A stretch of DNA of 64,000 bases from Styela clava (lineage: Eukaryota; Chordata; Ascidiacea; Stolidobranchia; Styelidae). The stretch is from NCBI RefSeq assembly GCF_964204865.1, contig NC_135261.1, positions 10,602,001 through 10,666,000 of the forward strand. Reading direction: 5' to 3'. Position 1 is the stretch's first letter, and each line of letters begins with the position of its first letter. The translations under genes were made by a program, and so were the position numbers. Of the stretch, positions 1-64,000 are shown one piece after another. Under the pieces are notes generated by a model. That model was given only the letters and a program-made list of their open reading frames with translations. It searched no databases and was not told where the DNA came from.

Positions 1-1
1 G

Positions 2-256
2 GAGAATTTACGCATCAAAGCACCTGTCGGTCTAACGGAAATTGGATACGAAGAAGATATATGCGAGTTCTGGGACAGTGTTGGATACTACATGGATCCT
101 ATTCCCCTTGCAACAACAACTGAAGATCCCCATACAGTTGGAAACAGTCAACCCGCAACTCCATTCATTCAAACGACAAGCAATGCTAATTCAATTACTA
201 TAACGTTATCTACCTTAACATTTATTCAAAGCTCTCTTTTAGCTATATTTAGATAG
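2..256 (+). CDS. 3'-terminal exon of an upstream carboxylesterase/cholinesterase-like gene (5' partial)
   Basis: Frame 2 is open from the window edge to TAG at 254-256. It reads ENLRIKAP, then GYEEDICEFWDSVGYYMDPIPL, a Thr-rich stretch and a hydrophobic tail (TLSTLTFIQSSLLAIF). The same order occurs in the last exon of the complete esterase gene at 6442-6734 ([30 protein letters not shown], hydrophobic end), so this is the C-terminus of a paralogue lying head to tail with that gene. The residues match the C-terminal helix of the alpha/beta-hydrolase fold plus a short linker. The Ser/Thr-rich linker and terminal hydrophobic stretch suggest a GPI-anchor signal; that is inference. The catalytic part lies outside the window, so activity cannot be judged. 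Confidence 0.8.
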   Translation, partial: ENLRIKAPVGLTEIGYEEDICEFWDSVGYYMDPIPLATTTEDPHTVGNSQPATPFIQTTSNANSITITLSTLTFIQSSLLAIFR

Positions 257-299
257 TAAGTAATGATAATGCTGATATTGAGCTTTATTTCGGATACCT

Positions 300-305
300 A
301 ATAAA
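300..305 (+). promoter_or_regulatory. Poly(A) signal of the upstream esterase gene
   Basis: AATAAA lies 44 bases after the TAG of the upstream esterase exon, on the same strand and at a usual distance for a 3' end. Confidence 0.5.
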
Positions 306-1102
306 AAACTATCATTTCTACTTAGTTGACTGTGGTTGACGATTTTATGCAAACAGATGTAACAGAATGTTCCTATAAATATTTTTTTTTCGATGGTCAA
401 GGGATTTTTTACATAACTTTTAGGTTAGCGCCTTGAATACCACTTTCGTTTCTTTGTTCAGTACTTATTTGCGGTAGGCTGGGACTGGTAAACTTGCTCG
501 AAATTAGTTTGGATAATCGAATACATTTTGTATTTGTGGATTGGTATTCATTGCACACTATCGTACTCGTCAACTTACCTTATTACTCGAATAACGTGAT
601 TGGGCCCTATTTACTTACGGTAAACGACAGCAAACTGCGTTTAAATGTCTTCCAATTAGCTATACAAACGTCCACAACATCTCAATTATTAATCATTAAC
701 AGAACAGCATTGTTTCACGGATTTCACTGGTTGATAGAACAGTAAAGTATAGTTGATAGAAAGTGAATCAGCTTCGTCGAGTATGAATGGACCAGTCATA
801 CCGTGCGATTCATACTGAAATAGTGGGTTAAATTGACAAAGTATAAGTATATACATAAAGATCCGGTCAGTTATAGATTCAATACGATCGAATTGCAGAT
901 AGAGGTTTTATACAATTTAGATATAATTTGAGGTAGTTGATGTTTTCAGTGCATAAAAACTAGGGCAATGAATGAGAAGTATGTGTTTGAGTATATTTAA
1001 AAGTGAATATGGTTTGGTGGATATTTCAGTATTTAAACTGTATTTTTTTCATTTAATTATTAGATATTGAATAAGTAGGCTATAATAAGAATAAGACGAA
1101 AT
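306..1102. other. Intergenic spacer between the two esterase genes
   Basis: About 0.8 kb with no gene I can support. A TATA-like run (TATATTTAA, 992-1000) about 100 bases before the start codon of the next gene is a possible core promoter. A short open frame at 494-745 shows no recognisable family feature and is probably chance. Confidence 0.4.
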
Positions 1103-4100
1103 ATGAGATTAGTGGTTTTTGCAGCTGTGATTCTATCTTTGTTGTATATTTCCAACGCGAATTCAGATTATGCCAAAAATTTAGCGGGTTTATTGGCTCA
1201 TCTTGCCCGGAAAGAAGATCTTTATCACGGACCAATCCATGTTGAAGACTATTCAAAAGTACATTTGCCCACTGATGTTTATAACGAAAAAGGTAAATAG
1301 GTATCTTGTTTTAAGCGTAATGACAAGTTGGAGTCTGGCTGGGCGGAATATTGTAAAAATAGCTATCTTCGAGAAGATTGTAGAACTTTTCGCCGTCACA
1401 GGGTGGTTGACCAAACTGAATGCCCGTTACGACATCGCCCGCTATTTAAGTTCACGCATCTCGAACGATAAACCGCGATGCAAATGTAAGGTTTTCCCAT
1501 GAACCTTTTGCAAATACTGCCAAATAACACATACCACACATTTAATCTTTTACAGCTCAGCGTGTGGGAGAATCAAATCCACTAGTTAATACAACTTCTG
1601 GTGAAGTTGAAGGTATATCTACAGCATTGGCTCATTCGTTTTACCAGATACCGTATGCTGAACCACCTGTCGGAGAATTGAGGTACCCTAATATTACAAA
1701 ATAAATAGATTAGGCATCAATACACGTACTACAGAAAAAAAAAAGATATATATTCCAGATTTCAACCTCCGATCCCTTTGCAAACTCCAAGAAAGATTGA
1801 TGCCACGAATGGAAACGGCCGGAGGTGCCACCAATTTGAGGGACCGAATTGTATTATAACACCAATCGGATGCGGTCGGAATGTATGTATCAGGCAATTA
1901 TTATCGACAAGATTATCAGATTATTACAAGATTATCAGTCTAAACAAAACAAACTATATCATTTTCAAGATTATTTTTAACTTTCGTTCAAATTCCAGAT
2001 GGATGAAGATTGCCTTCTGTTGAATGTCTATGTTCCAATCCACGTTAACTTGTCCGATCCTTCTGAACGTCCACATGACACACTGCCTGTTTTATTTTAC
2101 ATCCACGGTGGTTCGTTCAATAGTGGTTCAGGAACTGGCACGGATGGTCGAGAACTTGCAAATGTTACAAATACTGTTGTAGTAACGATAAATTATCGTC
2201 TTGGTGAGTTTGTTGGGCGGCACATAATGACAAGAGTTGGGATCAGGGGTCTATTCGCTGAACTTCGTAACCAATTAACATGTTAGTAAAGCGCCAACGT
2301 TTTCGTAAAAAGCGAAAATGACATTCACTAAGTAACGTGAAGATTCAAGAATTTTTTTCGCGCCAAATCAGACGTCTCGTAAAGTCGCGTATTCTCACAT
2401 TTTCTCGGGAATTGGAATTCGGCAACACACAAAAGCGCTCGCAAGCGAAAGAAGTCAAATTTTTTCCTCGTTAACAGTTCGGCCCGTTCTCAAAAGGGAT
2501 TCAACTTAAAAAAAAACTTTGCTTACTTCATATCAAATTGAGTTGTTATAGAGACAACACAATCCAGCTAACTGCAATGTTAAAAGATAGTCACAAAAGT
2601 CAACCATTTATGCTTACTTTGTCGAGACCATGCAGTAACTAACTGCCTCACTGCAAGACGGCTACCGGTATGCACACGGACTGGTCCCGATGGCATATTA
2701 ATAGCACAGTATTAATTACACCGATTACGGAATTACAAAATATTTATGAATCGCATATATAAGAGATTTTGCTTTTGCGCTTTTGATAGACTCAGTTACG
2801 TTCTCGTAAACCTCTAGCAAATGCCCTGGTCCAGGACCGATGCAATCAAAACAAGAGAGCGATAAAAATATGGACACTACAGATTGGTACCGGTACGACT
2901 TTAAGACACCAAGTTTGTTGAAAATCGGCGGACGAATTACCAAAATGCTCACTTTACATTAAAATGAAAACAGAAAAATTTGAAGTGAAATATCGGGAAC
3001 CATCGGACGCAGAATAGATCTGACAAAAATAAAAGATATAGCCATCTTCAACCATCTCGAAGAACTTGTTTGAGTTTAGCCAGAACATCAATCTTCTAAG
3101 ACACAAGGTGCCTTACGCATGTGTTGTAACAATGACAATTTTACACAATAATACTGCTCTTTCAATTCATAGGTCCGTTAGGTTTTCTGGTGCACAAAGA
3201 AGTCGGGAAACTGGACATTGAAGGGAATCAAGGGCTGAAAGATCAACAGCTAGCGTTGAAGTGGGTTCAGGACAATATTCCAAATTTTGGAGGCAATAAA
3301 TATGAGGTAAAATCTATTTCTTCTCTTGTACATTGAACATTTGTTCTCTTTCGTAAAATTCTTTGTCAATAATCGTATGACTGCAAACATTTACATTCCA
3401 TGGATTTTTGTTTATCTGCCTTAACACATTTCGGATAGAGTCCAGGTCACCTCACAAATAAATCATGTTAACTATCTCTTCTTGTTTGTAAATAGGTTTC
3501 AACAATTGTGTAGGATTCATCTGATACGAAAAACGACTTTTCTTCTGAACTAAATAATAGAGGGTTATTAGCTAAAAATGTTTGAAAGGGACTAGTCAAA
3601 CGCCTCCTATATGGTTGCTGAATCATAATAGATTTTTCTACCAACTAACCATTATGGAGTGAATACTGCTACAATCGTATATCTTAATACCATTTTTTAA
3701 GCAAGATTTGTATTAGGTATTTTTGCTTCATTTATTACACCTTTACCCATCATTAATTGCAGAAAGATCATACATTTTTTTATCTAATTTAATAGATTAC
3801 TTTATGAACACACTGTAAATGTAAGAGCTAATGATACACTAGTAATATCGATTAATTATGAGAAGAACGTTTTTCGGTAATTTTTCTCTGGCGCAGGTAA
3901 CAATATTTGGAGGAAGCGCTGGTGCTCAGTCTGTGATGTTTCATACACTTTCAAAAATCAGCGAACCGTTGTACGTAAGAGCAATTCAACAAAGCAACCC
4001 AGCGTATATTTCATTTCAAACTCCCGAAGAATCCCTTCAAATCACTGAATATGTCACCGACCGACTGTGCAATGTGTCTATTGAGACTGAAAGAGAATGT

Positions 4101-6734
4101 TTAATGTAAGAATGCTTGTAGTGCTGTATGTTTATGTACGCGTTTATTGAATCAAGAAATCAAGCCACATGGTCGCAAACTAATTACTAGAAAGCCCTTT
4201 GAATGGGACGTCCTGCCTGCACGTCGTTAGACGACAACCAAACCTAAATTTAGTATAGCAGTCAATATAATGTACATTATTTAGAAAAATTTCCGTATAA
4301 CTGGAGCGCTATGTGAACTAACATTCCATGGTAAGATCTGTAATGAGGAATGAAACTGAAAAACATTGTATATAGGCAATGAGGGAGATGTCTTGGGTAG
4401 AATGCGCAGTTGCAATTCCAAAATATCAAAAAAACAGGCTCATTATTTCGTTGAAAATCAATCGTTGTTACAGAAAGCATGCTACAAAAGATGTTAAAAT
4501 TGATACACGAAATAACTAGTAACCGACCATAGCGAATTTTGTTCCTACCCAATGCAAGATACAACCACTTCTACTATCCATATAAAATCTTCATGGGTTT
4601 TCTGCAGGAATGCAGATCCATTGGATCTTGTGAACAGGGAAGTTCCAGTGGTGATCCGAAGTTTGATTGCCGGTGATATAATGGGAATGAGCGAACCGTA
4701 TCGACCAGTCATTGATGGAGTTGAATTCACTGATCAACCAATGTCTTTATATCGGGATGGTAAATGGAATTCGTACAAAAGCATGATTATGGGCGTAAAT
4801 ACGCAGGAATTAGACGACATACCGTACTTTGTTCCTGATCCTGTTCCTACTGGAAAAACACTCTTCACGGTACCGTTTTTTCCGTTATTGTCCCCTTACA
4901 TTAAATAGATTATATGTGAACCAATTTGTTTTTGTAGCAACATACCTATTATTTTTTATTATAGACAACGTAAATTTAGACAAAATATATACCTAAAAAA
5001 TTTCTAGGTAAATATCATAAAATACATAAGTTTTCATTTCTTGTGATATTGTATTTTACCCGATCTTCGGAGGGAGTGAAAAGTTTTTTCTCCCCATCTA
5101 CAGACTCCTCACATTGTTTTTCAAGTACCGTCTAACTGATTTATTTACCTAGTAAAATCAATGACGGTTTTATTATGTATGCTTGCTCAAATTAAAAATT
5201 GATAGTCGGTCGAACAAGTCTGGATACAGGGGACGCAAGGCACCCCTGACGCTGGTTTAGGACATATATATATGAATATATCAATATTTGTACATATTCT
5301 TTTGAAAGAGGTGTTTAAAAATGCTTGTTGTATTGCACGAGACTTGTGAGTACTGTAAATCCTTAATGGCAAACATATTACTAGAAGAATGATTTCAAAA
5401 TCACATATTTTCAGCCACCACAAAATGAATAACAACTAATTTTGATTTTCAAAACTATAGCCGCGTTGTTTTGACAGATTGTTAACTATTACATTCTTGG
5501 ACCCGGAGATACTGACGCTGTTGTCAAGAAATACGAAGAAGCCTTTCCACCCGAAGGAGATGATTATGCACCTACATTTGGCAAGGAAATGAGCCATTTA
5601 TATTTTATCTGTCCAAGCCGTGCAATGGCAAGGTAAATTTGCATGTACGTGGTGCAATTGAAAAAAAAACCTAAGTACCCGAAATATATAGATTTTAGAT
5701 TCACTTCATATGTAACAATAATTGATATTTGATATATCATTTATTGCATTTTTGCAGATTTGCAGCGTTCACAGCGAAAGGTGACTCAAAAGTTTATTTT
5801 TATGCCAATGAACATCCAATACTAGATGGAAATTGCAAAGCAAAAAATAACGGAAGCGAGGAGGGATGCTACTTAGCTTCGCATGGAGATGAAATGCGTT
5901 TTGTTTTCAGATCAACGTAAGTCACTTGTCAAATATCATATTAATTAAAAGGATATATTATGTTATTAGTTCATTAAATGGTTTATTTTTACTACTTATT
6001 AACCAGTAACCTAGACTGAAACAAGCAAAATAATTTCAGAGGAAACCCTACAGACGATGATCAATCTGTTGAAAACCAATTTAGTACTTACTGGGGTAGC
6101 TTTGCTCGTATTGGAGAGCCTTCTAATGGGTTAGAAAACTCTCTTGGAGATTTTCCTGACTGGCCACAGTATTCGTCACCATCAATGGCAAAGTGGAAGT
6201 ATACTCGAAACAATTTTCAGGCGATGATTCATGCTTTTGATAAAGGTGAACTTAGGATGATTAATTTGCCAATAATTAAATTATGAATTGGAATACATAT
6301 TTAAAACTGCACGTGTTTGCAATCGTAGAGGTAGAAATCCGTTCATGTTGTAGTTTACAGGTAGCAAGAGTTATAGCTTTCATATCCTAAAAGCGTTTAA
6401 ATCTTCTAAACTAAACCATTTCATGATTTTTTTACACGAAGTAACAACAAACCATGACTGGGAAAGTCTGCGAATCAAAGCTCCGGAGGGTAAAATTGAG
6501 ACAGGATACGAACAGGATATATGTGACTTCTGGGACAGTATAGGATTCTATATGGATCCAATACCGTTACCGACAACAACAGCTACCGTAGTTACTGAAG
6601 ATGACGCAGGCCGAACGGATCCACCGATTTTCACAACGAGTAATGCAAGATCAGACTCTCAACATTCATTTATTTTTATTTTTTCCTGCCTGCTTCCAAT
6701 TTTATGGTTGAACTTGTATGTCCAGGAAGAGTAA
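1103..6734 (+). CDS. Secreted/GPI-anchored carboxylesterase (cholinesterase-like, alpha/beta hydrolase), complete, 11 exons
   Basis: Proposed join: 1103-1292, 1556-1682, 1759-1882, 1999-2203, 3173-3306, 3897-4105, 4608-4869, 5478-5632, 5758-5916, 6040-6245, 6442-6734. All introns are GT-AG, phases agree, and the total is 687 residues. Residues 1-20 ([20 protein letters not shown]) are a signal peptide, which fixes the start. Family landmarks come in order: [28 protein letters not shown], oxyanion HGG (183-185), [12 protein letters not shown], nucleophile elbow GGSAG (Ser267), Glu397 in GVNTQE, and His511 in SHGDE. Ser-Glu spacing (130) and Glu-His spacing (114) are close to those in cholinesterases, so it should be an active ester hydrolase outside the cell. 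The C-terminus is Thr-rich then hydrophobic ([13 protein letters not shown]), suggesting a GPI anchor. The substrate cannot be told. The last acceptor (CACGAAG before 6442) is weak but keeps frame and matches the paralogue. Confidence 0.88.
2204..5477. other. Large introns of the esterase gene
   Basis: Introns 4 (2204-3172), 5 (3307-3896), 6 (4106-4607) and 7 (4870-5477) exceed 300 bases. I see no additional gene, clear terminal inverted repeat or other element in them. Open frames there, for example on the minus strand at 2725-2952 and 5187-5435, have no recognisable features. Confidence 0.5.
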
Positions 6735-6880
6735 CCTATTATATTGATAACTGATAATAATACGTCATTTGTCTTAAATATAATATTTAATTACCTCATG
6801 AATTAATTATCTTTTCCTGTACTTAATTTCAGCTATCTGAGAATCACTCTACAATACATGAACTGACCTCTATCGACTTT

Positions 6881-6886
6881 AATAAA
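6881..6886 (+). promoter_or_regulatory. Poly(A) signal of the esterase gene
   Basis: AATAAA 147 bases after the TAA at 6732-6734. The same segment follows the dead exon 11 copies in later units. Confidence 0.55.
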
Positions 6887-6896
6887 ATACACGCAG

Positions 6897-7245
6897 CTGA
6901 GAATTCGGATTAGTGATGCCCATTTATAAAATATTTTATTCTTGGCTTCAACCAGTTTCCCATTCAGTGATGTTGAAAACGTATTAAGCGTGATGCAACA
7001 AAAAGTGTCACATTAAATGTCATTTGTAATTTTTTTTTCTTAAGTAAAACGACTAGGTTGAGTTCACGAGTTGTCGCAGTCTTCGCGCGCTGCTTTAATT
7101 TTAAAATGTCAACATCTGATCTGATCAAAAAATTGCGATTAATCGGCCATGCGTTCGGTTTTTACCTTTCTAAAAATATGTGACACCCAAAAAGACTCGC
7201 AACCTTTAATTTTGGCCCGCGAGCGACAAAAGGTTGCCGACCTCG
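6897..7245. mobile_element. hAT-like non-autonomous element, right-hand remnant
   Basis: Only the right part remains. It ends in GGCCCGCGAGCGACAAAAGG followed by TTGCCGACCTCG, which is the inverted counterpart of the left end seen in units 2-7. The join ACGCAG|CTGAG at 6896/6897 has a 2-base overlap with the intact units, which fits a deletion of the left half plus about 0.7 kb of flank. Confidence 0.5.
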
Positions 7246-7750
7246 TAAAGTTTTCTTGTATATAGTGCACAAATATCACCAGTATATTGTTAATATTACG
7301 TAATTGTGGAATTTGGCAAAAATATGATTGTTCTGAGACATTCTTTTTATTATAATTCCATTTCTCATCCAACGTCATTCCTGAACGTAACAGTTTGACC
7401 TGTATTTCCCATTTTGATTTCTTGTGCATCGCTCAAGGGGTCATCTAAAGTTATCAATTTTTAGAAGTACAATTTCAATGAGAAGTTTGAAAGAATCGGG
7501 TGTGCTTGAATAAGGATTTGGGATATGCATTTTCGACACAACAGCTTTTCCTACTATTTGCACCCTGGCGTTACTGGGCCGCAAATAAAGGAGGTTACAC
7601 GGTGTGTGAAGTATAACCGATGTTATTGCGTAATACAATTTTACATGTAAATGTATAGAAATAGTGTTCAATCCACACGTACTTTCAAATCCCAGTCACT
7701 AAGGATGCTTCTAACCACATTGTAACACTTCTATTTGCATTTGCTTAGAA

Positions 7751-7756
7751 TTTATT
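7751..7756 (-). promoter_or_regulatory. Poly(A) signal, gene copy 1
   Basis: AATAAA on the minus strand (TTTATT on plus), 113 bases past the stop codon. It is conserved in all seven units. Confidence 0.6.
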
Positions 7757-7868
7757 GTCAATATCATCAGATGGTAAAGGAAATTGGCATAAATTCATCA
7801 GCCTAATCAAAAACTAAGATGAATAATATTTCCATGGTCGTTTGTCGTTCGGTTGATGTCGCCGGTGT

Positions 7869-10532
7869 TTATATACATCTGACATATCTGAAGCATCCGT
7901 CATACTTGACAATGCGGTAGGATTTGTACGTGCTAAAAATAGGATTATGTTAAACAGGAAAAAATCTGATTCAATTCAATTACAAAACTAACTAAGACTT
8001 ACCAGAATTGCTTGTAAGCAAAGCAATAAGAAGAAGACGTGGGCAACACGCAGCCATAATTATAGTTGATCTTAAGTTCTCCAAGTTGGACACAGTATGT
8101 ACATTTTAATCCACAAGCATAATGCTCCTTCAGATCACTGAGATGTTTCCCCCAGTCTTGTTCAATCTTGGTCACTATGTCGGTGTGTTCTTTCTTCGTT
8201 TTCTCTTCGTAGGCGTTGTACAATTTTTGAGCTTCGTTGCCGAGGGGTTTGCCCATATAAAATTCAAGCAGTTTCAAATACTGTTCCGTTCTGAGTTGGG
8301 CAATCTAAACATTTTTGCAAGAATTATATAAATATATATACATATTTTAAACACAATTTCACACACACACACTCAACCTTTTCCAATCTTTCTGTAATGC
8401 ATTTCAGTCTTCTTTCAAACCGTTCCGATAAGCACTTTACGTAGCTTCCGATCTTTGTCTTTCTGGTAGATAGGCATGATGTATATTGTGCAACATATTT
8501 GGCAATTCGCTCATTGAGCCTTTGCTCGTGGCAACCAATCATGTCAGTGTATGCCCTGGAAGCGCGAGAAAGGCGCTCCCCAAGCTTTTTTTCATACTCT
8601 GCAATCACTTTTTTCTTTTGTTCGTCCAATGATTTCTGATATTCTTCTAGGGAAGTCAAGTTATCTGCTGTGATGCAATTGTTTCTGGAAATATAAAGAG
8701 CAACTGAGCCAAAAGTCATCTTATGATATACTTATTCATCGTGAAACTTACTGTACTAAGTAATTTGCTTTATAATACGTTATTAAACATTTGTGTCTCT
8801 CATCAACAATCTTTTTGAAAGACTCCAATGCCTTCTGATTAGTTATTTTTGCTTGCGCATACCAATCATCATATGTTTTCTTCATGGATTCAATTATTGT
8901 CTTAGCTTTATTATCAAGGTCTTCTTTGAATTTTTGTTCGATGATATTAACTTCATCTTAAGTGTAATAAAAACATTAAATTCAGTGAAACATAAAAACA
9001 ATTGAGCATAAGTTTAAGGACTTGCACTAACCGGTTTCACATTTTTTCAGCTCCTTGTATTTGATTGTCCTGTATTGGAATTTGTAGGTCAAGAAACGGA
9101 AGCAACTTCTTTGGGTGGTAATTTTGTACGTCCACCATTTCCCGATACTTCGACTATAAAGAAAAAACCAAGAGTAGAATTATATTGATATATACTATTT
9201 ACCTGCCATTTATTTATAATTACCAATTGGTGTAAAATTGACTTCTGCCAAAACAGAGAGTTCCGCCGTATGCGCACTGATAAGCGCATGCGTAGCTTTT
9301 TACAAGTTCTCCGATAGCTGCAGTTAGCTTCGCGGTGTATTCGTCCAACTGTGTTTGATATGATTGAGTTTCTTTAGTTTTGAAAGCCTGCAAAACTTCA
9401 TTAACGTCTGCTCCGTTCTAATCCTCAGAACCTAAATGTAAAGTTCCATTATGAATAAAAGTATGTGCAAAATTCGAAAGAATAGAAAAAACTCACAGTG
9501 GGCTCTGTATATGAGTTTTTGGAACACTTCAGATCTCTGTTTCACGATGGCTTCCATGACACATTTATATTTTGTCTCGTACTCTGTCACGCGCTTTTCG
9601 AGAACTTTTTTGTATTCTTCTATTTTAGCTAAACGAGTGTTGAAGCATGTAACAGACCTGAAATAAGAAAGGTTCGAATTTTTTGTTCTCTTGTAAACGA
9701 TCTTTTGAACTTACAGTAACCAACCTCTCCACAAGTTTTTTGTGATATTCCTGCACACAAGCGAATCTTTTCTGCATGTCCTCGTTATAATTTTTTTTTG
9801 CCTCTCCCAACAATGAATCTAGTTTTGTATTATATTTTTCAATAGCCTTCTTGTTGGTCTCCTTCATTTCTTCTGACTCTTCCTGCAATCCCGTAATTCT
9901 AAAAATTCACGATGTTAGTAATTTGAGTAAGAAAAGAATACGTAAGAAAGAATTGTAAGAAGAAATACAAACTTCAAATACTGCTTTGTATATTCCTCGA
10001 TAGCGTCTTCGTGCTTTGTCTTTGCCTCGGTATTTTGATTTGATGCAGTTTCAACCCAATCATCATATTTTTGTTGCATATCAAGATATATTTTATCGGC
10101 CACTTCTTTCAATTGTTTTTTAACTTTAGTTTCAAAAACAGCGACCGTCATCTCTATAATACAAAAATTCATGCCTAAAAATGTGTGTTTCTCAAATTAT
10201 TCAGCAAAACTTATCAAGATACAATTCAGAATTACCTTCGAATCCATCCTCTGTGCATTTCTCTCCTGGATAGCTCTTCAGAACATTAGAGTAATATTTC
10301 GTTGTGAACCAAGCAGGACAGTAGTAGCTTCGGAAACTGTAGCATCCGTAATTGATTCGGTAAAATTGTCCGACATTGTAAATAACATATCCGCAATGAC
10401 TCGGTTGGTATAGAGCGGCATTGGCAACCTGTAAACATTATCATTTAGGCAAAATTGATAAAAAGAAACGAAGGTCAATATTTATCAAATACTTACGGCC
10501 AAACAGCCTAGAAGTAACAATAAAATCTTCAT
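7869..10532 (-). pseudogene. Array gene copy 1: secreted Cys-rich/coiled-coil protein, interrupted by a nonsense codon
   Basis: Exons (transcript order): 10532-10497, 10428-10236, 10153-9973, 9898-9725, 9657-9497, 9431-9224, 9153-9032, 8956-8752, 8684-8378, 8304-8003, 7932-7869, all GT-AG with consistent phases, 651 codons including the final stop. The product starts with signal peptide MKILLLLLGCLAVANA and otherwise matches copies 2-6. In exon 6 the codon read as Trp (TGG, SEDWNG) elsewhere is TAG here (plus strand CTA, 9418-9420), which would cut the protein near residue 252 of 650. The exon 4 donor is also weakened (GTTGGT). Many differences from the inner copies change amino acids, for example four in the last Cys-rich block. 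It is probably dead or recently truncated. A TATATATA box lies 58 bases before the start codon and the poly(A) signal is kept. Confidence 0.75.
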
Positions 10533-10589
10533 GATCGTCTTTATTCAGGTTGTTGAACAACGACTTGTCGAATCCCTGTTGTGCGCTTG

Positions 10590-10597
10590 TATATATA
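10590..10597 (-). promoter_or_regulatory. TATA box, gene copy 1
   Basis: TATATATA starting 58 bases upstream of the ATG. With initiation about 30 bases downstream the 5' leader would be short and unspliced. Confidence 0.6.
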
Positions 10598-12214
10598 GGA
10601 TTTCTTCCCTCTCTTCAAAATCCAAGTACCAGCTCCGTTAGGTTTTGATGTTACTTTAGTGAGCGCTTGTCTCGACCACAATGATTGAAATTGTCGAAGC
10701 GCAACAAATGTTTACCTCGAATCGCTATGCTGTAGTTATAACAGAAAGTTTATTTCATTTAAATCTTCTATCAATGTGCATTTAGTAAAAATGTAATTGT
10801 TAGTTAGTCTTTTTATTGTGAAGTACATTATTTTTCAACTAATAAGATACCACCTCGACATAGCTATTCACTTTATCAGTACGCATTGTTTATATAAATA
10901 TAACTTCAGGGTTGAAGATAGTTAGTCAATAGCTATTACATCCAATTGAACAACATTACTAAAAAAAAATAGAAGTTTTTCAACAACACTTTATTTTTAT
11001 TATTCACTCTTTGGTATACGCATACAATTGTTTTAACAGCAAAATGTACGACTTTTGAATCATAGATTGATTGACGTTCTCATGCTTGACAGCGTCAATC
11101 AATCAAAATAATTTTCTGATCATATAAGCATTAACAATGTATCTGGAATAGCCATAATGAATGGACACTGTAATATGAGTTATTCGGACATGAATTTTGC
11201 ACACGAAGAATATTTCACTCGTTGTCAGTGGTATTGGAGTTGGGAACTATCTTTTCACCTCCAAAATGATAAAGCGGAAATTAGTGTAGAATACTCCAAT
11301 TAATTTAAAAATGAATTTTATGTTCTGTTTATTTGCTGGCATTTAAACATATATATATATCTAACGCCAACGACAACCTCTAAATGAAAAGATAACGTTT
11401 GTATTAATATCGGGATCGACACAAAACAGAATTATACAGAACTCAACGACGTTCGTCGACAACACCAATAAAGTCGAAATATCCAGTTTCATAACGTTTC
11501 GTCATAGGTCTCAAAGTCGAAAATTTTATTTCCGAATTCGGAATTCTCAAAACATTCGAATCCTACTTGAACTATGTAAAGTTGAAAAGTACTAAATATT
11601 TTTAGTGTATTTCCATCATATTCAAGGCAAAAACACAAAATGTTGAAATAAATACCAATTTTGAATATTTATATATTTATAATCAAGAGCTGTCATATAT
11701 CACAAATAAACCATTTGTTTTTGACGAAGCACTCATATCCTTATGTTAGAACAAGCAGTTTATTTTGCATATTCGTATGCAAGTAAACCGTTGATGTTTC
11801 GATAGATTGATTGACGTTGTCATTCTCCGAGAATACTGAATCCCAAAAGAATATTTCAACTACTTACCTAGCATCTAGCGGACAGTTTCATATCGGGCGC
11901 CTTTAAATATATGGACTTTAAGATATTTTTTTTGCAATTCGAAACAAATTTCCAAACATCATCAATATTTCCCGGATTCTCCTCATGCATAAATATTTCT
12001 ATTTCTGAAAATATTCAATATGCTAATGTGCAGCTCGACTTTTGACTCGCTTCAAATATTGTTTGACAACGTCAATCAAACAAAAAATGTCATTGTTTAG
12101 ATAATAGATGCTCAAAAATTGTATGCGAAACAATGTTTGTGATTGCACCCTGGAAGAAGTGGATAATTGAGAATCGAAGGTCAGCCATCATCAGAATTTG
12201 TTAGAACTCGTCAG
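10598..12214. other. Non-coding end of unit 1
   Basis: 1.6 kb between the gene promoter and the next unit. It holds a perfect 12-base inverted repeat (GATTGATTGACG 11065-11076 and its complement 11093-11104), a 14-base palindrome TTCCGAATTCGGAA at 11530-11543, and the inverted-repeat element at 11805-12081. A 48-codon open frame at 11157-11303 is open in other units too, but its differences mostly change amino acids, so I do not call it a gene. Confidence 0.5.
11805..12081. mobile_element. MITE-like short element bounded by inverted repeats (unit 1)
   Basis: GATTGATTGACGTTGTCA (11805-11822) is matched in reverse complement by TGACAACGTCAATCAAAC (12064-12081), with one mismatch, around 241 bases with no coding potential. 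Equivalent pairs occur at 19862-20137 and 27927-28202 and in later units. The same GATTGATTGACG core also occurs as a close hairpin about 0.7 kb upstream. No clear target-site duplication, so the element status is tentative. Confidence 0.4.
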
Positions 12215-12605
12215 TTGTCAAATATCATATTAATTAAAAGGATATATCATGATATTAGTTCATGAAATGGTTTATTTTTACTGCCTAATAACCCGTAACC
12301 AAGACTGAAACAAGCAAATTAATTTCAGTGGAGACCCTAAAGCCGATGATCAATCTGTTGGGGTAGCTTTGCTCGTACTGGAGAGCCTTCTAATGGGTTA
12401 GAAAACTCTCTTGGAGATTTTCCTGACTGGTAACAGTATTCGTCACCATCAATGACGAAGCGGAAGTATCCTCGAAACAATTTTCAGGAGATGATTCATG
12501 ATTTTGATTAAGGTGAACTTAGGATGATTAATTTGCCAATAATTAAATTATGAATTGAAATACATATTTATAACTGAACGTATTTGCAATCGTAGAGGTA
12601 GAAAT

Positions 12606-13171
12606 TAATAACATACATATATTCGATTTAGCAAAAAAATAAATATGACCAACATGTCCTTATAATATCCTGGGCATCATTTTTTTTTATCGTCACTTTT
12701 CAATTCCCCAAGTTTTACGTTAACTTAAAATAACCAAATCGGTCTGACTTTAGCACATTGTACAGTTTTACTATCAACTGCCGAGCAGGATAATGGTGTT
12801 CAGCACAACACCATCGTCGGCAATATACTGTGTGAAGGCATGCATCTTTCAAAAATCCCATATTTTATTTCACCAAAGACCAAAATTTGATGGAAAATCC
12901 AATTTTTAAAAAATTAAGTTAAAATTTAAATTAATCTAAATTAAGAAATGAAGACCTAAAATTGAACATTTCATATGACATTGAATTATTTTGCACAAAT
13001 CCTGGAATAACATAATATACATATGTACGATTCATAACATGCATTAAGTGGCAAAACTGTTCTAATCATACAATATTAAATAGCTGATCCCACCTTTGGG
13101 GGTAGCCCACAGAATTTCTTTATTATTTCTCCTTTTTTAAGGGCTGATCCAAAGATGTCTAACTTGATTAT
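12606..13171. repeat. 566-bp insertion in the dead esterase intron
   Basis: The live intron 10 reads GGTAGAAAT then CCGTTCATG without a break. Units 2-7 carry about 570 bases between these words. I see no terminal repeats or coding potential. It contains the TA (12761-12762 here) used as pogo-element target in other units. Confidence 0.6.
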
Positions 13172-13429
13172 CCGTTCATTTTGTAGTTTACAGGTGGCAA
13201 GAGTTATAGCTTGCATATTTTAAAATCGTTTAAATCTTCTAAACCATTTCATGATTTTTTTACACGAAGTAACAACAAACCATGACTGGGAAAGTCTGCG
13301 AATCAAAGCTCCGGAAGGGTGAAATTGAGGGAAGGGTACGAGCAGGATATATGTGACTTGTGGGAAGGTATAGGATTCTGTATGGATTCAATACTGTTAC
13401 CGACAACAACAGATACCGTAGTTGATGTA

Positions 13430-13489
13430 GAACGGATCCACCGATTCACCGAACGGATTCGGACAGGCCGAACGGATTCACCGATTTTC
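13430..13489 (+). repeat. Small GAACGGATTC minisatellite in dead exon 11
   Basis: GAACGGATYC occurs three times in 60 bases, interleaved with CACCGATT. The live exon 11 has a single GAACGGATCCACCGATT at this point, so the segment expanded after duplication. It is shared by units 2-7. Confidence 0.6.
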
Positions 13490-14433
13490 ACAACGAGTAA
13501 TGCAAGATCAGACTCTCAACATTCATTTATTTTTATTTTTTCCTGCCTGCTTTCACTTTTATGGTTGAACTTGAATGTCCAGGAAGAATAACCTATTATA
13601 TTGATAACTGATAATAATACGTCTTTTGGCTTAAATATATTATTTAATTACCTCATTAATTAATTACCTTTTCTTTAATGTACTTTATTTCAGCTATCTG
13701 AGAATCACTCTACAATACATGAACTAACAACCTCTATTGACTTGAATAAAATACACGCAGTCAATACATCTTGCTATATGAAATCCTATTTCATAAATAT
13801 ATATACCAAATAGGCTATGATGGATGCTTACCTGCCCTTTCACCCCAATTAATTCATTTATATATTTTACCATATTTCCATGCATATTTTGAGGTTGTTT
13901 TTTCGAGTTGCGCCTAAAAGTGGTTTGCGTGTTTAAAACTATAATTTCACATGACATTTAACGGTATTAATTCCGAATGTCAACCCAGGTAGATCCAAAT
14001 TTTAACTTCGTTCCATGACTCCAATATTAGGAAATCGTTTGGGTTACTACTGTTTGATGAATAAAGTTGAATAAAATCCAGAAAAACACATTTAGTGTTA
14101 CAACAACGTACAATGTTTTTGAAATTTGTTCCGGAGAATACAAGCAAACGAACAGTAACCCCAACACCTGTTTTGCATAGTCGTTCCCGAAGTTGGCGAT
14201 TAATCATCAGTGGCTTTAAAAAACTATAATGACGTCATATTGGATATAACGCATTGAGCCAAATAAAAAAATAACGTTGTACTTAAGTTTTCAATTTGTA
14301 AACTGAATTTATTAAGATCGGATGCTCTTGATTCTTCTGATTATATTCTCCAAGTTTTTGTTACTCTAAGTTTAGGTAATGTTTCCTAATTATCAATAAA
14401 ATACCAGTCTTTCGAAACAGGAATGTACTAGAG

Positions 14434-15280
14434 CAGGCGTCAGCCTACGGCCCGCGGGCCAGATCCTGTCCGCGGAGTAAAATAATCCAGCACGCGATTC
14501 TTTACTGAATTATAGAAATCGGCTGTTTTGATGATTATATTCTTTACGTAACAGAATTTATTTTAAGTCACGTGTAGACTAATTTATACTATAACCTAAC
14601 AAGTAAATAAGTAGGCTACTCGTTTATTAATTATAATTAGACAAATGGCAACAAACCGCAGAATAGTTTATGCTAAGTGCAAAGGGGTCAATGGCGCAGA
14701 AAATATTTAAATGAATTTTATTGAGATGAAGAAATAAATTTATATTCCTTTTTAAGAAATGTATCTTTGCTTGATTTTTATAAAAAAGTAACTTCTTGAA
14801 AGAAAACCTTACCCCAATTTGAGTGACAAATCATGCGAATAACTTTCTATCGATGTTTGGAAGTACATATGTACGCGAACAATTATTTCAGAAAACGAAC
14901 ATTACAAAGAACAAGCTGAGAATTCGGATTAGTGATGCCCATTTATAAAATGTTTTTATCTTGGCTTCATTCAGTGTCCCATTCAGAAAACGTTTCCCAT
15001 TCAGTGACGTTGAAAACGTATTAAGCGGGTTGCAACAAAAAGTGTCACATTAAATGTCATTTGTAATTTTTCTTCTCAAGTAAAACGATTAAGTTGAGTT
15101 CACGAGTTGTCGCAGTCTTCGCACGCTGCTTAAATCCTAAAATGTCAACATCTGATCTGATCAAAAAATTGCGATTAATCGGCCATACCTTCGGTTTTTA
15201 ACTTTCTAAAAATATGTGACACCCAACAAGATTCGCAACCTTTAGTTTTGGTCCGCGAGCGACAAAAGGTTGCCGACATC
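14434..15280. mobile_element. hAT-like non-autonomous element (unit 2)
   Basis: The left end CAGGCGTCAGCCTACGG followed by CCCGCGGGCCAGATCC resembles the CAGGGGTC...GGCCCGCGGGCC termini common in animal hAT elements. The right end (TCCGCGAGCGACAAAAGG, TTGCCGACATC) is its imperfect inverted match. The 847-base body has no transposase frame. No exact 8-base target duplication is visible. Confidence 0.55.
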
Positions 15281-15830
15281 ATAAAGTTTTCTTATATGGT
15301 GCACAAATATCACCAGTATGTTATTAAGATATACTAATTGTGGAATTTGGCAATAATATGATTGTCCTGAGACATTCTTTTTAATATAATTCCATTTCTC
15401 ATTCAACATTTGTCATTTCTGAACCTAACAATTTGACCTGTATTTCCCATTTTGATTTCTTGTGCATCGCTCAGAGTTTCATCTCAAGTTATCAATTTTT
15501 AGAAGTACAATTTCAATGAGAAGTTTGAAAGTATCGGTTGTGCTATAATAGGGATTTGGGAAATGAATTTTCGGCACAACAGCTTTTTCTACTATTTGCA
15601 CCCTGGCGTTACCGGGTCGCAAATAAAGGAGGTTACAAGGAGTATGAAGCATGCATGTTGAAAAATAAAGCGCCTTGTGCTTTGCGAAGTATGTAACTGA
15701 TGTTATTGCGTGATACAATTTTACATGTAAATGTATAGAAATAGTGTTCAATCCACACGTACTTTCAAATCCCGGTCACCAAAGATGCCTCTAACCACAT
15801 TATAACACTTCTATTTGCATTTGCTTAGAA

Positions 15831-15836
15831 TTTATT
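15831..15836 (-). promoter_or_regulatory. Poly(A) signal, gene copy 2
   Basis: Minus-strand AATAAA 106 bases after the stop codon. Confidence 0.6.
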
Positions 15837-15941
15837 GTCAATATCAGCAGATGGCAAAGGCAATTGGCATAAATTCATCAGCCTAATCTAAAACTAAGAT
15901 ATTTCCATGGTCGTTTGTCGTTCGGTTGATGTCGGCGGTGT

Positions 15942-18589
15942 TTATATACATCTGACATATCTGAAGCATCCGTCATACTTGACAATGCGGTAGGATTTGT
16001 ACGTGCTGAAATAGGATTATGTTAAACAGGAAAAACTCTGATTCAATTCAATTACAAAACTAACTAAGACTTACCAGAATTGCTTGTAAGCAAAGCAATA
16101 AGAAGAAGACGTGGGCAACACGCATCGATAATTATAGGTGATCTTAAGTTCTCGAAGTTGCACACAGTATGTACATTTGAATCCACAAGCATAATGCTCC
16201 TTCAGATCACTGAGATGTTTCCCCCAGTCTTGTTCAATCTTGGTCACTATGTCGGTGTGTTCTTTCTTCGTTTTCTCTTCGTAGGCGTTGTACAATTTTT
16301 GAGCTTCGTTGCCGAGTGGTTTGCCCATATAAAATTCAAGCAGTTTCAAATACTGTTCCGTTCTGAGTTGGGCAATCTAAACATTTTTGCAAGAATTATA
16401 TAAATATAAATACATATTTTAAACAAAATGTCACGCTGTCAACCTTTTCCAATCTCTCTGTAATGCATTTCAGTCTTCTTTCAAACCGTTCCGATAAGCA
16501 CTTTACATAGCTTTCGATCTTTGTCTTTCTGGTAGATAGGCATGTTGCATATTGTGCAACATATTTGGCAATTCGCTCATTGAGCCTTTGCTCGTGGCAA
16601 CCAATCATGTCAGTGTATGCCTTGGAAGCGCGAGAAAGGCGCTCCCCAAGCTTTTTTTCATACTCTGCAATCGCTTTTTTCTTTTGTTCGTCCAATGATT
16701 TCTGATATTCTTCTAGGGAAGTCAAGTTATCTGCTGTGATGCAATTGTTTCTGGAAATATAAAGAGCAACTGAGCCAAATGACATCTTATGATATACTTA
16801 TTCACCGTGACACTTACTGTACTAAGTAATTTGCTTTATAATACGTTATCAAACATTTGTGTCTCTCATCAACAATCTTTTTGAAAGACTCCAATGCCTT
16901 CTGATTAGTTATTTTTGCTTGCGCATACCAATCATCATATGTTTTCTTCATGGATTCAATTATTGTCTTAGCTTTATTATCAAGGTCTTCTTTGAATTTT
17001 TGTTCGGTGATATTAACTTCATCTTAAGTGTAATAAAAACATTAAATTCAGTGAAACATAAAGACAATTGAGCAAACGTTTTAGGACTTGCACTAACCGG
17101 TTACACATTTTTTCAGCTCCTTGTATTTGATTGTCCTGTATTGAAATTTGTAGGTCAAGAAACGGAAGCAACTTCTTTGGGTAGTAATTTTGTACGTCCA
17201 CCATTTCCCGATACTTCGACTATAAAGAAAAAACCAAGAGTAGAATTATATTGATATATACTATTTACCTGCCATTTATTTATAATTACCAATTGGTGTA
17301 AAATTGACTTCTGCCAAAACAGAGAGTTCCGCCGTATGCGCACTGATAAGCGCATGCGTAGCTTTTTACAAGTTCTCCGATAGCTGCAGTTAGCTTCGCG
17401 GTGTATTCGTCCAACTGTGTTTGATATGATAAAGTTTCTTTAGTTTTGAAAGCCTCCAAAACTGCATTAACGTCTGCTCCGTTCCAATCCTCAGAACCTA
17501 AATGTAAAGTTCCATTATGAATAAAAGTATGTGCAAAATTCGAAAGAATAGAAAAAACTTACAATGGGCTCTGTATATGAGTTTTTGGAACACTTCAGAT
17601 CTTTGTTTTACGATGGCTTCCATGACACATTTATATTTTGTCTCGTACTCTGTCACGCGCTTTTCGAGAGCTTTTTTGTATTCTTCTATTTTAGCTAAAC
17701 GAGTGGTGAAGCATGTAACAGACCTGAAATAAGAAAGGTTCGAATTTTAGTTCTCTTGTAAACGGACTTTTAAACTTACAGTAACTCACCTCTCGACAAG
17801 TTTTTCGTGATATTCCAGCACACAAGCGTATCTTTTCTTCATGTCATCGTTATAATTTTTTTTTGCTTCTTCCAACAATGAATCTAGTTTTGTATTATAA
17901 TTTTCAATAGCCTTCTTGTTGGTCTCCTTCATTTCTTCTGACTCTTCCTGCAATCCCGTAATTCTAAAAATTCACGATGTTAGTAATTTGAGTAGGAAAA
18001 GAATACGTAAGAAAGAATTGTAAGAAGAAATACAAACTTCAAATACTGCTTTGTATATTCCTCGATAGCGTCTTCGTGCTTTGTCTTTGCCTCGGTATTT
18101 TGATTTGTTGCAGTTTCAACCCAATCTTCATATTTTTGTTGCATATCAAGATATATTTTATCGGCCACTTCTTTCAATTGTTTTTTAACTTCAGTTTCAA
18201 AAACGGCGACCGTCATCTCTATAATACAAAAAATCATGCCTCAAAATGTGTGTTTCTCAAATTATTCAGAAAAACATACAATTCAGAATTACCTTCGAAT
18301 CCATCCTCTGTGCATTTCTCTCCTGGATAGCTCTTCAGAACATTAGAGTAATATTTCGTTGTGAACCAAGCAGGACAGTAGTAGCTTCGGAAACTGTAGC
18401 ATCCGTAATTGATTCGGTAAAATTGTCCGACATTGTAAGTAACATATCCACAATGACTCGGTTGGTATAGAGCGGCATTGGCAACCTGTAAACAATATAA
18501 TTTAGGCAAAATTGATAAAAAGAAACGAAGGGCACTATTTATCAAATACTTACGGCCAAACAGCCTAGAAGTAACAATAAAATCTTCAT
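15942..18589 (-). CDS. Array gene copy 2: secreted Cys-rich/coiled-coil protein, 11 exons, intact
   Basis: Same 11-exon structure as copy 1 (exon 1 18589-18554, last exon 16005-15942), 650 residues, no stops. Order: signal peptide 1-16; Cys/Tyr-rich head 17-76 (RINYGCYSFRSYYC); charged helical stalk about 77-295; second Cys block about 296-357 (YACAYQCAYGG, RSCFRFLTYK); second stalk 358-595; final Cys block 596-650 (HYACGFKCTYC, YDGCFRYVRC). Stalks are rich in Glu/Lys with Tyr and regular Leu/Ile, so coiled coil is likely; cysteines inside them could cross-link chains. It has the best exon 4 donor of all copies (GTGAGT). Private residues in exon 4 (KKRYACVLEYHEK). I know no family with this layout; an extracellular structural or adhesive role is inference. 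Confidence 0.8.
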
Positions 18590-18646
18590 GATCGTCTTTA
18601 TTCAGGTTGTTGAACAACGACTTGTCGAATCCCTGTTGTGCGCTTG

Positions 18647-18653
18647 TATATAT
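18647..18653 (-). promoter_or_regulatory. TATA box, gene copy 2
   Basis: ATATATA on the minus strand, 58 bases before the ATG, same position as in every copy. Confidence 0.6.
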
Positions 18654-19861
18654 GGGATTTTCTTCCCTCTCTTCAAAATCCAAGTACCAGCTCCTTTATG
18701 TTTTAATGTTACTTTAGTGAGCTCTTATCTCGACCACAATGATTGAAATTGTCAGAAGCGCAACAAATGTTTACCTCGAATCGCTATGCCGTAGTTATAA
18801 CAGAAAGTTCAGTTTATTTCATTTAAATCTTCCATCATTGTGCATTTAGTAAAAAGGTAATTGTTAATTAATCTTTTTATTGTGAAGTACATTATTTTTC
18901 AACTAACAAGATACCACTTCGACATAGCTATTCACTTCATAAGTACGCATTGTTTATATAAATATAACTTCAGGGTTGAAGATAGTTAGTCAATAGCTAT
19001 TACATCCAATTGAACAGCATTACTAAAAAAATAGAAGTTTTTCAACAACACTTTATTTTTATTATTCACTCTTTGGTATACGCATACAATTGTTTTAACA
19101 GCAAAATGTACGACTTTTGAATCATAGATTTATTGACGTTCTCATGCTTGACAGCGTCAATCAATCAGAAAAAATTCCTGATCATATAAGCATTAACAAT
19201 GTATTTGGAATAGCCATAATGAATGGACACTGTAATATGAGTTATTCGGACATGGATTGTGCACACGAAGAATATTTCACTCGTTGTCAGTGGTATTGGA
19301 GTTGGGAATTATCTTTTCACCTCCAAAATGATAAATCGGAAATTGGTGTAGAATACTCCAATTAATTTAAAAATGAATTTTATGTTCTGTTTAATTGCTG
19401 GCATTTAAACATATATATATCTAACGCCAACGACAACCTCTAAATGAAAAGATAACGATTGTATTAATATCGGGATCGACTCAAAACAGGATTATACAGA
19501 ACTCGACGACGTTCGTCGACAACACCAATAAAGTCGAAATATCCAGTTTCATAACGTTTCGTCATAGGTCTCAAAGTCGAAAATTTTATTTCCGAATTCG
19601 GAATTCTCAAAACATTCGAATCCTACTTCAATATGATAAAGTTGGAAAGTACTAAATTTTTTTAGTGTATTTCCATCATATTCAAAGCAAAAACACAAAA
19701 TGTTGAGTTATAAATTATATTTTTAATCAAGAGCTGTCATATCCGTATAAATAATATCACAAATAAACCATTTGTTTTTGACGAAGCACTTATATCCTTA
19801 TGTTAGAACAAGCAGTATATTTTGCATATTCGTATGCAAGTAAAACGTTGATGTTTCGATA

Positions 19862-20137
19862 GATTGATTGACGTTGTCATTCTCCGAGAATACTGAATCC
19901 CAAAAGAATATTTCAACTACTTACCTAGCATCTAGTGGACAGTCTCATATCGGGCGCCTTTAAATATATGGACTTCAAGATATTTTTTTGTAATTCGAAA
20001 CAAATTTCCAAACATCATCAATATTTCCCGGATTCTCCTCATGCATAAATATTTCTATTTCTGAAAATATTCAATATGCTAATGTGCAGCTCGACTTTTG
20101 ACGCGCGTCAAATATTGTTTGACAACGTCAATCAAAC
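19862..20137. mobile_element. MITE-like inverted-repeat element (unit 2)
   Basis: Same 18-base arms as in unit 1. Inside it, next to the right arm, units 2-7 carry the perfect palindrome TTTGACGCGCGTCAAA (20097-20112), which is broken in unit 1 (TTTGACTCGCTTCAAA). Confidence 0.4.
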
Positions 20138-20384
20138 AAAACATGTCATTGTTTAGATAATAGATGCTCAAAAATTGTAAGCAAAACAATGTTTGTGATT
20201 ACACCCTGTAGGAAGTGGATAATTGAGAACCGAAGATCAGCCATCATCAGAATTTGTTAAAACTCGTCAGTTGTCAAATATCATATTAATTAAAAGGCTA
20301 TATCATGATATTAGTTCATGAAATGGTTTATTTTTACTGCCTAATAACCGGTAACCAAGACTGAAACAAGCAAATTAAATTCAG

Positions 20385-21639
20385 AGGAAACCCTACAGAC
20401 GACGATCAATCTGTTGGGGTAGCTTTGCTCGTACTGGAGAGCCTGCTGATGGGTTAGAAAACTCTCTTGGAGATTTTCCTGACTGGTAACAGTATTCGTC
20501 ACCATCTATGACAAAGCGGTATCTCGAAAGTATCCTCGAAACAATTTTCAGGGGATGAATCAGAATTTTGATTAAGGTGAACTTATGATGAATAATTTGC
20601 CAATAATTAAATCATGAATTGAAATACATATTTATAACTGAACGTATTTGCAATCGTAGAGGTAGAAATTAATAACATACATATATTCAATTTAGAAAAA
20701 AAAAGGTTATGACCAACATGTCCTCATAATATCCTGAGCATCATTTTTTTTATCGTCACTTTTCAATTCCCCAAGTTTTACGTTAACTTAAAATAACCAA
20801 ATCGGTCTGACTTTAGCACATTGTACAGTTATACTATCAACTGCCGAGCAGGATAATGGTGTTCAGCACAACACCATCGTCGGCAATATATTGTGTGCAG
20901 GCATGCATCTTTCAAAAATCCCATATTTTATTTCACCAAAGACCAAAATTTGATGAAAAATCCGATTTGTTAAAAAATCATCTAAATTAAGAAATGAAGA
21001 CCTAAAATTGAACATTTCATATGGCATTGAATTATTTCGCACAAATCCTGGAATAACATAATATAAATATGTACGATTCATAACATGCATTAAGTGGGAA
21101 AACTGTTCTAATCATAAAATATTAAATAGCTGATCCCACCTTTGGGGGTAGCCCACAGAATTTCTTTATTATTTCTCCTTTTTTTTTTGGGCTGATCCAA
21201 AGATGTCTATCTTGATTATCCGTTCATGTTGTAGTTTACAGGTGGCAAGAGTTATAGCTTGCATATTCTAAAATCGTTTAAATCTTCTGAACCATTTCAT
21301 GATTTTTTTACACGAAGTAACAACAAACCATGACTGGGAAAGTCTGCGAATCAAAGCTCCGGAAGGGTGAAATTGAGGGAAGGGTACGAGCAGGATATAT
21401 GTGACTTGTGGGAAGGTATAGGATTCTGTATGGATTCAATACTGTTACCGACAACAACAGATACCGTAGTTGATGTAGAACGGATCCACCGATTCACCGA
21501 ACGGATTCGGACAGGCCGAACGGATTCACCGATTTTCACAACGAGTAATGCAAGATCAGACTCTCAACATTCATTTATTTTTATTTTTTCCTGCCTGCTT
21601 TCACTTTTATGGTTGAACTTGAATGTCCAGGAAGAATAA
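20385..21639 (+). pseudogene. Dead esterase exons 10-11 (unit 3)
   Basis: Shares the unit 2 lesions: the 22-base loss and TGGTAACAG in exon 10, the extra A with in-frame TGA in exon 11, and the minisatellite expansion. In addition, exon 10 carries a short insertion (GCGGTATCTCGAAAGTATCC) seen in units 3-7, not unit 2. Confidence 0.85.
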
Positions 21640-22497
21640 CCTATTATATTGATAACTGATAATAATACGTCTTTTGGCTTAAATATATTATTTAATTACC
21701 TCATTAATTAATTACCTTTTCTTTAATGTACTTTATTTCAGCTATCTGAGAATCACTCTACAATACATGAACTAACAACCTCTATTGACTTGAATAAAAT
21801 ACACGCAGTCAATACATCTTGCTATATGAAATCCTATTTCATAAATATATATACCAAATAGGCAATGATGGATGCTTACCTGCCCTTTCACCCCAATTAA
21901 TTCATTTATATATTTTACTATATTTCCATGCATATTTTGAGGTTGTTTTTTCGAGTTGCGCCTAAAAGTGGTTTGCGTGTTTAAAACTATAATTTCACAT
22001 GACATTTAACGGTATTAATTCCGAATGTTAACCCAGGTAGATCCAAATTTTAACTTCGTTCCATGACTCCAATATTAGGAAATCGTTGCGTCTTCAAAAA
22101 GTTTGGGTTACTACTGTTTGATGAATAAAGTTGAATAAAATCCAGAAAAACATATTTAGTGTTACAACAACGTACAATGTTTTTGAAATTTGTTCCGGAG
22201 AATACAAGCAAACGAACAGTAACCCCAACACCTGTTTTGCATAGTCATTCCCGAAGTTGGCGATTAATCATCAGTGGCTTTAAAAAACTATAATGACGTC
22301 ATATTGGATATAACGCATTGAGCCAAATAAAAAAATAACGTTGTACTTAAGTTTTCAATTTGTAAACTGAATTTATTAAAATCGGATGCCCTTGATTCTT
22401 CTTATTATATTCTCCAAGTTTTTGTTACTCTAAGTTTAGGTAATGTTTCCTAATTATCAATAAAATACCAGTCTTTCGAAACAGGAATGTACTAGAG

Positions 22498-23344
22498 CAG
22501 GGGTCAGCCTACGGACCGCGGGCCAGATCCTGTCCGCGGAGTAAAATAATCCAGCACGCGATTCTTTACTGAATTATAGAAATCTGCTGTTTTGATGATT
22601 ATATTCTTTACGTAACAGAATTTATTTTAAGTCACGTGTAGACTAATTTATACTATAACCTAACAAGTAAATAAGTAGGCTACTCGTTTATTAATTATAA
22701 TTAGACAAATGGCAACAAACCGCAGAATAGTTTATGCTAAGTGCAAAGGGTTCAATGGCGCAGAAAATATTTAAATGAATTTTATTGAGATGAAGAAATA
22801 AGTTTATATTCCTTTTTAAGAAATGTATCTTTGCTTGATTTTTATAAAAAAGTATCTTCTTGAAAGAAAACCTTACCCCAATTTGAGTGACAAATCATGC
22901 GAATAACTTTCTATCGATGTTTGGAAGTACATATGTACGCTAACAATTATTTCAGAAAACGAACATTACAAAGAACAAGCTGAGAATTCGGATTAGTGAT
23001 GCCCATTTATAAAATGTTTTTATCTTGGCTTCATTCAGTGTCCCATTCAGAAAACGTTTCCCATTCAGTGACGTTGAAAACGTATTAAGCGGGTTGCAAC
23101 AAAAAGTGTCACATTAAATGTCATTTGTAATTTTTCTTCTCAAGTAAAACGATTAAGTTGAGTTCACGAGTTGTCGCAGTCTTCGCACGCTGCTTAAATC
23201 CTAAAATGTCAACATCTGATCTGATCAAAAAATTGCGATTAATCGGCCATACCTTCGGTTTTTAACTTTCTAAAAATATGTGACACCCAACAAGACTCGC
23301 AACCTTTAGTTTTGGTCCGCGAGCGACAAAAGGTTGCCGACATC
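22498..23344. mobile_element. hAT-like non-autonomous element (unit 3)
   Basis: Left end CAGGGGTCAGCCTACGG, the most canonical form; right end TTGCCGACATC. 847 bases, as in units 2 and 4-7. The surrounding 21640-22497 and 23345-23894 hold nothing I can identify. Confidence 0.55.
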
Positions 23345-23894
23345 ATAAAGTTTTCTTATATGGTGCACAAATATCACCAGTATGTTATTAAGATATACTA
23401 ATTGTGGAATTTGGCAATAATATGATTGTTCTGAGACATTCTTTTTAATATATTTCCATTTCTCATCCAACATTTGTCATTTCTGAACCTAACAATTTGA
23501 CCTGTATTTCCCATTTTGATTTCTTGTGCATCGCTCAGAGTTTCATCTCAAGTTATCAATTTTTAGAAGTACAATTTCAATGAGAAGTTTGAAAGTATCG
23601 GTTGTGCTTTAATAGGGATTTGGGAAGTGAATTTTCGGCACAACAGCTTTTTCTACTATTTGCACCCTGGCGTTACCGGGTCGCAAATAAAGGAGGTTAC
23701 AAGGAGTATGAAGCATGCATGTTGAAAAATAAAGCGCCTTGTGCTTTGCGAAGTATGTAACTGATGTTATTGCGTGATACAATTTTACATGTAAATGTAT
23801 AGAAATAGTGTTCAATCCACACGTACTTTCAAATCCCGGTCACTAAGAATGCTTCTAACCACATTATAACACTTCTATTTGCATTTGCTTAGAA

Positions 23895-23900
23895 TTTATT
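23895..23900 (-). promoter_or_regulatory. Poly(A) signal, gene copy 3
   Basis: Minus-strand AATAAA 106 bases after the stop codon. Confidence 0.6.
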
Positions 23901-24005
23901 GTCAATATCAGCAGATGGTAAAGGCAATTGGCATAAATTCATCAGCCTAATCTAAAACTAAGATATTTCCATGGTCGTTTGTCGTTCGGTTGATGTCGGC
24001 GGTGT

Positions 24006-26654
24006 TTATATACATCTGACATATCTGAAGCATCCGTCATACTTGACAATGCGGTAGGATTTGTACGTGCTGAAATAGGATTATGTTAAACAGGAAAAAC
24101 TCTGATTCAATTCAATTACAAAACTAACTAAGACTTACCAGAATTGCTTGTAAGCAAAGCAATAAGAAGAAGACGTGGGCAACACGCATCGATAATTATA
24201 GGTGATCTTAAGTTCTCGAAGTTGCACACAGTATGTACATTTGAATCCACAAGCATAATGCTCCTTCAGATCACTGAGATGTTTCCCCCAGTCTTGTTCA
24301 ATCTTGGTCACTATGTCGGTGTGTTCTTTCTTCGTTTTCTCTTCGTAGGCGTTGTACAATTTTTGAGCTTCGTTGCCGAGTGGTTTGCCCATATAAAATT
24401 CAAGCAGTTTCAAATACTGTTCCGTTCTGAGTTGGGCAATCTAAACATTTTTGCAAGAATTATATAAATATAAATACATATTTTAAACAAAATGTCACGC
24501 TGTCAACCTTTTCCAATCTCTCTGTAATGCATTTCAGTCTTCTTTCAAACCGTTCCGATAAGCACTTTACGTAGCTTTCGATCTTTGTCTTTCTGGTAGA
24601 TAGGCATGTTGCATATTGTGCAACATATTTGCCAATTCGCTCATTGAGCCTTTGCTCGTGGCAACCAATCATGTCAGTGTATGCCTTGGAAGTGCGAGAA
24701 AGGCGCTCCCCAAGCTTTTTTTCATACTCTGCAATCGCTTTTTTCTTTTGTTCGTCCAATGATTTCTGATATTCTTCTAGGGAAGTCAAGTTATCTGCTG
24801 TGATGCAATTGTTTCTGGAAATATAAAGAGCAACTGAGCCAAATGTCATCTTATGATATACTTATTCACCGTGACACTTACTGTACTAAGTAATTTGCTT
24901 TATAATACGTTATCAAACATTTGTGTCTCTCATCAACAATCTTTTTGAAAGACTCCAATGCCTTCTGATTAGTTATTTTTGCTTGCGCATACCAATCATC
25001 ATATGTTTTCTTCATGGATTCAATTATTGTCTTAGCTTTATTATCAAGGTCTTCTTTGAATTTTTGTTCGGTGATATTAACTTCATCTTAAGTGTAATAA
25101 AAACATTAAATTCAGTGAAACATAAAGACAATTGAGCAAACGTTTTAGGACTTGCACTAACCGGTTACACATTTTTTCAGCTCCTTGTATTTGATTGTCC
25201 TGTATTGAAATTTGTAGGTCAAGAAACGGAAGCAACTTCTTTGGGTAGTAATTTTGTACGTCCACCATTTCCCGATACTTCGACTATAAAGAAAAAACCA
25301 AGAGTAGAATTATATTGATATATACTATTTACCTGCCATTTATTTATAATTACCAATTGGTGTAAAATTGACTTCTGCCAAAACAGAGAGTTCCGCCGTA
25401 TGCGCACTGATAAGCGCATGCGTAGCTTTTTACAAGTTCTCCGATAGCTGCAGTTAGCTTCGCGGTGTATTCGTCCAACTGTGTTTGATATGATAAAGTT
25501 TCTTTAGTTTTGAAAGCCGCCAAAACTGCATTAACGTCTGCTCCGTTCCAACCCTCAGAACCTAAATGTAAAGTTCCATTATGAATAAAAGTATGTGCAA
25601 AATTCGAAAGAATAGAAAAAACTTACAATGGGCTCTGTATATGAGTTTTTGGAACACTTCAGATCTTTGTTTTACGATGGCTTCCATGACACATTTATAT
25701 TTTGTCTCATACTCTGTCACGCGCTTTTCGAGAGCTTTTTTGTATTCTTCTATTTTAGCTAAACGAGTGTTGAAGCATGTAACAGACCTGAAATAAGAAA
25801 GGTTCGAATTTTTTGTTCTCTTGTAAACGAACTTTTGAACTTACAGTAACACACCTCTCGACAAGTTTTTTGTGATATTCCTGCACACAAGCGAATCTTT
25901 TCTGCATGTCATCGTTATAATTTTTTTTTGCTTCTTCCAACAATGAATCTAGTTTTGTATTATAATTTTCAATAGCCTTCTTGTTGGTCTCCTTCATTTC
26001 TTCTGACTCTTCCTGCAATCCCGTAATTCTAAAAATTCACGATGTTAGTAATTTGAGTAAGAAAAGAATACGTAAGAAAGAATTGTAAGAAGAAATACAA
26101 ACTTCAAATACTGCTTTGCATATTCCTCGATAGCGTCTTCGTGCTTTGTCTTTGCCTCGGTATTTTGATTTGTTGCAGTTTCAACCCAATCCCCCTTTTT
26201 TTGTTGCATATCAAGATATATTTTATCGGCCACTTCTTTCAATTGTTTTTTAACTTCAGTTTCAAAAACGGCCACCGTCATCTCTATAATACAAAAAATC
26301 ATGCCTCAAAATGTGTGTTTCTCAAATTATTCAGAAAAACATACAATTCAGAATTACCTTCGAATCCATCCTCTGTGCATTTCTCTCCTGGATAGCTCTT
26401 CAGAACATTAGAGTAATATTTCGTTGTGAACCAAGCAGGACAGTAGTAGCTTCGGAAACTGTAGCATCCGTAATTGATTCGGTAAAATTGTCCGACATTG
26501 TAAGTAACATATCCACAATGACTCGGTTGGTATAGAGCGGCATTGGCAACCTGTAAACATTATAATTTAGGCAAAATTGATAAAAAGAAACGAAGGGCAC
26601 TATTTATCAAATACTTACGGCCAAACAGCCTAGAAGTAACAATAAAATCTTCAT
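24006..26654 (-). CDS. Array gene copy 3: secreted Cys-rich/coiled-coil protein, intact
   Basis: Exons: 26654-26619, 26550-26358, 26283-26103, 26028-25855, 25787-25627, 25561-25354, 25283-25162, 25086-24882, 24814-24508, 24440-24139, 24069-24006. Copies 4, 5 and 6 have the same exons shifted by 11067, 22134 and 30213. It gives 650 open residues. In exon 3 the YEDW motif of copy 2 is replaced by KGDW through a 6-base block change. The exon 4 donor is GTGTGT, with a stronger GTAAGT just downstream that would shift frame. Private changes: exon 6 SEGWNG, exon 9 RTSKAY and ERIGKY. Same secreted, modular protein as copy 2; function unknown. Confidence 0.8.
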
Positions 26655-26711
26655 GATCGTCTTTATTCAGGTTGTTGAACAACGACTTGTCGAATCCCTG
26701 TTGTGCGCTTG

Positions 26712-26718
26712 TATATAT
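26712..26718 (-). promoter_or_regulatory. TATA box, gene copy 3
   Basis: ATATATA, 58 bases before the ATG. Confidence 0.6.
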
Positions 26719-28890
26719 GGGATTTCTTCCCTCTCTTCAAAATCCAAGTACCAGCTCCTTTATGTTTTAATGTTACTTTAGTGAGCTCTTATCTCGACCA
26801 CAATGATTGAAATTGTCAGAAGCGCAACAAATGTTTACCTCGAATCGCTATGCCGTAGTTATAACAGAAAGTTCAGTTTATTTCATTTAAATCTTCCATC
26901 ATTGTGCATTTAGTAAAAAGGTAATTGTTAATTAATCTTTTTATTGTGAAGTACATTATTTTTCAACTAATAAGATACCACTTCGACATAGCTATTCACT
27001 TCATCAGTACGCATTGTTTATATAAATATAACTTCAGGGTTGAAGATAGTTAGTCAATAGCTATTACATCCAATTGAACAGCATTACTTAAAAAAATAGA
27101 AGTTTTTCAACAACACTTTATTTTTATTATTCACTCTTTGGTATACGCATACAATTGTTTTAACAGCAAAATGTACGACTTTTGAATCATAGATTGATTG
27201 ACGTTCTCATGCTTGACAGCGTCAATCAATCAGAAAAATTTCCTGATCATATAAGCAATAACAATGTATCTGGAATAGCCATAATGAATGAACACTGTAA
27301 TATGAGTTATTCGGACATGGATTGTGCACACGAAGAATATTTCACTCGTTGTCAGTGGTATTGGAGTTGGGAATTATCTTTTCACCTCCAAAATGATAAA
27401 TCGGAAATTGGTGTAGAATACTCCAATTAATTTAAAAATGAATTTTATGTTCTGTTTAATTGCTGGCATTTAAACATGTATATATCTAACGCCAACGACA
27501 ACCTCTAAATGAAAAGATAACGATTGTATTAATATCGGGATCGACACAAAACAGGATTATACAGAACTCGACGACGTTCGTCGACAACACCAATAAAGTC
27601 GAAATATCCAGTTTCATAACGTTTCGTCATAGGTCTCAAAGTCGAAAATTTTATTTCCGAATTCGGAATTCTCAAAACATTTGAATCCTACTTCAATATG
27701 ATAAAGTTGGAAAGTACTAAATATTTTTAGTGTATTTCCATCATATTCAAAGCAAAAACACAAAATGTTGAGTTATAAATTATATTTTTAATCAAGAGCT
27801 GCCATATCCGTATAAATAATATCACAAATAAACCATTTGTTTTTGACGAAGCACTTATATCCTTATGTTAGAACAAGCAGTTTATTTTGAATATTCGTAT
27901 GCAAGTAAAACGTTGATGTTTCGATAGATTGATTGACGTTGTCATTCTCCGAGAATACTGAATCCCAAAAGAATATTTCAACTACTTACCTAGCATCTAG
28001 TGGACAGTTTCATATCGGGCGCTTTTAAATATATGGACTTCAAGATATTTTTTTGTAATTCGAGACAAATTTCCAAACATCATCAATATTTCCCGGATTC
28101 TCCTCATGCATAAATATTTCTATTTCTGAAAATATTCAATATGCTAATGTGCAGCTCGACTTTTGACGCGCGTCAAATATTGTTTGACAACGTCAATCAA
28201 ACTAAACATGTCATTGTTTAGATAATAGATGCTCAAAAATTGTAAGCAAAACAATGTTTGTGATTACACCCTGTAGGAAGTGGATAATTGAGAACCGAAG
28301 ATCAGCCATCATCAGAATTTGTTAAAACTCGTCAGTTGTCAAATATCATATTAATTAAAAGGCTATATCATGATATTAGTTCATGAAATGGTTTATTTTT
28401 ACTGCCTGATAACCGGTAACCAAGACTGAAACAAGCAAATTAAATTCAGAGGAAACCCTACAGACGACGATCAATCTGTTGGGGTAGCTTTGCTCGTACT
28501 GGAGAGCCTGCTGATGGGTTAGAAAACTCTCTTGGAGATTTTCCTGACTGGTAACAGTATTCGTCACCATCAATGACAAAGCGGTATCTCGAAAGTATCC
28601 TCGAAACAATTTTCAGGGGATGAATCATGATTTTGATCAAGGTGAACTTATGATGAATAATTTGCCAATAATTAAATCATGAATTGAAATACATATTTAT
28701 AACTGAACGTATTTGCAATCGTAGAGGTAGAAATTAATAACATACATATATTCAATTTAGAAAAAAAAAGGTTATGACCAACATGTCCTCATAATATCCT
28801 GAGCATCATTTTTTTTATCGTCACTTTTCAATTCCCCAAGTTTTACGTTAACTTAAAATAACCAAATCGGTCTGACTTTAGCACATTGTG

Positions 28891-31890
28891 GGGGAAAGGC
28901 AGGTTAGTTGATGCTGTAGTTTAGATGATACAGCGCTTCTCACGGCCGTGCAATGCACTTTAAGAAACTAATGCGCCACCTGGTGTTTGGCTAGAATATG
29001 ATCTTCCTTTCTGTTAGTCGTCTGACGATGTTGGTTGCAGCACGTGTAAAATTTTCGAAAAAAATCAATTTTTGAGATCTGGAGTGAAAACGTCAAATCA
29101 AGGTAAATTGATTATTTTTTCAGGCATTATAAATGAGCGATGCAAGCGAGTATTTCCTTGCAGTAGTGTATGATATCGCTTACATAACAGCCTACATGTT
29201 TCTGGGTACTGATTTGATTTCTTCCCACTACGGGCCTTTTTTTCAAAATGGCCACAGGTTGACTAGTTGATACAATCGTGGTTCCATTAGTTGATACGTG
29301 TATCGACTAACCCTGTTATTTATTCCATGTATTTTTTTAGCATATTTTTCAGCAAATATATTTTCAGACTTTCTTTTAACCGGCTTTTATGGTTTGCAGC
29401 ATTGTCAATATTTTTACGCTGCCAATATTGTTTTCAACGTATTTTAGGTGATGCCTCAGTTCTATAGAAGAAAAACAAACAGAGCCATAAGAACTCCCCC
29501 GGATGTGATGTCGAGGGCGGCTGACGATGTTGTTCGCGGGCGATCATTGAGGAGTGTAGCTGAAGCATTTGGCATCGATAAAATGACTTTGTCTCGTTTT
29601 ATAGCCAAGCGCAAAAATAATCCTAACGCAATTACAGGTTACGCTGCTGTTGCTCATGCACATTATGTTATTCCTCAGCAAATGGAAGAAGATCTGGGAA
29701 ATCATGTCAAACGATTGGCCGACATGTTTTTTGGACTCTCTCTTGAAACAGTGTTGTAAACTAGCTTATGAATTTACATTTCAAAACAAGCTGTATATGC
29801 CATTGTCTTGGAAAATCAACAAAAAAGCGGGAAAAGCTTGGTGGCTAGGGTTCAAAAAACGACAAAATCTTTCCATACGGACTCCAGAGGCAACTTCACT
29901 CGGAAGGGCGACTGCATTTAATCGTCACACGGTTGGTGAATTTTTCGACAACTTAGCACAGGTCATGGATGTGGACGATTTTCACCCTGAAGATATTTAC
30001 AATCTCGATGAAACCGGGTGCACCACTGTTCAAACCCCATCTGATATTGTTACAGCCAAGGGTAAAAAACAAGTGGGTGCAGCTACGTCTGCTGAGCGTG
30101 GTGAACTGGTTACGGTAGTCTACACCATCTGCGCCTCTGGTAATGTGCTTCCACCTATGTTTATATTTCCGCGCGTAAACTTCCACAACCACTTTATCAT
30201 TGAAGGGCCACCGGGCTGCATTGGACAAGCAACAAAGTCTGGCTGGATTAATGAAGAACTTTTTCTCGTTTATCTAGAACATCTGGTGCGCCAGACTCGT
30301 TGTACTCCCGAAAGAAAAATTCTTTTGATTTTGGATAACCACGAGTCTCATATTTCTTTACGTGCTGTTGAGATGGCAAGATCCAATGGAGTAGTTATGC
30401 TTACTTTACCACCTCACACATCTCATCGATTGCAACCGCTTGATAAAACGGTGTATGGTCCTTTCAAAGCCAGTTATAACAGAGCGATGGAGAGTTGGCT
30501 ACGTAGTCATGCTGGGAAAACTGTTACAATATATGATGTTCCTGGCATTGTAAAAGAGGCTCAAATGTCAGCAATGACATCGAGGAATATTCTATCTGGA
30601 TTTCAAAGCACTGGGATATACCCTTTCAATCGCGATATTTTCACTGATGCAGATTTTGCAGCTGCAACTTTGACGGACCGAGAAGTCGTTGGCGTTGATC
30701 GTAATGAACCAGGACAGTCCTCAAAATGCACGGATCCACTGACCCCAGGCTGTAGTACTGAAAATCGTTGCACTCCTAAACCGAGGGTTGATGAATCAGC
30801 GTTTCAGTTACAGAAAACGGGCAACCCAGATCCCGACTTATCAAATTCTTGCTCGTCGTACGTATCGCCAAGCGAGATCCAAAAAATCCCAAAAGCTCCA
30901 CAAAGAAAGACCAAGCGCTCCCGAAAAAAAGGAAAGACAAAGATTTTACCATCCACGCCTGTATTAAAAGAGATTTCCCTAGAGAATGAAAAAAGAAAGA
31001 AAAACAAGATATGCAGTTCGAGAAAAAAACTTTTCGCTACAAAAAATAGGAAAGTTCGCCCCCACAATACTAGCAATAGTTCAGAAGAGGAGTGTGCTGT
31101 TGTTAGATATGATGATACGACTGATGAAGATGAATTATCTGCAGAAGAAATTATGGAAGGTGATTACGTGGTTGTCAAAGTTGACGGGAGATCTAGAAAT
31201 GTACATTACATCGCTCGTATAGATTTGCTGGAAGATAATGAGTATGAGGGAGTTTTTCTAAAGAAAGTTTCTAGTCGAGTTTCTGTCGAAGGAGAGCACA
31301 CTGGTTTTGTATTTGTTCCAAATGAAGATGATGGGGCTTCATTCTCGCATGAGGACATAATATGCAGACTACCTCAGCCAACAATTCTTGCAGGATCAGC
31401 TCGGAGATGTGTTCGACTTAAATTTGATTGCGATTTGAGTAAATGGAATGTAAATTAGAGGTTGTCTACCACCATCCAGCAAACCATTTCGTTAAATGAG
31501 TTATTTGTTCTTTTTTATTTTTTTTGCCGCCGTTTCTGGTGAAACTTTCTCTCTCGTTCTTTTGAAACAAGTTATAAGTGATATTTGTGCCTCGTTCCAT
31601 TTCATTTTTGGAGTAATTGCCTGCTTTTAAAAACTTTATGCAGAGTGTATCAACAAAACTACCACTGCGCATCAAGTAACCTTACCAGGCAGGATATTTG
31701 ATACGTTTGACAAGAAAACTTTAGCGACTGTAAGCGCTAAGTTAGGAAATGACTGAGAGCCCCATTTTGTGGTCATATGTGAGGGACCTATAAATGAATA
31801 AATAGGACAAACCAGAACGGCGATTATTCGAACGGTATTTTTTATGGATCAGTAAAACTAAATTATGTATCAACTTACCTGCCTCTCCCC
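28891..31890. mobile_element. pogo/Tigger-like DNA transposon (unit 4), 3000 bp
   Basis: Ends found by comparison with the empty sites in units 2, 3 and 7. The left terminus GGGGAAAGGCAGGTTAGTTG and the inverted right terminus GGGGAGAGGCAGGTAAGTTG match over about 24 bases with three mismatches. Target duplication: TA on the right (31891-31892), TG on the left (28889-28890), the latter probably a mutated TA. TA target choice and the DDD transposase place it in the pogo/Tigger branch of the Tc1/mariner superfamily. Copies of (T)TAGTTGATAC sit near both ends in opposite orientation (28904, 29264, 29287, 29300, 31648, 31697, 31867) and may be transposase-binding sites. Confidence 0.88.
29451..31458 (+). 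pseudogene. pogo/Tigger-like transposase, one frameshift (unit 4)
   Basis: ATG 29451 opens a frame with an N-terminal psq/HTH-type DNA-binding region (SLRSVAEAFGIDKMTLSRFI) that stops at TAA 29757-29759. The protein continues in the next frame (KLAYEFTFQNK...) to TAG 31458, so one extra base near 29755 breaks the gene. The second frame holds the DDE_1 catalytic core: Asp in YNLDETG, Asp in LILDNHESH, and 35 residues later Asp in HRLQPLDKTV. The C-terminus is basic then acidic, with no domain I recognise. Transposase would cut and paste the element at TA sites. As written it is inactive, unless the frame is restored by ribosomal shifting, for which I see no signal. An upstream acceptor-like ATTTTAG just before the ATG leaves room for a 5' exon. 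Confidence 0.85.
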
Positions 31891-33564
31891 TACAGTTATA
31901 CTATCAACTGCCGAGCAGGATAATGGTGTTTAGCACAACACCATCGTCGGCAATATATTGTGTGCAGGCATGCATCTTTCAAAAATCCCATATTTTATTT
32001 CACCAACGACCAAAATTTGATGAAAAATCCGATTTGTTAAAAAATCATCTAAATTAAGAAATGAAGACCTAAAATTGAACATTTCATATGACATTGAATT
32101 ATTTTGCACAAATCCTGGAATAACATAATATAAATATGTACGATTCATAACATGCATTAAGTGGGAAAACTGTTCTAATCATAAAATATTAAATAGCTGA
32201 TCCCACCTTTGGGGGTAGCCCACAGAATTTCTCTATTATTTCTCCTTTTTTTTAAGGGCTGATCCAAAGATGTCTATCTTGATTATCCGTTCATGTTGTA
32301 GTTTACAGGTGGCAAGAGTTATAGCTTGCATATTCTAAAATCGTTTAAATCTTCTAAACCATTTCATGATTTTTTTACACGAAGTAACAACAAACCATGA
32401 CTGGGAAAGTCTGCGAATCAAAGCTCCGGAAGGGTGAAATTGAGGGAAGGGTACGAGCAGGATATATGTGACTTGTGGGAAGGTATAGGATTCTGTATGG
32501 ATTCAATACTGTTACCGACAACAACAGATACCGTAGTTGATGTAGAACGGATCCACCGATTCACCGAACGGATTCGGACAGGCCGAACGGATTCACCGAT
32601 TTTCACAACGAGTAATGCAAGATCAGACTCTCAACATTCATTTATTTTTATTTTTTCCTGCCTGCTTTCACTTTTATGGTTGAACTTGAATGTCCAGGAA
32701 GAATAACTTATTATATTGATAACTGATAATAATACGTCTTTTGGCTTAAATATATAATTTAATTACCTCATTAATTAATTACCTTTTCTTTAATGTACTT
32801 TATTTCAGCTATCTGAGAATCACTCTACAATACATGAACTAACAACCTCTATTGACTTGAATAAAATACACGCAGTCAATACATCTTGCTATATGAAATC
32901 CTATTTCATAAATATATATACCAAATAGGCTATGATGGATGCTTACCTGCCCTTTCACCCCAATTAATTCATTTATATATTTTACCATATTTCCATGCAT
33001 ATTTTGAGGTTGTTTTTTTGAGTTGCGCCTAAAAGTGGTTTGCGTGTTTAAAACTATAATTTCACATGACATTTAACGGTATTAATTCCGAATGTCAACC
33101 CAGGTAGATCCAAATTTTAACTTCGTTCCATGACTCCAATATTAGGAAATCGTTGCGTCTTCAAAAAGTTTGGGTTACTACTGTTTGACGAATAAAGTTG
33201 AATAAAATCCAGAAAAACACATTTAGTGTTACAACAACGTACAATGTTTTTGAAATTTGTTCCGGAGAATACAAGCAAACGAACAGTAACCCCAACACCT
33301 GTTTTGCATAGTCGTTCCCGAAGTTGGCGATTAATCATCAGTGGCTTTAAAAAACTATAATGACGTCATATTGGATATAACGCATTGAGCCAAATAAAAA
33401 AATACCGTTGTACTTAAGTTTTCAATTTGTAAACTGAATTCATTAAGATCGGATGCCCTTGATTCTTCTGATTATATTCTCCAAGTTTTTGTTACTCTAA
33501 GTTTAGGTAATGTTTCCTAATTATCAATAAAATACCAGTCTTTCGAAACAGGAATGTACTAGAG

Positions 33565-34411
33565 CAGGGGTCAGCCTACGCCCCGAGGGCCAGATCCTGT
33601 CCGCGGAGTAAAATAATCCAGCACGCGATTCTTTACTGAATTATAGAAATCGGCTGTTTTGATGATTATATTCTTTACGTAACAGAATTTATTTTAAGTC
33701 ACGTGTAGACTAATTTATACTATAACCTAACAAGTAAATAAGTAGGCTACTCGTTTATTAATTATAATTAGACAAATGGCAACAAACCGCAGAATAGTTT
33801 ATGCTAAGTGCAAAGGGTTCAATGGCGCAGAAAATATTTAAATGAATTTTATTGAGATGAAGAAATAAATTTATATTTCTTTTTAAGAAATGTATCTTTG
33901 CTTGATTTTTATAAAAAAGTATCTTCTTGAAAGAAAACCTTACCCCAATTTGAGTGACAAATCATGCGAATAACTTTCTATCGATGTTTGGAAGTACATA
34001 TGTACGCGAACAATTATTTCAGAAAACGAACATTACAAAGAACAAGCTGAGAATTCGGATTAGTGATGCCCATTTATAAAATGTTTTTATCTTGGCTTCA
34101 TTCAGTGTCCCATTCAGAAAACGTTTCCCATTCAGTGACGTTGAAAACGTATTAAGCGGGTTGCAACAAAAAGTGTCACATTAAATGTCATTTGTAATTT
34201 TTCTTCTCAAGTAAAACGATTAAGTTGAGTTCACGAGTTGACGCAGTCTTCGCACGCTGCTTAAATCCTAAAATGTCAACATCTGATCTGATCAAAAAAT
34301 TGCGATTAATCGGCCATACCTTCGGTTTTTAACTTTCAAAAAATAAGTGTCACCCAACAAGACTCGCAACCTTTAGTTTTGGTCCACGAGCGACAAAAGG
34401 TTGCCGACATC
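33565..34411. mobile_element. hAT-like non-autonomous element (unit 4)
   Basis: As in other units, but the left palindromic core is mutated (CCCCGAGGGCC for GCCCGCGGGCC). This is one of the differences showing that units 4 and 5 are not the same sequence assembled twice. Confidence 0.55.
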
Positions 34412-34961
34412 ATAAAGTTTTCTTATATGGTGCACAAATATCACCAGTATGTTATTAAGATATACTAATTGTGGAATTTGGCAATAATATGATTGTTCTG
34501 AGACATTCTTTTTAATATAATTCCATTTCTCATCCAACATTTGTCATTTCTGAACCTAACAATTTGACCTGTATTTCCCATTTTGATTTCTTGTGCATCG
34601 CTCAGAGTTTCATCTCAAGTTATCAATTTTTAGAAGTACAATTTCAATGAGAAGTTTGAAAGTATCGGTTGTGCTTTAATAGGGATTTGGGAAATAAATT
34701 TTCGGCACAACAGCTTTTTCTACTATTTGCACCCTGGCGTTACCGGGTCGCAAATAAAGGGGGTTACAAGGAGTATGAAGCATGCATGTTGAAAAATAAA
34801 GCGCCTTGTGCTTTGCGAAGTATGTAACTGATGTTATTGCGTGATACAATTTTACATGTAAATGTATAGATATAGTGTTCAATCCACACGTACTTTCAAA
34901 TCCCGGTCACCAAAGATGCCTCTAACCACATTATAACACTTCTATTTGCATTTGCTTAGAA

Positions 34962-34967
34962 TTTATT
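34962..34967 (-). promoter_or_regulatory. Poly(A) signal, gene copy 4
   Basis: Minus-strand AATAAA 106 bases after the stop codon. Confidence 0.6.
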
Positions 34968-35072
34968 GTCAATATCAGCAGATGGTAAAGGCAATTGGCA
35001 TAAATTCATCAGCCTAATCTAAAACTAAGATATTTCCATGGTCGTTTGTCGTTCGGTTGATGTCGGCGGTGT

Positions 35073-37721
35073 TTATATACATCTGACATATCTGAAGCAT
35101 CCGTCATACTTGACAATGCGGTAGGATTTGTACGTGCTGAAATAGGATTATGTTAAACAGGAAAAACTCTGATTCAATTCAATTACAAAACTAACTAAGA
35201 CTTACCAGAATTGCTTGTAAGCAAAGCAATAAGAAGAAGACGTGGGCAACACGCATCGATAATTATAGGTGATCTTAAGTTCTCGAAGTTGCACACAGTA
35301 TGTACATTTGAATCCACAAGCATAATGCTCCTTCAGATCACTGAGATGTTTCCCCCAGTCTTGTTCAATCTTGGTCACTATGTCGGTGTGTTCTTTCTTC
35401 GTTTTCTCTTCGTAGGCGTTGTACAATTTTTGAGCTTCGTTGCCGAGTGGTTTGCCCATATAAAATTCAAGCAGTTTCAAATACTGTTCCGTTCTGAGTT
35501 GGGCAATCTAAACATTTTTGCAAGAATTATATAAATATAAATACATATTTTAAACAAAATGTCACGCTGTCAACCTTTTCCAATCTCTCTGTAATGCATT
35601 TCAGTCTTCTTTCAAACCGTTCCGATAAGCACTTTACATAGCTTTCGATCTTTGTCTTTCTGGTAGATAGGCATGTTGCATATTGTGCAACATATTTGGC
35701 AATTCGCTCATTGAGCCTTTGCTCGTGGCAACCAATCATGTCAGTGTATGCCTTGGAAGCGCGAGAAAGGCGCTCCCCAAGCTTTTTTTCATACTCTGCA
35801 ATCGCTTTTTTCTTTTGTTCGTCCAATGATTTCTGATCTTCTTCTAGGGAAGTCAAGTTATCTGCTGTGATGCAATTGTTTCTGGAAATATAAAGAGCAA
35901 CTGAGCCAAATGTCATCTTATGATATACTTATTCACCGTGACACTTACTGTACTAAGTAATTTGCTTTATAATACGTTATCAAACATTTGTGTCTCTCAT
36001 CAACAATCTTTTTGAAAGACTCCAATGCCTTCTGATTAGTTATTTTTGCTTGCGCATACCAATCATCATATGTTTTCTTCATGGATTCAATTATTGTCTT
36101 AGCTTTATTATCAAGGTCTTCTTTGAATTTTTGTTCGGTGATATTAACTTCATCTTAAGTGTAATAAAAACATTAAATTCAGTGAAACATAAAGACAATT
36201 GAGCAAACGTTTTAGGACTTGCACTAACCGGTTACACATTTTTTCAGCTCCTTGTATTTGATTGTCCTGTATTGAAATTTGTAGGTCAAGAAACGGAAGC
36301 AACTTCTTTGGGTAGTAATTTTGTACGTCCACCATTTCCCGATACTTCGACTATAAAGAAAAAACCAAGAGTAGAATTATATTGATATATACTATTTACC
36401 TGCCATTTATTTATAATTACCAATTGGTGTAAAATTGACTTCTGCCAAAACAGAGAGTTCCGCCGTATGCGCACTGATAAGCGCATGCGTAGCTTTTTAC
36501 AAGTTCTCCGATAGCTGCAGTTAGCTTCGCGGTGTATTCGTCCAACTGTGTTTGATATGATAAAGTTTCTTTAGTTTTGAAAGCCTCCAAAACTGCATTA
36601 ACGTCTGCTCCGTTCCAATCCTCAGAACCTAAATGTAAAGTTCCATTATGAATAAAAGTATGTGCAAAATTCGAAAGAATAGAAAAAACTTACAATGGGC
36701 TCTGTATATGAGTTTTTGGAACACTTCAGATCTTTGTTTTACGTTGGCTTCCATGACACATTTATATTTTGTCTCATACTCTGTCACGCGCTTTTCGAGA
36801 GCTTTTTTGTATTCTTCTATTTTAGCTAAACGAGTGTTGAAGCATGTAACAGACCTGAAATAAGAAAGGTTCGAATTTTTTGTTCTCTTGTAAACGAACT
36901 TTTGAACTTACAGTAACACACCTCTCGACAAGTTTTTTGTGATATTCCTGCACACAAGCGAATCTTTTCTGCATGTCATCGTTATAATTTTTTTTTGCTT
37001 CTTCCAACAATGAATCTAGTTTTGTATTATAATTTTCAATAGCCTTCTTGTTGGTCTCCTTCATTTCTTCTGACTCTTCCTGCAATCCCGTAATTCTAAA
37101 AATTCACGATGTTAGTAATTTGAGTAAGAAAAGAATACGTAAGAAAGAATTGTAAGAAGAAATACAAACTTCAAATACTGCTTTGCATATTCCTCGATAG
37201 CGTCTTCGTGCTTTGTCTTTGCCTCGGTATTTTGATTTGTTGCAGTTTCAACCCAATCCCCCTTTTTTTGTTGCATATCAAGATATATTTTATCGGCCAC
37301 TTCTTTCAATTGTTTTTTAACTTCAGTTTCAAAAACGGCCACCGTCATCTCTATAATACAAAAAATCATGCCTCAAAATGTGTGTTTCTCAAATTATTCA
37401 GAAAAACATACAATTCAGAATTACCTTCGAATCCATCCTCTGTGCATTTCTCTCCTGGATAGCTCTTCAGAACATTAGAGTAATATTTCGTTGTGAACCA
37501 AGCAGGACAGTAGTAGCTTCGGAAACTGTAGCATCCGTAATTGATTCGGTAAAATTGTCCGACATTGTAAGTAACATATCCACAATGACTCGGTTGGTAT
37601 AGAGCGGCATTGGCAACCTGTAAACATTATAATTTAGGCAAAATTGATAAAAAGAAACGAAGGGCACTATTTATCAAATACTTACGGCCAAACAGCCTAG
37701 AAGTAACAATAAAATCTTCAT
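35073..37721 (-). CDS. Array gene copy 4: secreted Cys-rich/coiled-coil protein, intact
   Basis: Exon coordinates equal those of copy 3 plus 11067; 650 open residues. It has KGDW in exon 3 and the GTGTGT donor after exon 4. Private changes: exon 9 LEEDQKS instead of LEEYQKS, and exon 5 EANVKQ instead of EAIVKQ. All cysteines and splice sites are otherwise kept. Domain order and inferred secretion are as for copy 2. It lies in a transposon-bearing unit, but the insertion is about 3.2 kb beyond its 3' end and does not touch it. Confidence 0.8.
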
Positions 37722-37778
37722 GATCGTCTTTATTCAGGTTGTTGAACAACGACTTGTCGAATCCCTGTTGTGCGCTTG

Positions 37779-37785
37779 TATATAT
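37779..37785 (-). promoter_or_regulatory. TATA box, gene copy 4
   Basis: ATATATA, 58 bases before the ATG. Confidence 0.6.
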
Positions 37786-39957
37786 GGGATTTCTTCCCTC
37801 TCTTCAAAATCCAAGTACCAGCTCCTTTATGTTTTAATGTTACTTTAGTGAGCTCTTATCTCGACCACAATGATTGAAATTGTCAGAAGCGCAACAAATG
37901 TTTACCTCGAATCGCTATGCCGTAGTTATAACAGAAAGTTCAGTTTATTTCATTTAAATCTTCCATCATTGTGCATTTAGTAAAAAGGTAATTGTTAATT
38001 AATCTTTTTATTGTGAAGTACATTATTTTTCAACTAATAAGATACCACTTCGACATAGCTATTCACTTCATCAGTACGCATTGTTTATATAAATATAACT
38101 TCAGGGTTGAAGATAGTTAGTCAATAGCTATTACATCCAATTGAACAGCATTACTAAAAAAATAGAAGTTTTTCAACAACACTCTATTTTTATTATTCAC
38201 TCTTTGGTATACGCATACAATTGTTTTAACAGCAAAATGTACGACTTTTGAATCATAGATTGATTGACGTTCTCATGCTTGACAGCGTCAATCAATCAGA
38301 AAAATTTCCTGATCATATAAGCATTAACAATGTATCTGGAATAGCCATAATGAATGAACACTGTAATATGAGTTATTCGGACATGGATTGTGCACACGAA
38401 GAATATTTCACTCGTTGTCAGTGGTATTGGAGTTGGGAATTATCTTTTCACCTCCAAAATGATAAATCGGAAATTGGTGTAGAATACTCCAATTAATTTA
38501 AAAATGAATTTTATGTTCTGTTTAATTGCTGGCATTTAAACATGTATATATCTAACGCCAACGACAACCTCTAAATGAAAAGATAACGATTGTATTAATA
38601 TCGGGATCGACACAAAACAGGATTATACAGAACTCGACGACGTTCGTCGACAACACCAATAAAGTCGAAATATCCAGTTTCATAACGTTTCGTCATAGGT
38701 CTCAAAGTCGAAAATTTTATTTCCGAATTCGGAATTCTCAAAACATTTGAATCCTACTTCAATATGATAAAGTTGGAAAGTACTAAATATTTTTAGTGTA
38801 TTTCCATCATATTCAAAGCAAAAACACAAAATGTTGAGTTATAAATTATATTTTTAATCAAGAGCTGTCATATCCGTATAAATAATATCACAAATAAACC
38901 ATTTGTTTTTGACGAAGCACTTATATCCTTATGTTAGAACAAGCAGTTTATTTTGAATATTCGTATGCAAGTAAAACGTTGATGTTTCGATAGATTGATT
39001 GACGTTGTCATTCTCCGAGAATACTGAATCCCAAAAGAATATTTCAACTACTTACCTAGCATCTAGTGGACAGTTTCATATCGGGCGCTTTTAAATATAT
39101 GGACTTCAAGATATTTTTTTGTAATTCGAGACAAATTTCCAAACATCATCAATATTTCCCGGATTCTCCTCATGCATAAATATTTCTATTTCTGAAAATA
39201 TTCAATATGCTAATGTGCAGCTCGACTTTTGACGCGCGTCAAATATTGTTTGACAACGTCAATCAAACTAAACATGTCATTGTTTAGATAATAGATGCTC
39301 AAAAATTGTAAGCAAAACAATGTTTGTGATTACACCCTGTAGGAAGTGGATAATTGAGAACCGAAGATCAGCCATCATCAGAATTTGTTAAAACTCGTCA
39401 GTTGTCAAATATCATATTAATTAAAAGGCTATATCATGATATTAGTTCATGAAATGGTTTATTTTTACTGCCTGATAACCGGTAACCAAGACTGAAACAA
39501 GCAAATTAAATTCAGAGGAAACCCTACAGACGACGATCAATCTGTTGGGGTAGCTTTGCTCGTACTGGAGAGCCTGCTGATGGGTTAGAAAACTCTCTTG
39601 GAGATTTTCCTGACTGGTAACAGTATTCGTCACCATCAATGACAAAGCGGTATCTCGAAAGTATCCTCGAAACAATTTTCAGGGGATGAATCATGATTTT
39701 GATCAAGGTGAACTTATGATGAATAATTTGCCAATAATTAAATCATGAATTGAAATACATATTTATAACTGAACGTATTTGCAATCGTAGAGGTAGAAAT
39801 TAATAACATACATATATTCAATTTAGAAAAAAAAAAGGTTATGACCAACATGTCCTCATAATATCCTGAGCATCATTTTTTTTATCGTCACTTTTCAATT
39901 CCCCAAGTTTTACGTTAACTTAAAATAACCAAATCGGTCTGACTTTAGCACATTGTG

Positions 39958-42957
39958 GGGGAAAGGCAGGTTAGTTGATGCTGTAGTTTAGATGATACAG
40001 CGCTTCTCACGGCCGTGCAATGCACTTTAAGAAACTAATGCGCCACCTGGTGTTTGGCTAGAATATGATCTTCCTTTCTGTTAGTCGTCTGACGATGTTG
40101 GTTGCAGCACGTGTAAAATTTTCGAAAAAAATCAATTTTTGAGATCTGGAGTGAAAACGTCAAATCAAGGTAAATTGATTATTTTTTCAGGCATTATAAA
40201 TGAGCGATGCAAGCGAGTATTTCCTTGCAGTAGTGTATGATATCGCTTACATAACAGCCTACATGTTTCTGGGTACTGATTTGATTTCTTCCCACTACGG
40301 GCCTTTTTTTCAAAATGGCCACAGGTTGACTAGTTGATACAATCGTGGTTCCATTAGTTGATACGTGTATCGACTAACCCTGTTATTTATTCCATGTATT
40401 TTTTTAGCATATTTTTCAGCAAATATATTTTCAGACTTTCTTTTAACCGGCTTTTATGGTTTGCAGCATTGTCAATATTTTTACGCTGCCAATATTGTTT
40501 TCAACGTATTTTAGGTGATGCCTCAGTTCTATAGAAGAAAAACAAACAGAGCCATAAGAACTCCCCCGGATGTGATGTCGAGGGCGGCTGACGATGTTGT
40601 TCGCGGGCGATCATTGAGGAGTGTAGCTGAAGCATTTGGCATCGATAAAATGACTTTGTCTCGTTTTATAGCCAAGCGCAAAAATAATCCTAACGCAATT
40701 ACAGGTTACGCTGCTGTTGCTCATGCACATTATGTTATTCCTCAGCAAATGGAAGAAGATCTGGGAAATCATGTCAAACGATTGGCCGACATGTTTTTTG
40801 GACTCTCTCTTGAAACAGTGTTGTAAACTAGCTTATGAATTTACATTTCAAAACAAGCTGTATATGCCATTGTCTTGGAAAATCAACAAAAAAGCGGGAA
40901 AAGCTTGGTGGCTAGGGTTCAAAAAACGACAAAATCTTTCCATACGGACTCCAGAGGCAACTTCACTCGGAAGGGCGACTGCATTTAATCGTCACACGGT
41001 TGGTGAATTTTTCGACAACTTAGCACAGGTCATGGATGTGGACGATTTTCACCCTGAAGATATTTACAATCTCGATGAAACCGGGTGCACCACTGTTCAA
41101 ACCCCATCTGATATTGTTACAGCCAAGGGTAAAAAACAAGTGGGTGCAGCTACGTCTGCTGAGCGTGGTGAACTGGTTACGGTAGTCTACACCATCTGCG
41201 CCTCTGGTAATGTGCTTCCACCTATGTTTATATTTCCGCGCGTAAACTTCCACAACCACTTTATCATTGAAGGGCCACCGGGCTGCATTGGACAAGCAAC
41301 AAAGTCTGGCTGGATTAATGAAGAACTTTTTCTCGTTTATCTAGAACATCTGGTGCGCCAGACTCGTTGTACTCCCGAAAGAAAAATTCTTTTGATTTTG
41401 GATAACCACGAGTCTCATATTTCTTTACGTGCTGTTGAGATGGCAAGATCCAATGGAGTAGTTATGCTTACTTTACCACCTCACACATCTCATCGATTGC
41501 AACCGCTTGATAAAACGGTGTATGGTCCTTTCAAAGCCAGTTATAACAGAGCGATGGAGAGTTGGCTACGTAGTCATGCTGGGAAAACTGTTACAATATA
41601 TGATGTTCCTGGCATTGTAAAAGAGGCTCAAATGTCAGCAATGACATCGAGGAATATTCTATCTGGATTTCAAAGCACTGGGATATACCCTTTCAATCGC
41701 GATATTTTCACTGATGCAGATTTTGCAGCTGCAACTTTGACGGACCGAGAAGTCGTTGGCGTTGATCGTAATGAACCAGGACAGTCCTCAAAATGCACGG
41801 ATCCACTGACCCCAGGCTGTAGTACTGAAAATCGTTGCACTCCTAAACCGAGGGTTGATGAATCAGCGTTTCAGTTACAGAAAACGGGCAACCCAGATCC
41901 CGACTTATCAAATTCTTGCTCGTCGTACGTATCGCCAAGCGAGATCCAAAAAATCCCAAAAGCTCCACAAAGAAAGACCAAGCGCTCCCGAAAAAAAGGA
42001 AAGACAAAGATTTTACCATCCACGCCTGTATTAAAAGAGATTTCCCTAGAGAATGAAAAAAGAAAGAAAAACAAGATATGCAGTTCGAGAAAAAAACTTT
42101 TCGCTACAAAAAATAGGAAAGTTCGCCCCCACAATACTAGCAATAGTTCAGAAGAGGAGTGTGCTGTTGTTAGATATGATGATACGACTGATGAAGATGA
42201 ATTATCTGCAGAAGAAATTATGGAAGGTGATTACGTGGTTGTCAAAGTTGACGGGAGATCTAGAAATGTACATTACATCGCTCGTATAGATTTGCTGGAA
42301 GATAATGAGTATGAGGGAGTTTTTCTAAAGAAAGTTTCTAGTCGAGTTTCTGTCGAAGGAGAGCACACTGGTTTTGTATTTGTTCCAAATGAAGATGATG
42401 GGGCTTCATTCTCGCATGAGGACATAATATGCAGACTACCTCAGCCAACAATTCTTGCAGGATCAGCTCGGAGATGTGTTCGACTTAAATTTGATTGCGA
42501 TTTGAGTAAATGGAATGTAAATTAGAGGTTGTCTACCACCATCCAGCAAACCATTTCGTTAAATGAGTTATTTGTTCTTTTTTATTTTTTTTGCCGCCGT
42601 TTCTGGTGAAACTTTCTCTCTCGTTCTTTTGAAACAAGTTATAAGTGATATTTGTGCCTCGTTCCATTTCATTTTTGGAGTAATTGCCTGCTTTTAAAAA
42701 CTTTATGCAGAGTGTATCAACAAAACTACCACTGCGCATCAAGTAACCTTACCAGGCAGGATATTTGATACGTTTGACAAGAAAACTTTAGCGACTGTAA
42801 GCGCTAAGTTAGGAAATGACTGAGAGCCCCATTTTGTGGTCATATGTGAGGGACCTATAAATGAATAAATAGGACAAACCAGAACGGCGATTATTCGAAC
42901 GGTATTTTTTATGGATCAGTAAAACTAAATTATGTATCAACTTACCTGCCTCTCCCC
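39958..42957. mobile_element. pogo/Tigger-like DNA transposon (unit 5), 3000 bp
   Basis: Same length, site, mutated left TG (39956-39957), right TA (42958-42959) and terminal repeats as the unit 4 element. It was copied with the unit and is not an independent insertion. Confidence 0.88.
40518..42525 (+). pseudogene. pogo/Tigger-like transposase, same frameshift (unit 5)
   Basis: First frame from ATG 40518 to TAA at 40824-40826, second frame onward to 42525. Both translated parts equal those of the unit 4 copy, including the single extra base near 40822. The catalytic Asp motifs (YNLDETG, LILDNHESH, LQPLDK) are intact. Confidence 0.85.
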
Positions 42958-44631
42958 TACAGTTATACTATCAACTGCCGAGCAGGATAATGGTGTTTAG
43001 CACAACACCATCGTCGGCAATATATTGTGTGCAGGCATGCATCTTTCAAAAATCCCATATTTTATTTCACCAACGACCAAAATTTGATGAAAAATCCGAT
43101 TTGTTAAAAAATCATCTAAATTAAGAAATGAAGACCTAAAATTGAACATTTCATATGACATTGAATTATTTTGCACAAATCCTGGAATAACATAATATAA
43201 ATATGTACGATTCATAACATGCATTAAGTGGGAAAACTGTTCTAATCATAAAATATTAAATAGCTGATCCCACCTTTGGGGGTAGCCCACAGAATTTCTC
43301 TATTATTTCTCCTTTTTTTTAAGGGCTGATCCAAAGATGTCTAACTTGATTATCCGTTCATGTTGTAGTTTACAGGTGGCAAGAGTTATAGCTTGCATAT
43401 TCTAAAATCGTTTAAATCTTCTAAACCATTTCATGATTTTTTTACACGAAGTAACAACAAACCATGACTGGGAAAGTCTGCGAATCAAAGCTCCGGAAGG
43501 GTGAAATTGAGGGAAGGGTACGAGCAGGATATATGTGACTTGTGGGAAGGTATAGGATTCTGTATGGATTCAATACTGTTACCGACAACAACAGATACCG
43601 TAGTTGATGTAGAACGGATCCACCGATTCACCGAACGGATTCGGACAGGCCGAACGGATTCACCGATTTTCACAACGAGTAATGCAAGATCAGACTCTCA
43701 ACATTCATTTATTTTTATTTTTTCCTGCCTGCTTTCACTTTTATGGTTGAACTTGAATGTCCAGGAAGAATAACTTATTATATTGATAACTGATAATAAT
43801 ACGTCTTTTGGCTTAAATATATAATTTAATTACCTCATTAATTAATTACCTTTTCTTTAATGTACTTTATTTCAGCTATCTGAGAATCACTCTACAATAC
43901 ATGAACTAACAACCTCTATTGACTTGAATAAAATACACGCAGTCAATACATCTTGCTATATGAAATCCTATTTCATAAATATATATACCAAATAGGCTAT
44001 GATGGATGCTTACCTGCCCTTTCACCCCAATTAATTCATTTATATATTTTACCATATTTCCATGCATATTTTGAGGTTGTTTTTTCGAGTTGCGCCTAAA
44101 AGTGGTTTGCGTGTTTAAAACTATAATTTCACATGACATTTAACGGTATTAATTCCGAATGTCAACCCAGGTAGATCCAAATTTTAACTTCGTTCCATGA
44201 CTCCAATATTAGGAAATCGTTGCGTCTTCAAAAAGTTTGGGTTACTACTGTTTGACGAATAAAGTTGAATAAAATCCAGAAAAACACATTTAGTGTTACA
44301 ACAACGTACAATGTTTTTGAAATTTGTTCCGGAGAATACAAGCAAACGAACAGTAACCCCAACACCTGTTTTGCATAGTCGTTCCCGAAGTTGGCGATTA
44401 ATCATCAGTGGCTTTAAAAAACTATAATGACGTCATATTGGATATAACGCATTGAGCCAAATAAAAAAATACCGTTGTACTTAAGTTTTCAATTTGTAAA
44501 CTGAATTCATTAAGATCGGATGCCCTTGATTCTTCTGATTATATTCTCCAAGTTTTTGTTACTCTAAGTTTAGGTAATGTTTCCTAATTATCAATAAAAT
44601 ACCAGTCTTTCGAAACAGGAATGTACTAGAG

Positions 44632-45478
44632 CAGGGGTCAGCCTACGGCCCGCGGGCCAGATCCTGTCCGCGGAGTAAAATAATCCAGCACGCGATTCTT
44701 TACTGAATTATAGAAATCGGCTGTTTTGATGATTATATTCTTTACGTAACAGAATTTATTTTAAGTCACGTGTAGACTAATTTATACTATAACCTAACAA
44801 GTAAATAAGTAGGCTACTCGTTTATTAATTATAATTAGACAAATGGCAACAAACCGCAGAATAGTTTATGCTAAGTGCAAAGGGTTCAATGGCGCAGAAA
44901 ATATTTAAATGAATTTTATTGAGATGAAGAAATAAATTTATATTTCTTTTTAAGAAATGTATCTTTGCTTGATTTTTATAAAAAAGTATCTTCTTGAAAG
45001 AAAACCTTACCCCAATTTGAGTGACAAATCATGCGAATAACTTTCTATCGATGTTTGGAAGTACATATGTACGCGAACAATTATTTCAGAAAACGAACAT
45101 TACAAAGAACAAGCTGAGAATTCGGATTAGTGATGCCCATTTATAAAATGTTTTTATCTTGGCTTCATTCAGTGTCCCATTCAGAAAACGTTTCCCATTC
45201 AGTGACGTTGAAAACGTATTAAGCGGGTTGCAACAAAAAGTGTCACATTAAATGTCATTTGTAATTTTTCTTCTCAAGTAAAACGATTAAGTTGAGTTCA
45301 CGAGTTGACGCAGTCTTCGCACGCTGCTTAAATCCTAAAATGTCAACATCTGATCTGATCAAAAAATTGCGATTAATCGGCCATACCTTCGGTTTTTAAC
45401 TTTCAAAAAATAAGTGTCACCCAACAAGACTCGCAACCTTTAGTTTTGGTCCACGAGCGACAAAAGGTTGCCGACATC
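44632..45478. mobile_element. hAT-like non-autonomous element (unit 5)
   Basis: 847 bases; left end CAGGGGTCAGCCTACGG, right end TTGCCGACATC. Confidence 0.55.
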
Positions 45479-46028
45479 ATAAAGTTTTCTTATATGGTGC
45501 ACAAATATCACCAGTATGTTATTAAGATATACTAATTGTGGAATTTGGCAATAATATGATTGTTCTGAGACATTCTTTTTAATATAATTCCATTTCTCAT
45601 CCAACATTTGTCATTTCTGAACCTAACAATTTGACCTGTATTTCCCATTTTGATTTCTTGTGCATCGCTCAGAGTTTCATCTCAAGTTATCAATTTTTAG
45701 AAGTACAATTTCAATGAGAAGTTTGAAAGTATCGGTTGTGCTTTAATAGGGATTTGGGAAATAAATTTTCGGCACAACAGCTTTTTCTACTATTTGCACC
45801 CTGGCGTTACCGGGTCGCAAATAAAGGGGGTTACAAGGAGTATGAAGCATGCATGTTGAAAAATAAAGCGCCTTGTGCTTTGCGAAGTATGTAACTGATG
45901 TTATTGCGTGATACAATTTTACATGTAAATGTATAGATATAGTGTTCAATCCACACGTACTTTCAAATCCCGGTCACCAAAGATGCCTCTAACCACATTA
46001 TAACACTTCTATTTGCATTTGCTTAGAA

Positions 46029-46034
46029 TTTATT
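46029..46034 (-). promoter_or_regulatory. Poly(A) signal, gene copy 5
   Basis: Minus-strand AATAAA 106 bases after the stop codon. Confidence 0.6.
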
Positions 46035-46139
46035 GTCAATATCAGCAGATGGTAAAGGCAATTGGCATAAATTCATCAGCCTAATCTAAAACTAAGATAT
46101 TTCCATGGTCGTTTGTCGTTCGGTTGATGTCGGCGGTGT

Positions 46140-48788
46140 TTATATACATCTGACATATCTGAAGCATCCGTCATACTTGACAATGCGGTAGGATTTGTAC
46201 GTGCTGAAATAGGATTATGTTAAACAGGAAAAACTCTGATTCAATTCAATTACAAAACTAACTAAGACTTACCAGAATTGCTTGTAAGCAAAGCAATAAG
46301 AAGAAGACGTGGGCAACACGCATCGATAATTATAGGTGATCTTAAGTTCTCGAAGTTGCACACAGTATGTACATTTGAATCCACAAGCATAATGCTCCTT
46401 CAGATCACTGAGATGTTTCCCCCAGTCTTGTTCAATCTTGGTCACTATGTCGGTGTGTTCTTTCTTCGTTTTCTCTTCGTAGGCGTTGTACAATTTTTGA
46501 GCTTCGTTGCCGAGTGGTTTGCCCATATAAAATTCAAGCAGTTTCAAATACTGTTCCGTTCTGAGTTGGGCAATCTAAACATTTTTGCAAGAATTATATA
46601 AATATAAATACATATTTTAAACAAAATGTCACGCTGTCAACCTTTTCCAATCTCTCTGTAATGCATTTCAGTCTTCTTTCAAACCGTTCCGATAAGCACT
46701 TTACATAGCTTTCGATCTTTGTCTTTCTGGTAGATAGGCATGTTGCATATTGTGCAACATATTTGGCAATTCGCTCATTGAGCCTTTGCTCGTGGCAACC
46801 AATCATGTCAGTGTATGCCTTGGAAGCGCGAGAAAGGCGCTCCCCAAGCTTTTTTTCATACTCTGCAATCGCTTTTTTCTTTTGTTCGTCCAATGATTTC
46901 TGATATTCTTCTAGGGAAGTCAAGTTATCTGCTGTGATGCAATTGTTTCTGGAAATATAAAGAGCAACTGAGCCAAATGTCATCTTATGATATACTTATT
47001 CACCGTGACACTTACTGTACTAAGTAATTTGCTTTATAATACGTTATCAAACATTTGTGTCTCTCATCAACAATCTTTTTGAAAGACTCCAATGCCTTCT
47101 GATTAGTTATTTTTGCTTGCGCATACCAATCATCATATGTTTTCTTCATGGATTCAATTATTGTCTTAGCTTTATTATCAAGGTCTTCTTTGAATTTTTG
47201 TTCGGTGATATTAACTTCATCTTAAGTGTAATAAAAACATTAAATTCAGTGAAACATAAAGACAATTGAGCAAACGTTTTAGGACTTGCACTAACCGGTT
47301 ACACATTTTTTCAGCTCCTTGTATTTGATTGTCCTGTATTGAAATTTGTAGGTCAAGAAACGGAAGCAACTTCTTTGGGTAGTAATTTTGTACGTCCACC
47401 ATTTCCCGATACTTCGACTATAAAGAAAAAACCAAGAGTAGAATTATATTGATATATACTATTTACCTGCCATTTATTTATAATTACCAATTGGTGTAAA
47501 ATTGACTTCTGCCAAAACAGAGAGTTCCGCCGTATGCGCACTGATAAGCGCATGCGTAGCTTTTTACAAGTTCTCCGATAGCTGCAGTTAGCTTCGCGGT
47601 GTATTCGTCCAACTGTGTTTGATATGATAAAGTTTCTTTAGTTTTGAAAGCCTCCAAAACTGCATTAACGTCTGCTCCGTTCCAATCCTCAGAACCTAAA
47701 TGTAAAGTTCCATTATGAATAAAAGTATGTGCAAAATTCGAAAGAATAGAAAAAACTTACAATGGGCTCTGTATATGAGTTTTTGGAACACTTCAGATCT
47801 TTGTTTTACGATGGCTTCCATGACACATTTATATTTTGTCTCATACTCTGTCACGCGCTTTTCGAGAGCTTTTTTGTATTCTTCTATTTTAGCTAAACGA
47901 GTGTTGAAGCATGTAACAGACCTGAAATAAGAAAGGTTCGAATTTTTTGTTCTCTTGTAAACGAACTTTTGAACTTACAGTAACACACCTCTCGACAAGT
48001 TTTTTGTGATATTCCTGCACACAAGCGAATCTTTTCTGCATGTCATCGTTATAATTTTTTTTTGCTTCTTCCAACAATGAATCTAGTTTTGTATTATAAT
48101 TTTCAATAGCCTTCTTGTTGGTCTCCTTCATTTCTTCTGACTCTTCCTGCAATCCCGTAATTCTAAAAATTCACGATGTTAGTAATTTGAGTAAGAAAAG
48201 AATACGTAAGAAAGAATTGTAAGAAGAAATACAAACTTCAAATACTGCTTTGCATATTCCTCGATAGCGTCTTCGTGCTTTGTCTTTGCCTCGGTATTTT
48301 GATTTGTTGCAGTTTCAACCCAATCCCCCTTTTTTTGTTGCATATCAAGATATATTTTATCGGCCACTTCTTTCAATTGTTTTTTAACTTCAGTTTCAAA
48401 AACGGCCACCGTCATCTCTATAATACAAAAAATCATGCCTCAAAATGTGTGTTTCTCAAATTATTCAGAAAAACATACAATTCAGAATTACCTTCGAATC
48501 CATCCTCTGTGCATTTCTCTCCTGGATAGCTCTTCAGAACATTAGAGTAATATTTCGTTGTGAACCAAGCAGGACAGTAGTAGCTTCGGAAACTGTAGCA
48601 TCCGTAATTGATTCGGTAAAATTGTCCGACATTGTAAGTAACATATCCACAATGACTCGGTTGGTATAGAGCGGCATTGGCAACCTGTAAACATTATAAT
48701 TTAGGCAAAATTGATAAAAAGAAACGAAGGGCACTATTTATCAAATACTTACGGCCAAACAGCCTAGAAGTAACAATAAAATCTTCAT
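46140..48788 (-). CDS. Array gene copy 5: secreted Cys-rich/coiled-coil protein, intact
   Basis: Exon coordinates equal copy 3 plus 22134; 650 open residues. I noticed no private amino-acid change in the exons compared, so it is the nearest to an array consensus: signal peptide, Cys-rich head, stalk with KGDW in place of YEDW, second Cys block, second stalk with the kept YDDW, final Cys block. It shares EEYAKQY in exon 3 with copies 3 and 4, against EEYTKQY in copies 1, 2 and 6. Confidence 0.8.
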
Positions 48789-48845
48789 GATCGTCTTTAT
48801 TCAGGTTGTTGAACAACGACTTGTCGAATCCCTGTTGTGCGCTTG

Positions 48846-48852
48846 TATATAT
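48846..48852 (-). promoter_or_regulatory. TATA box, gene copy 5
   Basis: ATATATA, 58 bases before the ATG. Confidence 0.6.
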
Positions 48853-50582
48853 GGGATTTCTTCCCTCTCTTCAAAATCCAAGTACCAGCTCCTTTATGTT
48901 TTAATGTTAATTTAGTGAGCTCTTATCTCGACCACAATGATTGAAATTGTCAGAAGCGCAACAAATGTTTACCTCGAATCGCTATGCCGTAGTTATAACA
49001 GAAAGTTCAGTTTATTTCATTTAAATCTTCCATCATTGTGCATTTAGTAAAAAGGTAATTGTTAATTAATCTTTTTATTGTGAAGTACATTATTTTTCAA
49101 CTAATAAGATACCACTTCGACATAGCTATTCACTTCATCAGTACGCATTGTTTATATAAATATAACTTCAGGGTTGAAGATAGTTAGTCAATAGCTATTA
49201 CATCCAATTGAACAGCATTACTAAAAAAATAGAAGTTTTTCAACAACACTCTATTTTTATTATTCACTCTTTGGTATACGCATACAATTGTTTTAACAGC
49301 AAAATGTACGACTTTTGAATCATAGATTGATTGACGTTCTCATGCTTGACAGCGTCAATCAATCAGAAAAATTTCCTGATCATATAAGCATTAACAATGT
49401 ATCTGGAATAGCCATAATGAATGAACACTGTAATATGAGTTATTCGGACATGGATTGTGCACACGAAGAATATTTCACTCGTTGTCAGTGGTATTGGAGT
49501 TGGGAATTATCTTTTCACCTCCAAAATGATAAATCGGAAATTGGTGTAGAATACTCCAATTAATTTAAAAATGAATTTTATGTTCTGTTTAATTGCTGGC
49601 ATTTAAACATATATATATATAACGCCAACGACAACCTCTAAATGAAAAGATAACGATTGTATTAATATCGGGATCGACACAAAACAGGATTATACAGAAC
49701 TCGACGACGTTCGTCGACAACACCAATAAAGTCGAAATATCCAGTTTCATAACGTTTCGTCATAGGTCTCAAAGTCGAAAATTTTATTTCCGAATTCGGA
49801 ATTCTCAAAACATTTGAATCCTACTTCAATATGATAAAGTTGGAAAGTACTAAATATTTTTAGTGTATTTCCATCATATTCAAAGCAAAAACACAAAATG
49901 TTGAGTTATAAATTATATTTTTAATCAAGAGCTGTCATATCCGTATAAATAATATCACAAATAAACCATTTGTTTTTGACGAAGCACTTATATCCTTATG
50001 TTAGAACAAGCAGTTTATTTTGTATATTCGTATGCAAGTAAAACGTTGATGTTTCGATAGATTGATTGACGTTGTCATTCTCCGAGAATACTGAATCCCA
50101 AAAGAATATTTCAACTACTTACCTAGCATCTAGTGGACAGTTTCATATCGGGCGCCTTTAAATATATGGACTTCAAGATATTTTTTTGTAATTCGAGACA
50201 AATTTCCAAACATCATCAATATTTCCCGGATTCTCCTCATGCATAAATATTTCTATTTCTGAAAATATTCAATATGCTAATGTGCAGCTCGACTTTTGAC
50301 GCGCGTCAAATATTGTTTGACAACGTCAATCAAACAAAACATGTCATTGTTTAGATAATAGATGCTCAAAAATTGTAAGCAAAACAATGTTTGTGATTAC
50401 ACCCTGTAGGAAGTGGATAATTGAGAACCGAAGATCAGCCATCATCAGAATTTGTTAAAACTCGTCAGTTGTCAAATATCATATTAATTAAAAGGCTATA
50501 TCATGATATTAGTTCATGAAATGGTTTATTTTTACTGCCTAATAACCGGTAACCAAGACTGAAACAAGCAAATTAAATTCAG

Positions 50583-51841
50583 AGGAAACCCTACAGACGA
50601 CGATCCATCTGTTGGGGTAGCTTTGCTCGTACTGGAGAGCCTGCTGATGGGTTAGAAAACTCTCTTGGAGATTTTCCTGACTGGTAACAGTATTCGTCAC
50701 CATCAATGACAAAGCGGTATCTCGAAAGTATCCTCGAAACAATTTTCAGGGGATGAATCATGATTTTGATTAAGGTGAACTTATGAAGAATAATTTGCCA
50801 ATAATTAAATCATGAATTGAAATACATATTTATAACTGAACGTATTTGCAATCGTAGAGGTAGAAATTAATAACATACATATATTCAATTTAGAAAAAAA
50901 AAGGTTATGACCAACATGTCCTCATAATATCCTGAGCATCATTTTTTTTATCGTCACTTTTCAATTCCCCAAGTTTTACGTTAACTTAAAATAACCAAAT
51001 CGGTCTGACTTTAGCACATTGTAGGTACAGTTATACTATCAACTGCCGAGCAGGATAATGGTGTTTAGCGCAACACCATCGTCGGCAATATATTGTGTGC
51101 AGGCATGCATCTTTCAAAAATCCCATATTTTATTTCACCAAAGACCAAAATTTGATGAAAAATCCGATTTGTTAAAAAATCATCTAAATTAAGAAATGAA
51201 GACCTAAAATTGAACATTTCATATGACATTGAATTATTTTGCACAAATCCTGGAATAACATAATATAAATATGTACGATTCATAACATGCATTAAGTGGG
51301 AAAACTGTTCTAATCATAAAATATTAAATAGCTGATCCCACCTTTGGGGGTAGCCCACAGAATTTCTCTATTATTTCTCCTTTTTTTTAAGGGCTGATCC
51401 AAAGATGTCTAACTTGATTATCCGTTCATGTTGTAGTTTACAGGTGGCAAGAGTTATAGCTTGCATATTCTAAAATCGTTTAAATCTTCTAAACCATTTC
51501 ATGATTTTTTTACACGAAGTAACAACAAACCATGACTGGGAAAGTCTGCGAATCAAAGCTCCGGAAGGGTGAAATTGAGGGAAGGGTACGAGCAGGATAT
51601 ATGTGACTTGTGGGAAGGTATAGGATTCTGTATGGATTCAATACTGTTACCGACAACAACAGATACCGTAGTTGATGTAGAACGGATCCACCGATTCACC
51701 GAACGGATTCGGACAGGCCGAACGGATTCACCGATTTTCACAACGAGTAATGCAAGATCAGACTCTCAACATTCATTTATTTTTATTTTTTCCTGCCTGC
51801 TTTCACTTTTATGGTTGAACTTGAATGTCCAGGAAGAATAA
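50583..51841 (+). pseudogene. Dead esterase exons 10-11 (unit 6)
   Basis: Same stops, frameshift and minisatellite as units 3-5. Confidence 0.85.
51022..51027. other. Excision-like footprint of the pogo element
   Basis: TAGGTA stands where units 2, 3 and 7 have a single TA and units 4 and 5 have the 3.0-kb element. Two flanking TA copies with two bases matching the element's terminal G run are what cut-and-paste excision by Tc1/mariner-type elements leaves. Confidence 0.65.
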
Positions 51842-52708
51842 CTTATTATATTGATAACTGATAATAATACGTCTTTTGGCTTAAATATATTATTTAATTA
51901 CCTCATTAATTAATTACCTTTTCTTTAATGTACTTTATTTCAGCTATCTGAGAATCACTCTACAATACATGAACTAACAACCTCTATTGACTTGAATAAA
52001 ATACACGCAGTCAATACATCTTGCTATATGAAATCCTATTTCATAAATATATATACCAAATAAGGCAAATAGGCTATGATGGATGCTTACCTGCCCTTTC
52101 ACCCCAATCAATTCATTTATATATTTTACCATATTTCCATGCATATTTTGAGGTTGTTTTTTCGAGTTGCGCCTAAAAGTGGTTTGCGTGTTTAAAACTA
52201 TAATTTTACATGACATTTAACGGTATTAATTCCGAATGTCAACCCAGGTAGATCCAAATTTTAACTTCGTTCCATGACTCCAATATTAGGAAATCGTTGC
52301 GTCTTCAAAAAGTTTGGGTTACTACTGTTTGACGAATAAAGTTGAATAAAATCCAGAAAAACACATTTAGTGTTACAACAACGTACAAGGTTTTTGAAAT
52401 TTGTTCCGGAGAATACAAGCAAACGAACAGTAACCCCAACACCTGTTTTGCATAGTCGTTCCCGAAGTTGGCGATTAATCATCAGTGGCTTTAAAAAACT
52501 ATAATGACGTCATATTGAATATAACGCATTGAGCCAAATAAAAAAATAACGTTGTACTTAAGTTTTCAATTTGTAAACTGAATTTATTAAGATCGGATGC
52601 CCTTGATTCTTCTGATTATATTCTTCAAGTTTTTGTTACTCTAAGTTTAGGTAATGTTTCCTAATTATCAATAAAATACCAGTCTTTCGAAACAGGAATG
52701 TACTAGAG

Positions 52709-53555
52709 CAGGGGTCAGCCTACGGCCCGCGGGCCAGATCCTGTCCGCGGAGTAAAATAATCCAGCACGCGATTCTTTACTGAATTATAGAAATCGGCTG
52801 TTTTGATGATTATATTCTTTACGTAACAGATTTTATTTTAAGTCACGTGTAGACTAATTTATACTATAACCTAACAAGTAAATAAGTAGGCTACTCGTTT
52901 ATTAATTATAATTAGACAAATGGCAACAAACCGCAGAATAGTTTATGCTAAGTGCAAAGGGTTCAATGGCGCAGAAAATATTTAAATGAATTTTATTGAG
53001 ATGAAGAAATAAATTTATATTCCTTTTTAAGAAATGTATCTTTGCTTGATTTTTATAAAAAAGTATCTTCTTGAAAGAAAACCTTACCCCAATTTGAGTG
53101 ACAAATCATGCGAATAACTTTCTATCGATGTTTGGAAGTACATATGTACGCGAACAATTATTTCAGAAAACGAACATTACAAAGAACAAGCTGAGAATTC
53201 GGATTAGTGATGCCCATTTATAAAATGTTTTTATCTTGGCTTCATTCAGTGTCCCATTCAGAAAACGTTTCCCATTCAGTGACGTTGAAAACGTATTAAG
53301 CGGGTTGCAACAAAAAGTGTCACATTAAATGTCATTTGTAATTTTTCTTCTCAAGTAAAACGATTAAGTTGAGTTCACGAGTTGTCGCAGTCTTCGCACG
53401 CTGCTTAAATCCTAAAATGTCAACATCTGATATGATCAAAAAATTGCGATTAATCGGCCATACCTTCGGTTTTTAACTTTCTAAAAATATGTGACACCCA
53501 ACAAGACTCGCAACCTTTAGTTTTGGTCCGCGAGCGACAAAAGGTTGCCGACATC
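52709..53555. mobile_element. hAT-like non-autonomous element (unit 6)
   Basis: 847 bases; left end CAGGGGTCAGCCTACGG, right end TTGCCGACATC. Confidence 0.55.
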
Positions 53556-54107
53556 ATAAAGTTTTCTTATATGGTGCACAAATATCACCAGTATGTTATT
53601 GAGATATACTAATTGTGGAATTTGGCAATAATATGATTGTTCTGAGACATTCTTTTTAATATAATTCCATTTCTCATCCAACATTTGTCATTTCTGAACC
53701 TAACAATTTGACCTGTATTTCCCATTTTGATTTCTTGTGCATCGCTCAGAGTTTTATCTCAAGTTATCTCAATTTTTAGAAGTACAATTTCAATGAGAAG
53801 TTTGAAAGTATCGGTTGTGCTTTAATAGGGATTTGGGAAATGAATTTTCGGCACAACAGCTTTTTCTACTATTTGCACCCTGGCGTTACCGGGTCGCAAA
53901 TAAAGGAGGTTACAAGGAGTATGAAGCATGCATGTTGAAAAATAAAGCGCCTTGTGCTTTGCGAAGTATGTAACTGATGTTATTGCGTGATACAATTTTA
54001 CATGTAAATGTATAGAAATAGTGTTCAATCCACACGTACTTTCAAATCCCGGTCACTAAGAATGCTTCTAACCACATTATAACACTTCTATTTGCATTTG
54101 CTTAGAA

Positions 54108-54113
54108 TTTATT
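54108..54113 (-). promoter_or_regulatory. Poly(A) signal, gene copy 6
   Basis: Minus-strand AATAAA 106 bases after the stop codon. Confidence 0.6.
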
Positions 54114-54218
54114 GTCAATATCAGCAGATGGTAAAGGCAATTGGCATAAATTCATCAGCCTAATCTAAAACTAAGATATTTCCATGGTCGTTTGTCGTTC
54201 GGTTGATGTCGGCGGTGT

Positions 54219-56867
54219 TTATATACATCTGACATATCTGAAGCATCCGTCATACTTGACAATGCGGTAGGATTTGTACGTGCTGAAATAGGATTATGTT
54301 AAACAGGAAAAACTCTGATTCAATTCAATTACAAAACTAACTAAGACTTACCAGAATTGCTTGTAAGCAAAGCAATAAGAAGAAGACGTGGGCAACACGC
54401 ATCGATAATTATAGGTGATCTTAAGTTCTCGAAGTTGCACACAGTATGTACATTTGAATCCACAAGCATAATGCTCCTTCAGATCACTGAGATGTTTCCC
54501 CCAGTCTTGTTCAATCTTGGTCACTATGTCGGTGTGTTCTTTCTTCGTTTTCTCTTCGTAGGCGTTGTACAACTTTTGAGCTTCGTTGCCGAGTGGTTTG
54601 CCCATATAAAATTCAAGCAGTTTCAAATACTGTTCCGTTCTGAGTTGGGCAATCTAAACATTTTTGCAAGAATTATATAAATATAAATACATATTTTAAA
54701 CAAAATGTCACGCTGTCAACCTTTTCCAATCTCTCTGTAATGCATTTCAGTCTTCTTTCAAACCGTTCCGATAAGCACTTTACGTAGCTTTCGATCTTTG
54801 TCTTTCTGGTAGATAGGCATGTTGCATATTGTGCAACATATTTGGCAATTCGCTCATTGAGCCTTTGCTCGTGGCAACCAATCATGTCAGTGTATGACTT
54901 GGAAGCGCGAGAAAGGCGCTCCCCAAGCTTTTTTTCATACTCTGCAATCGCTTTTTTCTTTTGTTCGTCCAATGATTTCTGATATTCTTCTAGGGAAGTC
55001 AAGTTATCTGCTGTGATGCAATTGTTTCTGGAAATATAAAGAGCAACTGAGCCAAATGTCATCTTATGATATACTTATTCACCGTGACACTTACTGTACT
55101 AAGTAATTTGCTTTATAATACGTTATCAAACATTTGTGTCTCTCATCAACAATCTTTTTGAAAGACTCCAATGCCTTCTGATTAGTTATTTTTGCTTGCG
55201 CATACCAATCATCATATGTTTTCTTCATGGATTCAATTATTGTCTTAGCTTTATTATCAAGGTCTTCTTTGAATTTTTGTTCGGTGATATTAACTTCATC
55301 TTAAGTGTAATAAAAACATTAAATTCAGTGAAACATAAAGACAATTGAGCAAACGTTTTAGGACTTGCACTAACCGGTTACACATTTTTTCAGCTCCTTG
55401 TATTTGATTGTCCTGTATTGAAATTTGTAGGTCAAGAAACGGAAGCAACTTCTTTGGGTAGTAATTTTGTACGTCCACCATTTCCCGATACTTCGACTAT
55501 AAAGAAAAAACCAAGAGTAGAATTATATTGATATATACTATTTACCTGCCATTTATTTATAATTACCAATTGGTGTAAAATTGACTTCTGCCAAAACAGA
55601 GAGTTCCGCCGTATGCGCACTGATAAGCGCATGCGTAGCTTTTTACAAGTTCTCCGATAGCTGCAGTTAGCTTCGCGGTGTATTCGTCCAACTGTGTTTG
55701 ATATGATAAAGTTTCTTTAGTTTTGAAAGCCTCCAAAACTGCATTAACGTCTGCTCCGTTCCAATCCTCAGAACCTAAATGTAAAGTTCCATTATGAATA
55801 AAAGTATGTGCAAAATTCGAAAGAATAGAAATAACTTACAATGGGCTCTGTATATGAGTTTTTGGAACACTTCAGATCTTTGTTTTACGATGGCTTCCAT
55901 GACACATTTATATTTTGTCTCATACTCTGTCACGCGCTTCTCGAGAGCTTTTCTGTATTCTTCTATTTTAGCTAAACGAGTGTTGAAGCATGTAACAGAC
56001 CTGAAATAAGAAAGGTTCGAATTTTTTGTTCTCTTGTAAACGAACTTTTGAACTTACAGTAACACACCTCTCGACAAGTTTTTTGTGATATTCCTGCACA
56101 CAAGCGAATCTTTTCTGCATGTCATCGTTATAATTTTTTTTTGCTTCTTCCAACAATGAATCTAGTTTTGTATTATAATTTTCAATAGCCTTCTTGTTGG
56201 TCTCCTTCATTTCTTCTGACTCTTCCTGCAATCCGGTAATTCTAAAAATTCACGATGTTAGTAATTTGAGTAAGAAAAGAATACGTAAGAAAGAATTGTA
56301 AGAAGAAATACAAACTTCAAATACTGCTTTGTATATTCCTCGATAGCGTCTTCGTGCTTTGTCTTTGCCTCGGTATTTTGATTTGTTGCAGTTTCAACCC
56401 AATCCCCCTTTTTTTGTTGCATATCAAGATATATTTTATCGGCCACTTCTTCCAATTGTTTTTTAACTTCAGTTTCAAAAACGGCCACCGTCATCTCTAT
56501 AATACAAAAAATCATGCCTCAAAATGTGTGTTTCTCAAATTATTCAGAAAAACATACAATTCAGAATTACCTTCGAATCCATCCTCTGTGCATTTCTCTC
56601 CTGGATAGCTCTTCAGAACATTAGAGTAATATTTCGTTGTGAACCAAGCAGGACAGTAGTAGATTCGAAAACTGTAGCATCCGTAATTGATTCGGTAAAA
56701 TTGTCCGACATTGTAAGTAACATATCCACAATGACTCGGTTGGTATAGAGCGGCATTGGCAACCTGTAAACATTATAATTTAGGCAAAATTGATAAAAAG
56801 AAACGAAGGGCAATATTTATCAAATACTTACGGCCAAACAGCCTAGAAGTAACAATAAAATCTTCAT
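54219..56867 (-). CDS. Array gene copy 6: secreted Cys-rich/coiled-coil protein, intact
   Basis: Exon coordinates equal copy 3 plus 30213; 650 open residues. Private changes: FRIYYC for FRSYYC in the Cys-rich head, KKQLEEVAD for KKQLKEVAD in exon 3, an Arg for Lys in exon 5, and RASKSY in exon 9. It keeps KGDW but has EEYTKQY like copies 1 and 2, so its exon 3 is a mosaic of the two groups. Exon 4 donor GTGTGT. Role unknown, as for the other copies. Confidence 0.8.
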
Positions 56868-56924
56868 GATCGTCTTTATTCAGGTTGTTGAACAACGACT
56901 TGTCGAATCCCTGTTGTGCGCTTG

Positions 56925-56931
56925 TATATAT
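56925..56931 (-). promoter_or_regulatory. TATA box, gene copy 6
   Basis: ATATATA, 58 bases before the ATG. Confidence 0.6.
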
Positions 56932-58661
56932 GGGATTTCTTCCCTCTCTTCAAAATCCAAGTACCAGCTCCTTTATGTTTTAATGTTACTTTAGTGAGCT
57001 CTTATCTCGACCACAATGATTGAAATTGTCAGAAGCGCAACAAATGTTTACCTCGAATCGCTATGCCGTAGTTATAACAGAAAGTTCAGTTTATTTCATT
57101 TAAATCTTCCATCATTGTGCATTTAGTAAAAAGGTAATTGTTAATTAATCTTTTTATTGTGAAGTACATTATTTTTCAACTAATAAGATACCACTTCGAC
57201 ATAGCTATTCACTTCATCAGTACGCATTGTTTATATAAATATAACTTCAGGGTTGAAGATAGTTAGTCAATAGCTATTACATCCAATTGAACAGCATTAC
57301 TAAAAAAATAGAAGTTTTTCAACAACACTTTATTTTTATTATTCACTCTTTGGTATACGCATACAATTGTTTTAACAGCAAAATGTACGACTTTTGAATC
57401 ATAGATTGATTGACGTTCTCATGCTTGACAGCGTCAATCAATCAGAAAAATTTCCTGATCATATAAGCATTAACAATGTATCTGGAATAGCCATAATGAA
57501 TGGACACTGTAATATGAGTTATTCGGACATGGATTGTGCACACGAAGAATATTTCACTCGTTGTCAGTGGTATTGGAGTTGGGAATTATCTTTTCACCTT
57601 CAAAATGATAAATCGGAAATTGGTGTAGAATACTCCAATTAATTTAAAAATGAATTTTATGTTCTGTTTAATTGCTGGCATTTAAACATATATATATCTA
57701 ACGCCAACGACAACTTCTAAATGAAAAGATAACGATTGTATTAATATCGGGATTGACACAAAACAGGATTATACAGAACTCGACGACGTTCGTCGACAAC
57801 ACCAATAAAGTCGAAATATCCAGTTTCATAACGTTTCGTCATAGGTCTCAAAGTCGAAAATTTTATTTCCGAATTCGGAATTCTCAAAACATTCGAATCC
57901 TACTTCAATATGATAAAGTTGGAAAGTACTAAATATTTTTAGTGTATTTCCATCATATTCAAAGCAAAAACACAAAATGTTGAGTTATAAATTATATTTT
58001 TAATCAAGAGCTGTCATATCCGTATAAATAATATCACAAATAAACCATTTGTTTTTGACGAAGCACTTATATCCTTATGTTAGAACAAGCAGTTTATTTT
58101 GCATATTCGTATGCAAGTAAAACGTTGATGTTTCGATAGATTGATTGACGTTGTCATTCTCCGAGAATACTGAATCCCAAAAGAATATTTCAACTACTTA
58201 CCTAGCATCTAGTGGACAGTTTCATATCGGGCGCCTTTAAATATATGGACTTCAAGATATTTTTTTGTAATTCGAAACAAATTTCCAAACATCATCAATA
58301 TTTCCCGGATTCTCCTCATGCATAAATATTTCTATTTCTGAAAATATTCAATATGCTAATGTGCAGCTCGACTTTTGACGCGCGTCAAATATTGTTTGAC
58401 AACGTCAATCAAACAAAACATGTCATTGTTTAGATAATAGATGCTCAAAAATTGTAAGCAAAACAATGTTTGTGATTACACCCTGTAGGAAGTGGATAAT
58501 TGAGAACCGAAGATCAGCCATCATCAGAATTTGTTAAAACTCGTCAGTTGTCAAATATCATATTAATTAAAAGGCTATATCATGATATTAGTTCATGAAA
58601 TGGTTTATTTTTACTGCCTAATAACCGGTAACCAAGACTGAAACAAGCAAATTAAATTCAG

Positions 58662-59915
58662 AGGAAACCCTACAGACGACGATCAATCTGTTGGGGTAGC
58701 TTTGCTCGTACTGGAGAGCCTGCTGATGGGTTAGAAAACTCTCTTGGAGATTTTCCTGACTGGTAACAGTATTCGTCACCATCAATGACAAAGCGGTATC
58801 TCGAAAGTATCCTCAAACAATTTTCAGGGGATGAATCATGATTTTGATTAAGGTGAACTTATGATGAATAATTTGCCAATAATTAAATCATGAATTGAAA
58901 TACATATTTATAACTGAACGTATTTGCAATCGTAGAGGTAGAAATTAATAACATACATATATTCAATTTAGAAAAAAAAAGGTTATGACCAAAATGTCCT
59001 CATAATATCCTGAGCATCATTTTTTTATCGTCACTTTTCAATTTCCCAAGTTTTACGTTAACTTAAAATAACCAAATCGGTCTGACTTTAGCACATTGTA
59101 CAGTTATACTATCAACTGCCGAGCAGGATAATGGTGTTCAGCACAACACCATCGTCGGCAATATATTGTGTGCAGGCATGCATCTTTCAAAAATCCCATA
59201 TTTTATTTCACCAAAGACCAAAATTTGATGAAAAATCCAATTTGTTAAAAAATCATCTAAATTAAGAAATGAAGACCTAAAATTGAACATTTCATATGAC
59301 ATTGAATTATTTTGCACAAATCCTGGAATAACATAATATAAATATGTACGATTCATAACATGCATTAAGTGGGAAAACTGTTCCAATCATAAAATATTAA
59401 ATAGCTGATCCCATCTTTGGGGGGTAGCCCACAGAATTTCTTTATTATTTCTCCTTTTTTTTAAGGGCTGATCCAAAGATGTCTAACTTGATTATCCGTT
59501 CATGTTGTAGTTTACAGGTGGCAGGAGTTATAGCTTGCATATTCTAAAATCGTTTAAATCTTCTAAACCATTTCATGATTTTTTTACACGAAGTAACAAC
59601 AAACCATGACTGGGAAAGTCTGCGAATCAAAGCTCCGGAAGGGTGAAATTGAGGGAAGGGTACGAGCAGGATATATGTGACTTGTGGGAAGGTATAGGAT
59701 TCTGTATGGATTCAATACTGTTACCGACAACAACAGCTACCGTAGTTGCTGTAGAACGGATCCACCGATTCACCGAACGGATTCGGACAGGCCGAACGGA
59801 TTCACCGATTTTCACAACTAGTAATGCAAGATCAGACTCTCAACATTCATTTATTTTTATTTTTTCCTGCCTGCTTTCACTTTTATGGTTGAACTTGAAT
59901 GTCCAGGAAGAATAA
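58662..59915 (+). pseudogene. Dead esterase exons 10-11 (unit 7)
   Basis: Same lesions as other units. In exon 11 it reads ACAGCTACCGTAGTTGCTG, as the live gene has ACAGCTACCGTAGTTACTG, where units 2-6 have GATACC and GTTGATG. It therefore keeps an older state there. Confidence 0.85.
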
Positions 59916-60773
59916 CCTATTATATTGATAACTGATAATAATACGTCTTTTGGCTTAAATATATTATTTAATTACCTCATTAATTAATTACCTTTTCTTT
60001 AATGTACTTTATTTCAGCTATCTGAGAATCACTCTACAATACATGAACTAACAACCTCTATTGACTTGAATAAAATACACGCAGTCAATACATCTTGCTA
60101 TATGAAATCCTATTTCATAAATATATATACCAAATAGGCTATGATGGATGCTTACCTGCCCTTTCACCCCAATTAATTCATTTATATATTTTACCATATT
60201 TCCATGCATATTTTGAGGTTGTTTTTTCGAGTTGCGCCTAAAAGTGGTTTGCGTGTTTAAAACTATAATTTCACATGACATTTAACGGTATTAATTCCGA
60301 ATGTCAACCCAGGTAGATCCAAATTTTAACTTCGTTCCATGACTCCAATATTAGGAAATCGTTGCGTCTTCAAAAAGTTTGGGTTACTACTGTTTGATGA
60401 ATAAAGTTGAATAAAATCCAGAAAAACACATTTAGTGTTACAACAACGTACAATGTTTTTGAAATTTGTTCCGGAGAATACAAGCAAACGGACAGTAACC
60501 CCAACACCTGTTTTGCATAGTCGTTCCCGAAGTTGGCGATTAATCATCAGTGGCTTTAAAAAACTATAATGACGTCATATTGGATATAACGCATTGAGCC
60601 AAATAAAAAAATAACGTTGTACTTAAGTTTTCAATTTGTAAACTGAATTTATTAAGATCGGATGCCCTTGATTCTTCTGATTATATTCTCCAAGTTTTTG
60701 TTACTCTAAGTTTAGGTAATGTTTCCTAATTATCAATAAAATACCAGTCTTTCGAAACAGGAATGTACTAGAG

Positions 60774-61620
60774 CAGGGGTCAGCCTACGGCCCGCGGGCC
60801 AGATCCTGTCCGCGGAGTAAAATAATCCAGCACGCGATTCTTTACTGAATTATAGAAATCGGCTGTTTTGATGATTATATTCTTTACGTAACAGAATTTA
60901 TTTTAAGTCACGTGTAGACTAATTTATACTATAACCTAACAAGTAAATAAGTAGGCTACTCGTTTATTAATTATAATTAGACAAATGGCAACAAACCGCA
61001 GAATAGTTTATGCTAAGTGCAAAGGGTTCAATGGCGCAGAAAATATTTAAATGAGTTTTATTGAGATGAAGAAATAAATTTATATTCCTTTTTAAGAAAT
61101 GTATCTTTGCTTGATTTTTATAAAAAAGTATCTTCTTGAAAGAAAACCTTACCCCAATTTGAGTGACAAATCATGCGAATAATTTTCTATCGATGTTTGG
61201 AAGTACATATGTACGCGAACAATTATTTCAGAAAACGAACATTACAAGAAACAAGCTGAGAATTCGGATTAGTGATGCCCATTAATAAAATGTTTTTATC
61301 TTGGCTTCATTCAGTGTCCCATTCAGAAAACGTTTCCCATTCAGTGACGTTGAAAACGTATTAAGCGGGTTGCAACAAAAAGTGTCACATTAAATGTCAT
61401 TTGTAATTTTTCTTCTCAAGTAAAACGATTAAGTTGAGTTCACGAGTTGTCGCAGTCTTCGCACGCTGCTTAAATCCTAAAATGTCAACATCTGATCTGA
61501 TCAAAAAATTGCGATTAATCGGCCATACCTTCGGTTTTTAACTTTCTAAAAATATGTGACACCCAACAAGACTCGCAACCTTTAGTTTTGGTCCGCGAGC
61601 GACAAAAGGTTGCCGACATC
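60774..61620. mobile_element. hAT-like non-autonomous element (unit 7)
   Basis: 847 bases; left end CAGGGGTCAGCCTACGG, right end TTGCCGACATC. Confidence 0.55.
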
Positions 61621-62170
61621 ATAAAGTTTTCTTATATGGTGCACAAATATCACCAGTATGTTATTAAGATATACTAATTGTGGAATTTGGCAATAATATG
61701 ATTGTTCTGAGACATTCTTTTTAATATAATTCCATTTCTCATCCAACATTTGTCATTTCTGAACCTAACAATTTGACCTGTATTTCCCATTTTTATTTCT
61801 TGTGCATCGCTCAGAGTTTCATCTCAAATTATCAATTTTTAGAAGTACAATTTCAATGAGAAGTTTGAAAGTATCGGTTGTGCTTTAATAGGGATTTGGG
61901 AAATGAATTTTCGGCACAACAGTTTTTTCTACTATTTGCACCCTGGCGTTACCGGGTCGCAAATAAAGGAGGTTACAAGGAGTATGAAGCATGCATGTTG
62001 AAAAATAAAGCTCTTTGTGCTTTGCGAAGTATGTAACTGATGTTATTGCGTGATACAATTTTACATGTAAATGTATAGAAATAGTGTTCAATCCACACGT
62101 ACTTTCAAATCCCGGTCACTAAGAATGCTTCTAACCACATTATAACACTTCTATTTGCATTTGCTTAGAA

Positions 62171-62176
62171 TTTATT
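62171..62176 (-). promoter_or_regulatory. Poly(A) signal, gene copy 7
   Basis: Minus-strand AATAAA 106 bases after the stop codon. Confidence 0.6.
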
Positions 62177-62281
62177 GTCAATATCAGCAGATGGTAAAGG
62201 CAATTGGCATAAATTCATCAGCCTAATCTAAAACTAAGATATTTCCATGGTCGTTTGTCGTTCGGTTGATGTCGGCGGTGT

Positions 62282-64000
62282 TTATATACATCTGACATAT
62301 CTGAAGCATCCGTCATACTTGACAATGCGGTAGGATTTGTACGTGCTGAAATAGGATTATGTTAAGCAGGAAAAACTCTGATTCAATTCAATTACAAAAC
62401 TAACTAAGACTTACCAGAATTGCTTGTAAGCAAAGCAATAAGAAGAAGACGTGGGCAACACGCATCGATAATTATAGGTGATCTTAAGTTCTCGAAGTTG
62501 CACACAGTATGTACATTTGAATCCACAAGCATAATGCTCCTTCAGATCACTGAGATGTTTCCCCCAGTCTTGTTCAATCTTGGTCACTATGTCGGTGTTT
62601 TCTTTCTTCGTTTTCTCTTCGTAGGCGTTGTACAATTTTTGAGCTTCGTTGCCGAGTGGTTTGCCCATATAAAATTCAAGCAGTTTCAAATACTGTTCTG
62701 TTCTGAGTTGGGCAATCTAAACATTTTTGCAAGAATTATATAAATATAAATTCATATTTTAAACAAAATGTCACGCTGTCAACCTTTTCCAATCTCTCTG
62801 TAATGCATTTCAGTCTTCTTTCAAACCGTTCCGATAAGCACTTTACGTAGCTTTCGATCTTTGTCTTTCTGGTAGATAGGCATGTTGCATATTGTGCAAC
62901 ATATTTGGCAATTCGCTCATTGAACCTTTGCTCGTGGCAACCAATCATGTCAGTGTATGCCTTGGAAGCGCGAGAAAGGCGCTCCCCAAGCTTTTTTTCA
63001 TACTCTGCAATCGCTTTTTTCTTTTGTTCGTCCAATGATTTCTGATATTCTTCTAGGGAAGTCAAGTTATCTGCTGTGATGCAATTGTTTCTAGAAATAT
63101 AAAGAGCAACTGAGCCAAATGTCATCTTATGATATACTTATTCACCGTGACACTTACTGTACTAAGTAATTTGCTTTATAATACGTTATCAAACATTTGT
63201 GTCTCTCATCAACAATCTTTTTGAAAGACTCCAATGCCTTCTGATTAGTTATTTTTGCTTGCGCATACCAATCATCATATGTTTTCTTCATGGATTCAAT
63301 TATTGTCTTAGCTTTATTATCAAGGTCTTCTTTGAATTTTTGTTCGGTGATATTAACTTCATCTTAAGTGTAATAAAAACATTAAATTCAGTGAAACATA
63401 AAGACAATTGAGCAAACGTTTTAGGACTTGCACTAACCGGTTACACATTTTTTCAGCTCCTTGTATTTGATTGTCCTGTATTGAAATTTGTAGGTCAAGA
63501 AACGGAAGCAACTTCTTTGGGTAGTAATTTTGTACGTCCACCATTTCCCGATACTTCGACTATAAAGAAAAAACCAAGAGTAGAATTATATTGATATATA
63601 CTATTTACCTGCCATTTATTTATAATTACCAATTGGTGTAAAATTGACTTCTGCCAAAACAGAGAGTTCCGCCGTATGCGCACTGATAAGCGCATGCGTA
63701 GCTTTTTACAAGTTCTCCGATAGCTGCAGTTAGCTTCGCGGTGTATTCGTCCAACTGTGTTTGATATGATTGAGTTTCTTTAGTTTTGAAAGCCTCCAAA
63801 ACTGCATTAACGTCTGCTCCGTTCCAATCCTCAGAACCTAGATGTAAAGTTCCATTGTGAATAAAATTATGTTCAAAATTCGAAAGAAAAGAAAAAACTT
63901 ACAATGGGCTCTGTATATCAGTTTTTGGAACACTTGAGATCTCTGTTTTACGATGGCTTCCATGACACATTTATATTTTGTCTCGTACTCTGTCACGCGC
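62282..64000 (-). CDS. Array gene copy 7: secreted Cys-rich/coiled-coil protein, 5' end outside the window
   Basis: Exons 6-11 are complete, and exon 5 is present from its 3' end (63903) to the window edge. All visible exons are open. Private changes: KKENTD for KKEHTD in exon 10, QRFNER for QRLNER in exon 9, RSQVFQ for RSEVFQ in exon 5. From about 63768 onward it departs from copies 2-6 and shares several bases with copy 1, for example TGATTGAG for TGATAAAG in exon 6. Whether it is a full gene cannot be seen. Confidence 0.75.

Follow-up and report, generated by a model that had tools for sequence, protein, structure and literature searches.

The window, a stretch of 64,000 nucleotides of Styela clava DNA (C16:10602001-10666000), holds a tandem array of one gene, all seven copies of which lie on the minus strand. 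A 300-nt reference stretch is matched seven times in direct orientation, at 97-98% identity (positions 7937, 16009, 24073, 35140, 46207, 54286 and 62349). The gene model was made on copy 3 (24006..26654, minus) and transferred to the other copies by alignment. Its exons are placed, on the minus strand, at 26654-26619, 26550-26358, 26283-26103 and 26028-25855 (exons 1-4), 25787-25627, 25561-25354, 25283-25162 and 25086-24882 (exons 5-8), and 24814-24508, 24440-24139 and 24069-24006 (exons 9-11). The join of the 11 exons has 1953 coding bases and encodes 650 residues, and every internal junction is GT/AG. An earlier note on this DNA had proposed seven direct 11-exon copies on one strand and a joined protein of 650 residues, and both proposals are borne out. 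The reference copy is open, as are copies 2 (15942..18589; 11 exons, 650 residues), 4 (35073..37721), 5 (46140..48788) and 6 (54219..56867). Copy 1 (7869..10532), also with 11 exons, is cut short by a stop at codon 253 and is a probable pseudogene. The window end cuts the 5' end of copy 7 (62282..64000); completed from the genome beyond the window, this copy has an open reading frame of 1953 nt.

The signals that flank the genes are nearly uniform. The TATATA of copy 3 (26712..26717, minus strand) is placed 63 bases 5' of the ATG, and the motif starts at -63 in five of the six copies with their start in the window (copies 2-6) and 65 bases before the ATG in copy 1. The uniform TATA of the earlier note is thus retained as a common site in five copies and corrected in its distance; the figure of 58 bases given there is probably the end of TATATA, at -58 in these five. 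The poly(A) signal, likewise described as uniform, is an AATAAA found 106 bases 3' of the stop in six of the seven copies and 113 bases in copy 1.

The copies are spaced by about 8.06 kb, or by 11.07 kb in the two units that carry a 3.0-kb transposon. This DNA transposon of 3003 bp is located in a spacer at 28890..31892 (plus strand), with a DDE_1 transposase ORF at 29605-31458, and a second copy is found at 39957..42959 (plus). Since the two are identical across 3003 bases, the 8-kb unit was probably duplicated after the insertion. The unit also includes copies of the 3' region of a neighbouring carboxylesterase-like gene (1104..6734, plus), called by eye and containing an ORF at 4516-4908 that scores under the Pfam cut-off. 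Copies of its 3' exon region occupy 12210..13760 (12210-12605 and 13170-13760, plus) and recur in the spacers in two series, near 20266, 28331, 39397, 50464 and 58543 and near 21218, 32285, 43352, 51420 and 59494. The window has no Rfam match at gathering scores and no ARAGORN match.

The genome (376.6 Mb in 379 contigs) contains four arrays of the family. A DNA search with exon 9 gives 25 matches on C16, 14 of them in array 1 (10.610-10.724 Mb, minus strand), to which the window belongs, and 11 in array 2 (11.378-11.497 Mb, plus strand), 0.65 Mb away; homology of array 2 with array 1 ends at the start of the carboxylesterase-like part of the unit. The 64-residue translation of exon 2 gives 41 genome matches at E <=10: 24 on C16, 10 on C17 and 7 on C3. 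The C17 array (7.295-7.398 Mb; 10 copies, 48% identical to the query, E 3e-14) has a spacing of about 12.1 kb, apart from two shorter intervals (8.4 kb and 8.9 kb), and the C3 array (18.754-18.818 Mb; 7 copies, 52% identical, E 3e-14 to 4e-14) one of about 10.6 kb. The exon-9 query has no match in a phage collection, and a test of the mitochondrial code found no COX1 match in the 376.6-Mb genome.

Full-length copies on C16 number 24, of which array 1 contributes 13 and array 2 the other 11. These counts leave out L015, a copy that lacks its 5' end, and L027, a stretch at which the spacing would place an array-2 copy but which holds only retroelement-like ORFs and no gene match. All 24 have exactly 1953 coding bases, and chance or artefact is rejected on this ground as the source of the gene model. 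Twenty-one are open through codon 650. The three with premature stops are copy 1, the first in its array, and L025 and L026, the final two in theirs, both outside the window. One C17 and one C3 gene were read whole; they have 11 exons each, encode 654 and 652 residues, respectively, and share with the C16 genes the exon phases 0,1,2,2,1,2,1,2,0,2. The C17 and C3 proteins share 32.0% identity, and their identity to the C16 protein is 34-38.5%. Exon 9 was also read in the six remaining C3 copies and in four of the remaining nine from C17; in all of these it is open, its splice sites are intact and 0-2 of its 307 positions mismatch. The arrays therefore look homogeneous within and diverged between, as fits a separate amplification and homogenisation of each, the homogeneity beyond C16 being that of exons 2 and 9. 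The four arrays offer in this respect a compact case of paralogs amplified and homogenised separately.

The protein has a signal-peptide-like start, judged by eye, followed by an internal duplication in which a block rich in Tyr and Cys and a stalk occur twice before a last block. The three Cys/Tyr-rich blocks and two long stalks of the earlier note are thereby confirmed, with stalks of about 215 residues each. Exon 2 (26358..26550 in copy 3, minus strand) encodes the remainder of the signal-like stretch and block 1, and exon 9 (24508..24814, minus) the core of stalk B, with nine 11-residue repeats. The 28 mature Cys are identical in all 24 full-length C16 copies. The proteins of all four arrays have in common 14 columns of Cys, one of them within the signal-like stretch, 65 columns of aromatic residues and 26 of Tyr. 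The stalk cores (exons 4-5 and 9) have a hydrophobic repeat every 11 residues, with a period of 11/3 in all eight core segments of the four proteins. The power at period 3.5 is only 0.2-2.4 in these segments, versus 7.0-21.8 at the peak. A heptad coiled coil is accordingly rejected for the cores, and the word coiled-coil used in the earlier note does not hold in its heptad sense. The other stalk segments (exons 3, 6, 8 and 10) lack the 11/3 period, and so the stalks need not form a single continuous rod. AlphaFold2 predicts one long lone helix for exon 9 (sequence of copy 5) and no usable structure for block 1 (mean pLDDT 46.1). Stalk A contains no Pro and stalk B one.

Comparison of the two C16 arrays indicates constraint on the blocks. 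Across 132 pairs of copies (12 x 11, copy 7 not yet being complete and three copies carrying stops), the mean dN is 0.041 and the mean dS 0.095, with a ratio of 0.43. Between the array consensuses, the signal and block 1 differ by six synonymous and no nonsynonymous changes, and dN/dS for the two stalks is about 0.5 and 0.7. Within the arrays the ratios are 0.46 and 0.73, on small counts; exons and introns diverge alike there, and selection is therefore unreadable. In 200-column windows, the divergence of the arrays is 6.6-11.4% upstream, falls to 2.5-8.0% over the part from the promoter to exon 9, rises to 7.2-12.5% in the region of exon 10 and is 4.2-8.0% downstream. Intron 10 differs by 10.8%, compared with 1.5-8.0% for introns 1-9. 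The lower divergence of the middle part could reflect gene conversion between the arrays, which the moderate downstream values do not, however, demand. The constraint on the blocks, the gene model, the amplification and the differences in charge are all results read from the DNA and its translations.

The proteins of the four arrays cover a wide range of charge. Counted as K+R-D-E on the mature protein, the two C16 arrays have net values of +22 and +7, C17 rises to +68 and C3 to +226, and the Tyr content is 8.3-8.8% throughout. The C3 protein, with 636 mature residues, contains 23.1% Arg and 13.5% Lys (36.6% together), only 1.1% Asp and Glu, and has a calculated pI of 11.9. The gap is largest in the stalks, with -6 and +9 in C16 array 1 versus +82 and +85 in C3. 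At the 87 acidic sites of the C16 protein, the C3 protein has 49 Lys or Arg and 6 acidic residues, and 171 of the 207 hydrophobic C16 sites remain hydrophobic. Exon 9 is without an acidic residue in all seven C3 copies. An apparently secreted protein of this composition would itself be unusual, and useful as a natural polycation.

The searches of Pfam and PDB place the protein in no known family with conviction. In Pfam the C16 protein comes nearest to Apolipoprotein (PF01442), at 16.3 bits where the cut-off is 90 (E 0.0083); the C17 protein scores 15.3 bits against the same cut-off, and every match listed for these two proteins falls below its cut-off. For the C3 protein, E is at least 0.0048 among the matches listed, in a table pooled with its paralogs. 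In PDB only weak helical matches are found (best E 0.062 by sequence and 0.026 by profile). The earlier note, which had suggested profile and structure searches of the joined protein, was right to call the family unrecognised within the libraries searched. Searches of the literature gave no description of such a family; a text search is blind to an unnamed sequence. No domain links the protein to cellulose or glycans in the Pfam and PDB searches. An 11-residue amphipathic helical period is a feature of the apolipoproteins A1/A4/E, in which 22-residue repeats are punctuated by proline. The likeness lies in a long amphipathic helix of the same period and a weak profile match, whereas the score far under the cut-off, the Tyr/Cys blocks, the charge of up to +226 and the almost Pro-free stalks set the present protein apart. 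The oikosins of Oikopleura houses, extracellular structural proteins known only from tunicates and associated with cellulose, would by this description resemble the present family. Pc-1 and Pc-2 of sandcastle-worm cement are, like it, basic, Tyr-containing secreted structural proteins, and differ, by description, in being glycine-rich repeats where helical 11-residue repeats and Cys blocks are found here (PMC12621633). Tuphoxin, likened by description and not proposed as a relative, is an ascidian blood-cell product and phenol oxidase candidate, a putative enzyme and possible oxidiser of Tyr that its authors assume to be a component of the tunic matrix (PMC9395347).

As far as we know, the proteins that organise cellulose in the tunic are poorly defined. 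On C9, a GH6 match of 35.4 bits follows, by 1.8 kb on the same strand, a GT2/cellulose synthase ORF; the Pfam scores at this locus are 60.9 bits for Glyco_trans_2_3, 28.3 for Cellulose_synt and 42.4 for Glyco_hydro_6. Cellulose production is described as known from no other metazoans than tunicates, and the ascidian CesA as carrying GT2 and GH6 domains (PMC10986139). Among the roles that the earlier note put forward for the product, in silk, cement, tunic, mucus or egg coat, this CesA-GH6 locus, being that of a tunicate, favours the tunic or another ascidian secretion over silk. Sulfated polysaccharides are reported from ascidian body walls (PMC3366676), cellulose and sulfated chitin from the Halocynthia tunic (PMC10649753), and phenol oxidase activity from the tunic and morula cells (PMC9395347). 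The accessible part of a tunic proteome study of Ciona, Molgula and Microcosmus holds nothing tied to this protein (PMC7401272).

The reading that we prefer, at a probability of about 0.45, is a multigene family in four arrays encoding a structural protein secreted in bulk, as part of the tunic or of a comparable external secretion. The demand for much product suggested by the earlier note is strengthened, because tandem amplification has affected, at three chromosomal places, paralogs that are 32-38% identical. Expression, tissue, polymer binding and cross-linking of the product are what we infer. The high copy number would be maintained to supply the bulk protein, the blocks would cross-link through disulfides and oxidised tyrosine, and the helical stalk cores would serve as rods or as amphipathic faces for assembly. 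Charge would be the main distinction among the paralogs, and sulfated polysaccharide the partner to which the polycationic C3 protein binds.

The same gene biology would also suit an abundant reproductive or larval secretion other than the tunic, such as an egg coat, a test-cell or follicle product, or a larval or attachment adhesive. The copy number and the richness in Tyr and Lys/Arg agree with it, as does the precedent of worm cement, with its coacervation and basic DOPA-bearing proteins (PMC12621633). On the other hand, the locus has no pointer to germ line or adhesive glands, and the glycine-rich repeats reported for Pc-1 and Pc-2 (PMC12621633) are unlike this protein; such a secretion is rather unlikely. 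A haemocyte-stored, polycationic, Cys-rich protein secreted against microbes, as part of a blood-cell or humoral defence, would account for the +226 of the C3 form and for the amphipathic helical cores. It is an unlikely role for a protein of this size whose most numerous forms, those of C16, are near-neutral, and whose blocks are not fast-evolving, block 1 being identical in protein between the C16 consensuses.

A lipid-binding plasma protein, acting like an exchangeable apolipoprotein through its 11-residue amphipathic helices, is improbable. The 11/3 period of the stalk cores and Apolipoprotein as the best weak Pfam match (E 0.0083, or 0.0048 for the best of three paralogs) point towards it, against which stand the 16.3 bits beside a cut-off of 90, the Pro counts of 0 and 1 in the stalks, the 28 mature Cys and a paralog at +226. 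A mostly inert tandem amplification, with little function and produced by unequal crossing-over and transposons, is very improbable. Premature stops in three of the 24 full-length C16 copies, one further 5'-truncated copy, and spacers that hold transposons and retroelements speak for it, whereas the separate amplification at three places with retained exon structure and frames, and the dN/dS of 0.43 between the C16 arrays, argue against it.

Within the preferred reading, a more specific proposal is possible, albeit doubtful. One extracellular fold with helical 11-residue-repeat rods, copied to three chromosomal places and amplified at each, with its charge shifted from near zero to +226 and its hydrophobic core kept, may combine with cellulose and sulfated glycans into a polyelectrolyte complex from which the tunic is built. 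Assembly would be driven by charge, by analogy with worm cement, where oppositely charged proteins are described to coacervate with sulfated polysaccharide and basic proteins carry DOPA (PMC12621633). If true, this would be a new class of animal matrix protein, with a charge series laid out in paralogous arrays. With its many copies, its unusual but conserved repeat and its extreme range of charge, this apparently secreted family provides concrete candidate genes for the organisation of the tunic. Further members, possibly acidic, may exist in the genome; in the whole-protein genome search, 68 of the 203 candidates were scored and the C16 arrays filled the result.

The two arrays of the 11-exon gene on contig NC_135261.1 (C16), array 1 on the minus strand and array 2 on the plus strand, do not diverge evenly along the gene. 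From the promoter to exon 9, introns included, they diverge less than in the upstream region or the surroundings of exon 10, and the low-divergence part corresponds to about 26974 to 24500 of the window when compared with array 2. Gene conversion between these oppositely oriented arrays, placed 0.65 Mb apart, is a possible source of this similarity. In the paralogous genes a TATA-like box lies 68 (C17, L079) and 60 (C3, L080) bases upstream of the ATG, near the 63-65 bases of the C16 genes.

The spacers of array 1 contain two identical copies of a 3003-bp DNA transposon (window 28890-31892 and 39957-42959) with near-inverted ends and an ORF that matches DDE_1 (73.2 bits). The 11.1 kb spacing at C16:10705039-10716142 suggests a third copy. 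The amplified unit of array 1 also captured the 3' region of the last gene in a cluster of carboxylesterase-like genes (window 1-6899), of which the stretch L028 holds a related copy. These genes were called by eye, as were their hydrophobic C-terminal tails, and the matches of the tested ORFs to Pfam were all below the cut-off.

Elsewhere on C16, the stretch L031 (C16:10736401-10746400) consists of N over its whole length and may be an assembly gap. Retroelement-like ORFs, Bel/Pao-like by eye, are found inside and beside array 2 (L027, L032, L033 and L035), L027 being seemingly a slot of the array without a gene. Near array 2, L038 holds a long open frame whose inspected part looks by eye like a DEAD-box helicase of the vasa type that carries zinc knuckles, and a peptidyl-tRNA hydrolase PTH2 ORF adjoins the array (L037:8724-9305, minus strand, 160.5 bits).
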